From Thraustochytrium sp. TN22 (lineage: Eukaryota > Sar > Bigyra > Thraustochytrida > Thraustochytriidae), in the NCBI GenBank assembly GCA_013306675.1, contig JABLUY010000174.1:1-64000 (forward strand): a DNA stretch of 64,000 bases, given 5' to 3'. Of this stretch, positions 1 to 64,000 are shown in pieces. The position numbers and the translations under genes were made by a program. A model generated the notes under the pieces. That model searched no databases, was not told where the DNA came from, and worked only from the letters and a program-made list of their open reading frames with translations. Numbering within the stretch: position 1 is the first letter of the stretch; each line of letters starts with the position of its first letter.

Positions 1-105
1 CTCCTGGAGGAAGCTGAGAGCATCTACTTGGAGTCGCTCGGCGCGGGCCACCCAAAAACGCAGAATCTGCAGGGATGGATTCGCCGCTGCCGCGAGAATC
101 TGTAG
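1..105 (+). CDS. C-terminal end of a TPR (kinesin light chain-like) protein, cut by window edge
   Basis: The first 105 bases encode the end of a TPR protein (reads LLEEAESIYLESLG and stops at TAG). They are identical to the end of the next copy at 1931-2035. It is therefore the tail of an upstream member of the same tandem array, and most of that gene lies outside the window. No function can be given beyond that of the array: a protein-protein interaction scaffold built from 42-residue TPRs. Confidence 0.7.
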   Translation, partial: LLEEAESIYLESLGAGHPKTQNLQGWIRRCRENL

Positions 106-559
106 CTAATGAACCTTCTCAAAACGCTTCGTCATCCTTCTCGCTTGCCGCCCGGCGAGCATGTTGGCAGCGGGCCTGGCCGCCGACGTGCTCTCGCTTG
201 GCAGCGCCGCCCAGCGTTTTCGCGCCTGAGGCCAGGGTCATAGGTGTCTGCTTGTGAGACGACGCGAGGCAAGGGCTGCTCCAGGTCTGCTTGCGCGCCA
301 GCCAAGGCCGTCGGCGAGGCCCGGCGGGCATGGTTGCGCCCGCCTCAGCAAGGTGCGCCGAGTGGCGTGGTCGCCGCTGGCCTGGCTGCCCTGGGCGCAG
401 CGTGCGAGGCCGAGGTCCGAGGCGCCTGCTCGGGACCAGGCGCGCTGCGCTCGCGCCGTGCTGCCTGCACCAAGCTCGCGCCGGCCTCGCTGCCTGCGTT
501 GGCGAGGGGGCGGCCGATGTCAGCGGTCGCGCCAGGCTGAGCCCACGCTGCGCTTGCGA

Positions 560-2035
560 ATGCTGCCTCGCCAAGCCCGCGTGGTAAGGCGCCGCACGGG
601 CAGGCAAAAGTCCGAACCAAGTCGGAGAACGGGCCGCCGCGCGTGGCGATGCGTGTCCAGCAAACATGGCGCGTGCCGCCGCTGGCTGGCCTGCAGTGGC
701 TGGCCTTGCAGAGGCTTGGCAGAGCTACCAGAGCTGCCTGCAGACGCGGACGGGGAGGTACGAGCAGAGCAAGCAGCGAAACACGGGCTACCTCATGCAG
801 GAAGCCAAGATCACCGCCTTTTGCAGCGTCAGCGTGGGCATCACCCGATTCAGCGAAGCACCCATCTTCTTCGACCGCTTGGACGAGCCCTCAAGCGCGC
901 ATGGTGCGTCTGGGAGATGTGCGGAGCCGTCCGCAGCGGCCGCCCCTTTCACGTCATCTACGCAGCCGGCCAGGAGAAGCGCTTCATCGAGACGCTCCTG
1001 GAGAAGCCAAGCAACATCGCCACCATCATGGCCCGCAACATGGACATGCGCAAGGCGCAGTGCTGGAAGGCCGCAGACAAGGCCATGATCGACGCCGCCG
1101 TCAACGACAAGCTCCCGGACGGATACACCACGCTGAACGCGGAGGTGCAGGGCCGCCAGCGCGACTGGCTGACCGGCATCGCGCGCGGCAAGATCGACGA
1201 GACCCGGCGCCAAGGCGGCGACATGCTCCAGATGGGACGAGTGCTTGCGCAAGTCGGGTTCTTGGTGGGTGAGCAAGCCGATTACGAAGGCGCCTTGCAG
1301 TACTATCGCGAGGCCATGGAGATTTACAAGGACAAACTCGGGCCGCGGCATCCTGAGGTGGGGACCACGCTCGTCGGCATGGGGAGCGTGTACGGGAACC
1401 AGGGCCGCTACGAGGAGGCGCTGCGGTGCTACGAGGAAAGTTTGTCGATTCGGCAAGAAGCCCTCGGGCCGCGGCATCCTTCAGTGGCGACCACGCTCAA
1501 CAACATGGGAGTGGTCCACAAGGCCCAGGGCCGCTACGAGGAGGCGCTGCGGTGCTACGAGGAAAGTTTGTCGATCAGCAAAGAAGCCCTCGGGCCGCGG
1601 CATCCTGACGTGGCGACCACGCTCAACAACATGGGTAGCGTGCACAAGGCCCAGGGCCGCTACGAGGAGGCGCTGCGGTGCTACGAGGAAAGTTTGTCGA
1701 TCAACAGAGAAGCCCTCGGGCCGCAGCATCCTGACGTGGCGACCACGCTCAACAACATGGGTACAGTGCACAAGGCCCAGGGCCGCTACGAGGAGGCGCT
1801 GCGGTGCTACGAGGAAAGTTTGTCGATCAGCAGAGAAGCCCTCGGGCCTCGGCATCCTAACGTGGCGACCACGCTCTGGAACATTGCCGCGCTGCATTGC
1901 GAGCGCAAGGCATGGAGGACCGCGCTCCCGCTCCTGGAGGAAGCTGAGAGCATCTACTTGGAGTCGCTCGGCGCGGGCCACCCAAAAACGCAGAATCTGC
2001 AGGGATGGATTCGCCGCTGCCGCGAGAATCTGTAG
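560..2035 (+). CDS. TIR-like/TPR (kinesin light chain-type) repeat protein, array copy 1
   Basis: The well-supported part runs from about 893 to the TAG at 2033-2035. It begins LKRAWCVWEMCG, continues through a conserved block ending QRDWLTG, and then has five 42-residue TPRs starting at 1283, 1409, 1535, 1661 and 1787, each with the kinesin-light-chain signature ALGPRHP and YEEALRCYEESL, plus a terminal half repeat. The AWCVWE block joined to TPRs is known from large algal and protist families in which a TIR-like domain precedes the repeats. The matching upstream half of that domain (KITAFCSVSVGITRFSEAP, DRLDEPSS) lies in a different frame, about 666-890. The gene is therefore broken by an indel or uses an unseen short intron. 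The frame stays open to 254 but has no ATG before 560, and that N-terminus is arginine-rich and unconvincing. Likely role is protein-protein interaction; partner unknown. Confidence 0.6.
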   Translation: MLPRQARVVRRRTGRQKSEPSRRTGRRAWRCVSSKHGACRRWLACSGWPCRGLAELPELPADADGEVRAEQAAKHGLPHAGSQDHRLLQRQRGHHPIQRSTHLLRPLGRALKRAWCVWEMCGAVRSGRPFHVIYAAGQEKRFIETLLEKPSNIATIMARNMDMRKAQCWKAADKAMIDAAVNDKLPDGYTTLNAEVQGRQRDWLTGIARGKIDETRRQGGDMLQMGRVLAQVGFLVGEQADYEGALQYYREAMEIYKDKLGPRHPEVGTTLVGMGSVYGNQGRYEEALRCYEESLSIRQEALGPRHPSVATTLNNMGVVHKAQGRYEEALRCYEESLSISKEALGPRHPDVATTLNNMGSVHKAQGRYEEALRCYEESLSINREALGPQHPDVATTLNNMGTVHKAQGRYEEALRCYEESLSISREALGPRHPNVATTLWNIAALHCERKAWRTALPLLEEAESIYLESLGAGHPKTQNLQGWIRRCRENL

Positions 2036-2489
2036 CTAATGAACCTTCTCAAAACGCTTCGTCATCCTTCTCGCTTGCCGCCCGGCGAGCATGTTGGCAG
2101 CGGGCCTGGCCGCCGACGTGCTCTCGCTTGGCAGCGCCGCCCAGCGTTTTCGCGCCTGAGGCCAGGGTCATAGGTGTCTGCTTGTGAGACGACGCGAGGC
2201 AAGGGCTGCTCCAGGTCTGCTTGCGCGCCAGCCAAGGCCGTCGGCGAGGCCCGGCGGGCATGGTTGCGCCCGCCTCAGCAAGGTGCGCCGAGTGGCGTGG
2301 TCGCCGCTGGCCTGGCTGCCCTGGGCGCAGCGTGCGAGGCCGAGGTCCGAGGCGCCTGCTCGGGACCAGGCGCGCTGCGCTCGCGCCGTGCTGCCTGCAC
2401 CAAGCTCGCGCCGGCCTCGCTGCCTGCGTTGGCGAGGGGGCGGCCGATGTCAGCGGTCGCGCCAGGCTGAGCCCACGCTGCGCTTGCGA

Positions 2490-3494
2490 ATGCTGCCTCG
2501 CCAAGCCCGCGTGGTAAGGCGCCGCACGGGCAGGCAAAAGTCCGAACCAAGTCGGAGAACGGGCCGCCGCGCGTGGCGATGCGTGTCCAGCAAACATGGC
2601 GCGTGCCGCCGCTGGCTGGCCTGCAGTGGCTGGCCTTGCAGAGGCTTGGCAGAGCTACCAGAGCTGCCTGCAGACGCGGACGGGGAGGTACGAGCAGAGC
2701 AAGCAGCGAAACACGGGCTACCTCATGCAGGAAGCCAAGATCACCGCCTTTTGCAGCGTCAGCGTGGGCATCACCCGATTCAGCGAAGCACCCATCTTCT
2801 TCGACCGCTTGGACGAGCCCTCAAGCGCGCATGGTGCGTCTGGGAGATGTGCGGAGCCGTCCGCAGCGGCCGCCCCTTTCACGTCATCTACGCAGCCGGC
2901 CAGGAGAAGCGCTTCATCGCGACGCTCCTGGAGAAGCCAAGCAACATCGCCACCATCATGGCCCGCAACATGGACATGCGCAAGGCGCAGTGCTGGAAGG
3001 CCGAAGACAAGGCCATGATCGACGCCGCCGTCAACGATAAGCTCCCGGACGGATCCACCACGCTGAACGCGGAGGTGCAGGGCCGCCAGCGCGACTGGCT
3101 TACCGGCATCGCGCGCGGCAAGGTCGACGAGACCCGGCGCCAAGGCGGCGACATGCTCCAGATGGCACTCGTGCTTGCGCAAGTCGGGTACTTGCTGTTG
3201 ACTCAAGCCGACAACGAAGGCGCCTTGCAGTACTATCGCGAGGCCATGGAGATTCGCATGGACAAACTCGGGCCGCGGCATCCTTCCGTGGCGACCACGC
3301 TCAACAACATGGGTGGCGTGCACCAGGCCCAGGGCCGCTACGAGGAGGCGCTGCGGTGCTACGAGGAAAGTTTGTCGATCAAGCAAGAAGCCCTCGGGCC
3401 GCGGCATCCTTCAGTGGCGACCACGCTCAACAACATGGGGCTGGTGCACCAGGCCCAGGGCCGCTACGAGGAGGCGCTTCGGTGCCACGAATAA
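2490..3494 (+). pseudogene. TIR-like/TPR protein, array copy 2, truncated
   Basis: Second full unit of the 1,930-bp tandem duplication, nearly identical to copy 1 over the first kilobase and sharing its frame break before the AWCVWE block. It keeps only two whole TPRs and the start of a third, against five in copy 1. A TAA at 3492-3494 replaces the expected glutamate after RCHE. Beyond that stop the same frame still reads the array's normal ending (LEEVESIYLESLGAGHP) and stays open to 3794, so the stop is a nonsense change rather than the ancestral end. It is probably a decaying copy, although a shorter protein could still be made. Confidence 0.6.
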
Positions 3495-3856
3495 AGTTTG
3501 GCGATTCGGATCCCGTGCCTCGAGGAGGTTGAGAGCATCTACTTGGAGTCACTCGGCGCGGGCCACCCAGACACGAAAATTATGCAACGATTGCATCGTT
3601 GCGCTCGCATTGCAAAACGGGCCCGCGCTTCGGGTCGGGGTTCGCCTGCCTCGTGCAGCAGCGCGCGAGCGGCGGCACGCGCAGCGGCCCGTCTGGTCCC
3701 GTGGCGACGAAGTCACGAGCGACCTAGCCGCATCCTTGCACGCGTGCGCAAGCGCAGGCCGAGCAAAACTGCAACGAAGCTTCAGGAGGGCTAGAGGGAG
3801 AGCAAGCCGCGCAAGCGGCACGGCTGCAGCACAGAGCGAGCCTATTTATTTCTCAA
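3495..3856. other. Spacer: degenerate tail of TPR copy 2 and 3' region of GT61 gene
   Basis: The first 100 bases are the untranslated remnant of the TPR copy 2 C-terminus. The rest is unique and GC-rich until an AT-rich stretch at 3841-3862 at the end of the opposing GT61 gene. The two genes are convergent. No other gene is seen. Confidence 0.6.
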
Positions 3857-5560
3857 TTACAATCGATGTTCAGACATTGCGAGTGCGGAGACTTTGGCGA
3901 CAACGGTCTCGACGTCGATTACGGTAAAGTCGCCGGTGGAGGTCTTGCTAAAGCCGGTGGGGTAGCGGGTGTTGACCCAGGAGTCGTAGCGAAGGCCAAA
4001 TATGTTGGCGAGGTGGCGGAAGCAGCGCCAGCCCATGTCCTGTCGAGGCCAAAGCTCGAGGACGGCGCCATGAGGCGGCAGCCAAGCGATGTGCGCGAGG
4101 CCCGCGCCGTGCATGGCGACAACCACGTCGGCGTCGGCCATGGCTACGACCTGAGCTTCCAGCGAGAGGTCCGCGAGGTCGACGCGCTCGACTTCGAGCT
4201 CTTTGACCTGCCGTAAAGCGGCGAAGAGCTCTTCTTCATTGGTCATCTGTCGACCAACGAAGCGCTCGGGGATTGGGCGGCGAGAGATCAAAAGTACGCG
4301 CGGCTTGGTGATGGCGCCGCGCTCGCGTGGCGGAGGTGCGCTGCTGAGGCTGCTCACGACGTGGTCCCGAAAGGCACGATACAGCGCCACGCCGCCCTCC
4401 GGCGCCGAGCAGATGTCGCCCTCGTCGGATAGCTCGCGATACAGCAACGAGGAGTACCCTGGCGGCACGAAGGCTGCGCGCGGAAAGAGCGTAGGGCCCT
4501 TCAGGCTGGACATGCGCGCCACACCACCCCCGAAGATGAGGCTCCAAAACTGATCGAGGGGAGATGCCTCGTGTGCATCCAGGAGCAGGACCGCCGTCCT
4601 TGCTAGCGGGACGTCGAGGATGGCAGTCGTTAAGTACGCATTCAAGAGGTCCGTCATCACGTGAAAGACGTTCCGGTGCTCGCCGTGTTCTCGCGTGACG
4701 AGGAGGACGAGGCTGGCGTCCTCGAGTGGCGTGGGCTGTATCTTTACCTCGGCCTGACTTGGCGCCAGGCAGTCGAAGGCCGAGAAGATGTCGCGCAGAT
4801 GATCCCGTGGGAAACGCTCGCTCTGGAAGGCAGGCGTGCGCTCGCACTTGCCAGGCGCGGTCGGCAACACGCCGAAAGCACCCCGATCGTAGTGAAAGTA
4901 GGTCTTGGAGGTACATCGGTAGCCAGGTCGGTGGCGCGGGCAGAGCGCCGGCTTCGCCTTGGTCGGGTCCACCACCAGCTGCGAAGCGTTGCACAGCGTA
5001 TGCGGAGCCGTGACGGCTCCCTGGTTCGGCAGGCGCGTCACGCGACATGTCAGGAGCCCTGGCCGGATGAAATCCTCGCGCTTCGCGTCCCACGCACGCC
5101 ACGCCGGCCATCCGAACTTTTGGTCGCACGTGGAGGAACCCTCCACGCGAAGGTCGTCCCAGGAGTGTGTGCGGCGCGTCGCGAGCGCGGTCTCGGCCCG
5201 CCCGCCCCCACGCAAGGCTGATGCAGGCGTTGGCGTTGGCATTGATTGTTTTGTTCTTGCGGTCGCTGCTGCTGCAGCTGTTCTTGTTGGCAGCGCAGCT
5301 CCGGACGACAGCGACGAGAGCGTCGTTGGCGCCGCATCTGCCGTTGGGGCGTCCTGGCGGGGCGCAACCTGCAGCTGCGTCGCTCGCAGCGTCGCTCGCA
5401 CGCTGTAGGTCGCCTCGAGCGGCTGCTGCCACGTGAGGAGCACCATGTGGCACAGGCTGGCGAGGCTCGCCACGACGAGCATGCTCCCAGTCAACAGGAG
5501 CCTCAGCCTGCGCGATGGCGATGGCGCGGACGTCGTCACCCTCGCCGCGAGGGCCCTCAT
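3857..5560 (-). CDS. GT61-family (EOGT/xylosyltransferase-like) glycosyltransferase
   Basis: About 567 residues. The N-terminus is basic (SPSRRLRLLLTG) followed by one hydrophobic segment, about residues 25-45 (SMLVVASLASLCHMVLLTW), as in type II Golgi or ER membrane enzymes. A low-complexity alanine/threonine stem follows. The lumenal half carries family GT61 (DUF563) hallmarks: NVFHVMTDLLNAYL, PRVLLISRR, ADVVVAMHGAGLAHIAWLP, then VLELWP and a cysteine-containing RCFRHLANIFGL. GT61 enzymes transfer xylose, GlcNAc or arabinose to glycoproteins or polysaccharides; acceptor and donor cannot be told from sequence. The frame opens upstream at a GTG (5578), so I take the ATG at 5560. Neighbours are convergent on one side and divergent on the other, so there is no functional cluster. 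Confidence 0.85.
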   Translation of the reverse strand: MRALAARVTTSAPSPSRRLRLLLTGSMLVVASLASLCHMVLLTWQQPLEATYSVRATLRATQLQVAPRQDAPTADAAPTTLSSLSSGAALPTRTAAAAATARTKQSMPTPTPASALRGGGRAETALATRRTHSWDDLRVEGSSTCDQKFGWPAWRAWDAKREDFIRPGLLTCRVTRLPNQGAVTAPHTLCNASQLVVDPTKAKPALCPRHRPGYRCTSKTYFHYDRGAFGVLPTAPGKCERTPAFQSERFPRDHLRDIFSAFDCLAPSQAEVKIQPTPLEDASLVLLVTREHGEHRNVFHVMTDLLNAYLTTAILDVPLARTAVLLLDAHEASPLDQFWSLIFGGGVARMSSLKGPTLFPRAAFVPPGYSSLLYRELSDEGDICSAPEGGVALYRAFRDHVVSSLSSAPPPRERGAITKPRVLLISRRPIPERFVGRQMTNEEELFAALRQVKELEVERVDLADLSLEAQVVAMADADVVVAMHGAGLAHIAWLPPHGAVLELWPRQDMGWRCFRHLANIFGLRYDSWVNTRYPTGFSKTSTGDFTVIDVETVVAKVSALAMSEHRL

Positions 5561-6345
5561 CTCCGCTGCTCGCCGCACCGGCAGCGCCCCGCGGCGGCCG
5601 CCAAGCGCGTTTGTGTCCAGCCTCGCTCACTCACTTCTGTCAGGCTGTCACTCTCTCTCAGCCTGTGTGTGTCCATCTTGGCCGCCTTGGGCACGAGAAG
5701 TCACGTTCCGAGGCTCCGAGGCCAAGCATTATTCACTTCCGCCTGGCCGAAGACGCGTGGCGGCGTTGGAGTTAGTGTCAGGGCCCGTCGAAGCCACGCC
5801 AGAAGTCAGAGGTCAACAACACCCTTGCAGTCGGGCGCTCGACGTTGCACAGCAAGAGCGTACTGACTGTACATGACGCGCATGCCCTGCGTGGCTTCTG
5901 CAGTGTGGTGCATGGGCGCCTTGCAAGCAGCTCTGCATAGTCTTGACCACGAGTCTTCGCCCATCACCAACCCTCCCTGCTCGCCGAGTCCTGGTAGGCC
6001 TGTGACGCGGCGATGCGCTGCAAACAAAGGATCAGAGCTTGCTCGGAAGCACGACTAGCATGCACCAGCATGGCACATGGCATGGCACAAGTTCTCAGTT
6101 CTGCGCGACTGGTCTTCGCCTTCCAATGAACCTCACCTCCCGACCGCTCCTTGCTAGCCCTAGAGCAGGCAGGCCAAGCCACGCGCCGCGCGGACATACG
6201 CTGCAAAGCACTGCACGCGAGCGCCGTGCCATGCAGCACAGCACGCCGTGGGGGCACGGTGACCGTGGTTCGCAACTTGAACTTTGAAGGTGGAACCCGG
6301 ACTCGGACGTTGCGTTGCAGATGCCATGACGAGGAGCGAGGAAAG
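5561..6345. other. Divergent spacer between GT61 and the 6346 gene
   Basis: A 785-bp spacer between two gene starts that should contain both promoters. It has a CT/TG-rich tract at about 5650-5675 and an ACTCGGAC octamer at 6301, only 45 bases before the plus-strand ATG. No convincing gene. Confidence 0.5.
6301..6308 (+). promoter_or_regulatory. ACTCGGAC intergenic motif, 45 bp before ATG
   Basis: Exact octamer directly upstream of the 6346 start. It is one of about fifteen copies in this window that fall outside confident coding sequence. A regulatory role is inferred from position and recurrence only. Confidence 0.4.
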
Positions 6346-7542
6346 ATGCCGCAGACCCGAACACGACCCACCCGCGCCCGGGACCGACGCGCGGGCGGCG
6401 CGCGGCGCGCGGGCGGGATGTTCGCGCGCGAGCTGAGCGACCGCAACAACCTGCGCGCGGGCGGCGCGGGCGGCGCCGGCGACAAGGCGGCGGCCATGCG
6501 GCGGCAGCGGCAGCGGGCTGCGGCGGCGGCGCCGGCGGCGACGCGGCGCGCGGCGAGCGGCAGGGCGAGGGCGCGCGCGGCGGCGAGCGGGCCGGCGACG
6601 AGGCCCGCGGGCACGAGGAGCACGGCGACGGCGACGCAGAGGCCAGCGGCGCCGGCGTGGACGGCCGTTTTTGGAGCCAAGGGCGGCGAGCAGAGGCCCG
6701 TGGGCGCGGCCGAGTGCGAGCTGCTCAAGGCGTGCTACGACAGCGCCGTGGTGTGTGGCGCCGCGGGCGTGCAGAGCGCGGACTTTGACGCCGCGACAGG
6801 CGCGGTGCTGGAGCGGTCGGCGGCCGGCGTGGGCGAGGACGCGGACGCGACGGCGCAGCTGGTGCGGTACTGCCTGGAGGCGTGCGCTGCGGCGGCGCCG
6901 ACGGCGACGGGCGCAGAGGTGCAAGCGCAGCTGCAGAAGCTGGCGCTCATGCAGGCGCGCAGCGCGCGGCGCTCCGAGATCGCTCGCGTCAAGACGGTGA
7001 TCGACGCGCTCTGGCACGGCCACGCGGAGGACGCTGCGGTGGACATGGAGGTGGAGCTCTTCCGCTTCCTCAAGTGCAAGCACGGCCAGGACCGCGCGCG
7101 CATGGCCGCCGAGGCGGGCCACCTGGTCTCGGCCATGGCGCGGCTCGCGGATTACGACGCGGACATTGCGGTCTTCTTTCGCATCCTGCGCAATGAGGTG
7201 GACCAGGGCTTTTGGCGTGTGCGCTGCAAGCTGCGTCAGACGGTGCGCGAGTTGGCGGCGCGCCAGGGCATGGGCCCGCGCGAGATCGTCGCGCACATGT
7301 ACAATGACGCGGACGCCGCGGACGTGCTGCGTCGGCTGGAGGCGGCGGACGAGCCCGCGCTCGAGGACGTGCTTCTACGTTTCCATTTGGAGCGCCACCG
7401 CGCGCTTATCGCGCCGTGCCGCGAGGCGTACGCGGCGCTTGACGCCGCGTCGCGCGCCGACGTGAGCTTCTCCTCCTTTGTGCGCGCCTGGCTCTTGCCA
7501 CCGGGCGACCCGGAGCGCGACGAGCGCGACGAGAGCGGATAG
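6346..7542 (+). CDS. Unrecognised alpha-helical protein with disordered basic N-terminus
   Basis: 398 residues from the ATG at 6346 (MPQTRTRPTRARDRR); the frame opens further upstream but through unconvincing sequence. Residues 1-105 are arginine/alanine/glycine low complexity with no clear membrane segment. From about residue 105 (GAKGGEQRPVGAAECELLKA) to the end it is a normal, non-repetitive helical protein with well-mixed charges, for example VDMEVELFRFLKCKHGQ, YDADIAVFFRILRNEVDQGF and FHLERHRALIAPCREAY. I recognise no family or catalytic motif. A real gene is supported by balanced amino-acid use only in this frame, an ATG 45 bases after an ACTCGGAC motif and a clean TAG stop. Confidence 0.65.
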   Translation: MPQTRTRPTRARDRRAGGARRAGGMFARELSDRNNLRAGGAGGAGDKAAAMRRQRQRAAAAAPAATRRAASGRARARAAASGPATRPAGTRSTATATQRPAAPAWTAVFGAKGGEQRPVGAAECELLKACYDSAVVCGAAGVQSADFDAATGAVLERSAAGVGEDADATAQLVRYCLEACAAAAPTATGAEVQAQLQKLALMQARSARRSEIARVKTVIDALWHGHAEDAAVDMEVELFRFLKCKHGQDRARMAAEAGHLVSAMARLADYDADIAVFFRILRNEVDQGFWRVRCKLRQTVRELAARQGMGPREIVAHMYNDADAADVLRRLEAADEPALEDVLLRFHLERHRALIAPCREAYAALDAASRADVSFSSFVRAWLLPPGDPERDERDESG

Positions 7543-8579
7543 CTCGCACGAGCGAGATCCATCGCGCGCGAGAGCGCGCAATTTCGCGCTCCTTGCGCCG
7601 TGCTGTTCCACGAGGCATCCGCGGCGCTGGACGCGACCTGAGCTTGCGCCGGATCGTGGCGGGGTTTATAATAGAGTTGATTGAAACCGGGTGCGCACGG
7701 CAGCCAGATCATCGCGCCCAAAATGCGGCTCTCGTGTAAATCTAGCATTGACATGGACGCGAAGGACGCACTGTGCCAGCTGGAGGCTGCGGAGGAGCCG
7801 GCGTGCTCAGGAGCCGGCGTGCTCATGCAATGCGCTTCCATCGCGGCGCGCGACGAGTCGTACAGGCGTTTTCTACGGGGTCTGAGCAAAACGGCAGGCG
7901 AACCTACGTGGCTGGCCATTGTCTTGTAATCATCATCAGCAGCATCATCAGCATCATCATTAAAGTGTGTCAAAGGCTACCTCGAAGACCGTGCGAGCAG
8001 TGTAGAAGTGTGTAGTGTGTATGTGTGTAGTTTGCAGGTGACGAGAGAGAGAGAGAGAGAGAGAGGGAGGAAGGCAGAGCCAGAGAGAGCTTGACGTTGG
8101 CTGGGCCGAAGAGAGCTTGACGTTGGCTGGGCCGAAGCTCGCGTACACGGGAGCAATGCCTCGATGGCAGGTCTCACCATGAGCCACCAGCATCATCAAG
8201 GCACTCGCTTCCGCGTACAGCAGACAGGCAAGTAGTAGACAGCCGTGAAGGTGCGTGAATGCGCTGCCGAGTCTGGCCTGTCCTGACTTGTCCTGTCCTG
8301 GCCTGGCCTGGCCTGTCGTTCCTTGGTTGCAGGCTGGCCTCCTCATCGTCAAGTGCTTGTGCAGCGAGGCATCACTGGACTATCTAACTGGCGAGAGCAG
8401 CGAAGCGAGCGGCCGTGAGTCCTCCGTCGTGACTTGCGCGGTAGCGAGGCCTGCACAGAAAGGAGCGCCGCGAGCTGGCCGGCGGCGCGCGACCTGCACC
8501 CCTGCTGCGCTGCGCCGATTCGCGGGCGCGACCTGACCGCAGGCCAGCCAGCCCTCCCTTCCCGCCGTCGCCCACGTAC
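7543..8579. other. Spacer with several simple repeats
   Basis: No convincing gene. It holds a CAT-rich tract at 7930-7962, a (GA)n tract at 8043-8066, a direct duplication of about 26 bases reading GAGAGCTTGACGTTGGCTGG at about 8085-8136, and a CCTGG/CTGTC tract at 8277-8320. Confidence 0.6.
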
Positions 8580-8834
8580 TTACGTGCCATCATCGTCCTC
8601 GCTTGTTGAGTTGAGCAGCGCGTCGATGCGCAGCAGCACGTCGACGCCGGCCGTGGCCACGGCCGGCGCCGCCGTGCGCATGCTCATGGCGAGCGCCTGC
8701 TGCTGCGGCCGCACGCGCATCGCGCGCATCTCCGCCGCCAGGCGGCGGCCGGGCCGCAGCGCGCGCATCTGCGCCGCCGCCGCGCCGCCGCGCGCCGCGC
8801 GCCGCGCGCCCGCGCCCGCCGCGCGCGCCAGCAT
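8580..8834 (-). CDS. Possible small alanine/arginine-rich protein
   Basis: An 84-residue frame from an ATG at 8834. It starts MLARAAGAGARRAARGG, which resembles a mitochondrial presequence, and ends in a more ordinary segment (VDVLLRIDALLNSTSEDDDGT, where the acid tail precedes the stop). No family is recognised. In such GC-rich DNA, alanine/arginine frames arise by chance, so this is only a candidate. It diverges from another small candidate at 9165. Confidence 0.3.
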   Translation of the reverse strand: MLARAAGAGARRAARGGAAAAQMRALRPGRRLAAEMRAMRVRPQQQALAMSMRTAAPAVATAGVDVLLRIDALLNSTSEDDDGT

Positions 8835-9164
8835 CCCGGCTGGCGCTCCACCGACTGGGCTGCCTGCGCTCCGCTGCAGCGCCTGCGATGCGATTTGATT
8901 TGCTTTGCTCTGCTTTGCTTTGATTTGATTTGCTTTGATCGCTTTGCTTGGCCAGCCTGCGCTCTCGCAGCCGTCCATTCATGAGGATGCGCCGCCGCGT
9001 TCAAACGCGGCGCCGCGGCGCCCATTTGAAATTCAAAGCAGACTCCGAAGCGAGGCGCCGCCGCCCGCGCGCGCTCGGGCCGGTCGCGCGCTGCGCTGCG
9101 CCGCGCTGCGCCGCGCCGCGCTGGGCTGCGCTGGGCTGCGCGAGGCTGCGCCGCGGGGCCCGGC
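8835..9164. other. Spacer with TTTGAT/TTTGC and GCGCTGCGCC tracts
   Basis: Lies between the two small divergent candidates. An irregular TTTGAT/TTTGC pentamer-hexamer tract occupies 8888-8946, and a CGCTGCGCC-type tract 9092-9152. No gene. Confidence 0.6.
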
Positions 9165-9428
9165 ATGGCGACCCTGGCGCGCATGGCGAGGGGGATGGGG
9201 CTGGCGCGGAGGGCCGGCGCGCCCGCGCGGCGCGGGCTGGCGGCGCTCGGCGCGGAGGAGGCGGCGCGCGGCGTGAGGAGACGCGGGCCGAGGCTGGCGG
9301 CAGCCGCCGCCACGCCCGTGCCGCTGTGGCAGCCGAACGACACGGCGGCGCTGCTGCAGATGCACGGCGGGGCGCTGAGCCTGCTGGAGCTGCTCAAGTG
9401 CTCCTCGGCGCCTATCAAGGATAGGTAA
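9165..9428 (+). CDS. Possible small protein with presequence-like N-terminus
   Basis: An 87-residue frame starting MATLARMARGMGLARRAG, an arginine-rich amphipathic start like a mitochondrial import signal. After a disordered middle it ends in a plausible folded segment (LWQPNDTAALLQMHGG, LSLLELLKCSSAPIKDR). The stop TAA sits inside GGTAAG, which is also a good 5' splice site, so the frame could continue into an exon I cannot identify. Family not recognised. Confidence 0.35.
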   Translation: MATLARMARGMGLARRAGAPARRGLAALGAEEAARGVRRRGPRLAAAAATPVPLWQPNDTAALLQMHGGALSLLELLKCSSAPIKDR

Positions 9429-9706
9429 GCCGCGCTGTGCAGGCAGCAGGAGCCGCCGGAGTCGCCCGTGTCCACAGCGCTCACTGACGCGCTTCGAGCC
9501 CAAGATGACGGCGATGCGAAAAAGCCAAAGAAAGAGAGGAAGAGAGCCGAGCGGGTGGAGCAAGATCACATGCAGGTCCAAGTCACAGCATAGGCGGTGG
9601 CACAGTCTCTTCTCAGGACACTTGCGCATCATTGAGCTGACGAGCAAGGCAGCAAGAGATTTACTGACTGCGAGCGAGTGAGGGACCCTTGCAGTCCCGC
9701 ATGGGT

Positions 9707-9738
<32 letters not shown>

Positions 9739-9883
9739 GAGGAGCTCGTTCAAGTCTGCGATGGGTCGCAATTCTACATGCACACAAGCAAGCCCGTTCA
9801 AGTCTACGATCGCATATTCTGAATTATGCGTTTCTCCTGCGTCTCCTCAAGAAGCAAAAGCGACAACTCACATTCTTCCCTGC
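9429..9883. other. Spacer with (GCAC)n microsatellite
   Basis: Contains a GCAC tetranucleotide tract at about 9709-9738 and otherwise unique sequence that is less GC-rich than the genes. No gene seen. Confidence 0.6.
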
Positions 9884-10504
9884 TCAACTCGGTGGTGGGA
9901 CTCGGACGCTTGCCCTTGCCGTCGGTTTGGCTTGTGGACGGTGGGACTCGGACGCTTGCCCTTGCCGTCGGTTTGGCTTGTGGACGGTGGGCGCAATTAT
10001 GACCGTCTCGCCGCTGGTCAGGCAGTCGCAGAGGCGAGCGTCCGCCGCCAAGGGGACGCCCTCCTCCGTGGCCGCCGAGAGGAGGCGCGGCGCGATGCGC
10101 GGTGCGCCCTTGGAGAGGCGGTCATGCTGCCGCAGCCGACCGTGGGGCTGGAGACGCTCCTCGTTGCGCTGACATGCCGCTTGCACGAGCCATCGCACGC
10201 TCTGCTCGCCAGCGCCACAGCGCAGCTCCATGCTTGGGCCCTGGCACAGCTGCACGACGACCGTGAAGCAACTCTGCGCATTGCTCACCGCGGCCGCCGT
10301 GGTTGGTCTGTACGCGACGCGTTCTCCGGTGAGCTCGTTCTCGTAGGCCATCTTGCCCGGCCTCGACGCGGACTCCACCTCCTTCCAGCCGTCCGGCAGG
10401 CGGCTCGCGGCGTTCGGGCCGTCCACCGCGTGCAGCGCCATGAGCGACGCGTCGCCGCCGGACAGGAGCATCTGCAGCGAGGCTCGTCGCTCACGCGTCG
10501 CCAT
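9884..10504 (-). CDS. WW-domain protein with a possible ubiquitin-like C-terminal half
   Basis: 206 residues from the ATG at 10504. Residues about 36-68 form a WW-like domain (LPDGWKEVES, then MAYENELTGERVAYRP) that keeps the first tryptophan and the YEN core but has tyrosine where the second tryptophan normally sits. Residues about 80-173 (VVVQLCQGPSMELRCGAGEQ to SGETVIIAP) have the spacing of a ubiquitin-like beta-grasp fold; this is tentative. The last 35 residues are read through a duplicated 46-bp element (9894-9985), so the true C-terminus may have been altered by that duplication. WW domains bind proline-rich partners; the partner is unknown. Confidence 0.6.
   Translation of the reverse strand: MATRERRASLQMLLSGGDASLMALHAVDGPNAASRLPDGWKEVESASRPGKMAYENELTGERVAYRPTTAAAVSNAQSCFTVVVQLCQGPSMELRCGAGEQSVRWLVQAACQRNEERLQPHGRLRQHDRLSKGAPRIAPRLLSAATEEGVPLAADARLCDCLTSGETVIIAPTVHKPNRRQGQASESHRPQAKPTARASVRVPPPS
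9894..9985. repeat. Two tandem copies of a 46-bp element containing ACTCGGAC
   Basis: Copies at 9894-9939 and 9940-9985 are identical and a third copy's first bases follow. Each carries ACTCGGAC (9900, 9946). The length is not a multiple of three, so the second copy shifts the frame at the end of the WW gene. Confidence 0.9.
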
Positions 10505-10961
10505 ACGGTCGTCCCTCCGAGCGCTTCGCTGAAGTCAGCTACCGTCGTACATGTGATTTGCTCGCTTCGTTCACCATTGACCCGTGTGCCGGCATTACGG
10601 CGTGTGCTGAGCGCCCGCGCGAGTGACTGTAAGTGACACGGACACTGTACCGTGATGATTGATCATGTGTCCTCACACGCGCGGCAGAAACGGATTTGCG
10701 GGGTCTAGCCGCGCCAAGCACGCCCGCCCGCCCTCGAAGCTGCCGCGCGCCTGCTCGCACGCACGCGCAAGGGCGCGCGCGATGCTGGTCATGGTGAAAG
10801 AAAGCATGGACATGGACATTGCCAGTGGTCGGTTCTTCTTTTTTTATGCTACGGTAGTACCACCTACACACATACGAACACACACAAAACGGCGACAAGG
10901 GCACATAACCTCGGCCGACCAGATCAGGTTTGCTGGCTCATCTGACGCGCACCTCGACGGT
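10505..10961. other. Spacer upstream of WW gene and downstream of TTC29
   Basis: No gene seen. An A/C-rich tract with CACACA units lies at 10861-10890. It should hold the WW gene promoter next to 10504 and the TTC29 3' end. Confidence 0.5.
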
Positions 10962-12200
10962 TCATGAAGAAGACGAGACAGTCACGCGAAAGGCAGGGAA
11001 CTCGCGCCGCACGCGCCAGTCCAGGAGCGCAGGCAGGTCGGCCTGCACCATGTGCAAGAGGTCGTGGCGGCGCGCGTTGCGCATGGCCAGGCCGAGAAGC
11101 ACGCGAGCGTCGTCAATGGTGCGATTCTCGCTACTCTGGTGCTTGCGGACGAGCGAGAAGTTCTTCTCGAAGAACGAGACGGCCGTGTCGTAGTTGCCGG
11201 CCTCGGAGTGCACCAGGCCGAGGCGGCGGCAGGCGGAGGCCTCCATGACCGGGTTGTGCGTCTGCTGCGCGATTTCCAGGCCCTGCTGCAGGTACTCCAC
11301 GGCCTTGTCGGCCTTGGCTTCCATCTGCAGGTACGCCTCGGCCAGCAGCTCGCAGACGCGGCCCTTGTCAGAGAGCTTGCCGGCCTTGTCAAAGAAGTCG
11401 AGACTCTGCGCCAGCGCGACCACGGCGCGCTCCGGCTTGGCGAGCGCGTTGAAAGCGCGGCCCAAGCGGGCGTTGGCGTGCGCCTTGGCGGATGCGTTGC
11501 GCTCCTCGGTGGCGAGGCGAACGACGCGCTCCAAGTAGTCGACGATGTCGTCGCGGTCGCGGGGCGTGCTCGTGGGCAGCGCCTCGAGCTCCGCGGCTCG
11601 CTTGTCGTAGACGATGGCCAGCTGCTTGCGCGCGCGCTCCGTGGCGTCCTGGTCGCTGGTCTGGTCCGCGAGCTCCAGCAGGCGCTCGAGGTGCTCGATG
11701 GCCTGCGCCGTGCGGCCGGCCAGCTGTTGCAAAGTCACGCCAAGGCGGAAGCGTGCCTCTTTCTCCGAGCCCGTGTCCTCGACGAGCTGCGAGATCTTGA
11801 GACACTTCTCGAGAAAGACAGTGCTGGTCGCGGGGTCGCCCTGCTCGCCAAAGGCGACCGCCAGGTCGCGGTAGTTCTCGAACACAAGGGTTGGCGCGCC
11901 GCCGCGGCGCGCCTTCTCCGCGCTCGTCAGCTTCTCCTGCACGAAAGCGAGGTCCAGGCCGCCTGTGGCGACTGGCGACGACGCTCCCGCGGCACTACCT
12001 GGCCTGGATGGCGATGCCTCCGGCCCGCCGCTCGCAAGCTTGGATTCCTCCACGACTTCGCCGCTGTCGTCCGCACGGTCATCCTTGTGTACAAGGTAGA
12101 AGAAGTCCACGTACGACTGCACGAAGCCGCCAGTGAGGATGTCCACGCAGTACGCCAGCTCGGCCGGCTCGCTGGCGGCCTCCGTGGCCGCGCTCGCCAT
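10962..12200 (-). CDS. TTC29: TTC29-like tetratricopeptide protein of the flagellar axoneme
   Basis: 412 residues from the ATG at 12200 (MASAATEAASEPAELAYC); the open frame extends to 12359, but this ATG has a purine-rich context and upstream sequence is not protein-like. A short N-terminal helical region (CVDILTGGFVQSYVDFFYLV) is followed by a disordered serine/proline linker and then six to seven TPR helical pairs from about residue 105 (FENYRDLAVAFGEQGD, LRLGVTLQQ-type, AHANARLGRAFNAL, KGRVCELLAEAYLQM, EASACRRLGLVHSEAGNYD). TTC29 is known to be needed for intraflagellar transport or dynein function in sperm and protist flagella. Assignment rests on architecture and the N-terminal motif. 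Another TPR protein is possible, but the order fits TTC29 best. Confidence 0.65.
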   Translation of the reverse strand: MASAATEAASEPAELAYCVDILTGGFVQSYVDFFYLVHKDDRADDSGEVVEESKLASGGPEASPSRPGSAAGASSPVATGGLDLAFVQEKLTSAEKARRGGAPTLVFENYRDLAVAFGEQGDPATSTVFLEKCLKISQLVEDTGSEKEARFRLGVTLQQLAGRTAQAIEHLERLLELADQTSDQDATERARKQLAIVYDKRAAELEALPTSTPRDRDDIVDYLERVVRLATEERNASAKAHANARLGRAFNALAKPERAVVALAQSLDFFDKAGKLSDKGRVCELLAEAYLQMEAKADKAVEYLQQGLEIAQQTHNPVMEASACRRLGLVHSEAGNYDTAVSFFEKNFSLVRKHQSSENRTIDDARVLLGLAMRNARRHDLLHMVQADLPALLDWRVRREFPAFRVTVSSSS

Positions 12201-13839
12201 CCTGATTTTTTTTGTCGCGCAAGAGCAAACCCGGTCACGCCTCCCGCGCAGCGCGGTTGCAGGCGGGCACTGGCAGGTAGGCAGACAGGCTCTTGAGGTA
12301 GGCCAGGCAGCAAGTGATTGCCCTCGTGCCCAATGAGCTTGCGCTGGAGCCGCCGCCACCGCCGGCCCCGCTGCCGCCGCTGCGAGGTCTCAGCGCGCAC
12401 ACGTGCCGTGCCAGCTCGGCCGGCTCGCACACGGCTCGCCTTCAAGTGACTTTTAACTATATGTACCACGCTCGCATTGCCTCGCATTGCCTCGCGATGC
12501 GCGCCGATGCGCACACCGCGTTCTCGAGCATTTTCTCTCGACACCTCCAAGTCGAACGAAAGACTTGCCCGTTGGACGGGTTCGCCGTCGCCGCCGCTAT
12601 AACGCGACCGGATCCGGAGCCGACTCGGAGTGGCCGGGACCAGCGGGGAGTGACCGTTGGCGCCGAGGCGCATCGCTCTGACACCCGCACACTCGTCCTG
12701 GCTCCCCCTGGTGACAGTGGTGAGTCGATTGATTCTTCGAGTATCGATGCGATCGGAATCGGAGCTCGAGTGCGCGACCCCTGCGCTGCGAGGGGTTGCA
12801 CGCAAAGGGAGCCTAAGGGCTCGCTAAGGGCTCGCATTGCGTGCGCCGCGCGGTGCTTCGGAGAAAGCAGCTTCACATGGCATGCCAACCTCGTCCGCCA
12901 CCGAAGGATCGGGGTGGAACTTGGAGGCCCCACCACCTCGATGCGAATTGCTGTCCAATGGCAGCAATGCTTGTCTTGCTTGTCTTGCCTTCACTTCTTA
13001 CAAAAATTGAAACGCCAAAACTGCGCCCTGGACCCTGGTGGCGGAAGGGCGCACCGGCACTGACACTGCACTGCATTGGCACTCCGAGTCTCAAGCAAGA
13101 CACGAGGCCAGCTCAAGTCGGTCGGTGCGGGCCCAGCGGAGCCGTTTGCTCCAAGCCTGACGGTGCAAAGTCACCTTCTGCGGGCAAGAGAAGGCCCGAC
13201 GCGAACCGGGCCGCCACGGGCCGGGCCGCCCCCGTCGGGCCGCGCGGCGGGAGCCTATTATTCCAACGCGTACGTGGCTGGAACTCGGAGTCGAAGGTCA
13301 TCTTCATCTCGGCCGCCGCCAACGACACTCATACTCGGAGCGCCCCGCGGAACGTGACCTGTTTTATTGCTGCTCCGAGTCAGCTTGAGTGTGATGAATG
13401 AAGCCTCTCGAGCAAAATCTGCCTGGTGAAGTCCGAGAACGCGGAGGCAGGGCAGCTAGGGTGGCCGACCTGTCTCCCGACCAACAGGGGTTACAGGGGA
13501 AAGGACTACGGCCGTCCTTTTGTTAGCAGAGGACTTTACTTGAGGGTGGAGTTTCTGTCGAGACGCACCAATCCGTGAGCGGGTGCTTTGAAGTCCGATT
13601 GCACTCGCTGCGAGCTGGAAGCCCCAGCGGGACGAGACGATCGAGACTGGCGCAGGCCGCAGATCAGGTTCAGGGCCGCCTGACTGGCCGCGCCAGTGGT
13701 CAGGGTGGCGTAGGCGACGGTCGTCAAGCGGGTGGGCCAAGGACCAGCCGAGCCAAGCCGAGCCGAGCCGAGCTGTGGCGAGGCGAGGCGAGACGAGCTG
13801 GTCGCGTCAAAGGACGCCGACCCGTCGCCAGATGCCATC
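12201..13839. other. Long divergent spacer with clustered ACTCGGAG motifs
   Basis: A 1.6-kb region between TTC29 and the 13840 membrane protein. ACTCGGAG or its complement occurs at 12623, 13082, 13283, 13333 and 13373. A GCATTGCCTC direct repeat lies at 12474-12493 and a CCGAG/CGAGG tract at 13741-13797. No gene seen. Confidence 0.55.
13082..13380. promoter_or_regulatory. Cluster of four ACTCGGAG-type motifs
   Basis: CTCCGAGT at about 13082 and 13373 and ACTCGGAG at 13283 and 13333, within 300 bp and about 460-760 bp upstream of the ATG at 13840. Two copies lie in each orientation. Regulatory role inferred. Confidence 0.35.
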
Positions 13840-16047
13840 ATGCTCCTTGCCAGTGCAACCGTGGCGCCGCTGAGCCGAGCGATGAGCAAGTCTTCGTCCG
13901 CGGTGAAGAGCTCGATCGCAAGACACCGTGACGACAACTCCTTTAGCAGCGAGGTCTTCAGCGAGGAGCGCGCGGTGCGCTACCTCATCCCGGCATGCAG
14001 GCCACGACGCATCCGTGAGTCGCGCACAGTCGCTCGGGTCGTGGCCACCAACAGACTTGCGTATTCCTCAAGCGGTCCGAAGGCTGCAGCCATGCGCTTC
14101 GCCGCCTTCGTGCTCTTTTCCTTTGTGCACGTGATGCTCGTGTACCGGCAGGAGCAGACTGCGGCCGCCTTCGTGGCGGCGCTAAGCGTCTTGCTCACCC
14201 TTCGACCGGTGCTCGCATTCCGCGTCGACCTGCTGGACCCGCTCTTCTCCACCTTTCGCGTAATTTTCACCCTGGGCAACATGACTGTCTTTATGGGGTC
14301 CATCATGACTCTCTGCCAGGGAGCACCGGGCCTGCAGGTGGGCGCTTTGATCTTTTTGACCGCCACAGTGGCGCCCTTTCTGGACGCCCTGCCGTACCAC
14401 CTGCGGAAGCGGACCGCTCCGTACTGCTTGGCCTTTGCCTTTATGTTTCTCGCCGAGGGCGCCGGCTTCGCCTTCGGTGCCATGGGAACGTCCAAAGAGG
14501 CCCGCATCGAGATCGTTGGCGTCGTCTCCATGTCGATTCGCGGGAAGATTCTGGTCTTCGCCGGCAACGCCGCCTTCTTCATGCTTACCATGTGGGACTC
14601 CATCCGGCGGCGGCCGCTGCGCATGGCCATGTACCAGGCGCCCATGCAGTACGTGCGCATGAGCCAGGGACAGCTCTCCCGCTTCCAGACACAGGTGCGT
14701 CTGCACAAGCATCGCATGCGGGTGTCGAACGGGCTCATCCTCAGCAAGCGCTCCGTCGTCTCGGCGACGGAGGCGGCGCAGCCACGGGATGGCATCGAGC
14801 GCCCGCAGGCCAGCTGCCTGGCCATGTTCTCCTGTGCGTCAGCACGCAGAGTGCGCATGCGCCGGTCCGTGCTCCGCGCCTTCTGCGGTAACTTTTTGCC
14901 GCGTGCTTCGCTCTGGATCCACCGCTACGTCCCTGGAGCAGGACTCCTCATGGCACTCACCTCGGCGGCCAGCATCACGCTCATGCTCATGATCCTGAGC
15001 GAAGCGGACGAGGCGCTCGCGGCCAAGCTGCTGGGTGTCGAGATCGTGTGTACCGCGCTCTCTGCGCTTGGTACCACGGTGCTCATCGAGGCGGACGTCG
15101 CCCGCCTGCTTTGCAGGCAGCTCGAGACGCGCTTCGTCTTGCTCCTGCACTTCACGGGCACAGTGATCACACTATTGATCATGTCGCCACTGCGGCTCGT
15201 GTCGGTGTTTGCCTGCATGCCGGTGGTGGCCAACGCCATCTTCTGTGATGCGCTGCCCACCTTTGTGCTGCGGCGTGGGGCGCGCGTCGGCCTCGTGGCG
15301 CTCGTGCTCTACTTCCTCGTTGGCCTTTACCACGGCCTGGCCGGCCAGTACTTTGTGCTGCGTGATGTCTCCTACCAAACACTCGTCGCAGACCTCGCCG
15401 AGGGTTGCATCGCGACGGTCGCGGTCTTCCACCTCAAGCACGTTTACCATGCTGTCACGCGCCCCGGCTGCTGCGTGGCGCTCACCGCGCCAGTAGCCGT
15501 GCTCCAAATGACCGGCGCCGACTATTCCGCGCTGCTCCGCGCCTACGACCAGGTCATTGGCCAGGCCAAGGCCAACGCTTTGGAGAACGCAGTCAACCCT
15601 CAAAACATGAACGAATGGGAGATGGCGGTCTCGTCCTGTGGCTCCGAGTCCGGCATTGAGTCTGGCGCTGACGACCACCTCGGCGAGGCTGTCGGCGAGG
15701 CTGGTGCCGAGTCTCGCGCCGAGTCTCGCGCCGAGTCTCGCGCCGAGTCGCGCGCCGGCACCGACCTGTCATGCGACCCCTGCCCCTCGGACGCGGACGT
15801 GGACTTCGAGGCGAGCGACCTTCATTTTGAGCCGAACTCCTCCACGAGCAGCGCCGATGGCATCACCTACAGCGGCTCCGAGCCTGCTTCTGCTCGAACT
15901 TCGAGCGAGGGGGACTTGACCCAAAACGACGCCTACGTCGCCAGCCTGCAGCACGATGAAGCATGCGCTGATGACGACGCAGTGCCGCCTACTACTGCAA
16001 GCTCGAGCACCACGCGGTCGCCTTCGACTCTGCTCCAGCTCCGATGA
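13840..16047 (+). CDS. Polytopic membrane protein of unknown family
   Basis: 735 residues from the ATG at 13840 (MLLASATVAP); a start at 13882 (MSKSSSAVKSS) is equally plausible. A basic cytosolic N-terminus is followed from about residue 87 by around eleven hydrophobic segments in two groups: MRFAAFVLFSFVHVMLVY, VAALSVLLTLRPVLAF, LQVGALIFLTATVAPF, CLAFAFMFLAEGAGFAFG and FAGNAAFFMLTMW, then after a soluble loop (residues 270-365) GLLMALTSAASITLMLMI, FVLLLHFTGTVITLLIM, VGLVALVLYFLVGLYHG and neighbours. The C-terminal 150 residues are acidic, serine-rich and carry four AESR repeats (about 15711-15755). No known transporter signature is seen. The end of the gene (16001-16040) is duplicated just after the stop. 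Confidence 0.75.
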   Translation: MLLASATVAPLSRAMSKSSSAVKSSIARHRDDNSFSSEVFSEERAVRYLIPACRPRRIRESRTVARVVATNRLAYSSSGPKAAAMRFAAFVLFSFVHVMLVYRQEQTAAAFVAALSVLLTLRPVLAFRVDLLDPLFSTFRVIFTLGNMTVFMGSIMTLCQGAPGLQVGALIFLTATVAPFLDALPYHLRKRTAPYCLAFAFMFLAEGAGFAFGAMGTSKEARIEIVGVVSMSIRGKILVFAGNAAFFMLTMWDSIRRRPLRMAMYQAPMQYVRMSQGQLSRFQTQVRLHKHRMRVSNGLILSKRSVVSATEAAQPRDGIERPQASCLAMFSCASARRVRMRRSVLRAFCGNFLPRASLWIHRYVPGAGLLMALTSAASITLMLMILSEADEALAAKLLGVEIVCTALSALGTTVLIEADVARLLCRQLETRFVLLLHFTGTVITLLIMSPLRLVSVFACMPVVANAIFCDALPTFVLRRGARVGLVALVLYFLVGLYHGLAGQYFVLRDVSYQTLVADLAEGCIATVAVFHLKHVYHAVTRPGCCVALTAPVAVLQMTGADYSALLRAYDQVIGQAKANALENAVNPQNMNEWEMAVSSCGSESGIESGADDHLGEAVGEAGAESRAESRAESRAESRAGTDLSCDPCPSDADVDFEASDLHFEPNSSTSSADGITYSGSEPASARTSSEGDLTQNDAYVASLQHDEACADDDAVPPTTASSSTTRSPSTLLQLR

Positions 16048-16111
16048 TATGATGATGTACTAGAGCCTGCGCTCGAGCACCACGCGGTCGCCGTTGACTC
16101 TGCTACAGCCT
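16001..16111. repeat. 70-bp-spaced direct duplication spanning the stop of the membrane protein gene
   Basis: GCTCGAGCACCACGCGGTCG at 16001 recurs at 16071, and both copies continue into a near-identical GACTCTGCT segment. The first copy is coding and the second lies after the TGA at 16045-16047. Confidence 0.85.
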
Positions 16112-16684
16112 GCGCCGCTTCTCAGCTCATCTCAGCTACGGACTCGGACAAAGCGAGAGAGAACCAACCGCAACCAACCTTGTGGGGTAGGGTTCCTAGG
16201 TACCAAACAAGATGCAAGATGAAGATGCAAGATGTAACCGAGCGAATCAAGCGCAGGCGCGCGCTCACATGTCAGACTTGGCGCGACTTCAACTTGGCCA
16301 CGAAGACTTTGCCCCGAAAGCCCCGCGATCCTGCGGACAGAGGCGAACGTCCGCAGCCACAGGACAGCCACAGGACGTCACAGCCACGACTCCAATCAAT
16401 CGATCGATCGATCGATCGACGGAAACCAATCACCCAACCCAAGCCGAGGCCAGGGCGCCAGGCCGGAGACTCGTCGCCATGGCGACGCGCGGCGCCGGCT
16501 GAGGCAGGCAGGCAGGCGACGGCCTGGCGGGGCGCGCCGCCCTGCGGCCCGAGAGCGCCAAGAGGGCCGCCGCCGCGATGGCGCGGGAGAACGCCCGGCG
16601 CTCGCCCGCGCGCGCGGCGGCAGAGCGCGAGCACGAGGACGCGAGCGCCACGCACGCGGTGCCGTCTCCGCAGCGCGCAGCGGC
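16048..16684. other. Spacer with ACTCGGAC motif and GATC tract
   Basis: After the 3' duplication, an ACTCGGAC octamer lies at 16142-16149 and a (GATC)n tract at 16397-16420. An open frame from 16578 (MARENARRSPARAAAERE) looks protein-like for about 35 residues and then loses character just where the KIX frame begins, so an unseen 5' exon of the KIX gene is possible. Confidence 0.45.
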
Positions 16685-17029
16685 ATGCACCGCGTGGACG
16701 AGCACACGGAGGCGATGCGCGCGGCCGTGGCGACGGAGCGCGCCGAGGAGGAGGGCAAGTCGCACGGCGGCGACTGGCGCGACGCGCGCAGCGACCGGCG
16801 GCTGCGGTCGCGCGTGCGGTCGGGCGTGCGCAGGGCGCTGCAGAGCTCGTCGGCGATCGCCGGCATCCACAGCTCGACGCTGGACATGCTCGTGCGCAGG
16901 ATCGAGGACCGCATGTACGCGACGGCCAACTCGCGTGCGGCCTTCGAGGAGTCCGCCACCGTGGAGCGCCGCACCTGGGACACGCTGCGCAACCTCGCGG
17001 CGCCTCCGTCGAGCCGCGACGAGGCGTGA
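16685..17029 (+). CDS. Small stand-alone KIX-domain protein
   Basis: 114 residues from the ATG at 16685. From residue about 31 to 105 it matches the KIX domain of CBP/p300 and related co-activators: DWRDARSDRRLRSRVR aligns with the first helix, LDMLVRRIEDRMY with helix 2, and EDRMYATANSRAAFEE with the CBP segment EGDMYESANSRDEYYH (eight of sixteen identical by my alignment). KIX domains are three-helix bundles that bind transactivation domains; they normally sit inside very large proteins (CBP/p300, MED15). Here the domain fills almost the whole protein. It may be a free co-activator or decoy, or the last exon of something larger. Confidence 0.75.
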   Translation: MHRVDEHTEAMRAAVATERAEEEGKSHGGDWRDARSDRRLRSRVRSGVRRALQSSSAIAGIHSSTLDMLVRRIEDRMYATANSRAAFEESATVERRTWDTLRNLAAPPSSRDEA

Positions 17030-17415
17030 ACTCGAAAAGAGGAATGACGGGTGAGTTGTGAGATTGGGTGAGATTGGGTGAGAGGGGGAAAGGCGCGCGT
17101 GCTCTTGCGGTCCATGATGCTATCTTTTAATCTAGTTATCCCTGTCTGAAGAATCAGTGAGGAGGAAACAACACACTGAAAATGCTGAGACTGAAGCACG
17201 CGTGCCGGCTCCGACTGCTCTACGCACACACTCACACAAGCGATCAACTAACCATCGATCACGACGCAGAATTCGCCGTCCCCCCCTCACCCCCTTTTGG
17301 AGTCCAAGTCCTTTTCTCCTGCAGGGCCTTCTTGTTTGTTTGAAATACACAACGGGACACAGTAAACGAAGTTTGGTCCTTGTAATGCCTTGGAATGAAG
17401 TTATGCTGCTCCCAC
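17030..17415. other. Convergent spacer between KIX gene and hydrolase 1
   Basis: 3' regions of two converging genes. Contains a GAGATTGGGT direct repeat at 17058-17080 and AT-richer sequence around 17110-17150. No gene. Confidence 0.6.
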
Positions 17416-18690
17416 TCACTCGCGGTCCTCGAGGCAGGGGTTCTTGGCGAGCGTGGCAAGTGAAGAGCAGGTGTCCAGAACGATCTCCGGGACAGCGGCG
17501 AGCATGATCTCGGCGCCATGCAACGCGCCCTGGAGCTGCTTGCAGGTGGCGGGCGCGCCGGCTGCGGCGAGGCGGCGGAAGAAGTTGACGCCCTCGTCGC
17601 GCAGCGGGTCGAACTCGCCGACCTGGATGACGGTGCGCGGAAACTGCGCGAGGTCCTCGTCCGTGGCGAAGACGGGCCAGGCGAGCGCATTCTTGGCCTC
17701 GTACGCCTCGAGGCCGTAGCCGATGGCGGCGTTGAGGCCGGCGGTCATGCGCAAGAAGAGACCGTTGTTCTCCGAGTCGAGGTGGCTGACGCCGAGAATG
17801 CCGTCGTTGGAGACGTCCTGCGGCCAGCGGCCCGCAATGTAGGGGCACATGGCATAGAGACCGTGGCGCACGAGGTCGCGGCGGCCCTCGCGGATGGCCT
17901 TGAGGGCGACCGTGAGCGTGAGGTTGCCACCGCCGCTCTCGCCGGCCACCACGATGCGGTCATCGATGCCGAGGTCCTCCTTGTGGTCGTGCACCCACTC
18001 CAGCGCACTGTAGCAGTCGTTGAGGCCCGCCGGGAAAGGCGCGGTGCGCGGGTTCGTCGCCGTGGGCACCTCGCAGTTGGTAAAGTCCGGAAGCACGACC
18101 ACAACGCCGTGCTTGGCGAGGATCTTGGCGATGTTCTGGTAGTTCGGGTCGAAGGCCGAGTTGCTCGCCATGCCGCCGCCATGAAGATACACCACACAGG
18201 GACGGGGCTCGTCGGCGTCGTGGTCCGGGCGGATGATGGACAGCGCGATGGAGTTGCCCTCCGGCTGCGATTCGATCGTCTCCCTGGTGCACACCAGGCC
18301 GTCCTCGTTGGCCAGCCGCGCCGCGCTCTCCGGCAGGGGCGGACCCACGCCCTCCTTGGTGAGCACGGCGCCCAGATACCCGAGGCCCTGCATGCGCTTG
18401 GCCAGCAGTTCCTCGCGCGTCTTGGTCTCCCCGCGGTCGTCCAGCATGCACACGCCGGCCACGACGAAGGGCCGCATGAAGTCGCCCTTGAAGCGCGGGT
18501 CCACGCGCGGGTCGTCCAGCAGCCGCCGCCACTGCCACTCGATCAGCCCACGCGTCTCGGCGTCCACCACGTCATCCTGCTCCTGCTCCTTGGCCGCCAT
18601 TTCCGCGCTCGCCGCCGCCTCTTCCTTGCCCGCGCTCGCGCTCGTCGCCGCGGCCTTCTTGGCTGCCGTCGACTTGCGGAAGAACCCCAT
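17416..18690 (-). CDS. Alpha/beta-hydrolase, hormone-sensitive-lipase family (abhydrolase_3), copy 1
   Basis: 424 residues from the ATG at 18690. A lysine/alanine-rich N-terminal 45 residues and a helical cap (residues 45-130) precede the hydrolase fold. The HSL-family oxyanion motif HGGG is at residues 170-173 (VVYLHGGGMASNSAFDP), the nucleophile Ser252 in GESGGGN, the catalytic Asp361 in EFDPLRDEG and the catalytic His391 in GALHGAEIM, so the triad is intact. Members hydrolyse esters or acyl-lipids; the substrate here is unknown. It is followed in the same direction by a close paralogue at 19534-20724, so the pair arose by tandem duplication. No signal peptide; probably cytosolic or lipid-droplet associated. 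Confidence 0.88.
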   Translation of the reverse strand: MGFFRKSTAAKKAAATSASAGKEEAAASAEMAAKEQEQDDVVDAETRGLIEWQWRRLLDDPRVDPRFKGDFMRPFVVAGVCMLDDRGETKTREELLAKRMQGLGYLGAVLTKEGVGPPLPESAARLANEDGLVCTRETIESQPEGNSIALSIIRPDHDADEPRPCVVYLHGGGMASNSAFDPNYQNIAKILAKHGVVVVLPDFTNCEVPTATNPRTAPFPAGLNDCYSALEWVHDHKEDLGIDDRIVVAGESGGGNLTLTVALKAIREGRRDLVRHGLYAMCPYIAGRWPQDVSNDGILGVSHLDSENNGLFLRMTAGLNAAIGYGLEAYEAKNALAWPVFATDEDLAQFPRTVIQVGEFDPLRDEGVNFFRRLAAAGAPATCKQLQGALHGAEIMLAAVPEIVLDTCSSLATLAKNPCLEDRE

Positions 18691-19533
18691 TCGCGTGGAG
18701 CTACTACTCAGTCAGAGCGTTGTTGCTTCGCCGTTTCGGGTCTGCAGGCCGCCGCCCGCCGTGCCTGTGGCACTGCCACTGCCAGACACTGTCCGGCCGG
18801 CCCGGTGCCAGTGGACGAGTTGGAGCCGCCGGCGTCGCTCGGCCGCCGATGCACGATCGACCCGAGTGCGGCCCGCCTGCGAGCCCCCCACCCTTTCGCC
18901 CACGCTCGCGTGTCGACAAGCCGAGCCAATCTTGGCCAGCGCCGCGTGCACGACGGTCTGGCCGTCACGGTCGCGTCGCGGCCCGTCGCGGCGGCGCCGC
19001 CTGCAGTGGCTGACCTCACCGCGGCGCCCTGCCGCGGCTCAGGCTGGCTGCTCGCATCACTGGCAGGCTGCGTCGCGGCGCCCAGCTCCAACAGCGCGTG
19101 GTCCGGCTGCGGCACGTGCCGCTCGATCTTCTGTGTGGTGGCCGTAACTCGGACTGGTGGGCGGGCGGCGCGAGCGAGCGAGCACGGCGATTCACTGCAC
19201 GGCAGTAAGCTTTGCACTGCAGCCTGCGTTCGATCTACGGTGCAGCGGCTGCTCAGGCTTGGCTCGCGTTTCCGGCCGGAACGCAACCTTTGGCAGCAGC
19301 CTTGCGCAATCGCTCCAGTGTTGGACAAGATGCACTCGCCCAGGCACTAAGCTTGTTAGGACAGTTGAAGGTAGCTAGCGTAGGCTAGCTAGCAGCGGCA
19401 CGACACAACACGCAGCACGGCGACCATGGCGAGCCTGAGCAATGGCGAGCCTGAGTGGTACTACTACAGCATTGGCTTCGACGCTCATGGGCTGAGCAGT
19501 GAGCTATAAGGTAAGAACTACTTTAGATCACGG
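18691..19533. other. Spacer between the two hydrolase genes
   Basis: Holds ACTCGGAC at 19147-19154 (about 460 bp before the copy 1 ATG) and a GTAGCTAGC/GCTAGCTAGC stretch at 19372-19393. No gene seen. Confidence 0.55.
19147..19154 (+). promoter_or_regulatory. ACTCGGAC intergenic motif
   Basis: Exact octamer upstream of the minus-strand hydrolase 1 gene. Confidence 0.35.
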
Positions 19534-20724
19534 TCAAAGGCTGGAGGCAGGCGCCGCAAGGGGCCGCGAGCGGGCCATGGCTGCGATGGAGGCGCAGGCG
19601 TCGAGCGTGAGCTCGGGCGTGAGGTTGACCATAAGCTCGGCGCCGTGGATGCTGCCGTGGACCTGCTTGCAGGTGACGCGAGCACCGGCGGCGGCGAGGC
19701 GCCGGTAAAACTTGAGACCCTCGTCGCGAAGCGGGTCGAACTCGTTGACCTGAATATGCGTGCGAGGGAAGCGGCGCAGGTCCGCGTCGGACGCGAAGGA
19801 CGGCCACGCGAGGGGGTTCTTGTCCAGAAAGGCCTGCGCGCCGTAGCCGAGCGCCGCCGTGCTGACGCCGGTGCCGCGAGGCATGGAGAGGAAGATGTGG
19901 TTGTTTTCCGAGTCCAGGTGGCTCGTGCCGAGCGTGGCGCTGTCACGCTCGTCCTGCGGCCAGCGGCCAGCAATGTAGGGGCACATGGCAAAGATGCCGT
20001 GGCGCACAAGGTCCTCGCGACCCTCGCGGAGGGCCTTGAGCGTGACAGCTAGCGTCAGATTGCCGCCACCGCTCTCACCGGAGACCAGGATGCGGTCGTC
20101 GACGCCGAGGCGCGCCTTGTTCTCGTGGATCCACTGCAGCGCGCTGTAGCAGTCGTTGAGGCCAGCCGGGAAGGGCGCCGGCTCCGGCTGCGACGCGTGC
20201 GGGATCTCGCAGTTGCGAAAGTCCGGCAACACCACCACGACACCCTGCTTGGCCAGGATGCGCCCCATCACCTGGTACTCCGGGCTGAACGCGCTGTTGG
20301 TGGCCATGCCGCCGCCGTGGATGTACATGACGCAGGGCAGCGGGCCGGGCGGCGCGCTGGCGCCGACCGGCCGGATCACCGACAGCGTGAGGTCGATGCC
20401 GTCCTCCGCGGTGCGGATGACCTCCTTGGTCCTCTCCAGGCCGTCCATGCTCCAGAGCGCGCGCACCTCGGGCAGCGGCCGCGCCGGCTTGGGCATTCGC
20501 CTCACGGCCTGGACGAGGCCTTGCATCGCCTCGGCCCGCCGCTCCAGCAGCTCCTCGCGCGTCTTGACGTCTGGCAGGTCCGCCATCATGAAGGCCATGC
20601 CGGCCAGGATCGGCCGCATGAACTCTGCCTTGTACCTCGGGTCGATGCCCTGCTTTTGCTGCAGCTTTTGCCACAGCTCCTCCACGCGCTGATCCATGCC
20701 GGTCATCTCGTCCTCCTCGCCCAT
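19534..20724 (-). CDS. Alpha/beta-hydrolase, hormone-sensitive-lipase family, copy 2
   Basis: 396 residues from the ATG at 20724 (MGEEDEMTGMDQRVEEL); the frame is open further upstream only through repetitive sequence. It parallels copy 1 throughout: a cap region with DPRYKAEFMRPILAGMAFM, HGGG in VMYIHGGGMATNSAFSP, nucleophile in SGESGGGNLTL, shared MCPYIAGRWPQDE and TSHLDSENNHIF segments, catalytic Asp in NEFDPLRDEGL and His in SIHGAEL. It lacks copy 1's long lysine-rich N-terminus. It diverges from copy 1 enough to be an old duplicate. Probably an esterase or lipase with a different substrate range; substrate not inferable. Confidence 0.88.
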   Translation of the reverse strand: MGEEDEMTGMDQRVEELWQKLQQKQGIDPRYKAEFMRPILAGMAFMMADLPDVKTREELLERRAEAMQGLVQAVRRMPKPARPLPEVRALWSMDGLERTKEVIRTAEDGIDLTLSVIRPVGASAPPGPLPCVMYIHGGGMATNSAFSPEYQVMGRILAKQGVVVVLPDFRNCEIPHASQPEPAPFPAGLNDCYSALQWIHENKARLGVDDRILVSGESGGGNLTLAVTLKALREGREDLVRHGIFAMCPYIAGRWPQDERDSATLGTSHLDSENNHIFLSMPRGTGVSTAALGYGAQAFLDKNPLAWPSFASDADLRRFPRTHIQVNEFDPLRDEGLKFYRRLAAAGARVTCKQVHGSIHGAELMVNLTPELTLDACASIAAMARSRPLAAPASSL

Positions 20725-21081
20725 GGCGGCGCGCAAGCGAGGTGAGTCTAGCGAGCAAGCGAGCAAGCGAGCGAAGCGAAGCGGGGCGAGGCGCGCGCGA
20801 GGCTCGCACTCGCTCAGCTCAGGCTCTCGCTCGCTTCGTGGTTTGGTCTGTCTGTCCCTGCGCAGGCTGGCCGAGCTGAGATTGGCTGCTGCACAGGAGT
20901 GGTACAAGAGGTCGGACCTGGCTTGCGTCCACGGTCGCGCTGCCAAGGTCGCACTCCGGACCGTCGTCGAGGTCCGGCGTCGAACGGCTGCTCACTGACA
21001 GTAAGCACAGAGAACGCAACGGCGAGGTTCCCCTTCCCTGCCACCGTGCCACGAGCTGGACTCGAGGAATGTGGAGGGACG

Positions 21082-21089
21082 ACTCGGAC
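21082..21089 (+). promoter_or_regulatory. ACTCGGAC intergenic motif
   Basis: Exact octamer about 360 bp upstream of the hydrolase 2 start and about 1 kb upstream of the oxidoreductase. Confidence 0.35.
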
Positions 21090-22015
21090 ATCGCGAGAAG
21101 CTACTAGTCGAGCATCGGCATACTGGGACGTTCGGGTTGGGCGCGCATTCAGGGCGGAAGCATCTTCTTTGCTTGGGCTCGTTGGGCGTCAGATCAACCA
21201 TCGCCTTCGCTCGCTTGCGTCGTCTCAGGTTAGGCATGCCGAGCGGGTGTTGACGCCGTTGGGCGAGAAGCTGACCACGATGACAGTGCACTGGCGAAGG
21301 GAGGAACCACCTGCACGCAGCGTGTCTGCTCTCTTTTGAGTGGCTCATTGCGAGTATTGACCTCGGGCAGGTTCGGGGCCCGACGTAGGCCAGCATCGAC
21401 TCCGAGTCATGCTTGTACCGCATGTCCTGTAGAGCGCTTCACCGATGGCCTCAGCTCGTGCTTCGTGCCGACAGCCTCAGCCCGTGCTTCATACCATTTG
21501 ATCTCCTGCGAAGACTTCAAGGTCGACTGCGTTCGGGTTCTGCTTGCTCGCTTCGCTCACGCTCCGCTGACACGCACCGCGACCGCGTCAAACACCGGGC
21601 GCTGCTCTGCTAGGCTCTGCTTGCATGAGCTGGCACGGCTTCGCGCGCGGACCTCTCAAGGTCGATCTGGAGCGCGTTTGAGCCGGAGCATCAACTACAA
21701 TGGTCCAATCAATGTCTCTTCGGCGCGCGTGACCACCCCTGCGAGCATGACTCGGATGGGATTGGCACAACGCGCGGCGCGGCATGAGCAACGCAACGCA
21801 ATGCGAAGCAACCCCCGAGAGCGGGCGCGGCATGCGCAACGCGAGCGCCCTTTGGCGCGCTCCAGGTCGCTCGCTAGCTAGCTACAGGCGGGGGCGGTCC
21901 GACCAACCCGGCGGCGGACTCGCTGATCTGCTGCTCGTCTAGATCGATCGGCCGAGCGAACGAGCATTCGAGCTTCAAGCGCAGGCGGCCGAGACCCAAC
22001 GCGCCAGCCCTCGCT

Positions 22016-22087
22016 CGCGTCGCGTCGCGTCGTGTCTTGTCGCGCCGCGTCGCGTCGCGTCGCGTCGGGTCGGGTCGAGTCGAGTCA
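22016..22087. repeat. GTCGC/GTCGA pentanucleotide tract
   Basis: Imperfect 5-bp repeats (GTCGC, drifting to GTCGG and GTCGA) that end 28 bases before the ATG at 22116, so they lie in the 5' leader or core promoter. Confidence 0.85.
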
Positions 22088-22115
22088 GGGCGGCGGCGGC
22101 TCGCTCGGCGCCATC

Positions 22116-23186
22116 ATGAGCCGCGCGGTGGTGCACGCGGCGTCGGAGAGCTTTGAGAAGGCGCTGGAGCAGATGGAGGTTGTGGCGGATGATCGCGGGC
22201 TCCAGACGCGCGAGCTGGCGGACGATGAGGTGCTTGTCCGCGTGATGGGGTGCTGCATCAACTTCCCGGACCTGCTGCAGACGACCAACGGGTACCAGCA
22301 CAAGCAGGAGTTCCCGTACACGCCGGGGCTGGAGGTCTCGGGCGTCGTGGAACGCGTCGGCGCTAATGCCCGCGGCGAGGGGCTGGTCGTGGGCGCCAAG
22401 GTGATGATCATGGCCTCGGGCAACGGGCTCGCGACGCACACGATCGTCAAGGACCTGCAGTGCGTGCTGATGCCGCCCTCGCTCAGCTTCGCGGAGGCGG
22501 CCGCCTTCCGCATCGGATACGAGACCGCCTTCCACTGTCTGGTGGAGCGCGGTCAGATCCAGGAGGACGACGTTCTCTTGGTGTCGGGCGCGACGGGCGG
22601 CATGGGCCTGGCGGCCGTCCAGATGGCCAAGCGCGTCTTCGGGTGCACCGTCATCGCGCTGGGCGGCTCGGATGACAAGCTCGAGACCGTGCGCCGTGTG
22701 GGCGGCGCCGACCACGTCATTAACTACTCGAAGGAACCCAAGTTCAGCGAGCACGTCAAGCAGCTCACGGGCGGCAAGGGCGCCTCGTTGGTTTTCGACA
22801 CGGTGGGCGGAAAGATCTTTGACCAGGCGCTGCGCTCCACGGCCTTTTGCGCGCGCGTGCTGGTGGTGGGCTTCACCAGCGGCGAGCGTCCTCGCATCCC
22901 GGCCAACTACGTGCTCATCAAGTGCCTCACGGTCATGGGTTGCCGCGCCGGCGGCATTCTGGAGCACATCCCAGACTCGGCCAACACCATCTCGGGCCCA
23001 CGCCGTGCGCGCCTGACTCACTACGCGAACATGGGTTGGCTTAAGCCGCACGTTTCCTTTCAATTTCCGCTCACCACGGAGGGTGTGCGGTCCGCGTACG
23101 CCTGCCTCATGGACCGCCGCGTCGTGGGCCGCGTTTGCGTGGTCGACCCGTCTGAGCTGGACGCTAGCAGTGAGGCCAAGCTCTGA
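22116..23186 (+). CDS. NADPH:quinone oxidoreductase-like medium-chain dehydrogenase/reductase
   Basis: 356 residues from the ATG at 22116 (MSRAVVHAASESFEKAL). It shows the MDR superfamily order: a GroES-like N-terminal domain with VLVRVMGCCINFPDLLQTTNGYQ and the PGLEVSGVVERVG motif, then a Rossmann domain with SGATGGMGLAAVQMAK (residues about 155-170) that binds NADP(H), then GGSDDKLETVRRVGGADHVI and VFDTVGG. No structural or catalytic zinc ligands are seen, which places it with zeta-crystallin/quinone reductases rather than alcohol dehydrogenases. Likely a cytosolic NADPH-dependent reductase of quinones or activated alkenes. Confidence 0.88.
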   Translation: MSRAVVHAASESFEKALEQMEVVADDRGLQTRELADDEVLVRVMGCCINFPDLLQTTNGYQHKQEFPYTPGLEVSGVVERVGANARGEGLVVGAKVMIMASGNGLATHTIVKDLQCVLMPPSLSFAEAAAFRIGYETAFHCLVERGQIQEDDVLLVSGATGGMGLAAVQMAKRVFGCTVIALGGSDDKLETVRRVGGADHVINYSKEPKFSEHVKQLTGGKGASLVFDTVGGKIFDQALRSTAFCARVLVVGFTSGERPRIPANYVLIKCLTVMGCRAGGILEHIPDSANTISGPRRARLTHYANMGWLKPHVSFQFPLTTEGVRSAYACLMDRRVVGRVCVVDPSELDASSEAKL

Positions 23187-23547
23187 ATTTTGAAGAAGCG
23201 CGAGCTGAGCGACAAGTCTACGGTAAAACACATCAGAATCAGAAAACACACGCACTTATGTTTTCGGCTTTGTTTGACCTGCGCCCTGGCGAGCTAGTTG
23301 CTCATACCTCTGGCTCGCCGGGAAGCCCGGGCCTCTCCGCGTGGAACGGCTGGACAGCTGTGCTGGCGCCGAAGTGCCCTCATCATACCATACCACTCGC
23401 GCAACCTTAACATGTCGAGAACATCGAGCTGCCAGGCTAGCTAGCTGGAGGCAATAGCGCGGGCGCAAGCGTGCTTTATAGTATGAGGACTAAATTTTCG
23501 TTGCCGGGTCTACGAGCACGATTGAAAAAGTCACGCTGCGCGAAAAT
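23187..23547. other. Convergent spacer between oxidoreductase and DDI1
   Basis: 3' ends of two converging genes. A GCTAGCTAGC palindrome lies at 23435-23445. No gene. Confidence 0.6.
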
Positions 23548-24783
23548 TCAAGACTTGGCGTCGGCGTTGGCGTTGTCCGCGTCATTGGGCTGCTTGTTCG
23601 GGTTATAGCCGAGCGTGCCACCCTTGCTCTCCGGAAGGTCCTTCTCGTGCAGAAAGGGCGTGGAGACACGGCCCGAAGCGCCCTCAAAGTACAGCTTGCC
23701 CTCCGCCAGGTCAATACTGCAACGGTGGCGCTTGAGCATGTCGAGGCCCAGCAGCATCTCCATATTGGAGTCGCCCAGGCCCTGCGAGTCGTCCATGACA
23801 GTGAGCGTGATGGTGAAGTTATCCGAGCCGATCTTGCACATGGCCAGGTGCACGCGGCCAAGTGTGCGGCCGGTGCCGACGCCGACCACTTGGCCGGCAA
23901 AGCGCTTGTCAATGTCCTTGGTCAAGTTGCACTTCTCGGCGCACCGCCCGCTCATGACCGAGGACTGCGCGCCGCTGTCCACAAAGGCCTGCAGCGCCAC
24001 GCCGTTGATCTCGATCTCGATGTACAGCATCAGCACGCGCGAGAGCGACTCCGGATAGTACTGCATCATCTGCGTGTACTGCTCCTGGATGCGCTGATCC
24101 TGAATCTTCTCGCCAAAGTACTTGTTCGCCTCCTCGTCCATCGGGTTGGCGTGCAGGCGCGCCTCCATCTCTTGGTCCTTCTTCTCGGACGTCAGCTTCT
24201 TGAGCGTCGACGTCGTGGCGTTCAGCATCAGAAACATGCGCAGCTCGCGCACCGCCGTTGCCTTGTCGCCGCGCAGCTTGGCAGCAAGCTCTGCGTTGTG
24301 GAAGTTGAGCTCCTGCAGCAGCTTCGGGTGCGCCTGCACGATCTCCACCACGTGAGTCGGGTTCTGGTTGTGCGCGAACACGTCATCCACCGCCATGCCC
24401 TCCCAGTAAACTGGCCCGGCGCTGGCCGCCGCGGCCGCGCCGGCGCCCGCCGCCGTCGGCGGCCGCGCCGCCTGCTGCTGCTGCAGCTGCTGCAGCTGCT
24501 GCTGCTGCTGCTGCTGCTGCTGGCCCTGCCCTGGCCGCTGTTGCTGCGCCTGCTGCTGCGCCTGCTGCGCGTCGCGGACCAGCACCAGGTCGCTGGACTG
24601 CACGCCTGCGTCCGCCAGCGTGCCTTCGCGCGGCAGCACGCGGCCGCCCACCGCGAGCGCCTGGCGGTCTGCCGGCACGCCCAGGAGCGCCTCCACGATG
24701 CCGCGGACCTCGCCCAGCTCCATGGACCCGGCCAACTCCAGCGACTCCACGCGCCCGTCCGGGCCGGAGAACGTCAGCTGCAT
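23548..24783 (-). CDS. DDI1: DDI1: ubiquitin-like shuttle with aspartic protease domain
   Basis: 411 residues from the ATG at 24783 (MQLTFSGPDG). Residues 1-71 are a ubiquitin-like domain; 73-105 a glutamine-rich linker; about 128-245 the helical DDI domain (FAHNQNPTHVVEIVQAHPKL and following); about 250-370 the conserved aspartic protease domain with catalytic Asp269 in FVDSGAQSSVMS, a flap-like GVGTGRTLGRVHLA and the ending MEMLLGLDMLKRH. DDI1 delivers ubiquitinated clients to the proteasome and cleaves heavily ubiquitinated proteins. There is no obvious C-terminal UBA: the tail after GGTLGYNPNKQ is short and polar, as in several protist and metazoan DDI1 forms. Confidence 0.95.
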   Translation of the reverse strand: MQLTFSGPDGRVESLELAGSMELGEVRGIVEALLGVPADRQALAVGGRVLPREGTLADAGVQSSDLVLVRDAQQAQQQAQQQRPGQGQQQQQQQQQLQQLQQQQAARPPTAAGAGAAAAASAGPVYWEGMAVDDVFAHNQNPTHVVEIVQAHPKLLQELNFHNAELAAKLRGDKATAVRELRMFLMLNATTSTLKKLTSEKKDQEMEARLHANPMDEEANKYFGEKIQDQRIQEQYTQMMQYYPESLSRVLMLYIEIEINGVALQAFVDSGAQSSVMSGRCAEKCNLTKDIDKRFAGQVVGVGTGRTLGRVHLAMCKIGSDNFTITLTVMDDSQGLGDSNMEMLLGLDMLKRHRCSIDLAEGKLYFEGASGRVSTPFLHEKDLPESKGGTLGYNPNKQPNDADNANADAKS

Positions 24784-25252
24784 CCTGCGCGCCCGCCTGC
24801 CTGCCCGCCCGCGCGCCCGCCGCCTGCCTGCCTGCCGCGGCCCGCGCGCCAACCGCCCCGCGACCCTCGCGGTTCAGGTTCTGCCGGGTCGCGGAGGCTT
24901 CATCGTGAAGAGCATGAAGAGCAGCTTCGTCCTGGGCTCCCTCGAGAACGGCGCCGCCTACCACACGATGCGACACGGTGCTCTCAAGCTCCCGCGAGCT
25001 CTCGCAAGCTCCCGCAAGCGCTCGAGAGCTCTCAAGCCCAGACGGGCTCGGCCCCGGTGGCGCCAGACTCGTCGCGAGCCCCAGAGCTGAGGCGCCGCGA
25101 AGGCACGTGGCGAGCGAGACTCGCGGCGCGACCACGTTCTCCAAGTCGATGAGGTACGTCTGCTGCTGCAGTGGCGGGCAGGGTGAGTGAGGGATCGCAA
25201 GCACAGAAGGAAAGAAGTTCATCGCGGAATAAGAAAAGGTCGTGAGGCACAA
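24784..25252. other. Spacer between DDI1 and the FGYD-repeat gene
   Basis: Contains CTGCC/CCGCC-rich sequence next to the DDI1 start and AAGCTCCCG/GAGCTCTCG near-repeats at 24983-25042. No gene. Confidence 0.5.
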
Positions 25253-25924
25253 TCAGTCGTAGCCGAAGACGATGTTGGACTTCTGCTGAGCCTCCTTGGT
25301 GCTCTGCAGGCTGGGCGGCGGGCGCTGCGTGACGTCGTGGCCAGGGAAGCGATTCGTGGTCGAGTATGAGCTCGGCTCGACGCCGAAGGTGACCGCCGTG
25401 GTCTTGAGTGTGTCGACGAAGGCGCGGATGCGCGCCTTCTCGGCGCGGCGCTCCTCCTGGCTGTGGCCCGGGTTCGAGAAGGCGACTTGTGCCTCGCTGT
25501 GCTCCGCGCCCTTTTCGTAGCCCCAGATGATGTTGCTCCGCGACGACCGCTTCACCTCTTTGTTCTCCTCAACGAACTTGTTCGTGTGGTGCACCATCTC
25601 CTCAAAGCTCGGGCCCTGCGCGCGGGAGTACTCGGGCGCATCATAGCCCAGCACGAAGTTCGCCTTCTTTTGCTTGTTGCCGCGGTTGATCTGCACGGGC
25701 GGCTCGCCCGAGAGCCGCGGGTCCGGCTGCCCGCTGCTCGTCGAGTACGATGGGGTGTCCGTGCCAAACGACCAATGCACCGTCTTGTTGTCCGGGTTCA
25801 CCTTTTCCGTAAAGTGCTCCGCGCCATGCATGCGGATGCTGTCGCGGCTCGCCTCCAGCTGCGCACCGGTCGTCGTTGCCCACTCCGCGTCGTCGTATCC
25901 GAACACGATGCGCTTCGACGCCAT
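25253..25924 (-). CDS. Protein with repeated FGYD-type motifs, candidate axonemal protein
   Basis: 223 residues from the ATG at 25924 (MASKRIVFGYDDAEW). It has six spaced copies of a short motif: IVFGYDDAEWATTTG, WSFGTDTPSYSTSSG, FVLGYDAPEYSRAQG, IIWGYEKGAEHSEAQ, VTFGVEPSSYSTTN and a final IVFGYD at the C-terminus. The consensus is hydrophobic-x-[FLW]-G-x-[DE] then aromatic-S/T. No catalytic residues, membrane segment or known domain. Evenly spaced short aromatic/glycine motifs in an otherwise polar chain resemble microtubule-inner or other axonemal proteins, which would fit the flagellar genes in this window, but that is inference. Confidence 0.7.
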   Translation of the reverse strand: MASKRIVFGYDDAEWATTTGAQLEASRDSIRMHGAEHFTEKVNPDNKTVHWSFGTDTPSYSTSSGQPDPRLSGEPPVQINRGNKQKKANFVLGYDAPEYSRAQGPSFEEMVHHTNKFVEENKEVKRSSRSNIIWGYEKGAEHSEAQVAFSNPGHSQEERRAEKARIRAFVDTLKTTAVTFGVEPSSYSTTNRFPGHDVTQRPPPSLQSTKEAQQKSNIVFGYD

Positions 25925-26370
25925 GGTGCCCCTTTTCGGCGGCTGCGTGAAGAGCGCGCACGCGGAGCGCGCGCCAGACGCCGTGCCCGTGTATCGATTC
26001 TCGAGCTGTTGCTCGCAAGCACGCAGAAGCCGCGTGCAGGCGGCTGCAGATGGCCTGCAGACGCGCGCAGACATGCGCGCGACACGCGCGCGCCGTGCGC
26101 CGTTCAAGTTCGAGCTCAGGCTCAGATGGTACACACGTCGTGAACGGACACATTGGCACTCATCACACTCATCAGCACTCGCCACTCACTCGCGCTCACT
26201 CTAACAGTAAAGCGCGGACCAGGAACATCAGAGGGCCTTGCTAGCCTAGTAGGGCTGCTAGGGCCTGCCAGTGCCGGTAGACGCGCGCTGGCCCGGTCTT
26301 TGGGGCGCCACAGAGGGACCGCTCTGACCGTGCGACGCTCGAATTGACCGACCCCTAACGAAGTGGCCCG

Positions 26371-26378
26371 GACTCGGA
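26371..26378 (+). promoter_or_regulatory. ACTCGGAG intergenic motif
   Basis: Variant octamer about 450 bp upstream of the FGYD-repeat gene start. Confidence 0.3.
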
Positions 26379-27049
26379 GAGGGTGGTGCTGCAGCGTGCC
26401 CGAGATGGAGAAGAGGTCGCACAGCCATTCGGCAGACGCATCGCAGCGTATAATGTTGCCGAGGACGAGTGCGCTCCGTCGTGTGTAGGGCCTAGAACGA
26501 GTGCCAGTGCGGCGACCACTGAAACTGTGGGGTTGTCTGATCATGCAAGAAAGATTCAGCGCGCGCCAATGCCAGTGTCTGGCGAGACCCATGATTGACA
26601 AGTGCGGCAAGCACGCGCCGACTCAGACAGTCAGTCACTCGGTCCCGTCGTCGCTGTTGGTATCTAGCTTAACTCGGAATCTGGCAGAGAACATCGCGTC
26701 AGGCATTCATTCGCAGGCTGCGAACGCTCAGCGCTTTGCTGCAAGCTTCAAACACGGCCCCATGCGTGCATCTGAGATGCGCACAGCGCCTACTTTACAC
26801 AAACCACTCTTTTCCATGTACAAAGTCATCACGCCCCGTTCGGCCGCCTCCCCGGCGCCCTTTTTCTTGCTGCGCACGTGATCCTCCTCCTCTTCATCTC
26901 GCTCGTCTCCCTCTCTTCGTCCCGTTCCTCATGGTAGCAACGAGGAGGACAACGAACGATTGGCGACCTAAGATTGCGTAGTTCGCTCCTCGGCAGGTGC
27001 CGCTCCCCTAAGGCCTCTCCGCTCGGCAGGAGAGCGCACAACATCGGAA

Positions 27050-27545
27050 GCGCCCTTGTCCTCGTCCGAGGACTTTTATCCTGGACCTCGTCCCTGTCTT
27101 CGCGCAGACCGTCTTCCTCTGTCATCCTCTCGTCCTTGTAACATCGCGCTCGTCTTCCTCGTCCTTGTCCTCGCCCTCCATGTCCTCGCCCTCCATGTCC
27201 TCGCTTCGTCCTCGGCGTCGCGCTCGACTCCTCGCCTCGGTCCTGGTGCTAGTCCTGGGCCGCATCCTCCTCATGTCCTCGTCGTCGTGCTCGTCCTCGT
27301 CCTGGTGGTCCTCGCCCTGGTGATCCTCGCCCTACGTCTCCTCGTCCTCGCCCTCCATGTCCTCGCCCTCCATGTCCTCGCCCTCCATGTCCTCGCCCTC
27401 CAAGTCCTTGTCCTCGTCCTCGCCATCGCGCTCATCTCCTCGCCTCGTTCCTCGTGCTAGTCCTGGTCCCGATCCTCCTCACGTCCTCGTCGTCATGCTG
27501 GTCCTCCTCGTCGTCCTCCTCCTCCTCGTCCTCGTCTTTGAACTT
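27050..27545. repeat. Degenerate GTCCTC/CTCCATGTC minisatellite
   Basis: Nearly 500 bases dominated by CTCGTCCTCG and CTCCATGTCCTCG units, several in exact tandem at 27340-27410. It lies in the promoter or leader region of the 27730 gene. Confidence 0.85.
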
Positions 27546-27679
27546 GTCGCAGCAGAGCCCGAGCCGAGGTTCGCGCGGCGCGGCGCGGCGCGGCGCGCGC
27601 GCGCGCGGCGGCGGCGGCGGCGGCGGCGCGCGGCGCGCGCGGAGGCGAGGCGGCGGCAGCGGCAGCAGCGGCGGCGGCG

Positions 27680-27716
<37 letters not shown>

Positions 27717-27729
27717 CGGCGGCGGCGCG

Positions 27730-30399
27730 ATGGGCGAGCACGCGGCGACCGGGGGCGCGGCGAAGCTGGCGGCGGCCGTGCGGCGCTGGACCGAGTACCA
27801 GGACGAGGACGCGTGGGTGCTGGGCCTGGGCGCGACGGCGGCGTGTCTGTGCATGGCGACGGGGCGGTGCGATGAGATGATGCTGTTTGCGGCCATGTCG
27901 CTGGCGTTCGGGACGCTGGTCACGTGCAAGCTGCCCGACCTGCACGTGGAGGCGACGCTGCGCGAGCTGAGCGCGCCAGAGGCGCGCACGGACGTGGTGG
28001 GCGCCCTGGCGGGGGCCCTGGGCGTGCCAGTGGGTAGCACGGGCCGCGGGCTGGTGTTTGCGGCCGGCTGGGTCGTGCTGGCGCTGGGCGTGCTGCTGCT
28101 GGCGAGGCGCACGCTGCAAAAGTACTCGCCGGCCGCATGCGTGGTGCTGTACTGCGCGTGCCTGGTGACGGCGCTGCGCGACCGGGCGGCGGAGTCGCCG
28201 CCCGTGCTGGCGACCATCGTTACGAGCATGTGCGCGCTCTCGCTCAAGAGCAACCATGTACTGCGCCTGCACATTGCGGCGGCCTGCTTTTGCGCCTGCA
28301 TGCTCGTCATGAGCGAGTGGATGCAGCTCGTGCCGGGCGACGCCGGCCTCGACGCGGACCAGCTGCTCGGCCCCTCGGGCGTCAGCCTCTGCCTCACGGT
28401 TGGCCTCGGCGCCATTTTGGTGCACGACGTCACGGCGCTCTTCCTGCTCGAGCCCGCCGTCGACGCCGCGCACGTCTGCTACGTGCTGCTGGTCACGCTC
28501 TTTGGCGTAGATGCGCTGCTGGAGCTGGCTGTGGGCCTTGGCATGCCGCAGGCCTCGTGCGCCTGGCTGCGTGGCGGTGACGCTGACGGCGGCGATGAGC
28601 CAGCACAGCTGCGGGTGGCTGGCCTGCGGTGGGCGGACTGCTTTCACCGGCTGGGCCGCCTGCGCCTGCTGGCGGCCTGGCAGGAGCTTTTGGCGTACGA
28701 GAGCCTGGTGGCGATGGCGCCGCCGCTGTGCTCGTTCTTCGCGCTCACCATGACGATTCGCCGCCTGCTCTCGCCCACGGCCGTGTGGCACCGCAACCGG
28801 CGGCGGCCGGCGGCCGGCATTGTGCTGCTGGCACTCTCCGCACTGGGCGCCTGGGTGTATTGGACGGAGCCGGTTCAGGTGCTGGCCACCGCGACGAGCC
28901 CGCTGGCGCTCACGATCGGGTCCAGCCTCGTCTACCTCCTGGTCTCCTTGGTCACGGAGTCGACCAAGCACCGCAGCATCGTGCGCGGCAAGTGGTGGAC
29001 CATGGTGTACTTTCGGCGCGAGGGACTCTTTGCGGACGACGACCACCCGAACGGCGCGCACGGGGCGCGCGGCGGCGGCGCGGGCCATGCCCATGGCGCG
29101 GGGGTCCGGGGCGCGCCGCCGCCCTTTTACATCGCGGGCGCTGAGGACGCGCGCGTCAAGGGCGACCTGGAGGCTTTGCGCGAGCTCATGGCCTCGCACA
29201 AGGCGCTCTCGATGCAGGTGCGGCGGCTGGAACGCGCCGCGAAGAATGCCGAGCAGGCGGCCAGCCCAGACCTGGGCGACGAGAACCAGCTGGCGAAGCA
29301 GCAGATGCAGGCGGCCGCTGTCGCGTGCCGCGCCGCCGTGGTGTCGGAGCGCGTGGCGCTGCAGCTGCGTGAGCTGTCCAGCGACGCAGAGACGGAGCGC
29401 GACATCCTGGTGTCGATCCGTCGCTTCGTCAAGAACAACAATGCACCTGCCGGCGACCAACGGCGCGACCACTACACGGTCATCAAGCGGCAGACTGACA
29501 ACGCCATCACGAGCTTCAATTGGATGCGCGCCGAGATGGAGGACGCCGAGACGCGCGCCGAGTTTCTCATGGAGCAGGCGCGCCGCGATCTGCGCCGCGC
29601 CGTCAAATACTACTCGGCCTGTCGGCTCGCGACGCGCGACCCGCACGCGCGCAGCGAGCTCGACAAGCTCATGACGCGGCTCACCACGCAGATCGACAAG
29701 AGCGTCATGGACCCCGCACAGGTCACGCACCAGCTCACCGAGGCCAAGACCTCGGCGCGCGCCGACCTGCAGCGGCGCGGTCGCCGCCTACCCTCGTCCA
29801 TTGGGAGCCACGGCGAGGAGGCGCTCGTCGGTGCCACCGCGACCGCCTCGGCGCTCGCCGCGAGCATTAACGGCGTTGACGGCGCCACCCTGCAGGAGTC
29901 CAAGGGCGCCACGCCGTACGAGGTGGCGCTGCGCCGCAAGGGGATCTCCGCCAGCGAAGTCAGGCCAAGCCGAGCCAAGGACGGCGCGCCTGCCGGCGAG
30001 CAGGCTTCGGCCGCCTCGGCGCTGCACTTCTCGCACCACGCCACTCTCGACGATGGCACCGGCGCCGACGCCGGCGCTGGCGCTGGCGCCTCCGGGACTG
30101 GCGCCGCCTCCGGCACGAACGCCAGGCTCTCCCAGTCCCAGCGCAGCGGCACGCGGAGCAAGCGCCGTTGGTGGCCCTTTGGCTCCTCCACGTCGGGCGC
30201 TTCGTCCGCAGCCGGCGGTCAGGCCTCCTCCACCGCCTCCGGCCGCCGCAAGCGCGCCGCCTCATCCAACAGCGGTCCGGAGCCACGGCAGCCTGACCTC
30301 GCGAGGAATGCCATCGGCTCCCCGACACAGTCCAGCTCCAGCTCCTCCAAGTCGCGCAAGCCATACCGCTCCCTCAACCTTTCCAACAAGCGCAAGTGA
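27730..30399 (+). CDS. Large polytopic membrane protein with coiled-coil tail, unknown family
   Basis: 889 residues from the ATG at 27730 (MGEHAATGGAAKLAAAV), just after a GGC tract. Residues 25-430 contain about eleven hydrophobic segments, including LFAAMSLAFGTLVTC, LVFAAGWVVLALGVLLLA, LHIAAACFCACMLVM, LCLTVGLGAILVHDVTALF, CYVLLVTLFGVDALLELA, AGIVLLALSALGAWVYW and LTIGSSLVYLLVSLV. A histidine/glycine loop follows, then a long charged helical region from residue about 476 (KGDLEALRELMASHKAL) to 690 that looks like coiled coil, and a serine-rich disordered tail. The only distinctive motif is WWTMVYFRREGLF after the last membrane segment. I do not recognise the family; transporter or membrane scaffold are both open. 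Confidence 0.75.
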   Translation: MGEHAATGGAAKLAAAVRRWTEYQDEDAWVLGLGATAACLCMATGRCDEMMLFAAMSLAFGTLVTCKLPDLHVEATLRELSAPEARTDVVGALAGALGVPVGSTGRGLVFAAGWVVLALGVLLLARRTLQKYSPAACVVLYCACLVTALRDRAAESPPVLATIVTSMCALSLKSNHVLRLHIAAACFCACMLVMSEWMQLVPGDAGLDADQLLGPSGVSLCLTVGLGAILVHDVTALFLLEPAVDAAHVCYVLLVTLFGVDALLELAVGLGMPQASCAWLRGGDADGGDEPAQLRVAGLRWADCFHRLGRLRLLAAWQELLAYESLVAMAPPLCSFFALTMTIRRLLSPTAVWHRNRRRPAAGIVLLALSALGAWVYWTEPVQVLATATSPLALTIGSSLVYLLVSLVTESTKHRSIVRGKWWTMVYFRREGLFADDDHPNGAHGARGGGAGHAHGAGVRGAPPPFYIAGAEDARVKGDLEALRELMASHKALSMQVRRLERAAKNAEQAASPDLGDENQLAKQQMQAAAVACRAAVVSERVALQLRELSSDAETERDILVSIRRFVKNNNAPAGDQRRDHYTVIKRQTDNAITSFNWMRAEMEDAETRAEFLMEQARRDLRRAVKYYSACRLATRDPHARSELDKLMTRLTTQIDKSVMDPAQVTHQLTEAKTSARADLQRRGRRLPSSIGSHGEEALVGATATASALAASINGVDGATLQESKGATPYEVALRRKGISASEVRPSRAKDGAPAGEQASAASALHFSHHATLDDGTGADAGAGAGASGTGAASGTNARLSQSQRSGTRSKRRWWPFGSSTSGASSAAGGQASSTASGRRKRAASSNSGPEPRQPDLARNAIGSPTQSSSSSSKSRKPYRSLNLSNKRK

Positions 30400-30611
30400 C
30401 CGCGGACAACAAGCAGGGAGAAGCGACACATGCCAGTTGCCTGGCGCACAGCGCCAGCCAAGCAGCCCAGATGACACACATGATGTGGCCGCGCGCGTGA
30501 CTTGTGCGAAATAATGACGGACGAAGAGCACGCACAAGCACAAGTCATGACGGCAAGAGCGACATGAGCCTGAATCTCGTGTCGTGGCGCGGGCCTCGTC
30601 GACCTGCCTCG

Positions 30612-30619
30612 GTCCGAGT
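30612..30619 (-). promoter_or_regulatory. ACTCGGAC motif (minus strand) beside the minisatellite
   Basis: GTCCGAGT on the plus strand, 40-70 bp before the first repeat unit. Confidence 0.3.
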
Positions 30620-30649
30620 TCTTGGACCTGATGATCTTCCCATCGATCG

Positions 30650-31203
30650 CGCGGGCGTGCGTGACATTCCAGTGACCTACCATAACAATTGAGTCCACGT
30701 GAGCCTCCGTGCGCGCAATCGTGACGCGAGGCGGCCGCTGACCTTCCAGTGACCTGCCATAACAATTGACAGTGAGTCCACGTGAACCTCCGTGCGCGCG
30801 ATCGTGATGCGAGGCGGCCGCTGACCTTCCGTGACCTACCATAACAATTGAGTCCACGTGAGCCTCCGTGCACGCAATCGTGACGCGAGGCGGCCGCTGA
30901 CCTTCCAGTGACCTGCCATAACAATTGAGTCCACGTGAACCTCCGTGCGCGCGATCGTGATGCGAGGCGGCCGCTGACCTTCCGTGACCTGCCATAACAA
31001 TTGAGTCCACGTGAACCTCCGTGCGCGCGATCGTGACGCGAGGCGGCCGCTGACCTTCCAGTGACCTGCCATAACAATTGAGTCCACGTGAACCTCCGTG
31101 CGCGCGATCGTGATGCGAGGCGGCCGCTGACCTTTCGTGACCTACCAAAACAATTGAGTCCACGTGAGCCTCCGTGCACGCAATCGTGACGCGAGGCGGC
31201 CGC
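30650..31203. repeat. Seven-copy 76/77-bp minisatellite with alternating A and B units
   Basis: CAATTG starts successive units at 30686, 30763, 30845, 30922, 30998, 31075 and 31151. Each unit contains CAATTG, GTCCACGTGA (CACGTG core), CGTGCGCGC and GCGGCCGC, then a CCTTCC(A)GTGACCT block and CATAA. Two unit types alternate: A (GAGCC, CAATCGTGACG, CCAGTG) and B (GAACC, CGATCGTGATG, CCGTG), in the order A B A B mixed B A. The last unit is cut at GCGGCCGC. Confidence 0.95.
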
Positions 31204-31689
31204 CTCGGAGAAGATGCCCTTGCTACCTGGTTCACGCGGCGAATGCCAGCGCTGCGCTGGCATGCAGATGGGTTCTCATGGTGGAGTTCAAGGGTACCGG
31301 AACCAATACCATGGGCCGCTGCAAGGATGGTGACGGCATAGGCGGGCAATCGCTTGGCTTCTGGTCCTCATGCCGAGTCGGCCGGTGCCGTGCTTGGCAA
31401 CAGTTTGAGCAATAGGACGGAGTCGCGTCGTGCGGAATGCTCAAGCTAGCTCTTGCTAGGGCAAGGAGACAGCGGTCATCCTGGGTTTCAGCAACGGGAC
31501 AAACGCCAAAGATGCGAAAGGAGATGGAGAACTTGCGCGCCTGGCGTCGTAAACCAAAAAGAAGAAGAAATCTGTCATTGCTGCAAGCAACGCAAGCTTG
31601 CAGCTCAAGCTTGCAGCTCACGCAGTACCATTCAAAAAGTAAAAGTCCTGGTCAGCTCGCGGCACGAGCGATTATTCCCGCGCCTTGCC

Positions 31690-31793
31690 GTTCAAGCTCG
31701 CAGCAAGCTTGCTGCATGCTCGCAGCAAGCTCGCAGCAAGCTCGCAGCAAGCTTGCAGCAAGCTCGCAGCAAGCTCACGGCAAGCTCGCAGGG
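31690..31793. repeat. 11-bp tandem repeat (CTCGCAGCAAG)
   Basis: About eight to nine copies of an 11-bp unit with point variants (CTTGCAGCAAG, CTCACGGCAAG), interrupted once near 31710. Confidence 0.85.
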
Positions 31794-32847
31794 CGCAGCT
31801 GCTTGCTGTGAGTCAGCATCCTCATTTGCTGGCTGCGCCTGGGCAGCCGCCACCTGCAGCCGCCCGCAACATGAAGCACGTCTCTCGACGTGGCGCCCCG
31901 GCGGGTTGCACCACCGCAGCTGCGAACAAGTCGATCGGAGTGCAGCAGCGCGCAACAGCGCGCAACAGCGCGCAGAAGCGGCGCGTCTCGTTGCCTAGAC
32001 CAAGACGTCACGGCATGCACACACTGCAGATCCTCTGCACGGGCTGCGTGAGCACTCAGCAGGAAGGAGCTGGAAGCGCGCTGCCAGGCCAGTGCACGCG
32101 CCCGGACGCCAGGCGCTGGCCTCGACGCTAGCTCGCTCAGCGTGGCTGCCTGCCAGCCTGCCGCTTGCCCGGCAGCGCCGGCCCGCGAGGACCTCGGCAC
32201 TGGCGCGAGGCTCGAGCACGTCTCGCTCGCGCTCGCCTTGGAGTCCTTCCTCGCTCCGGGCAGCCTCCGTGCAGCCCGATCAGAGGGAGCCGCGGGGAAC
32301 CGAGCGCGCAGCCAGCAGCTTCTCTTGAGTCGAGTCGAAAGATCGTCGCTCGCGGTCAGCCCGCCGTCCTCGGCGAGGAGCGCTGCGTCAGGCTGCGTCA
32401 GGCTGCGCTGCGTCAGCGTAACAGCGTCGTCAGCGGCATGCGCAGCGCCGCGAGCTCCGCCTCCCGCAGAACTGGAGCGCCGGCAGTCGTCCATCCCCGC
32501 TCGCGCGGCAGGCGCGGCCAGGCGCGGCGAGGCGCGGCCAGGCGCGGCGCGGCGACCAGGGGAGCGAGCGCCCCCCCGCGCGGGCGACTGGCAGGCCGCC
32601 GGCGGCGCAGCGCGGCGCCTGGTTGGCATTGTTGACAAGTCTCTCTGCTCTGACAGGTTCGGCAGCCAGAAGTGCCTGCAGTGCCTGCGCTGCTCAGCCT
32701 GTGTGAGGCGGAGCAGGCGACGCGCGGCGGCGGCGAGAGGGCGGGCATTCGTGCATTCCGGCAGCGAAGGCAGCGCAGGGCAGCGAGGCGGGCGAGGCGA
32801 GCGCGCAGGGACGCGGCGCCCGGCAGCGCAGCAGCTCGCCAACGAGC

Positions 32848-34395
32848 ATGGCGGCCATGGTGGACAAGGCGCTGGCGGCGGAGGTGGCGACGGAGGCCAA
32901 GAGCCCTGAGGAGGCCGCCGCCGCGCACAAGGCGCTGCAGAGGCTGGAGGCGACGTCGAGGTGGACCAAGGCGAACGTGGTCAAGTCGCTGACGGTGCCG
33001 CGCGGCGAGGAGTACCTGGAGAGCACGCTGGTGCGCTTCCTGCGGGCGCGCAATGGCGACCCGGACAAGGCCGCGCACATGATGGACGAGGCGCTGCAGT
33101 TCAGGGAGCGGCACGAAGTGGACACCATCCTGGAGCGGCCCATGTCCAGGGAACTGCAGCGGCATATCCACCGCGGCGTGTACGAGGGCTTTTTGCCGGG
33201 CTTTGACAAGCTGGGCAGGCCGGTGTACACGCTGCGCGGCGGCGCGAGCAACGACGGCATCCACAACATGATCAGCTCCCCGCCCGAGGGCGCCACGGAG
33301 TGGGATCTGCAGCACCTCGAGGACGCGCACATGCACTGGCACCTGTCCATGATCGAGTACGTGACGACGGTGCTCTTCAAGGAGGCCACCAAGAAGGCCG
33401 GCCGCCTCATCAACAAGTACCTGGTCATCGACGACCTCAAGGGGCTCAGCCTGCACGGCGTGCGCGGGCTGTACAGGGTCATCACCATCTTCAAGAAGTC
33501 CGCTGCCGTCGATCAGCTGCTCTACCCGGAGCTGCTCAGCATGTTCATGTTCACCAACAGCCCGGCACTCTTCCGCGCGCCCTTCAAGCTCATCACCAGC
33601 TTTCTGGAGGGCGATACGGCGCGCAAGATGTTCGTTCTGGGCGGCCCCTCGCAGTTCGAGACGCCGCTCGCCGCCGTCCTTGACAAGGACCAGCGGCCGG
33701 ACTTTCTCGGCGGCACACTCGAGGGCAACCACGTCACGACGTATGAAGAGCCCGACACCGTCGTCTTTGGCCGCCTCCATGACATGGTCGAGGCCAACGG
33801 CGCGCGCCTCGGCTACGAGACCGAGAAGCGTAGCGGCCCCTATGCGCGCAAGCACATTGCGGCGCGCGGCGTCGAGACCACCTGCGTCCCGGTGCGCGCC
33901 GGCGAGGTGGCCGAGTGGCAGGTCGCCGTCGAGTCCCACGACATCGACTACCGCGCCGAATTCCGGGCGAACGGCGCGGCCGACCACGAGGTCATTGTCG
34001 TCGACAACCCTGATCGGAACCCGCACTCGACCGACGTGCGCACGCATTTTAGCTTCCGTGCCCCGCAGGACGGCGAGCTCACGCTTCACTTGGGCAACCA
34101 GCACAGCCGCATGCGCTCCAAGGTCGTGCACGTTCGTGTCTTTACGTGGCAGCCGCGCGCCGCCGAGCCCGAGCCGGCTGAGCCCGCCAAGCCCACGGCC
34201 GAGGAAGCTGTCAAGCCCGCGGCCGAGGACACAGTCAAGCCCGCGGCAGACGATAAGGTTCCCAATACCGCGGCCACGGCCCAGGAGCCCGTGTCCGAGG
34301 ACGCGCCGGTGGCGCAGAGCGAGGCCGCGCCGGCCGCGCCGGCCAAGTCAGAGACCGAGGCTACCTCGGGCGAGCAGCTTGAGGCCTCCGCGTGA
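32848..34395 (+). CDS. CRAL-TRIO (Sec14-like) lipid-transfer protein with GOLD-like domain
   Basis: 515 residues from the ATG at 32848. Residues about 45-95 form the CRAL-TRIO N-terminal helical domain (YLESTLVRFLRARNGDPDKA). Residues 105-300 form the lipid-binding domain (YEGFLPGFDKLGRPVYTLRG, INKYLVIDDLKGLSLHG, YPELLSMFMFTNSPALF, RAPFKLITSFLEG). Residues about 335-435 form a GOLD-like beta-sandwich (EVAEWQVAVESHDIDYRAEF to SRMRSKVVHVRVF). An alanine/proline/glutamate tail follows. Sec14-GOLD proteins (SEC14L, patellin type) bind phosphoinositides and other lipids and act at membrane-trafficking sites. Ligand not predictable. Confidence 0.92.
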   Translation: MAAMVDKALAAEVATEAKSPEEAAAAHKALQRLEATSRWTKANVVKSLTVPRGEEYLESTLVRFLRARNGDPDKAAHMMDEALQFRERHEVDTILERPMSRELQRHIHRGVYEGFLPGFDKLGRPVYTLRGGASNDGIHNMISSPPEGATEWDLQHLEDAHMHWHLSMIEYVTTVLFKEATKKAGRLINKYLVIDDLKGLSLHGVRGLYRVITIFKKSAAVDQLLYPELLSMFMFTNSPALFRAPFKLITSFLEGDTARKMFVLGGPSQFETPLAAVLDKDQRPDFLGGTLEGNHVTTYEEPDTVVFGRLHDMVEANGARLGYETEKRSGPYARKHIAARGVETTCVPVRAGEVAEWQVAVESHDIDYRAEFRANGAADHEVIVVDNPDRNPHSTDVRTHFSFRAPQDGELTLHLGNQHSRMRSKVVHVRVFTWQPRAAEPEPAEPAKPTAEEAVKPAAEDTVKPAADDKVPNTAATAQEPVSEDAPVAQSEAAPAAPAKSETEATSGEQLEASA

Positions 34396-34646
34396 GCGCG
34401 TCCTCACACACGTGCATTGCGCCAGCGAGAGCCCTGCCTTGCTCTACCACTGCCTGGAGTCACATGCATACACGCGCGCAACAAACAACGTACACACACA
34501 CACACAAAGAGAGAGCGAGCGAGCGAGCGAGCGAGAGACAGAGAGAGAGAACATGGGAGAAGAAAAAAGTCAAGTCTGCTAAAAAAGATCGCTTCATTCA
34601 CACACACACACACGGTGCCACTTCGGAAACGGCCGGGCCATTCATC
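34396..34646. other. Convergent spacer with CA, GAGC and GA microsatellites
   Basis: (CA)n at 34492-34505, GAGC/GA tracts at 34508-34550 and a second (CA)n at 34600-34614, between the 3' ends of converging genes. Confidence 0.7.
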
Positions 34647-35657
34647 TCACCAGCCCAGGAGGCTGCCAAGCCAGCCACGAGGCTTGCGCTTGAGAATAAA
34701 GCACTTCTCGTAGCACTCGGAAAAGGGGATGACGTCGACGACCTCCTCGACGTCCCAGCCGGCCTCGAGAGCATCGAAAAAGGAAGGGTCCGCATGCGCG
34801 CCGCCGCGGCCCTCGCCCACGAAGACGAGGCGGTCGCCGCGAAAGTGCTTCAAGCACTGCGTCGCCATGCCGTCGGGCGGCGGGCAGACCAGGAGCAGCG
34901 TGCGGTCGCGGTGCTTGCGCAGCGTGTCCGGCGTGCCCTCGAGCACGCCCGTGGCGTCGCGCGCCACATTCGCTGGCATGTGCAGCTGCGAGAAGTCGTC
35001 GTAGGCCACCACGTCGGCCTTGTGCGCCGTCTCCAGCTCGCGCTTCCACTGGCCGTGGCCGGCGCCCATCTCTACGAGCGGCGAGAGCTCCGCCACCTTG
35101 CGCATCGCCTCGTCCGACCACCGCACGCAGCCGAACGCGCGCATGTACTCGTCGCGCGCGTGCGCCTGGTCCGCGCCCACGCCGAAGATGATCTGCTGCG
35201 CCTCGCGGTTCACCGCCTCCTTGAGCTTGTGCATCTCCATCTGGTACTGCCGCCCCGTCAGCTCGCCGCGCGACAGCCGCTCCTGCAGCAGGAAGATCCG
35301 GTTGCGCGACCTCGCGCGCAGCTGCAGCACGTCGCGCTCGCGCGCCTGCCGCAGCTTGATGCCCTCCTCCAGCTCCGGATACACGAACGGGTTGGCCGGC
35401 GCCTCGGCCGGCGCCTTGGCCTCCTCGGCCGGCGCCTTGGCCTCCGCGGCTGGCGCCTCGGCCTCCGCGCGCGCCTCGCGCGTCAGCAGCCCCGCGCCGG
35501 CGGCCGCCGCGAGCCCCAGCGCGCCCAGCGCCAGGCGCGCCGCGGCGCCCTCATTCCGCGCCGCTGCCGCCCGCGCCGCCAGCCCGCCGCCCACGCGCGG
35601 GCTCGCGAGCCGCCGCGCCGCCGCGCGCCCCGCCGCGCCCGCCGCGCGCGCGAGCAT
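34647..35657 (-). CDS. Mitochondrial membrane-anchored methyltransferase-like protein
   Basis: 336 residues from the ATG at 35657. It begins MLARAAGAAGRAAARRLASP, a strong mitochondrial presequence, followed by a hydrophobic segment at about residues 41-58 (LALGALGLAAAAGAGLL) and an EAKAPAEEAKAPAE linker. A charged helix (residues 95-150) leads to a Rossmann-like core: LSPLVEMGAGHGQWKRELE matches methyltransferase motif I (GAGHGQW), then VVAYDDFS (motif II acidic end), LLLVCPPPDGMATQCL (motif IV-like) and DRLVFVGEGRGG. The order suggests a SAM-dependent methyltransferase fold held at the inner membrane or intermembrane space. The substrate is unknown and activity cannot be assured from sequence. 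Confidence 0.7.
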   Translation of the reverse strand: MLARAAGAAGRAAARRLASPRVGGGLAARAAAARNEGAAARLALGALGLAAAAGAGLLTREARAEAEAPAAEAKAPAEEAKAPAEAPANPFVYPELEEGIKLRQARERDVLQLRARSRNRIFLLQERLSRGELTGRQYQMEMHKLKEAVNREAQQIIFGVGADQAHARDEYMRAFGCVRWSDEAMRKVAELSPLVEMGAGHGQWKRELETAHKADVVAYDDFSQLHMPANVARDATGVLEGTPDTLRKHRDRTLLLVCPPPDGMATQCLKHFRGDRLVFVGEGRGGAHADPSFFDALEAGWDVEEVVDVIPFSECYEKCFILKRKPRGWLGSLLGW

Positions 35658-36381
35658 CGTCCCGCCGCCGCGCCGCGCCGCGCTCCGCGAGCAGGAAAGC
35701 GCTTTGCGTTGGCGCCTGCAGCGGCCGCGCTCGCCGTCGTCCTCCACGACGTCCACGACGTCCACGAGTTCTCGCGCGAGCTGCCCACGGCCGCGCCGCC
35801 GGCCAAAACAGCGCTGCTCGGCGGGCTCCTCGTCGGGCTCGTGCTCTTGCTGCTGTCGCTGCCGATTCTGCTGTAAGCGCTGCAGTCAGTAGTGGTCGCG
35901 GCTGCCAGTGCCAGTGGTGGTCGAGGTGGTCGTGGTGGTCGCGGTGCTGCTGCTGCTGCTTCTAGCTGGCGCCATTGACACCGTCCAGGTCGTTGGTGCA
36001 GCCAAGGACACACAAGGTACCAGACCTTTTTCTTGCGCTGCCCAGCCGCGCCGCCGCCCCAAACAGCGCTGCTCGGCGGGCTCCTCGTCGGGCTCGTGCT
36101 CCGCCTGCTGTCGCTGTAGGTGCTGCTGTAAGCGCTGCAGTCAGTGCTGCTGTCAGTGGTGGCGCGGCTGCCAGTGCCAGCGGTGGTCGAGGTGGTCGTG
36201 GTGGTGGTGGTGGTGCTGCTGCTGCTGCTGCTTCTAGCTAGCGCCATTGACGCCGTCCAGGTCGTCGGTGCAGCCAAGGACACACAAGGTACCAGACCTT
36301 TTTCTTGCGCTGCAGCGCTGCCAATCACCACCACCACCACCATCTCAACAAGAGAATGCGGGTTCTGCTTTACAGGGTGTT
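35658..36381. other. Spacer with a duplicated element of about 260 bp
   Basis: Upstream of the methyltransferase-like gene and downstream of MFS gene 1. Most of it is a direct tandem duplication (see separate entry). Open frames on both strands read its CTG/GTG-rich sequence. No gene accepted. Confidence 0.6.
35786..36316. repeat. Tandem duplication of about 255-272 bp
   Basis: GCGCTGCTCGGCGGGCTCC at 35811 recurs at 36066, and GGTACCAGACCTTTTTCTTG at 36016 recurs at 36288. The spacing grows from 255 to 272 because CTG/GGT tracts expanded in the second copy. Both copies keep a plus-strand frame reading TALLGGLLVGLVL followed by leucines and a stop, but no in-frame ATG is seen. Confidence 0.9.
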
Positions 36382-37878
36382 TTACAACGAACGCTGTTGG
36401 GATACAGGTGGCTTGGCCGCGAAGAAGAAGAGAAAGAGCAGCGCGACACCGAGGACTGCGGTAGCCGCAATGCGAAAGACCGCGACCTCGCCAAAGTCTT
36501 GCATGGCCTTGGCGCCGACGAGGAGACCCAGACTGATGCCAAGACTGCGAACGGCACCACGCGTGCCCTGCGCAAAGGTCTCAAGACCGCGTGGCGCAAT
36601 GTCGCTCATGATGAGCACGACCGAGAGTTGCCTGAGCGCGACGGTGACGCCGTGCAGGGGCTCGCAAAGCAGAATGAGCCAGCCTTGACCGGGCGGGATG
36701 AGCGTGTAGGCGAAGACGCGCACGGAGAAGGTGAGCAGAGCGATGACCAAAAGCATGGGCGCAGACACGAGGTTGAGCAGGCGACGCGAGAAGGAGAGAA
36801 TCGGAATCTCGAAGAGCACCGTGACGCCGATGGACGTGGCGAGCAGCATGTTGGACGAGCCGAGCTGGTCGCGAAAGTACAGAAACGATAGGCTCTGCAC
36901 GAGGCCGATGCCGGCCTGAGAGATACCAATGGTGGCAAAAAAGACCAGGTACGGGCCTGTGCAGCAGGCGATGGACAAAAACGCGGCCAGCTTGGACCAT
37001 GTGGACCGGACGAGGACCGGCTGCTCCGGATCAGCATCGGTCCTCACGTCCGCAGATTCGTTGCGAGCGACCCCTTGGTCGTCTAGAGGCCGCGACTGCG
37101 CGCGAGGCGCGTCGGAGCCGACCTCGGGGAGCTCAATGCCCTGCATGAGGCCATCCTCTTCGTCCACATCGCCCTCTTCGTCGGTGGGGACGCTCGCGTA
37201 GGGGGACGGCTGAGTGCCGGCCTGGCGCACGAGCGCGGCCAGGCCAAAGCCGCACACGAAAAGGGCGCTGACGCACACGTTGAAGGCCACCATGGACAGG
37301 TAGGTCCCTGTGCGGTCGAAGAGCCAGCCGAGGGTGAAGTTGCCGAGCGCCCTCGAGACGGCGCCGAAGGCGCGCTCGCGCCCGTAGAGCTTCTTGCGCT
37401 CGGCGCGGTCGTCCGCGTCCACGGCGGACGATGTCGACGCTGGCCGCGCAGGCAGCACGTGCTGCAGGCAGTAGCTGTCCATGTTGGCGCCGAGGCCGCC
37501 CAGGCAGATGACGTGCACGAGGCGGATGGCCAGCACGGCCCAGAGGCTGTGGAAGCGCGCAAAGGCAAGCAGCCCGAAGATCAGGCCGCCGGAGCCCACG
37601 CACATGCACATGGCGAGCGTGGTGCCCAGAACGCGGTCCGCGAGCAGGCCCCAGACCAGGGGCGCGAAGAAGTTGCCTGTGCGCGCCACGGCCATGACCA
37701 TGCCGATCTCGTCCTCAGCGAGCCCCAGGCTAGCCATGAGCAGCACTAGGAAGCGGCCCTGTGCGGCCATCACCAGATACCCGAGCATGAAGACCCAGCG
37801 CGGCCGCAGCGCGCCGTCCGCCGCCAGCAGCACGCCGTCGGCGACGGTCGTCGCGGGGCGCTTGCCCTCCTCCGCCAT
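36382..37878 (-). CDS. Major facilitator superfamily transporter (MFS_1_like/MFSD6 type), array member 1
   Basis: 498 residues from the ATG at 37878 (MAEEGKRPATTV). Twelve predicted membrane segments in two bundles around a cytosolic loop (residues about 240-330) rich in acidic residues. Landmarks shared with its two neighbours are LRPRWVFMLGYLVMAAQGRF in the first helix, LVWGLLADRVLG in the helix 2-3 loop, DSYCLQHVLP, YGRERAFGAVSRALGNFTLG and MSDIAPRGLETFAQGT. The YGR.R.WG..S pattern is typical of the MFS_1_like group related to bacterial nucleoside:proton symporters and MFSD6. It is the most diverged of the three. Substrate unknown. Confidence 0.88.
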   Translation of the reverse strand: MAEEGKRPATTVADGVLLAADGALRPRWVFMLGYLVMAAQGRFLVLLMASLGLAEDEIGMVMAVARTGNFFAPLVWGLLADRVLGTTLAMCMCVGSGGLIFGLLAFARFHSLWAVLAIRLVHVICLGGLGANMDSYCLQHVLPARPASTSSAVDADDRAERKKLYGRERAFGAVSRALGNFTLGWLFDRTGTYLSMVAFNVCVSALFVCGFGLAALVRQAGTQPSPYASVPTDEEGDVDEEDGLMQGIELPEVGSDAPRAQSRPLDDQGVARNESADVRTDADPEQPVLVRSTWSKLAAFLSIACCTGPYLVFFATIGISQAGIGLVQSLSFLYFRDQLGSSNMLLATSIGVTVLFEIPILSFSRRLLNLVSAPMLLVIALLTFSVRVFAYTLIPPGQGWLILLCEPLHGVTVALRQLSVVLIMSDIAPRGLETFAQGTRGAVRSLGISLGLLVGAKAMQDFGEVAVFRIAATAVLGVALLFLFFFAAKPPVSQQRSL

Positions 37879-38210
37879 GGCGCCTGACTTGCGGCGGCCG
37901 CCGTTGCTGCTCGCCGCTCGCCGCTCGCCGCTCGCCGCGGGTGGGCCGGCCGGCCGGCCGGCCGCGCGGGAGCGGGCCGACCGCGCCGCCGCGCGACGTG
38001 GCTGCAGTTGAACTCGAAGCCAAGGCCAGAAGGCGGCGAAGGCGAAGCGACTCGAGTCCGAGCAACCACGAGCGCCGTGCAACCCACACGTGGTCCATCA
38101 AGACCGCGCGGGCGGCGCTGCCGCGACGGCCGCGGGAGCGTCGCGAGCTTGAACTTGAAGAATAAATGCCCCGGCGCGTCGGCCCGGGGCGCTGACGCCA
38201 GGCCCAAACA
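37879..38210. other. Spacer between MFS genes 1 and 2
   Basis: Contains GCCGGCCGGCCGG palindromic sequence at about 37947-37963 next to the MFS 1 start. No gene and no ACTCGGAC. Confidence 0.6.
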
Positions 38211-39677
38211 TCAGGAGCGCGAGCAGCAGCGGATCGAGCCGAAGAAGACAAAGGCCATGACGAGGACGATGGCCGCGGCGCCGCGGTACATGACGGCGGC
38301 ACCGTGCGTCTCCATGACCGCGGAGCCAACGACGAGACCGAGGCTAGTGCCGAAGCTGCGAACGGCAGGGATGGTGCCCTGCGCGAAGCTCTCGAGCCCG
38401 CGCGGCGCCATGTCGCTCACGATGAGCACCGAGGAAAGCTGGATGAGCGCAAAGGTGACGCCGTGCAGAGGCTCGCAGAGCAGAATGAGCGCTCCGTGCT
38501 CGGGCGGGACGAAGGTGTAGGCCACGACGCGAACCGAGTAGGCGAGCAGGCCGAGAAACATGAGTGTGGGCGGCGACATGGCCGCGATGAGAGGACCGCT
38601 GAGCGCGAAGAGCGGGATCTCAAAGGACACCGTGACGCCCACGGAGATGCCCATGACGAGGTTGGAGGCGCCGATGTCGTCCTTAAAGAAGAGGAAGGAC
38701 AGATTCTCGACCAGGCTGACGCCTGCGCTCGCCACCGCGAGCGTGAAGAAGAAGATGATCGCGGGGAACCGGCAGCAGGCCAGAGCCACAAAGGCGGAAA
38801 TCTTGTCGGCCACGGACTCGGGCGGCGCGGCCAGCATAGCCTCGGGCACGAGCTCGGGCGGCGCCGGTGGACCCGGAGACGGCCTGATGGCGCCGACGGC
38901 GTCCTCCTCGGCAGCCTCGGAGCTGGCGGCCGCTCGGGATGCCATCTCGACCTCGGCGAGGACCGGCACGTAACCTGTTTGCGCGCGACCGTTGCGTGCC
39001 AGCGCCGCGTTGGCCGCCATGCAAAGAAGCAGCACGAGCGTGGCGATGATGTAAAAGGGCACCATAAGCAGGTAGGTGCCAAAGATGTCAAAGAGGATGC
39101 CAAGCACGAGGTTGCCCACCGCCCAGGAGACGGCGCCCCAGAGGCGCTCACGGCCGTAGAGGCGCTTGCGCTCGAGCGCCTCCTCCGCCTCGGCAGCCGC
39201 CGCGTCCTCCTCGGTCCATTTGGGCCCGTGCGGCGTGGCGCGCGAGCCAGAGGGCAGCACGTGCGCCAGGCAGTAGCTGTCCATGAGCGAGGCGAAGCCG
39301 GAGAGGAGAACGCCGTGCAAGGTCCGCAGGACGAGCACCGCTTGGAAGCTGTGGAAGCGCGAGAACCAGAGGAGTCCAAAGGCCAGGGCTGAGCTGCCCA
39401 CCGAGATCGCCATGGCGGCCTCGCGGCCAAGCACGCGGTCTGCCAGCAGGCCCCAGAGCAGCGGCGACACGGTGTTGACCAGGCGCGGCAACGACGAGAC
39501 GACGCCGATCTGCGCGTCGCTGAGCCCGAGCTCCTCGAGCATCAGGCTGATGAACCTGCCCTGGCCCACCAGCACCATGAACCCAAGAAAGTACACCACA
39601 CGCGGTCGCAGCGCGCCGTCGCTGCCTGTGACGCGCGCATGCAGCGCCGCCGCCAAGGTGATGCCGGGCGCCTCCAT
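38211..39677 (-). CDS. MFS transporter (MFS_1_like type), array member 2
   Basis: 488 residues from the ATG at 39677 (MEAPGITLAAALHARV); the frame opens at a GTG at 39689. Twelve membrane segments: RPRVVYFLGFMVLVGQGRFI, SPLLWGLLADRVLGREAAMA, DSYCLAHVLPSGS, YGRERLWGAVSWAVGNLVLG, central loop with alanine/proline/glutamate (residues about 225-285), and SSVLIVSDMAPRGLESFAQG near the end. Its 3' half is almost base-identical to member 3. Same direction and spacing as its neighbours, so a head-to-tail tandem array. Substrate unknown. Confidence 0.88.
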   Translation of the reverse strand: MEAPGITLAAALHARVTGSDGALRPRVVYFLGFMVLVGQGRFISLMLEELGLSDAQIGVVSSLPRLVNTVSPLLWGLLADRVLGREAAMAISVGSSALAFGLLWFSRFHSFQAVLVLRTLHGVLLSGFASLMDSYCLAHVLPSGSRATPHGPKWTEEDAAAAEAEEALERKRLYGRERLWGAVSWAVGNLVLGILFDIFGTYLLMVPFYIIATLVLLLCMAANAALARNGRAQTGYVPVLAEVEMASRAAASSEAAEEDAVGAIRPSPGPPAPPELVPEAMLAAPPESVADKISAFVALACCRFPAIIFFFTLAVASAGVSLVENLSFLFFKDDIGASNLVMGISVGVTVSFEIPLFALSGPLIAAMSPPTLMFLGLLAYSVRVVAYTFVPPEHGALILLCEPLHGVTFALIQLSSVLIVSDMAPRGLESFAQGTIPAVRSFGTSLGLVVGSAVMETHGAAVMYRGAAAIVLVMAFVFFGSIRCCSRS

Positions 39678-40065
39678 GGTGCCCGTCACGCTCGTGAGCT
39701 GCCTGGCGCTCGGCGGTCACGGTGCGGGCTCCGAGCCGCGTCGGGTGCCCGGGCTGCAGCGCGCTGCAGCTTTGGCGGCGCCGTGCCGGGCCGGCGGCGC
39801 TCTGCGCTCTCGTTCTCTGGCGAGTTGTGTCGCGTTGCGGTTGTGGTGTGTGGTGCATGCCAGTGGGTCGTCGACTGCGCTGCAGAACCCGAAAGAACAG
39901 TCGAGGCGCGTTCGCTGCTTCGGTTCGCTTGCATTCAACACATCGCAGCATCCGGGGTCGGGTCTTGGCGGCGGCCTCGACAGCGAAGGAGTGGCAAGGT
40001 CGCGGCAAAGGCAAAGGTTGGTTTCCATTAGCAAGTGGGCGCCGCCCCGTCCTGCTTGTTCTGGC
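39678..40065. other. Spacer between MFS genes 2 and 3
   Basis: No gene seen. It is slightly less GC-rich than the flanking genes and should contain the MFS 2 promoter and MFS 3 3' end. Confidence 0.6.
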
Positions 40066-41574
40066 TCAGAGGCGCGAGCAGCGCAGCGACCCGTAAAAAA
40101 TCAGAGACATGACAAAGACGATGGCGGCCGCGCCGCGGTACATGACGGCGGCGCCGTAATGCTCCATGACAGCGGAACCCACGACGAGGCCAACGCTCGT
40201 GCCGAAGCTGCGAACAGCAGGGATGGTGCCCTGCGCGAAACTCTCGAGCCCGCGCGGCGCCATGTCGCTCACGATGAGCACCGAGGAGAGCTGGATGAGC
40301 GCGAAGGTGACGCCGTGCAAAGGCTCGCAGAGCAGAATGAGCACGCCGTGCTCGGGCGGGACGAAGGTGTAGGCCACGACGCGAACCGAGTAGGCGAGCA
40401 GGCCAAGAAACATGAGTGTGGGCGGCGACATGGCCGCGATGAGAGGACCGCTGAGCGCGAAGAGCGGGATCTCAAAGGACACCGTGACGCCCACGGAGAT
40501 GCCCATGACGAGGTTGGAAGCGCCGATGTCATCCTTGAAAAAGAGAAAGGAGAGGTCCTCCACCAAGCTCACGCCCGCGCTTGAGACCCAAAGCGTGACA
40601 AAAAAGATAAAAGCCGGGAACCGGCAGCAGGCGAGGTCCACGAAAGCGCGGATCTTGTCCAGGACAGCCTCGGGCGGCGCCTCCTGCTCGGCCTCGGCTG
40701 CCTCGGGCAGGAGTTCGGACGGCGCCGGCGGCGCGGGAGGCGGCGCGATCTCAAGCTCCGTGACGGGCGCCGTGAAGTCCGGATCGCTGGCCGGAGGTAC
40801 CGGCGCGACCGCTGCGCCGCCGCTGCTACCGCCAGGGGTCATCTCGACCTCCACAACGGGCGCGTAGCCGGCCTGGACGCTGTCGCCCCGGGCCAGCGCC
40901 GCGTTGACCGCCATGCAGACGAGCAGCGCAAGGGTGGCGATGACGTAAAAGGGCACCATGAGCAGGTAGGTGTCAAAGATGTCAAAGAGAATGCCGAGCA
41001 CAAGGTTGCCGATGGCCCACGAAATGGCGCCCCACAGGCGCTCGCGGCCGTACAAGCGCTTGCGCTCGTTCGCGTCCTCGCGCTCGAGGCGCTCGTAAAC
41101 CGCCGTCTCCTCCTCGCCCCACTTGCTCCTGGCCGCTGCGCTCACGCTGCGTGAGGGCAGCACGTGCGCCAGGCAGTAGCTGTCCATGAGCGAGATGAAG
41201 CCGGACATGAGCACGCCGTGCGTGGCACGCACGATGAGCGCCGCCTGGAACCCGTGGAAGCGCGGAAACCACAGCAGCGCAAAGACCACGGCCGAGCTCC
41301 CCGCCGACAGCGCGATCGCCGCCTCCACGCCCACCACGCGGTCTGCCAGCAGGCCCCAGAGCAGCGGCGACACGCTCATGAGCAGCCGCGGCAGCGACGC
41401 GATCACGCCGATCTCCTCGTCGCTCAGGCCCATGTCCTCCATCATCAAGCTGATGAACCTGCCCTGCCCCACCAGCACCATGAAGCCCAAAAAGTACATC
41501 ACGCGCGGCCGCAGCACGCCGTCCTCGCCCACGAGCCGCGCGCGCAGAGCCGTCAGCACGCCCATGGCGCCCAT
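40066..41574 (-). CDS. MFS transporter (MFS_1_like type), array member 3
   Basis: 502 residues from the ATG at 41574 (MGAMGVLTALRAR; a second ATG three codons on is equally possible). Same landmarks as member 2: RPRVMYFLGFMVLVGQGRFI, SPLLWGLLADRVVG, DSYCLAHVLPS, YGRERLWGAISWAIGNLVLG, SSVLIVSDMAPRGLESFAQG. The central loop is longer than in member 2 and has a different sequence, rich in proline and glutamate. Two ACTCGGAC motifs lie 26 and 192 bp upstream. Likely the same substrate class as member 2. Confidence 0.88.
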   Translation of the reverse strand: MGAMGVLTALRARLVGEDGVLRPRVMYFLGFMVLVGQGRFISLMMEDMGLSDEEIGVIASLPRLLMSVSPLLWGLLADRVVGVEAAIALSAGSSAVVFALLWFPRFHGFQAALIVRATHGVLMSGFISLMDSYCLAHVLPSRSVSAAARSKWGEEETAVYERLEREDANERKRLYGRERLWGAISWAIGNLVLGILFDIFDTYLLMVPFYVIATLALLVCMAVNAALARGDSVQAGYAPVVEVEMTPGGSSGGAAVAPVPPASDPDFTAPVTELEIAPPPAPPAPSELLPEAAEAEQEAPPEAVLDKIRAFVDLACCRFPAFIFFVTLWVSSAGVSLVEDLSFLFFKDDIGASNLVMGISVGVTVSFEIPLFALSGPLIAAMSPPTLMFLGLLAYSVRVVAYTFVPPEHGVLILLCEPLHGVTFALIQLSSVLIVSDMAPRGLESFAQGTIPAVRSFGTSVGLVVGSAVMEHYGAAVMYRGAAAIVFVMSLIFYGSLRCSRL

Positions 41575-41599
41575 GGCGCCCTTCGGGCCCGCGACACGG

Positions 41600-41773
41600 A
41601 CTCGGACGCGGACTCAGACTCGGTCTCGCTTCGACTGCGGCTCGCGGTCAGGTCGAGGCGGCCGCCCACCCGCCCGAGCCGCCGCGCGCGCGACCGCGAC
41701 GCGCGGGCGGCCCTCCGCCGCGAGCCGCCACGAACGACCTCGTGCCGTTCTGCATCCCATCCAGGGTCCGAGT
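41600..41773. promoter_or_regulatory. Two ACTCGGAC motifs upstream of MFS gene 3
   Basis: ACTCGGAC at 41600-41607 and its complement GTCCGAGT at 41766-41773, 26 and 192 bases before the minus-strand ATG at 41574. Confidence 0.4.
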
Positions 41774-42326
41774 CGCGCAGGCCGCCTGCCACCACGGGGG
41801 CTCCAAGGCGAGCAAGCCAGCCAATCGACCTCGAGAAGTCTGGAGAACGACTTGGGCGCCCGCGGGGGCGGCAACTTGAAGGGAGCTTACTGCTGAAAAC
41901 GTTTGGGCCAGGCGACGGGAATAGACCCAGACGCGAGTTCGATGAGTTGCGCGCGCTGCGCCGTGGTGCCGTGGTGCCGCAGGCTGTAGAGCTTGCCGAG
42001 AGCTACTACAAGTCTCTCAGTATTCACCGGTCAAGTTGGGTAATGCCAAGGTGCTCATGTTTGTATACGTGCGAAACGTACACTTCTGGCAGACGGCGAG
42101 CGCACCTCCTGAGGCTCCTGCTCAGTATGTCCATGCCGCTTTCGTCCTTTCACTGTCGAGGTGGCACGCGCTTTTGGCGCGCGTCCGCGCCTCTCAATGC
42201 CCTTCAAGTTCGCCGCGACGCGAGGCCACGCGACACGCGCGCGCGTGCAGACTGGGCACGTGGTCACAATGAGCCCCGGGCCGGTGGCCACTGCATAGTT
42301 GCGGCGCGGCCGCTGCAGCGACTCGA

Positions 42327-42363
42327 ACTCGGACTCGTACTCGACTCGGACTCGGACTCGGAC
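42327..42363 (+). promoter_or_regulatory. Four ACTCGGAC motifs, three overlapping
   Basis: Octamers start at 42327, 42344, 42350 and 42356; the last three form a 6-bp-period run. They lie about 325-360 bases before the lipase ATG at 42685. Confidence 0.4.
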
Positions 42364-42684
42364 GCAGCATTCCCACAGTAGCAGCGCGTGCCTGACGCGA
42401 GGACCCACGTGGCACGAGCAACAGGCGGGCTGAGGCGGCGCCTCGGTCAGGCGTGATCGAGGCGACGGCGCGAGTGGAGCCTGTCATCAGCCTGCCACTG
42501 CAGCCTCAGTGAGAGCCTTGAAGGCTTGACAGTCACGGTGAGAGCCACGTAAACTTTGGGAGGAGGCTGCGCAGCCTGACGAGCTGGCTGCTGCCACGGC
42601 ACGCGCTCGAGTCGCCCGCGGCAGCGGCGGCCGTGGCAGCAGACCGACGTGGCGAGCGCCGTGGGCGTCGTGGCGGCCGCCTTC

Positions 42685-42882
42685 ATGGCAGGGTACGAGC
42701 TGAGCGCGCACGTGTCGGAGGAGGGGGGCGGGCCGCCAGTGCTGCCGGTGCAGGACACGCAGCAGGACCAGCGGTCGGGTCCGAGCGGGCGGCCGACGCC
42801 GGCTACGACAGGCGTGGAGCCCGCCTTGGCGGCAAACGAGGGGGAAAGCGCGACGGCGGTCGGGAGAGATGATGATGATGAT

Positions 42883-42915
<33 letters not shown>

Positions 42916-45900
42916 GAGCAGCAGCAAGAGCAACAGCAGCGAGAGCAACAGCAGCAGAAGCAAGATCAGGAGCAAGAGCAACAACAAGAGCAGAATCGGC
43001 AGGAGTCTTTGGAGGCTGTGCCTGTGGCTTCTCTGGTTGAGACGGGGCCATGGCGCGGTCATGGAGGAGGCGCGGCCTCCTCCAACGATGGGACAAGGCC
43101 CGTCAGGGGCGATGAGGGCGGCGCGGTAGCCGCGATGAAAGGGCCTGCCTCCGCGAGTGGGAGTGGCCCTTCTCCACGCATGCCTTCTTTTCCACCTCCG
43201 GACACTGCTCAGGCCGGTGACCGAGTCGGCAGCACGACGGCGCCGCGACCTGGATGGTTCAGGTCCGGGGCTGTCACTGTGCCGGTCGTTGACGTCGAGT
43301 GGGCCGAGCAGCAGGACAGATCAGCCAGCGACCTGTTTGACGAGGACGAGGAGGCCGTCCGGCAATGGCAAGGGGACTCCGCAAGGCGCGCACCAACGAC
43401 GGCCCATAAGCCGTCCGCGCCAGGCCAAGCGTCCTCGGCCGACTCTTCGTCCAAGGTAAGGCCACAGACCTTGCGCAAAAGCACATCCATGGCCAGTGGC
43501 CCGACGGTGGCAAGTTTTGTGTGGACAGCAGGCGCTGCTTCGCACGGAGAGGAGCACGAGGAAGAGGATGAAGAGGACGATCAGGAAGAGGAGGAAGAGG
43601 AGGACCAGGAGGCGGAATTCCAGCGCCGCATGAACCTTATAGAGGTGCAAGACGGCGCGTGCGCTCCTGTGTCGGTCGACTCGAGAGACGCAAAGGCGGC
43701 GCACTTTGTTTATGTCGGCAATCAAGGCGAGGTGCAGGTGCGCATCCGGCTCATCGGGAGGAAGGAGGCGGGCGTGCGCACTTTGTTTGCAGACGACGAA
43801 GAGCGGATTGTGCTTCGCGTCCAGGCAGTCTCACTGCTAAAACCCATGCACTTTCTCCGTCGCGCCGTCTACCTGTACTCCATCTTCCAGCTCGCAGTGT
43901 TTTTGGCCGTCGTGACGCTCGCCTTCATTCAACAGGTGCTCATGGGCGCCGCGCAGCTTGACTCGCGGGAGCTGTGCCTGCTGCCGCTGCTCCTGAGCTG
44001 GATCCACCTTGTCTCGCACATTCTCTGCGTGGCGACGCGTGTCATGAGTGACGTGCTCATGAACTTTGAGTACATGCAATACCTCCGCGAGGTGCCGACG
44101 ACGAGGTGGATTCTTCCAAGGAAGGACGATCACGGCATGCGGCAGTTTTTGGACAACTTCTTCTTCGGCCTTCTCGTCATCATGCCCTTGTGGGTCTTCG
44201 CCTACTTCGTCATCAAGACGAACTACCTCACAGCAATTACAAAGACACAGTTGGCCAGTATTGCCGGCGCGGGCATCATCGTGGCGCTGTACTGGATCGA
44301 ACATGTTGCGGCAGCGGCGCACATCATCCGATTCGTTCGGGTCGCGGAGCGCAATCACCGACCTGGCCTCATTCGACGCGTGACACGCGCGATCGGCGTG
44401 CTACTGGCACGCAGGATGATCTTCTCGCTCTCGAGCATCAGGACCTATCAGAAACCGCGGGAAAAGGACATGGACACTTCGCAAGGCAGCTCGAACGCCG
44501 ACCCCGAGCGCGCGTACCTCGGACCGGATGACACGCAAAACCCAAAGAACTGGGCCAAACTGCCGCCCTACATCAGAAGGTGTTACCACCCGCCACGGCA
44601 CGGCACGAGCCCCATCATGCATAGCCTTCCCACGCGGACTGCTACGTCGCCATACGCGGCCGATCCCAGGGAAGGATCGGCGTGCTGGACCTGTTTCTTC
44701 TCACAACGCGTGTTCCACCTCGTCCTTTTGGGCATGGGCTGCGCAGCCGTGTTTGTCGTCGCCTGGGCCGTCGCGGGGAAATGGAGCCTCCTGGTCCCCA
44801 CCGTCATTGCAGTGTACAAGGTCTTGAGCTCTGTGGCCAGCACTTGCACAAACTTCACGTCCATCAGCAACTGGTTGGCTCACCTGGTCTGGATTTTCCT
44901 CCCGCTGGACCACGGCAGCCTCGTGTCCGGAGACGTCGATAAGATCATTCTCGCAGAACCGTCCACCTTCGTTTGGATGGGCTCCACGATAGCTTTGGGC
45001 CTGGTGATGGTGGTGCCCACGACGGTCTTCTTGGCCACGTATGCATACGAGAGCCGCGTTTTCTGGCTCCCGTTCGTGTCCTTTGTGATGGTCTTCTCGA
45101 CCGCACACTTCATCCTGGACCCTGTTCCGTGGATCCGCGAGGTCAAGGAGGCCGAGCGCGTGGGCGTCTCGGATGGAACACTCAATCCACGTCAGCGCCA
45201 CCGTCTCGCCTACCTGTCTTGGGTCGGGCGGCAGCGCCGCATCTACTTTTTTTTCGTCCTGACGACCGTGCTCTACGGTTTTGCGCTTTATAATTTGTAC
45301 TACACCATCCGCGAGGACCCGGAGACTCGGCGGGACGTCAAGGTACTCCACGATGTTGATGGAACGTTGCCCCGAGTGGTGGCTGGCGGCTACTGCAACG
45401 TCCACGCCGTGTGGAACGCCAGCGACCGCTTTGGGATGCAGCTGCCTGACTACGGCTTCCTCTCGGAGCTCTCTTACGAGATGGACGACGACGACGTGGA
45501 CGTTGCCTTGAAGGATTGGTTTGGCGCTGGCGATCTCCAAGTGCGTCGCTTCTCGAGCGCCACGGGGGCGCTGCCCTCAGCCTGCAAGGATGATGAAGTG
45601 ACCCTGAGGATCTTCAACGCGACCGAGGCCAGCGACTCGCGCTTGATCGTCGCGGTGCGCGGAACGAGCGACCTCGTCGATTGGCTCGAGGACGTGGCGC
45701 TCTGGGGGCCAGTCGTTCTCATGGAGCTCGCGGCCCAGGTCCTCCCGTTTGGCACCTCATGGGACTCCACCATTCCCGGGCTGCTCGCAGCGACCAAGTT
45801 TTTTCACTCCACCCGCTACGCGGACAGCCTGGTGACGTGCCTAGCCGGCCTTGATCTCCTCGATGACGACCGGCTCATCCTCACTGGTCACTCCCTCGGA

Positions 45901-46209
45901 GGCGGCCTCGCCGCCATTGTTGGCGCGCGCCTGGACTTGCCCAACGCGGTCTTCTCCGCCCCGGGTGCCGAGCTGAGCATCAAACTACTCGCAGAGGACC
46001 GTCTGGACCAGTTGCGTCGCAACACGATCAACGTTGTGCCGGAGGGCGACCTCGTTCCGCAGGCCGACCGTCCTGCCTTTTTCACGCAGAACATCCTCTG
46101 CGACGACTACTCCCTCTTCCGGCTCATGGAATGCCACAGCATCATGCGCACAGTCAACGAGCTAGCGAGCATGTGCGGCATCCCCAAGCGTCTGGAGCGT
46201 GATACGTAA
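42685..46209 (+). CDS. Large polytopic class-3 lipase
   Basis: 1,174 residues from the first in-frame ATG at 42685 (MAGYELSAHVSEEGG); the frame opens at a GTG 12 codons earlier. Residues 1-370 are disordered, with a Q/E-rich block (about 70-110) and an acidic block (about 290-315). From about residue 390 come some ten membrane segments in groups (FQLAVFLAVVTLAFIQQVL, LLVIMPLWVFAYFVIK, LASIAGAGIIVALYWIEH, VFHLVLLGMGCAAVFVVAW, IALGLVMVVPTTVFLATYA, IYFFFVLTTVLYGFALY). The C-terminal domain is Lipase_3: LIVAVRGTSD (oxyanion side), GHSLGGG with Ser1070 as nucleophile, NVVPEGDLVPQ with the acid, and ECHSIMRTV with the His. Diacylglycerol lipases share this multi-pass plus Lipase_3 plan, but with fewer membrane segments. 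Probably an intramembrane acylglycerol or phospholipid lipase. Confidence 0.85.
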
Positions 46210-46611
46210 GATTTCACATTTGCAACAGCATCACATTCCAAGAAGCGTGACCCGATTGAGCCTCCTTGGAAGAAGCGTAATACATCATTCAAGAAGCGAA
46301 AAATGATCAAGGCCTACAACATTTGCAACATCATCATCCACATGGGTGCTTCATTCTCGACGCGTTGTCTACTGACTGACTGTGTGCTTGTGTGTGTCTC
46401 TCTCTGTATCTCTCTGTATCTCTCTCCCTTGCTTGCATAGCAAGCGCCCGGCACGCGCGCGTTGGCGCTGCGGTCGCAGGGCTCTAACTAGAGTAAAAAA
46501 AGTTGGTGGGTACCAGTACCACCACAGGTAGGTAGGATGGTTAGGTAGGGTAGCTTGTGATGTGGTGAAAGAACGAACGACACGTGTCTGTGAGGACACG
46601 ACGCGCAGTGC
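46210..46611. other. Convergent spacer between lipase and DDX21
   Basis: Holds AAGAAGCG repeated four times at 46235-46300 and a TCTCTGTATC tract at 46397-46425. No gene. Confidence 0.6.
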
Positions 46612-48912
46612 TTACCAGCGGCCACGGCCACGGCCGCGGCCACCGCCACGGCCGCCACCACGGCCACCGCCACGGCCGCCGCCACGGCCACCGCCGCGGC
46701 CGCGGTTGAAGCCGCCGCCGCCACCGCCGCCACCAAAGCGGGAGGGCTTGGCCTGGAGCTCGGGGAGCTTGGTGACGATGGAGAGGCCGGTGTTGCCGGC
46801 GGCGACGGCGGCCTCGATGTCGTCCTGGTAGTCCGCGCTCATGTCAAAGACGGCGCCCGTGCTGTCGGCGAGCATCTGCATGCCGCGCACGCCCTCGACG
46901 GCGGCCGGGGGCAGGGCGTTACGCAGCGCGTTCCAAACGTAGGACGGGCCGAAGAGCTCCTTGCCGGCGGAGTACTGGACAGTGACGTAGCCATCGGCGC
47001 TCTGCAGGAGGGAGCGCGGCTTGAGCGAAGCGGCCTCGGTGAAGCCAGTGATGTCGGCGAGCGCGGCGGAGAGCGCCTCCTTGGCGCCGATCTCATCGAT
47101 GAGGTCCTGGGCGGACTCGTGGAACTGCTCGAGAAAGTCACCCTGGATGTTGGCAATGCGCTCGGCGGCCTGGCGCGCGGCGGAGCGCAGGAGGTCGACG
47201 GGCTGCGGCGCGCCGATGCGGCGCAGCGTGTTGCCCGTGCCACGTTCGATGGCCTCGATGAGGTGCGAGTCCTGGTGCTTGTAGAGCGTGATGCAGTGGC
47301 CCTGGCGGCCGGCGCGGCCCGTGCGGCCGGAGCGGTGCACGTAGGTCTCGACATCGGCCTTGCCGGAGAAGGAGCCCGAGGGCGGCTGGAGCTGAATGAC
47401 GAGGTCGACGCCCTGGATGTCGAGGCCGCGAGCGGCCACGTCCGTGGCGATGAGCACGTGGAAGCGGTTGTTGCGGAAGCCGGCGAGCGTGGTCTCGCGA
47501 TGACTCTGGGCGATATCACCGTGCAGGACCTTGGCCTCGTGGGTGAGGTCCTTGTCAACGACGAGCTCGTTGCACTCCTTCTTGGTGGAGCAGAAGATGA
47601 TGGTGCGGCCGTTGTTGCGCACGTTACCGTAGACACGGATGAGGTCGTCGACGATCTTGCCGCGGCCCTGCCAGGGGCACATGAGCGAGAGGTGCTCGAC
47701 GTCCGAGGAGGCCTGCTTGTCCTCGTTGCCGATGAGGTCGACGGTGGCCGGGTTGCGCATGCGGGTGGCGGCGACCTCCTTGACCCACGAGGGCAGGGTG
47801 GCGGAGAAGAGCAGCGTCTGCAGCGGCGTGCTGGAGGCGCCGGACTGCGCGCGCTGCTCCTCAATGCCGCCAAAGACCTTCTGCATCTCGTCCTGGAAGC
47901 CCATGTCGAGCATCTGGTCGGCCTCGTCGAGGATGAGGTGCTGCACGCGGTCCAGCTTGAGGTTGCCGCGCTCCAGGTGGTCGCAGATGCGACCCGGCGT
48001 GCCGACGACGCAGTCCAGGCCGGCGTACATGGCGCGCGCCTGCTGGCCAATGGGCGCACCGCCGTACACGGTGCAGGTGGCCAGGTGCGGGCCGGTGGTT
48101 TCAAACTCCTTGGACACCTGCATGGCCAGCTCGCGCGTGGGCGCCATGATGAGCACGGCCGGACCACGGCCGCGCGTGAAGGTGTCGGTGTTGTTGCGGT
48201 CCAGCAGCTCAATCACCGGGAGCGCAAAGGCCAGCGTCTTGCCGCAGCCGGTGTGCGCGCGGCCGATGACGTCCTTGCCGGCGATGATGTGCGGGAAGCT
48301 CATGGCCTGGATCTCAAAGAGCGCCTTGACGCCGCGCTGCTCCAGGGCCGCGAGCGTGCGCTTGGAGAGCTCAAAGTCGGACAGCGGGAAGGTCTTGATG
48401 GACAGCTTCTGGTCCTCGTTCGCCTCCGCCTCGCGCTGCTCCTTGGTCTTGCGCAGGGGAGGGCGCTTGCCGCGCGCCGCAGCCTCGCCGTTGTTCAGCT
48501 TGGCCTTCTTGGCCTTGGTGTGCTTGACCGGCGCCTCGTCCTCGCTGTCCTCGCCGTCCTCCTCCATGGCGGCGGCGGCGGCAGCGGCGCCGTTGGTCTT
48601 GATCACCTCGACCTCGTCGTCGCTGTCCTCGTCCTCGTCCTCGTCGCGCTTGCGCTTGGTCTTCTTGTCCTTCTTGTCCTTCTTGGCCGACGAGGCCTCC
48701 TTCTTGGACTTCTTCTCGGCCTTCTTCTCGGCCTTGGCCTCCTTGTCCTTCTTGGCGGACTTCTTCTCCTTCTTCTCCTTCTTCTCCTTCTTCTCCACCT
48801 TGGCGGCCTCCTTCTCGAGCAGCTCGCGCTCGAACGACCGCGTGCGCGGCCGCGCCGCCTTGGTCTCGCCCTCCGCCATGCTGATCTCCTCCGACTCGCG
48901 CGGCGGGCTCAT
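46612..48912 (-). CDS. DEAD-box RNA helicase of the DDX21/DDX50 (Gu) type
   Basis: 766 residues from the ATG at 48912 (MSPPRESEEISMAEG). A 170-residue lysine/glutamate-rich, nucleolar-type N-terminus precedes the helicase core: AHTGCGKT (motif I, about residues 219-226), PTRELA, TPGR, DEAD in LILDEADQMLDMGF, SAT in LLFSATLPSW, IIFCSTKKE, ATDVAARGLDI and HRSGRTGRAGRQG. A GUCT domain follows (VTVQYSAGKELFGPSYVW to MSADYQDDIEAAV), which defines the Gu subfamily, and the protein ends in GRGGG repeats that bind RNA. DDX21-type helicases act in rRNA transcription and processing in the nucleolus. All ATPase motifs are intact. Confidence 0.93.
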   Translation of the reverse strand: MSPPRESEEISMAEGETKAARPRTRSFERELLEKEAAKVEKKEKKEKKEKKSAKKDKEAKAEKKAEKKSKKEASSAKKDKKDKKTKRKRDEDEDEDSDDEVEVIKTNGAAAAAAAMEEDGEDSEDEAPVKHTKAKKAKLNNGEAAARGKRPPLRKTKEQREAEANEDQKLSIKTFPLSDFELSKRTLAALEQRGVKALFEIQAMSFPHIIAGKDVIGRAHTGCGKTLAFALPVIELLDRNNTDTFTRGRGPAVLIMAPTRELAMQVSKEFETTGPHLATCTVYGGAPIGQQARAMYAGLDCVVGTPGRICDHLERGNLKLDRVQHLILDEADQMLDMGFQDEMQKVFGGIEEQRAQSGASSTPLQTLLFSATLPSWVKEVAATRMRNPATVDLIGNEDKQASSDVEHLSLMCPWQGRGKIVDDLIRVYGNVRNNGRTIIFCSTKKECNELVVDKDLTHEAKVLHGDIAQSHRETTLAGFRNNRFHVLIATDVAARGLDIQGVDLVIQLQPPSGSFSGKADVETYVHRSGRTGRAGRQGHCITLYKHQDSHLIEAIERGTGNTLRRIGAPQPVDLLRSAARQAAERIANIQGDFLEQFHESAQDLIDEIGAKEALSAALADITGFTEAASLKPRSLLQSADGYVTVQYSAGKELFGPSYVWNALRNALPPAAVEGVRGMQMLADSTGAVFDMSADYQDDIEAAVAAGNTGLSIVTKLPELQAKPSRFGGGGGGGGFNRGRGGGRGGGRGGGRGGGRGGGRGRGRGRW

Positions 48913-49494
48913 CACCGACGCTGCGCGACGCGGTCCGGCGACGCGACGCGGTGCGACGCGGCGGCTCGCTCCGCTGCCTTGCTGCTGCTGCTGCTGCTGC
49001 TCCGCTGCGACCGCTCCGAGGTCGCGCGCAGCCAAGCGATTCTGCTTGGTCGCGCCGCCGCTGGCGCGCGTTGACTGGCCACGACATTGGCAGGACCAGC
49101 CATTCCTAGAGGGGGCACGCGCCGAGTCTTGCGCGCTGCGCCGTCCGGGGCGCCTCCTCGTCGCCTCCTACGGACCCCGCGCCGTGCCCAGCCTGCCCCC
49201 TTGTGGACCCGGCGTTGGCGAGTGGCCTTGAGAGGGCCCGGGAGCTTGCTTGGGTGGGGGATGATGACGCTGTCGTCGTCGCCTGTCGAGTCGAGTCGAG
49301 TCGAGTCGAGTCTCGAGTTGAGATGAGACCGACACGGCCTGTGCGTTGCCCGCTCCCTTACACTTGGCTAGCTAGCTAGCCATAGCGAAGGAGCGCGTCG
49401 GCTCGCCCTGGCAGACAGAGACCAGGTGCGCGCTTGGCTTTGCTGGTACCACGGCTCAAGATGAATCAAAACGAAGAGAGACTCCCATTTCCTA
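48913..49494. other. Spacer upstream of DDX21 with GAGTC tract
   Basis: Contains a CAG/CTG tract near 48983-49000 and a (GAGTC)n tract at about 49285-49312, followed by GCTAGCTAGCTAGC at 49367-49380. No gene. Confidence 0.55.
49285..49318. repeat. GTCGA (GAGTC) pentanucleotide tract
   Basis: About five to six perfect 5-bp units in the spacer between CFAP337 and DDX21, similar to the tract upstream of the oxidoreductase gene at 22016. Confidence 0.85.
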
Positions 49495-52400
49495 TTACTT
49501 TGACAGTGGTGGCAAAGAGCTGGCGGTACGCTTGGCCATCTTGCCAGCCTTGCTGACGTCGACGTGGCCAATGGAACGTCGCTCGTGCTCGTCGTCGTCG
49601 TCATCGTTATTGCAATCGTCGTTGTTGTTGCCGTCAACGCTGCGAACGTCTGCGCCCAAACCCTCCTCGTCCTGGCCTCCTGCTCCACCGGCAGGATGGC
49701 GCAGGGCGTGGAGACGCGAAAAGAGGACTGCAGCGGCGGCGTCAAAGCGCTGGTGCTCCGTAAGCGTCTCAGGCGCCGGCATGGAGGCGAGCGTGGACGC
49801 CGTGGACGCTGTGTCGAAGCTGGCGACGCTGGCGACGTCTGAGACGCCGCGCAAGAGCATGCTGCGCGACTTTGTGTGCGTCGCGGTGCGGGCCCGCGGC
49901 TCGGGAATGCCGGGCAGCAGACGGCGCACCTGGTCCTTCTTGGCGGCCTGCGCGTGGGAGAGGTCGATAAGTGTGGCGAGCGGAGGGCTGATCTCGTTGG
50001 TGAAAATGTCAATGTGGCCGCGCGTGGCGCCGTCGTCCAAGGCGAGGATGCGCAGCGTGCCGGCGTCGCCGCCCACGAGCAGGAGATCCTCGCCCGGCAC
50101 AAGCGCGAGCGAGGAGACCGCCTCGGCGCCCTGATTGGAGGGTGCCAGGTGCCAGCACTGCGCCAAAGCGACACGCGAGAGCTCGTCGTACGGCGTGGTG
50201 GCCAAACTGCGCTGGATGTCCTGTGACCGCGTCGCCTGACGGACGAGTCGGTTGCCGCGGAAGGTGGCCGCGCGCACCGGATGGCGCACGCGAGCGACAG
50301 CGGTGCGGAGCTCGAAACGCACCACGGCGCCAGACTCAAAGCCCACGATGACTGCGGAGGCGTCCGCGACGCAGAGCGTCGTGGGGACGCCGGCCAGCGG
50401 TAGGCGCGCGACGCGGCCAAACTTGAGGTGCAGGTCGTCGCCGCCCACGATCCAGACCGAGAGCGTCCTGTGCACGGCGTCGACGCCCACGAGCAGAGGC
50501 AAGATGCCGTCGTCTACGTATGCGAGCGCCACGAGCTGGGTTCCACGATCCGCGCGACACACGCCAAGCAGCCGTGCGAACTCGAGGTCCCAGATGCACA
50601 CCAAACCCGCCTCCTCCGCTTCATCCTCGTCCTCGTCCTCGCTCTCGCCCTCCTCCTCGTCTCGGTTGACGTCCTCGCCAAGGTCGTCGTGCTTGCCTAC
50701 TCGCCGGCCGCGGCGACCGCGGCGGCCGCGGCGCTCCGCAAAGGTGGCAATCTGCTTGAGGTGAAAGCTGACCGCGGACGCGAGCAAGTCGTGGCAGCCA
50801 TCGGTGGCTGACGCCCCGGTCGTTGCAGCGGAGTCGATCGATGCCGTGGAAGCGTCCACCGTCACGGGCACCACGCCCGCGAGGTGGTGCGGCCGCGGCT
50901 CGCCAACCTGGACCGAGCGCAGGTTGACCGAATGCTTGGCGCCCTGAAAGCCCTGGCGGTCGTTCTCATCCGAGACGTGCAACACGCCGCCCCAGGAGGT
51001 GGAGACGACCAGGCGATCCCGAGTACAGGCGCAAAAGTGCGCCGAGGTGACGGGCGCGCCGGGCGGGTGCGGGTCGAGCTCCTTAATGAGCGCACCGTTC
51101 ATGAGGTTGTACACGAGAAGGCGGCCTGTCTCGTCGCCGACGATGAGCTTGCGCTCACGGTCGTCCAGGCAAGCGGCCGTGACATCGCGCTTGGCGGATT
51201 CTGACAAACACAGAATGGGCGTGCGGTCGCCTGTTCGCACGTCCCAGAGCACCGCTTCCCACTTGGTGACGGTGACGAAGCAGCCCATGGTGTGGTTAAA
51301 GGCCGCCATGAGGATGGGCGAGCGCTCGCGTTCGGCCGGCACAAAGTGGTAGGCCGCGTCGCGGCCGTGCACGACGCCGAGCGTGTACAGGCGGTCGCGC
51401 AGCGCGAGCATGCTGGTGCAGCCGAGCTGCACCGCCTGCACGCACTGGTAGTCGCGGCGCGCGTTCCACAGGCGTGCCTCGCCCGAGAGGTCGCAGGTGA
51501 GCGCATAGTCGCCGCCCGCCACGAGGGCGCCAAAGGTGGTCGGATGGTGGTGCCCCAGCAAGTGCGCCACGGAGACGGTCTCCTGAAAGGAGTGCGAGAC
51601 CCGCCAGACCTGCGCGCAGGCGTCCCTGGGCTTGGAGATGTGGCCCCCGAAGCGCGGCATGGGCGTGGTGAGCAGCGTCGCCACGACAGTGTCTGGCTTG
51701 GCGCGCGTCCAGAAGGAGGACCAGGCAGCCTCATCCGTGGGCACCCACGAGCGCAGGCTGAGCGAGCTGACACCTTCCGGGTGCGCCACGAGCGCTGCCA
51801 CGCGTTCACCGGTGAGCACGCTCCAAGTGGACACGCTGCCATCCTCGGAGGCCGCCACGAGGTGCTCGTGCGTCGCGAAGCGCAGCTCCACGATGCGCTT
51901 GCGGTGCCACACCAGGCGGCGCGCGGTTGTGCCCAGGAGCGCGCCGTCGCGCGCGCGCCGCCGAAAGACCGAGATGACGTGGCCCTTGGCGTCGCCGCGG
52001 CCCGTGCCCACCGTACACAGCGTCTCCGACACCGGATGCCAGCGCAGGATGCGCTGGCCGCTTAGCGTGGTCACCTGCTCGCGCTGCGCCACGACCTTGT
52101 CGAGGGCGAAGCTGCTCAGGTAGAAGCGGCCGTCGTGCGACGAGGCCACCACGGCCATGTCCACGCTCGCCAGGTGACAGCCTGCCACCACCACGTGCGA
52201 GATGAAGTTGCTCGTCACGCGCACCGACATCCACGGTCGCAGGCCGCTCTCGCGCAAGAGGTGAATGCGCAGCTGGTCTGATTGCGCCTCCACGGCGCAC
52301 AGACTGCCGCTGAAGTCGCACGCCAGCGCCGACGCTGCGCGGCGCTGCAGGTTCACGTGCAGGCCGGCGTCGCGCACCTCCTGCAGCTGCAGGTCCGCAT

Positions 52401-52674
52401 CTTCGTGCTTGCGCACGTCCTCGCGTGACTCATTTAGCTCAATCACAAAGGCGGCGAACTCGCTCCAGTGCAGCTCGCGGTCCCCGTTCGCGTCGATCTG
52501 CTGGAAGAGCTCCACGGCCTGCTCTACGACCTGCTCCTTGCTCAGGTCCCCCGCCGCCACCGTCTCGATCACGATCTCCACGAAGCGCTCGAGCCCCAGC
52601 CGCTCCTCGCGCTGGAACGCGCGTTGCAGCCTCCTCACCGACCGATTGTCGATGCGCATCAAGAGGTCCGTCAT
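49495..52674 (-). CDS. CFAP337/WDR49-like EF-hand plus WD40 axonemal protein
   Basis: 1,059 residues from the ATG at 52674 (MTDLLMRIDNRSVRRL); the frame continues upstream only through repetitive sequence. Residues about 30-80 form an EF-hand region with a canonical loop at 61-73 (DANGDRELHWSEF). Residues about 110-900 form two WD40 propellers: FATHEHLVAASEDGSVSTW, VAGGDYALTCDLSGEARLW, LDDRERKLIVGDETGRLLVY, DRLVVSTSWGGVLHV and VPGEDLLLVGGDAGTLRIL are clear repeat strands. The linker near residue 660 is basic/acidic low complexity (RRGRRGRRVG). EF-hand followed by double WD40 is the layout of WDR49/WDR64/EFCAB8, the CFAP337 family of radial-spoke-associated proteins in motile cilia. Confidence 0.8.
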   Translation of the reverse strand: MTDLLMRIDNRSVRRLQRAFQREERLGLERFVEIVIETVAAGDLSKEQVVEQAVELFQQIDANGDRELHWSEFAAFVIELNESREDVRKHEDADLQLQEVRDAGLHVNLQRRAASALACDFSGSLCAVEAQSDQLRIHLLRESGLRPWMSVRVTSNFISHVVVAGCHLASVDMAVVASSHDGRFYLSSFALDKVVAQREQVTTLSGQRILRWHPVSETLCTVGTGRGDAKGHVISVFRRRARDGALLGTTARRLVWHRKRIVELRFATHEHLVAASEDGSVSTWSVLTGERVAALVAHPEGVSSLSLRSWVPTDEAAWSSFWTRAKPDTVVATLLTTPMPRFGGHISKPRDACAQVWRVSHSFQETVSVAHLLGHHHPTTFGALVAGGDYALTCDLSGEARLWNARRDYQCVQAVQLGCTSMLALRDRLYTLGVVHGRDAAYHFVPAERERSPILMAAFNHTMGCFVTVTKWEAVLWDVRTGDRTPILCLSESAKRDVTAACLDDRERKLIVGDETGRLLVYNLMNGALIKELDPHPPGAPVTSAHFCACTRDRLVVSTSWGGVLHVSDENDRQGFQGAKHSVNLRSVQVGEPRPHHLAGVVPVTVDASTASIDSAATTGASATDGCHDLLASAVSFHLKQIATFAERRGRRGRRGRRVGKHDDLGEDVNRDEEEGESEDEDEDEAEEAGLVCIWDLEFARLLGVCRADRGTQLVALAYVDDGILPLLVGVDAVHRTLSVWIVGGDDLHLKFGRVARLPLAGVPTTLCVADASAVIVGFESGAVVRFELRTAVARVRHPVRAATFRGNRLVRQATRSQDIQRSLATTPYDELSRVALAQCWHLAPSNQGAEAVSSLALVPGEDLLLVGGDAGTLRILALDDGATRGHIDIFTNEISPPLATLIDLSHAQAAKKDQVRRLLPGIPEPRARTATHTKSRSMLLRGVSDVASVASFDTASTASTLASMPAPETLTEHQRFDAAAAVLFSRLHALRHPAGGAGGQDEEGLGADVRSVDGNNNDDCNNDDDDDEHERRSIGHVDVSKAGKMAKRTASSLPPLSK

Positions 52675-52834
52675 GGTGCGTGTACGAGCGTGCGCCGTAT
52701 GCGCGCGCGCGCCCGTGTGCAAGTGCGCGCGCGGAACGCGAGCGCGCGCGCTGCTCTGCTGCCGCACCGCAGCGCGTGCAGCCTGTGGCGGTCACTGCGC
52801 TTTTTGCGAGCCGTTGGGAGCCTGACTGGGAGTG

Positions 52835-52842
52835 ACTCGGAC
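52835..52842 (+). promoter_or_regulatory. ACTCGGAC intergenic motif
   Basis: Exact octamer 161 bp upstream of the CFAP337 ATG. Confidence 0.4.
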
Positions 52843-52976
52843 GAGGGCCCAGCGACTCTCGCCTGGCTTAACGTTACCAACACTGCCACTGCCAGCTGCA
52901 GTGCGGGGCAGTGCACTGACTACCCGAGCTGCAGCCTCGGGAGACCCGCGATACGGCCCAGCTCATCGCAAACCAC

Positions 52977-53095
52977 GATGGCGGCATGTGAGCCCAGACG
53001 ATGGGAAGAAATCAGACGATGGCGGCGACATGGCGGCACGCGAGTCAAGACGATAGGATGAAATCAGACGATGGCGGCACGCGAGCCCAGACGTA
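52977..53095. repeat. Imperfect 41-52 bp tandem repeat, 2.5 copies
   Basis: Units start with GATGGCGGC at 52977, 53018 and 53070 and share GCGAG/GTGAG, CAGACGAT and GAAATCAGAC blocks. Confidence 0.85.
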
Positions 53096-53327
53096 ACTCA
53101 GCGTCATGACCGCCAGTGCGTGTGCCCGTCGGAGACACTCACTGTCAATTCATGGTGTGGGCAAAACGCTGTGCAACAACAACAAGTGATGATCGTATTG
53201 GGACCGTCAAACGTCATGAGTCATACCGCAGTGAGCCTTGGGACTGAGGTAGTCAGACACCAAGCGTACCTGCGATCTGGTGGAAGTCGTTTCCAAACAA
53301 AAATACCTCTATCTCATAACTAATTTC

Positions 53328-55271
53328 TCAAGCAGCCTCAGCCACGGTCTTGGCCAGGAGCTGAAGGACGTCGTCGAGCTGCGCTTGCTCTGCCTTCAGT
53401 GCGGCGTGGCGCTCGGCGAGGGCCGGGTCGTTGAAGAGTTGGTCGAGCTCCTCGGGACTGTTGGAGCTAAGATCGTCCATGTTGCTTCGGAACGTGCGCA
53501 GGGCAAGCCTGACACCCTCGAGGACACGGGTCCAGAAAAGGCGCGGGACCTGGACCGTGTAGGTTCTGAGCAGGTACCTGCAGCGCGAGTCCATATCCTG
53601 CTCGAGGCCGCCCTTGCCGTGCGGCTCCTCCTCGCCAGAGGTCTCGTCGCCAAAGCTAATGCGCTCAATCTCGGCGTCCAGAAGCTTCTCCAGGATGTCC
53701 TCTGTCTCCATTCTGCTGGCCTCAATGGCGTCTTCGAGGATCGCGCGGAATCTGTCCACAATTTCGATCGGGTATTTGGTGCCGTACGCGGTGACGAGGA
53801 TGAGTCCGACGAGCTGGCTGAAGAGGTCCTTGGCGTCGGACAAGAAATCGGATGCGCTCGCGCGGAGCGGCTCAGTGCCGAACCTGCGCAGCAGATCCTT
53901 GAAAATGGGCTCGTACATGCGCTTCGTGCCGTCACCGTTGTGGGCCCACTTCTGCTGAACCACGCGCCGGAAGTCTCCGTTCTCGTCAGTGAAGCGAGCT
54001 TCGCCGCCCTTGGTCTCGTCGAAGATCGTAGCTCTCGCGCTCCTGCGAAAGTCCCGGCCACGCTCGTCGAAGCGGCCCGCGAGAGGGACCAAGGTGATGC
54101 TGGTCTCCGAGCCATCGCCATCGTACGGGAAGATGGGCTTCCGGTCGGACACGCACTGCCTGAACGCGTCCCCGAATTCGTCCAGGATGTCGTAAATGAG
54201 CATTTTCATGTCCAATGTCGTCTTGATCTGCGGGGAGTCCGCAAGCTTCTTGATCACATCACGAAGACGAGACCGGACCATGGGCATGGTCTCCGCCTGA
54301 AATTTCGCGAGCATCTTCTCCTGCAGACCCATGACGTGGCTCTGCAGTGATTCGACGCCCCAAAGGTGCTGCGGGAGCTCCTTGAAGTGCTCGTCCGTGG
54401 TGAAGAGGGTTTTCTCGGCCTCTTTAACGGCCTGGAGGCTCGTCTGTTGGTCCGCCTCGGTCATGGAGCGGCCTCGGACGGCGATCTTGCGGCGCCCGTC
54501 CTCCTCCCTCAAACAGTCGCAAAAGTCCTTCTTGAGTGCCGCATCGTTCCCGAGGAGGTCCACCTTGGTGAAGACGCAGATGGTACGCGCGCCCATGGGG
54601 TCGGCCTCCTTGGCCAGCTGGAGGGCCTGGTTTGTGTCCGGGTCCACCGAGGCCTGCTGCACCACGAGGATAACCTTGTTCAAGTCGCTGATGTAGCGCC
54701 TGATGAGCTGGACGATGGTCTCGTTATCGACAGAGCCGTCCTTGTTGTTGTGGACGATGCCCGGGAGGTCAATGATCTCCATCGTGGGCACGCCAGGGTA
54801 GCGAACCACAACGTAGATGGGGTCGTCCTTGATCACGCCGTCTTTCTGCAGCTCTCCGATTTCCTGCTGGATCTGGCTCAGGTCGTCGAGTCGCTTGGCG
54901 TTTTGGAGGCACGGGTCCGTTCCAACAAGCGCATGCGTCTCGGCGTGCGGCTCGGTGCGCAGCACGAGCGGGCGCGTCGTCACCAGGCCCTTGCCAGACT
55001 GCAGCAGCACACCGGTGATGAGGGACAGCACGGAGGACTTGCCGGCGCTCTGGTCGCCGATGGCCACAATGCCGGGCGTGGGGATCTCATTCTCGAGGCC
55101 TAGCAGCCTCAGCTTGCCGCAAATGTCAAACATGTTCTTGAGGCGTGCCTGCGATGCGAGGTTGGCCTTGATCGCTGTCGCCTCCAGCTCGGACACCGGC
55201 GCCGGCTTGGGCGCCGCCCGGACTTCCGTCTCGTTGTTCGCTCCATCATGATTCTTGGTCTCCTCCATCAT
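53328..55271 (-). CDS. Dynamin-related GTPase (Mx/dynamin type without PH domain)
   Basis: 647 residues from the ATG at 55271 (MMEETKNHDGANN); the frame is open to 55544, but that part spans an ACTCGGAC motif and non-protein-like sequence. GTPase motifs are intact: G1 GDQSAGKSS (residues 72-80), switch-I threonines in LVTTRPL, G3 DLPG (168-171) followed by IVHNN, and G4 TKVD (235-238). A middle/stalk region runs from about residue 290 (HLWGVESLQSHVMGLQEKML) and a GED-like helix ends the protein (FNDPALAERHAALKAEQAQL). No PH domain or proline-rich tail, so it is nearer to Mx, DRP1 or DRP5-type proteins than classical dynamin. Such proteins self-assemble to constrict or bind membranes; the target is unknown. 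Confidence 0.9.
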   Translation of the reverse strand: MMEETKNHDGANNETEVRAAPKPAPVSELEATAIKANLASQARLKNMFDICGKLRLLGLENEIPTPGIVAIGDQSAGKSSVLSLITGVLLQSGKGLVTTRPLVLRTEPHAETHALVGTDPCLQNAKRLDDLSQIQQEIGELQKDGVIKDDPIYVVVRYPGVPTMEIIDLPGIVHNNKDGSVDNETIVQLIRRYISDLNKVILVVQQASVDPDTNQALQLAKEADPMGARTICVFTKVDLLGNDAALKKDFCDCLREEDGRRKIAVRGRSMTEADQQTSLQAVKEAEKTLFTTDEHFKELPQHLWGVESLQSHVMGLQEKMLAKFQAETMPMVRSRLRDVIKKLADSPQIKTTLDMKMLIYDILDEFGDAFRQCVSDRKPIFPYDGDGSETSITLVPLAGRFDERGRDFRRSARATIFDETKGGEARFTDENGDFRRVVQQKWAHNGDGTKRMYEPIFKDLLRRFGTEPLRASASDFLSDAKDLFSQLVGLILVTAYGTKYPIEIVDRFRAILEDAIEASRMETEDILEKLLDAEIERISFGDETSGEEEPHGKGGLEQDMDSRCRYLLRTYTVQVPRLFWTRVLEGVRLALRTFRSNMDDLSSNSPEELDQLFNDPALAERHAALKAEQAQLDDVLQLLAKTVAEAA

Positions 55272-55399
55272 TGTTGTGCAGGCCGCGATCCAATCCAAGT
55301 TCAGGTTTTGCTGCTCGGCGCGGCGCCGCAGCGCCGCGCCGAGCTGATGAGCGTGAGTGCCTAGTAGTATCCCAAGTCCGGTGGGGAGAACCAACTCGC

Positions 55400-55407
55400 A
55401 CTCGGAC
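55400..55407 (+). promoter_or_regulatory. ACTCGGAC intergenic motif
   Basis: Exact octamer 129 bp upstream of the dynamin ATG. Confidence 0.4.
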
Positions 55408-55430
55408 AGGGTCTGCGCAGACGTGGATCG

Positions 55431-55726
55431 TGGGCCGGGCCGCTTAGTTTCAGCGAGCGAGCTGGCCATCACCGCCACTGCATCACCGTAACTCATACGA
55501 GCGCGCGTCTGGCCCGGGCGTCTCGCCAGACCCGGCGCTGGCAACCAAGGCTCTCCTCAAGGCAGTCTACCGCGGCATAGTGGGCCGGGCCGCTTAATTT
55601 CAGCGAGCGAGCTGGCACTGCATCACCGTAACTCATATGATATACGAGCGCGCGTCTGGCCCGGGCGTCTCGCCAGATCCGGCGCTGGCAACCAAGGCTC
55701 TTCTCAAGGCAGTCTACCGCGGCACA
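55431..55726. repeat. 150-bp tandem direct duplication
   Basis: TGGGCCGGGCCGCTTAGTTT at 55431 recurs at 55581 with one change (TTAATTT), and both copies run to AAGGCAGTCTACCGCGGCA. The copies differ by a small deletion (CATCACCGCCACTG present once) and a short TATGATA insertion. Confidence 0.9.
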
Positions 55727-56795
55727 TTGGTATCTTGCAAGTTACTTCCAGTTGGATCTTTGGCGTGGCGAGAACGCGAGCTGAGCAAGGACAAAATGAT
55801 CGCGCGCGACGATCTCAGCCCCGCCGGCGCGAGAAGCCAGATGTTCCTGTGAAGGATACGGCCTCGATCGCACTGACAGCAAGAGTAGAAGGGGCGTACA
55901 AGGCGCTAGCTAGCTAGCTAGAGAAAGGCGAAATCTCGAAGGCGCCACGGCTCGGGTTCTCAGAGCTCCAAGTCCTCCGAGACTGAGACGAGCGAACCGA
56001 AGCGAAGCCCGTCGGTCTCAGCCAGTGCGTCTGCTCTGCGGGCCGCCCGGCCAGTCACCGGAGTCACTGCAGTCTTGCCAGACTCGGGCTTCGCTGGCGA
56101 CTCGGAGCCAGCCTGAGCGAGCGGCTTGCACTGCCGCCATAGGCTGGCTGACACGTGAGAGCGAAGCGCAACGCTGCGAGAACACCTGTGAGGAAGCGGC
56201 TGCAGCCTCTCGCCTCCACGCGGCTGCAGCCTCCCGCCTCCGACCGTCCGCGCTCTCCTGCGCCGCTTTGCGCGCCGTCCTCCTGTTCGCCTACTCTGCC
56301 CTGCTCGCGCCCACGTCCGCGTCAAGCTGCCTCGCGCTCCAGTTCTCTCCGCCACGCCCGTCCCTCCCTTCCCTGACACAGTCAATGATTCAATCCACCA
56401 AGCACTGGCACTGCAGGCTGCATCCGATTTCTCCCTCCCTCCGTGCTCCTGCTGCGCGTGCCGCTCCGGGTTAGCCGAGTCGTCCTCGGCGTCCGTCTCG
56501 CCGTTGCCGCGGTCCTGCGCGGCCAGTCGCGGCGGCGCGGCGCTGCTCGACTTGCGCGCCGGCGCGGCCACTTGCGCGCGCGCATTCCGCAGTGGGCGCG
56601 GGCGCGGCCCCACTTGCGGCGGCGGCGCGGCACTGGCGGCGCTGGCTGGCCGCCTTGGCTTCTCTGCCTAACCAGCCTAACTGTAAGTAGTAAGTTATTT
56701 GTCTCTGTCTCTGTCTCAGTCTCCGCCTCTGCCTCTGTCTCCGTCGCGGCGGCTGCGATGGCGCGGATCGCGCGGCAAACGGGGCGCGCGATGCG

Positions 56796-59700
56796 ATGAG
56801 CGCGCGCGGCGGCGGCGCGGGCGCGCGCGCGCGCGGCGAGGCGGCGCGCAGGCGGGCCTGGTACGGCGCCGAGGCCGCGGCCGCGGCCGCCGGCGTGGCG
56901 CGGGATGAGGATGCCGAGGCGCGCGGCGGCGGCGGCGGCGCGGCGGCTGGCGGCGGCGGCGGAGCCGCGAGCGCGGAGGAGGCGCACGCGGAGCGCGTGC
57001 GCAAGGCGCTGAGGGAGCTGGCGCGCTCGATGGAGCGACACGCGGAGGCGGTGTACTTTGACAGGGGCACCAAGTCGTTCACGAGCCTGCTCAGGAACGC
57101 AGGCCAGCGCGGCGGCATCCCGCGCAAACGACAGAGGCCAGACGCCGACGCGGGCCCGCGGCAGCCCAAGCAGCATCCGCATCCGCATCCACACCCGCAT
57201 CCGCAGTCGCAGTCGCAGTCACAGTCGCAGTCGCAGCAGCCGCAAGCGCAACAGCAACAACAACTTCAACTCCAGCACGCACAGCAGGCAGCGGCGCAGC
57301 AGCAAGCGGGCCAGCAAGCGGCCAGGGTCGCGGCGCTGCAGAGCAGATCTCCGGCGTCCACGGACCAGACGCTGCTGGCCACGCCGCCGGCGCTGTCGAC
57401 GCCCACGCCGGGCCCGGAGTCGTCCGCGAGCGGTGGCGCTGCGGACCTCATGGACGGCGGCCAAGAGGCCGGGGCCAAGGCGAACGGCGGCGCGGGCCAT
57501 GGCAAGAACGATGCGAGCGGCCGAGGCGGTCACCACACTAGCTTGGGCGTCGCCAAGCCACGGCCGAACGGGGCCCTGCCGGCCGACCTCGAGGCGCGCC
57601 TTGCCCGCGCGAGCTCCAAGGTGGCACGGCTGGGCGGTGCGCGCAGGGGTGCGCTCCAGGAGGTGCCGGCGGCGCCGGCGACGCTCTTCAGCTGGGACGA
57701 CCAGCGTCTGGGCGCCACCTTTACGCGCGCCCGCAAGGTGCATGTGGACGCCTCCATCGCCGCGCTCATGGAGAACCCGGCTGTGCAGAGCGTGCGGTAC
57801 GGGCCGTCCACGCTGCCCCAGCCGCCAGGCCGCAGCCCGCTCGGGACGGGAGCGTCCAAGGCTGGCGGCATCGTCGTCGCGCTTCCCTCAGCAGCAGCGG
57901 CAGGGGCGGCGGCGGCGGCGGCGGCGGCGGCCAAGCCGGCTGCAGCTGCACCAGTAGCATCAACGGTAGCAGCAGCAGCAGCAGCCACTGCAGCAGCAGC
58001 AGCTGCTGCTGCTGCGCAAGCAGCGGCGTCAGGCGCGGGGCCAGCGGATTCCGCGACGCGGGGCGCGGGGCCCCGCGAGCCAGGGAACGCGGCCGCAACA
58101 GGGCGAGACGCGGTGGAGGTGCCGGACGTGGGGTACTTCGAGAACGAGACGGTGTGCGCCACCGCGCGGCTGCTGCGGCTGCTCCAGCACGAAGCGGTGT
58201 CCGTGGCGCGCGGTGGCTTTAATTGCATGGACGCGAGCGAGTGGACTGGCTTCAAGGCACGCGCAGCGGGCCCGGCGACGGCCGTCGCGAGCGTCGCCGA
58301 CGGCTTTCACCAGGGCGTGGATCCGCCGATGCGGTCACGCCGGCACTGCGTGGCGATGCGCGAGGAGGGCGAGGAGGGCGACGAGGAGGAGGACATGGCG
58401 CGGTCTCCGGCGCCGATGGCCGGAGCGACGGCACCCGGCACGGCATCACCCGGGCGGCCGCGGCCGTCACCGGCCGCCGACGCCGCGCCGCCCGTGTCGC
58501 CCGGGCGCGAGGTGGTCGAGGCGGCGCGCAAGGCGGAGCAAGACCTGAACGAGCAGGGCGCCGTGCGGCTGATCGTAGGCTACGACACGGACTGGATCTC
58601 GGTGCCCACCAACGTGGTGCCGGAGTGGGAGTTCGCGCAGCTGCGGCCGCTGTCCGAGTTCGAGGCGCTCTGCGAGTACGCCGTGGTGAACCTGAGCGAC
58701 CGCGCCGCCGTGGAAGCGGGCGCGGCCGAGCAGGTGCGCGCGGCGCAGGCCGCCAGCGAGGCGACGCGCGCGCAGCGCCAGGGCGCCAAGAAGCTGCGGC
58801 GCCAGCTCATGGCCAGCGCGCCGGGGCTCGTGCCGCCGCGCTCACCCTCGGCGGGCGCGCTTGCGGCGCGCAACGGTGGGCCGGGCGCAGGCGCGGGCGC
58901 GCGCCCGGCGGCCTTACCGCCGCAGCGGGCCGGAGGCCTTGTGGCGCTGGGCAGCGCCGGCGCCACGTCCAGCAACAGCAGCGTCGGCAGTGGCGCCGGC
59001 GCGCGGCTTACGCAGCTCCAGGGCCGGGGGCGGCCGGGGGCGCAGGGCGGCCGGCGTAGCGGACGCGCGGGTGTCGGCAGGCGGCAGCAGCAACTGCAGC
59101 AACAACAACAGCAGCAGCAGCAGCAACAGCAGGACGCCGAGGCGTCGGCATCCGGGTCGGCCATGCTTCCGGCGCAGGGCCCATACTGGCACAATGAGAC
59201 CTTCTTCGGGCACATGGCGGCGCTCTTTGACGTGTGCAGCCTGGGCTTGCTGACGCCGCGCGACGGCGGCGTTGGTGTCGAGGTGAACCTGGACAAGTTG
59301 CTGGAACGCAACGTGGACGCGCTGCTCGAGTCGCTGGAAGCGTTCACGTCGCCCAAGCGCAGCTTCATGGTCGTCTACGTGGTCATGCCGCCGCGCAGCG
59401 CGGCCTACTCGCTGTTGGCCATGGACGCCATTGCCAAAGTGCTGGACCGCCTCGAGGAGCGTCACTCGCAGGCTGGTGACGGCCTGTCCGCGCCCCTCCT
59501 CGGCGGCGACGGCGCGGGCGGTCCGGGCGGCGCTGCGAGCGGCCTGAGCGCGAGCGGCCTGAGCGCGAGCGGGGCCAGTGTGGGCGTGAGCAGCATGGAC
59601 GGCGGCATGAGTGGCGCAGGTGGCGCGGGCGGCACGGGCCAGAACGAGGGCGGCGAGACGCCTCGCGGGGCGCGCTTCGTCTTTCAGATCGTGCCGTTCG

Positions 59701-60476
59701 GCGTGCCGGAGGCCACTCTGCAGCGGCGCCTCATGCTGCAGCTGTGCTGCGGGCTGTACACCAAGGCCGGGCTCCTGCGCGGCGACGTCAAGCCGGCGCC
59801 TTTGGTGATGGCGCAGAACCCCGGCACGCCGTGCGTACACCTGGGGTACCGTCTGGATGAGGCCACCGGGTGGGTGACGGCGTGCTGGACGGACAAGCAG
59901 GGCACAATGGTGGACACGACGGTACACCGCTTCCGCGCGAGCCAGTCCCGCGAGCAGGTGCTGCGGCGCGCGCTGGAGCTGCGCACCAAGGAGCTCCTGC
60001 TGCAGCAGCACCGCGCCACGGCGCCCGGCCAGTCCGTGCATCTCTGCGTCGCCGTGGTGGCGGCTGCAGACGCCTCGCTGGCCGCGGACGAGGCCATGTG
60101 GCAGGCGCTCGTGAGCAGTTTCATGCGAAGCTACGACGGACTGTCGGTGGACTTTGCGCTCTGCCGCGTCGCCTGCGGCTACGTGCGCGTGCCCGAGGAC
60201 GTCTTGGCGGGCCGCCGCACGGGCGACGTCGTTCTGACGGACGGCTCCGTGAACCGCACCTTTCTCATTGCGGGCCGCACGCCGCTGCTCAGTAACCGCC
60301 GCATGCTCCCGTTGCTCGAGGTCCAGCTGCGCGCTGGTCTGCTCGACCCGGACGTGATTTTGCGCGACATGCAGGCACTCGCGGCGCTGCGCATTTTCGG
60401 CCAGCACGACTCCATTGTCCCCTTTCATATCGACGTTTGCGCGCGTCTCTCCGTCTGGCTTGCTCCTATTCGTTGA
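56796..60476 (+). CDS. MED13: Mediator kinase-module subunit MED13
   Basis: 1,226 residues from the ATG at 56796 (MSARGGGAGARARG). The N-terminal 440 residues are mostly low complexity (G/A, H/P, Q and A blocks). A conserved central region begins near residue 445 (YFENETVCATARLLRLLQ) and includes VGYDTDWISVPTNVVPEWEF at about residue 590, the MED13 signature in which the chain runs into a W-E pair. The Med13 C-terminal domain covers about residues 790-1,226: SFMVVYVVMPPRS, FVFQIVPFGVPEATLQRRL, VHLGYRLDEATGWVTACWTD and IFGQHDSIVPFHIDVCARLS. MED13 links the CDK8 kinase module to core Mediator. Fungal and animal MED13 are much longer, so the N-terminal MID-type region appears reduced or too diverged to see. 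Confidence 0.85.
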   Translation: MSARGGGAGARARGEAARRRAWYGAEAAAAAAGVARDEDAEARGGGGGAAAGGGGGAASAEEAHAERVRKALRELARSMERHAEAVYFDRGTKSFTSLLRNAGQRGGIPRKRQRPDADAGPRQPKQHPHPHPHPHPQSQSQSQSQSQQPQAQQQQQLQLQHAQQAAAQQQAGQQAARVAALQSRSPASTDQTLLATPPALSTPTPGPESSASGGAADLMDGGQEAGAKANGGAGHGKNDASGRGGHHTSLGVAKPRPNGALPADLEARLARASSKVARLGGARRGALQEVPAAPATLFSWDDQRLGATFTRARKVHVDASIAALMENPAVQSVRYGPSTLPQPPGRSPLGTGASKAGGIVVALPSAAAAGAAAAAAAAAKPAAAAPVASTVAAAAAATAAAAAAAAAQAAASGAGPADSATRGAGPREPGNAAATGRDAVEVPDVGYFENETVCATARLLRLLQHEAVSVARGGFNCMDASEWTGFKARAAGPATAVASVADGFHQGVDPPMRSRRHCVAMREEGEEGDEEEDMARSPAPMAGATAPGTASPGRPRPSPAADAAPPVSPGREVVEAARKAEQDLNEQGAVRLIVGYDTDWISVPTNVVPEWEFAQLRPLSEFEALCEYAVVNLSDRAAVEAGAAEQVRAAQAASEATRAQRQGAKKLRRQLMASAPGLVPPRSPSAGALAARNGGPGAGAGARPAALPPQRAGGLVALGSAGATSSNSSVGSGAGARLTQLQGRGRPGAQGGRRSGRAGVGRRQQQLQQQQQQQQQQQQDAEASASGSAMLPAQGPYWHNETFFGHMAALFDVCSLGLLTPRDGGVGVEVNLDKLLERNVDALLESLEAFTSPKRSFMVVYVVMPPRSAAYSLLAMDAIAKVLDRLEERHSQAGDGLSAPLLGGDGAGGPGGAASGLSASGLSASGASVGVSSMDGGMSGAGGAGGTGQNEGGETPRGARFVFQIVPFGVPEATLQRRLMLQLCCGLYTKAGLLRGDVKPAPLVMAQNPGTPCVHLGYRLDEATGWVTACWTDKQGTMVDTTVHRFRASQSREQVLRRALELRTKELLLQQHRATAPGQSVHLCVAVVAAADASLAADEAMWQALVSSFMRSYDGLSVDFALCRVACGYVRVPEDVLAGRRTGDVVLTDGSVNRTFLIAGRTPLLSNRRMLPLLEVQLRAGLLDPDVILRDMQALAALRIFGQHDSIVPFHIDVCARLSVWLAPIR

Positions 60477-61105
60477 CGTTAGAAGCAAGCAATCCCAACT
60501 TCAGAGCTAAACTGGCAGTCCCAACTTGAGAGCAAAACTGTCTCGTTCATTTGCTGGGGCGAGCCCTTTCGCAATGGATGTTGTCTCTTTGTTGTTGTTG
60601 TCTGAGCAGAGGTGGCTTGTCAATGACGGCGCGACTGCGCGTGGGAAGGATCAGTCCTCATGCGTGCAAGAGTCTCTTGCACGGCCAGGCAGGCCGCACT
60701 GCACCAGTCCTCATGAGTGCAAGAGTCTTTTGCACGACCAGGCAGACCGCAAGTTCGAGAATCGATGCAAGAAAAGAGTCAACGCAAGTTCAGAGCTGAG
60801 AACGGTGTGATCGTAAGCGCGAAAGCCTCGTGCAGGTCTTCGAAGACAAGGCTCTCGCACTGTCAGAACATGATGCACACGCGTCGGTCGCCCGCGAGCG
60901 AGCCTAGCGGTGGCTGGCCCGCCGCACGCACCAGTCAGTCGTCAGAGGCAGACCCGGCCGGACCTCCCTCCACTGGCAGGACTACTCCACAGACCTCGGA
61001 CCCGCGCGCGCGCGCGAGAGGGCGGCAGCGGCGGGAGCGAAGCAGCGCGCGGGAGCGCAGGCGAGAGCCCGCGGCGGGACCGGGCCCCGGCCGGCCAAGG
61101 CAAGC
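60477..61105. other. Spacer between MED13 and DDX55 with palindromic repeat
   Basis: Contains a TCCCAACTT(C/G)AGAGC near-repeat at 60490-60535 and the 53-bp duplicated palindromic element at 60652-60757. No gene; it should include the DDX55 promoter. Confidence 0.55.
60652..60757. repeat. Two 53-bp direct repeats each with a 19-bp palindrome
   Basis: CAGTCCTCATG at 60652 recurs at 60705. The first copy contains GTGCAAGAGTCTCTTGCAC (60664-60682), a perfect inverted repeat of nine bases around a single T. The second (60717-60735) has the same arms with one mismatch. They lie 370-440 bp before the DDX55 ATG. Confidence 0.9.
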
Positions 61106-62884
61106 ATGGACATGCTGTCGACGCGCGTGCGCGAGGTGCTGCACACGGAGCTCGGGTTCGAGCAGCTGACGCCCGTGCAGAGCGCGACGGTGCCCAAGCT
61201 GCTGGGCCACTGCGACGTGGCCGTGGAGGCGTGCACGGGGTCGGGCAAGACGCTGGCGTTCGTGCTGCCGGTGGTGGAGCTGCTGCTGCGGCGCGACGCG
61301 GAGAGCCAGGACGAGGAGGTGACGACGTGCCGCAAGCGGCGGCGGCCCGGCGCGTGGGGCGCCATTGTGATCTCGCCGACGCGCGAGCTGGCGGCGCAGA
61401 TCGCCAAGGTGGCGGAACCCTTTGTGCGCGCCGTGGACCTGCGGCAGGCGCTCCTGCAGGGCGGGTCGGACGTGGCGGAGGACGTGGCGCGCGTCAAGAG
61501 CGAGTGCCTGGATCTGGTGGTGGCGACCCCGGGGCGGCTCGAGGACGTGATGGGCCGCGCGCAAACGTCGCTGTCATGGCGCGACTTTGAGGCGCTCGTG
61601 CTGGACGAGGCCGACGTGCTGCTGGACCTCGGCTTTGAGCGCGTGGTGACGCGCATCCTGGCGCAGCTGCCCAAGCAGCGGCGCACGGGACTGTTTTCGG
61701 CGACGCAGACGCGTGAAGTCAAGGCGCTGGTGCGCGCCGGCCTGCGCAACCCGGCCGTGATCGCCGTCAAGGTGCACCGGTCGGCGGAGGCGGCCAAGGC
61801 GGCTGCCGTAGGCGACTCGCAGCGCACGCCGCATTCGCTAGAGAACCACTACCTGGTGTGCCACCAGAACGAGAAGCTGCGGCTGCTGCTGGCGTTTCTG
61901 ACCAGGCAGCGCGAGGGCAAGGCGGTGATTTTCTTCGCGACGTGCGCCAGCGTGGCGTTTTACGAGCGCGTCATTCCGGCGCTGCTGCCGCCCGAGGTGG
62001 CGGCGCGCGTGCACAGCCTGCACGGCAAGATGCCGCAGAAGCGGCGCGTGCGTACCTTTGAGAGCTTCGTGGCGGAGCCCAGCGGTGCGCTGCTCTGCAC
62101 GGACGTGGCGGCGCGCGGCCTGGACGTGCCGGACGTGGACTGGATCGTGCAGTTCGACCCGCCGCAGGACCCGAGCTTCTTCGTGCACCGCGTGGGTCGC
62201 ACGGCGCGCGCCGGCCGGCGCGGCCGCGCGCTGGTCTTTCTGCTGCCCAAGGAGTCCGCCTACGTGCAGTTTTTGCAAAAGCAAAAGGTCCCCATCGAGG
62301 CGCTGCCCGAGGCCGAGGCGCTCGAGGCCGAGGCGGCCGCGAGCTTCGGCGACGCGCTCGGTCGCACGCGCGAGGCCGTCTTGCAGGACCGCGACCTGCT
62401 GGAGCGCGGCACCAAGGCCTTTATGGCCTTTGTGCGCTCTTACAAGGAGCACAAGTGCCAGTTCATCTTTCGCATGGCCGAGCTCAACCTGCAAAAGGTG
62501 GCCGAGGCCTTTGTGTTGCTGCGCCTGCCCAGCATGAAGGAGTTCCGCGAGACCAAGGGTCTGTCTGGCTTCAAGCAGGAATCTGCCGAGCTCGTGGCCG
62601 CCATTCCCTTCAAGGACAAGGAGCGCGAGCGCCAGCGCCAGGCCAAGTACCGCAAGACGCTCGCCGAGGCCGCCGCCAAGCAGGAGGCCGCCGAGGAGGC
62701 CGCGCGCCAGCGCAAGAAGGAGGCCATCAAGAAGGCCGCGCAGCCTCGTCGCAGCAAGGAGAAGCGCGACAAGGCTGCCATGTACGACGAGTGGGACGCT
62801 CTCTCTCGCGAGGAGCGTCTCTTCAAGAAGATGAAGAAGGGCAAGATCTCCAAGGCCGCCTTTGACGACCTCGTGGATGCTTGA
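61106..62884 (+). CDS. DDX55: DEAD-box RNA helicase DDX55/Spb4 of 60S ribosome assembly
   Basis: 592 residues from the ATG at 61106 (MDMLSTRVREVLHTELG). Q-motif region FEQLTPVQSATVP, motif I ACTGSGKT (about residues 42-49), PTRELA (91), GG in LLQGGSD, TPGR (141), DEAD in LVLDEADVLLDLGF (165), SAT (198), FATCASVAFY, CTDVAARGLDVPDVD and HRVGRTARAGRRG (about 360). After the core, SYKEHKCQFIFRMAELNL and LLRLPSMKEF form the DUF4217 region specific to Spb4/DDX55, and the C-terminus is lysine-rich (KDKERERQRQAKYRKTL, KKMKKGKISKAAFDDL). Spb4/DDX55 remodels 25S/28S rRNA in the nucleolus during pre-60S maturation. Confidence 0.94.
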   Translation: MDMLSTRVREVLHTELGFEQLTPVQSATVPKLLGHCDVAVEACTGSGKTLAFVLPVVELLLRRDAESQDEEVTTCRKRRRPGAWGAIVISPTRELAAQIAKVAEPFVRAVDLRQALLQGGSDVAEDVARVKSECLDLVVATPGRLEDVMGRAQTSLSWRDFEALVLDEADVLLDLGFERVVTRILAQLPKQRRTGLFSATQTREVKALVRAGLRNPAVIAVKVHRSAEAAKAAAVGDSQRTPHSLENHYLVCHQNEKLRLLLAFLTRQREGKAVIFFATCASVAFYERVIPALLPPEVAARVHSLHGKMPQKRRVRTFESFVAEPSGALLCTDVAARGLDVPDVDWIVQFDPPQDPSFFVHRVGRTARAGRRGRALVFLLPKESAYVQFLQKQKVPIEALPEAEALEAEAAASFGDALGRTREAVLQDRDLLERGTKAFMAFVRSYKEHKCQFIFRMAELNLQKVAEAFVLLRLPSMKEFRETKGLSGFKQESAELVAAIPFKDKERERQRQAKYRKTLAEAAAKQEAAEEAARQRKKEAIKKAAQPRRSKEKRDKAAMYDEWDALSREERLFKKMKKGKISKAAFDDLVDA

Positions 62885-63433
62885 CAAGATCTGCTTGACA
62901 AGCGCGACAAAGGCACACGACACCCTCGCATGGGGAAAAAAGAGCGTACTCTCGTGTCGTGCCTTCGTCAAGCGAGCGTGTCTTCGTCTGAAGTTCGTCA
63001 AGGCCCACTTTGTGCGTCCGTTTCGGTTCCCGGAGGACCTGAGACGTGCGTGCCATTAGCCTCCGTGTGATTTTGTATGTGTGCGAGGGCCGCCGGAGGC
63101 GATACCCTGACGGTATCGGGCAGCAGAGGGATCAGGAACCACAGCGTACTTCATGGATTTTTTAAACCCATTTGAGAGCGTACCATGTAAGGCGAAGGGC
63201 TTTCCCTCCTTTTTTATTTGTTGAGGCAGAAAGAGGAGAAAAAGAAGAAAAGGAGCTCATGTCATCAGGTCAAAACTAAAGCGATTGAATGAGGCACACA
63301 TGGGCGCGAGCCAGCCAGCCAGCCAAGAGGTGGACTCGCCTCGGTCCTCGGATAGTGTCTTTTTCTCCCTCGTGTTTCTCGCGCGTGCGTATCGCAAGCA
63401 AAGCAGCCAGCCAGCAAGTCCCCAGCCGTCTGT
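62885..63433. other. Convergent spacer between DDX55 and SEC61 beta
   Basis: 3' regions of converging genes, AT-richer than average with an A/G-rich tract at 63225-63256. A perfect 7-bp inverted repeat CGATACC/GGTATCG around CTGAC lies at 63100-63118. No gene. Confidence 0.6.
63100..63118. other. Short perfect hairpin in convergent spacer
   Basis: CGATACC CTGAC GGTATCG: a 7-bp stem with a 5-base loop. It is positioned in the 3' regions and could affect transcript ends; function not shown. Confidence 0.4.
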
Positions 63434-63760
63434 TTATGAGGACGGGCTGGAGGCGCCCGTGACCTTGCCCCAGATGTGCAGCACGACGACGAAGCCGATA
63501 AAGGAAGCGCTGAGCATGAGCACCATGGTGGGGCCAATCTTGAGCCCGGGCGCGTCATCCGTGTAGAAGCGCAGGGTCTCGCGGGCAGACATGGCCTCCA
63601 TGGCGCTGCGCGCGCGCTCCTGCGGCGTCTGGCTGGCGCCCGCGGCGCCGCCGGCGGCCGCCGCCGTCGCCGCGCCGCCGGTGCGCCGCCTCCGCGCCGC
63701 GGCGGCGGGCCGCCCCGACGCCGCCGCGCGCGTGCCGCCGCGCCCGGCCGGCGTCGACAT
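63434..63760 (-). CDS. SEC61B: SEC61 beta, translocon subunit
   Basis: 108 residues from the ATG at 63760 ([16 protein letters not shown]). A flexible alanine/arginine/glycine N-terminus (residues 1-60, longer than in most species) leads to the conserved signature [20 protein letters not shown] and one tail-anchor membrane helix (about residues 77-98, ending [10 protein letters not shown]), followed by a seven-residue polar end. This is the small non-essential subunit of the Sec61 protein-conducting channel in the ER membrane. Length, signature and topology all fit. Confidence 0.95.
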
Positions 63761-64000
63761 GCTGCTGCTGCGCTGCGCCGCGCCTCTGCCTGCGCTGCCG
63801 CTGCCTGCTCGCCGCGCTCCGCCTCCGCGCTGCCTCCGCGCTCGCTGGTCTGCTCGCCGCCGCGCCGCCGCTCCTGACCGGCGCCTCGTCTCCTGCCGCT
63901 GCCTCGCCTCCGGTCCAAGTCAGGCTGCCACGCTGTCTCGGCCGCGCGCTCAGTCGGGCTCTGGCGCGCGCAAGTCGGCCGCGCGGCGCCGCCAGTGGCG
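63761..64000. other. Upstream region of SEC61 beta to window end
   Basis: GC-rich CGCTGC/CGCCGC sequence that should include the SEC61 beta leader and promoter. No ACTCGGAC and no further gene in the last 240 bases. Confidence 0.5.

Follow-up and report, generated by a model that had tools for sequence, protein, structure and literature searches.

TCCGAGTY, a sharply defined octamer enriched 5' of genes in Thraustochytrium sp. TN22, as a probable promoter element

Thraustochytrids are used in omega-3 oil production, and their promoter vocabulary seems largely unwritten. An earlier note on a 64,000-nucleotide stretch of Thraustochytrium sp. TN22 (here called the window) described an octamer, ACTCGGAC, that recurs between genes, avoids coding DNA and looks like a promoter or transcription-factor element. 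Is this octamer a genuine site, how is it best spelled, and where does it lie relative to genes? The DNA read directly comprised the window, a further 239 kb and five short pieces of contig C1. Gene calls are ab initio, and their start codons are approximate. The backward-read words used as controls in genome searches do not contain the word's CG and so differ from it in composition; we therefore rely on shuffles and Markov expectations.

The octamer is far more frequent than chance predicts. The window holds 16 copies of ACTCGGAC against a dinucleotide-shuffle mean of 1.97, a count that none of 100 shuffles reached, which bears out the excess first noticed by eye. All 15 positions originally reported are correct, and one copy, at 58652 on the minus strand, had been missed. 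The variant ACTCGGAG occurs 10 times (2.27 expected); its seven reported positions are right (26371 corresponding to 26372), with 15642, 17770 and 21400 left out. Genome-wide, ACTCGGAC has 5583 copies in 37.9 Mb. Its final C, previously taken as part of the word, lies outside it; the informative extra base is instead the purine preceding ACTCGGA, found in 9645 of 11312 genome copies. TCCGAGTY (equivalently RACTCGGA; Y = C or T) is the better spelling, and we take TCCGAGT as the sense strand. Non-coding DNA holds 51 copies of TCCGAGTC where 2.6 are expected, a 19.9-fold excess that stands at 17-fold (43 copies) once local repeats are collapsed. Single-base variants of this sequence fall to 0- to 3.7-fold, except for T at position 8 (8.3-fold), and outside the 8 bp no position carries more than about 0.3 bit of information. 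Over-representation in promoter DNA thus shows the base-by-base specificity expected of a transcription-factor site. The TCCGAGT word is also the sharpest heptamer among the tested non-simple words in the independent sample (38 versus 5.1), and extrapolation gives about 6000 non-coding copies genome-wide. The copies that bear on gene starts in the window are as follows.

6300..6307, minus strand: TCCGAGTY, 110 bp upstream of the predicted start at 6418 (plus), on the opposite strand
12622..12629, minus strand: TCCGAGTY, 422 bp upstream of the TPR gene start at 12200 (minus)
13083..13090, plus strand: TCCGAGTY, in the divergent gap between 12200 (minus) and 14092 (plus)
13282..13289, minus strand: TCCGAGTY, in the divergent gap between 12200 (minus) and 14092 (plus)
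13333..13339, minus strand: TCCGAGT heptamer followed by A, hence not TCCGAGTY, in the divergent gap between 12200 (minus) and 14092 (plus)
13374..13381, plus strand: TCCGAGTY, a divergent-gap copy, 711 bp upstream of 14092 (plus)
16141..16148, minus strand: TCCGAGTY, 536 bp upstream of the predicted start at 16685 (plus), on the opposite strand
19146..19153, minus strand: TCCGAGTY, 456 bp upstream of the first esterase gene (start 18690, minus), sense
21081..21088, minus strand: TCCGAGTY, 357 bp upstream of the second esterase gene (start 20724, minus), sense
21401..21408, plus strand: TCCGAGTY, 708 bp upstream of the dehydrogenase gene start at 22116 (plus), absent from the earlier list
21749..21756, minus strand: TCCGAGTY, 359 bp upstream of 22116 (plus), on the opposite strand
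26371..26378, minus strand: TCCGAGTY, 447 bp upstream of 25924 (minus)
26671..26678, minus strand: TCCGAGTY, 747 bp upstream of 25924 (minus)
30613..30620, plus strand: TCCGAGTY, 2.2 kb upstream of the CRAL-TRIO gene start at 32848 (plus)
41599..41606, minus strand: TCCGAGTY, 25 bp upstream of the third MFS gene start at 41574 (minus), in an imperfect GACTCG array at 41593-41628
41767..41774, plus strand: TCCGAGTY, 192 bp upstream of 41574 (minus), on the opposite strand
42326..42362, minus strand: four copies of TCCGAGTY clustered within an imperfect array of the hexamer GACTCG, in the divergent gap between an MFS gene and a lipase-like gene
52834..52841, minus strand: TCCGAGTY, 160 bp upstream of the WD40 gene start at 52674 (minus)
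55400..55406, minus strand: TCCGAGT heptamer followed by G, hence not TCCGAGTY, 131 bp upstream of the dynamin-like gene start at 55268 (minus)
56099..56106, minus strand: TCCGAGTY, 831 bp upstream of 55268 (minus)

The word concentrates between genes without avoiding coding DNA. The window contains 30 ACTCGGA heptamers, of which 23 are intergenic by our gene predictions and the other 7 fall in predicted coding ORFs. The pair at 9900 and 9946 (both ACTCGGAC copies, counted among the 7) occupies a weak ORF within a tandem duplication of 46 bp and is hence not independent. Under a looser gene definition with unrefined start codons, the coding share is 9 of the 30 heptamers and 5 of the 16 octamers. 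Coding copies number 21 against 18.3 after synonymous shuffling, on which count we reject coding avoidance, and the copies at 58652, 15642 and 17770, all missing from the earlier note, sit inside predicted genes, although that note places no copy in a confident coding region. What survives is a surplus in intergenic DNA 5' of genes, with the reservation that some copies depend on one another through the duplication and two GACTCG arrays.

An independent sample supports the 5' location. Of the 68 sampled genes, 24 have the word in their upstream 1 kb (shuffle mean, 2.5), as do 10 of the 20 window genes (0.96); among genes with at least 400 bp of upstream DNA, 34 of 88 carry it within 1 kb. In the window and sample together, its density per 10 kb is 0.9 in convergent gaps (1 copy in 11.0 kb), 4.7 in tandem gaps and 10.4 in divergent gaps. 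This is the 5'-side concentration with 3'-end scarcity expected of a transcription-factor site; in the sample without the window the contrast runs in the same direction and is nonsignificant (convergent P = 0.09, divergent P = 0.12). Among 594 heptamers with 25 to 90 copies, window included, the word alone reaches 2.1 or more in the divergent/tandem ratio while staying at or below 0.19 in the convergent/tandem ratio; by the divergent/tandem ratio alone, it ranks 19th of 594. Gap-type tests of 13 further words (nominal P values) gave divergent excess at P < 0.05 for TGCAGTG only and convergent scarcity at P < 0.05 for CAGCCTG only, besides the word itself, so that scarcity in convergent gaps is not unique to it. 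Roughly 400 bp from start-like sites genome-wide, we count 503 copies before and 326 after (P = 8e-10, tandem copies counted separately), a contrast that may partly restate that between non-coding and coding DNA.

Spacing to the start codon is loose. The distances given earlier hold approximately (25 bp for the third MFS gene, 131 bp for the dynamin-like gene and 160 bp for the WD40 gene), save that the gene placed at 6346 has a later predicted start, 6418, and a distance of 110 bp. Positional bias in the sense of tight spacing did not emerge: we found no narrow peak relative to the ATG, and copies stand at varied distances, many of them 300 to 900 bp upstream.

Could repeats alone account for the word? 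One source would be GACTCG/TCCGAG hexanucleotide repeats, joined by Asp-Ser coding (GAC TCG), with no site involved. The genome contains 852 tandem 14-mers (contig C10 carries one long array), 5 of the 16 window copies of ACTCGGAC fall in two imperfect GACTCG arrays, and 13 of the 21 coding copies favor the frame AC-TCG-GA. A by-product of this kind is nevertheless very unlikely, since 58 non-coding copies against 7.2 expected persist after local repeats are collapsed, and the hexamer rotation AGTCCGA, which should be equally enriched, reaches 3.1-fold against 8.0-fold for the word; the enrichment is thus neither array-borne nor equal among rotations, and the near-expected coding count also speaks against it. 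Descent from a dispersed repeat or mobile element is extremely improbable. A few copies do lie in duplicated stretches (two on contig C37 agree over the letters displayed, and C69 has a related one) and in one inverted pair, in L019, but all-against-all BLASTN of the 150-bp flanks of 67 non-coding sites (E value of 1e-4, low-complexity filter on) returned no match between separate places, and the low information beyond the 8 bp argues the same way. Even the copies before the two esterase genes, at 19146 and 21081, have different flanks.

Two further alternatives accept a functional word and place its action elsewhere. As an RNA-level element of the 5' leader, read on the sense strand for stability, translation or processing, it would account for the local sense excess, 34:17 by nearest 5' end (P = 0.024; 21:9 in the sample alone), and for the 16 sense and 3 antisense copies at 300 to 600 bp upstream (12:2 in the sample, 4:1 in the window; divergent-gap copies may count twice). 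Yet in the final 100 bp ahead of the ATG, where a leader is most certain, 1 copy is sense and 4 are antisense, and the T-poor, ATG-poor leader-like stretch, a context that start choice itself favors, spans only about 60 to 150 bp, short of the many more distant copies. Two overlapping genome-wide proxies for orientation are near even (228:212, P = 0.47; 270:233, P = 0.11), and we consider this role unlikely. A sense preference is thus seen locally, without reaching significance in these proxies. For a core promoter element of the INR or DPE kind, expected at a fixed distance to the transcription start and in a strongly preferred orientation, the ATG-based view is mixed: it shows no narrow peak, an orientation bias locally and near-even proxies genome-wide. 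It is quite unlikely that the sites serve another chromosomal function (a replication origin, an insulator or an architectural protein) and merely happen to lie in 5' intergenic DNA: the extrapolated copy number, loose spacing and dense divergent gaps would fit equally well, but convergent gaps, likewise non-coding, are nearly empty.

We prefer the promoter-element reading because it joins base-by-base specificity and 5'-side concentration with the lack of flanking similarity among compared sites, and in this the earlier proposal is the best supported of those considered. TCCGAGTY is probably the promoter-located target of a sequence-specific DNA-binding protein that is abundant in this thraustochytrid; both the binding and its consequence are what we infer from the DNA. 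The protein would read a fixed, non-palindromic 8-bp site, usually 100 to 900 bp upstream of the start codon, and would serve a broad gene set, about one in three of those sampled that have sufficient upstream sequence, and not a single small regulon. By analogy with general regulatory factors in yeast, it would probably open promoter chromatin or activate transcription. More tentatively, a lineage-specific general regulatory factor at TCCGAGTY might organize roughly one-third of thraustochytrid promoters jointly with a few other sharp intergenic words (such as GTCTGGGT, CTCAGGCT and AACTTGAA), a possibility to which we give limited credence.

Yeast general regulatory factor sites of the Reb1, Abf1 and Rap1 type are sharp, very frequent intergenic words upstream of many unrelated genes, where they deplete nucleosomes. 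TCCGAGTY resembles these sites in being sharp, very frequent and upstream of many genes, and differs in its varied distances to the start codon, which extend to about 900 bp; it is not known to match any of the yeast consensus sequences. A sharp, frequent word of this kind offers a direct handle for identifying a main promoter-binding protein of thraustochytrids and for building or tuning expression cassettes, as well as a test of promoter-code divergence within stramenopiles.

Oomycete core promoter elements described in PMC3599244 include INR (YCAYTYY), FPR (MWTTTNC) and DPEP (SAASMMS), which fall to background beyond 100 to 125 nucleotides from the start codon and show forward:reverse ratios of 1.8 to 5.9. 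Like them, TCCGAGTY is a short 5'-side stramenopile word found through over-representation; unlike them, it lies mostly more than 100 bp from the start, has no settled orientation bias and, compared by eye on either strand, fits none of the three consensus sequences given there. Phytophthora "motif-1" (TACATGTA; PMC3520976) likewise occurs upstream in very high numbers and has no known binder, but it differs in sequence and is an inverted repeat; the main text of that paper contains no CCGAG or CTCGG string. For thraustochytrids, the Schizochytrium limacinum ATAC-seq motif set consists of matches to library families (BPC, MYB, OBP and others), and TCCGAGTY is absent from the motif passages of that paper (PMC10840233), the only one with thraustochytrid promoter motifs among the open-licence literature as sampled, where no report of TCCGAGTY was found.

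Two candidate identities for the word were set aside. A palindromic or dimer site was rejected on the weak preference of the preceding base: the inverted repeat ACTCGGAGT is present in some copies only, and the base before TCCGAGT (n = 59) is C in 28, G in 23, A in 6 and T in 2, with little preference save the scarcity of T. A tRNA B-box-like sequence was suggested by TCCGAGTCC, which we take to resemble a T-loop; the window yielded no tRNA or Rfam match at gathering scores, and TTCGAGTC is merely 2.3-fold enriched. The word also keeps company with TGCAGTG. In local counts within 80 bp, neighbors number 20 where 7.6 are expected, and 14 of them share the word's orientation (tandem copies counted separately). 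Genome-wide, counts for the two relative orientations in the 30 bp to one side are near even (133 and 118; P = 0.38), and we therefore claim no oriented grammar.

In the window, ACTCGGAC, the octamer singled out in the earlier note, is present in 16 copies where dinucleotide shuffles average 1.97 (0 of 100 reach 16); its variant ACTCGGAG is present in 10, with 2.27 expected. The places that note had listed are correct in their coordinates, but the list omits 58652, 15642, 17770 and 21400, of which three fall inside predicted genes. Between predicted genes lie 23 of the window's 30 heptamers (ACTCGGA/TCCGAGT). The source genome spans 37.9 Mb in 453 contigs, the window being bases 1-64000 of contig C82. 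Across it, ACTCGGAC is found 5583 times, ACTCGGA 11312 times and RACTCGGA 9645 times, compared with 2493, 4440 and 2489, respectively, for the same words read backward, a control that lacks their CG and is thus unmatched in composition. With 753 copies predicted by a 4-mer Markov model scaled up from the sample described below, ACTCGGAC is about 7.4-fold in excess. Tandem ACTCGGACTCGGAC gives 852 matches genome-wide, and an ACTCGG hexamer array on another contig runs for more than 50 units without interruption (C10:51254-51573).

Since the window was the discovery set, we used 239 kb of other genome stretches (L009-L033) as an independent sample. Its genes were called by codon usage and without introns; most seem to be long open frames that strongly favour G/C at the third codon position. 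Non-coding sample DNA contains 36 copies of ACTCGGA, with 4.4 expected, and only two CTAG-repeat words outrank it by z. A second scan collapsed local repeats, dropped words of period 1-4 and scored sharpness, the loss upon any single change. ACTCGGA is the sharpest heptamer of the sample (38 versus 5.1) and, once the window is added, stands second to TAAGTTA (12 copies); in both sets its z is the highest of the heptamers listed. The octamer TCCGAGTC ranks third by sharpness in the sample, behind TAGGCCTA and GTCTGGGT, and second in sample plus window, behind TAGGCCTA.

Across the 109 kb of non-coding DNA read, we count 51 copies of TCCGAGTC (2.6 expected), or 43 (16.8-fold) once local repeats are collapsed. 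Any single-base change at positions 1-7 reduces enrichment to 0-3.2-fold, while at position 8 the alternatives T, A and G give 8.3-, 3.7- and 0.8-fold. Around the word, across 59 sites, information does not exceed about 0.3 bit per position. We therefore take the element to be TCCGAGTY (= RACTCGGA); the final C of the octamer first proposed falls outside it. A palindromic form is unsupported by the single-base and flank data. The idea that the word is a piece of an extended repeat is likewise unsupported: when the 150-bp flanks of 67 non-coding sites were compared all against all by BLASTN, none matched a flank from a separate place.

The earlier note also held that the word avoids coding DNA, which the counts do not bear out. 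The 112 predicted coding sequences contain 21 copies, while 100 synonymous-codon shuffles average 18.3 (range, 11-26). Of the 21, 19 lie in the two frames reading Ser followed by Asp or Glu. The contrast noted by eye arises from enrichment outside genes, to which missed coding copies contributed.

Copies are unevenly distributed among gap types. With window and sample merged and tandem copies less than 14 bp apart collapsed, TCCGAGTY occurs 28 times in 27.0 kb of divergent gaps, 23 times in 48.8 kb of tandem gaps and once in 11.0 kb of convergent gaps (binomial p, 0.0005 for the divergent excess and 0.007 for the convergent scarcity). The sample alone points in the same direction without reaching significance (11 in 15.3 kb, 19 in 38.9 kb and 1 in 7.6 kb; p 0.12 divergent, 0.09 convergent). 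Of the 594 heptamers that have 25-90 copies in window and sample together, only this one pairs such a high divergent/tandem ratio with such a low convergent/tandem ratio; it ranks 19th by the divergent/tandem ratio itself. Relevant window features are as follows.

17416-20724, minus strand: two Abhydrolase_3 esterase genes side by side
Upstream of this neighbouring pair of one Pfam family: sense copies at 456 and 357 bp, with unlike flanks
36382-41574, minus strand: three MFS_1_like transporter genes side by side
Divergent gap between the third MFS gene and a lipase-like gene: six copies, of which one hexamer array holds four and a second array one
30662-31203, intergenic: 76-bp tandem repeat, seven units (153-bp higher-order), containing CCATAACAATTGA and CACGTG

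The copies upstream of both esterase genes are a single case suggestive of retention. One of the window's esterases, the only protein searched, best matches Hondaea fermentalgiana, a thraustochytrid (64% identical across 78% of the query), which makes a thraustochytrid the most likely source of the DNA.

We took genes that score 40 or more for coding and have 400 bp or more of DNA upstream. TCCGAGTY lies within 1 kb upstream of 24 of 68 such genes in the sample (shuffle mean, 2.5; maximum, 7 in 200 shuffles) and of 10 of the window's 20 (mean, 0.96; maximum, 5). Near these 88 genes, 1 sense copy and 4 antisense copies fall in the 100 bp adjoining the ATG (8.8 kb), and 16 sense and 3 antisense copies at 300-600 bp upstream (25.2 kb); a copy in a divergent gap may be scored for both genes. 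When start-codon-like contexts serve as anchors across the genome and each tandem copy is counted singly, 503 copies (270 sense, 233 antisense) lie 382-442 bp 5' of the anchor versus 326 (170 sense, 156 antisense) 371-431 bp 3' of it, a difference (p 8e-10) that partly reflects coding DNA 3' of true starts. The 8-bp word TCCGAGTY is fixed and specific, lies for the most part outside tandem repeats and is concentrated 5' of genes.

The local orientation is biased toward sense (34:17, p 0.024; sample alone, 21:9, p 0.04), and the bias does not reach significance in either of two overlapping proxies for the whole genome, both with high coding background (270:233, p 0.11; 228:212, p 0.47). A purely RNA-level element is argued against by the distance of copies from the ATG and by how few sense copies lie in the presumed leader. 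The word is probably read by a DNA-binding protein as a non-palindromic site. Such a protein would serve roughly one promoter in three, presumably as an activator or chromatin-opening factor.

TCCGAGTY differs in both sequence and position from the oomycete core elements YCAYTYY, MWTTTNC and SAASMMS, as described in PMC3599244, and in sequence from the Phytophthora word TACATGTA of PMC3520976. An ATAC-seq study of the thraustochytrid Schizochytrium limacinum (PMC10840233) gives its motifs as library families. In open-licence PMC papers, whole-word searches with six spellings matched only work on pituitary inflammation and NAT1/NAT2 polymorphism, and queries for promoter motifs of thraustochytrids or Labyrinthulomycetes returned, besides PMC10840233, only work on fatty-acid pathway genes.

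In both window and sample, the 60 bp directly 5' of predicted ATGs are poor in T (9-11%) and in ATG. Predicted starts prefer a purine at -3 and G or C at -1. Both features are partly circular, since contexts of this kind were used to train the choice of starts. The tandem tetramer CTAGCTAG is the top non-coding octamer of the sample by z (118 strand counts versus 2.6), with no 5'-side preference in sample plus window. The palindrome TAGGCCTA is 41-54-fold in excess in non-coding sample and window DNA (16 strand counts versus 0.3-0.4, at 9 places); some copies lie within duplicated stretches, for example with like matches on contig C37. Further sharp intergenic words in sample plus window, GTCTGGGT, AACTTGAA, CTCAGGCT, GTCACGGT, TCACTGTC and TGCAGTG, are possibly additional promoter words.
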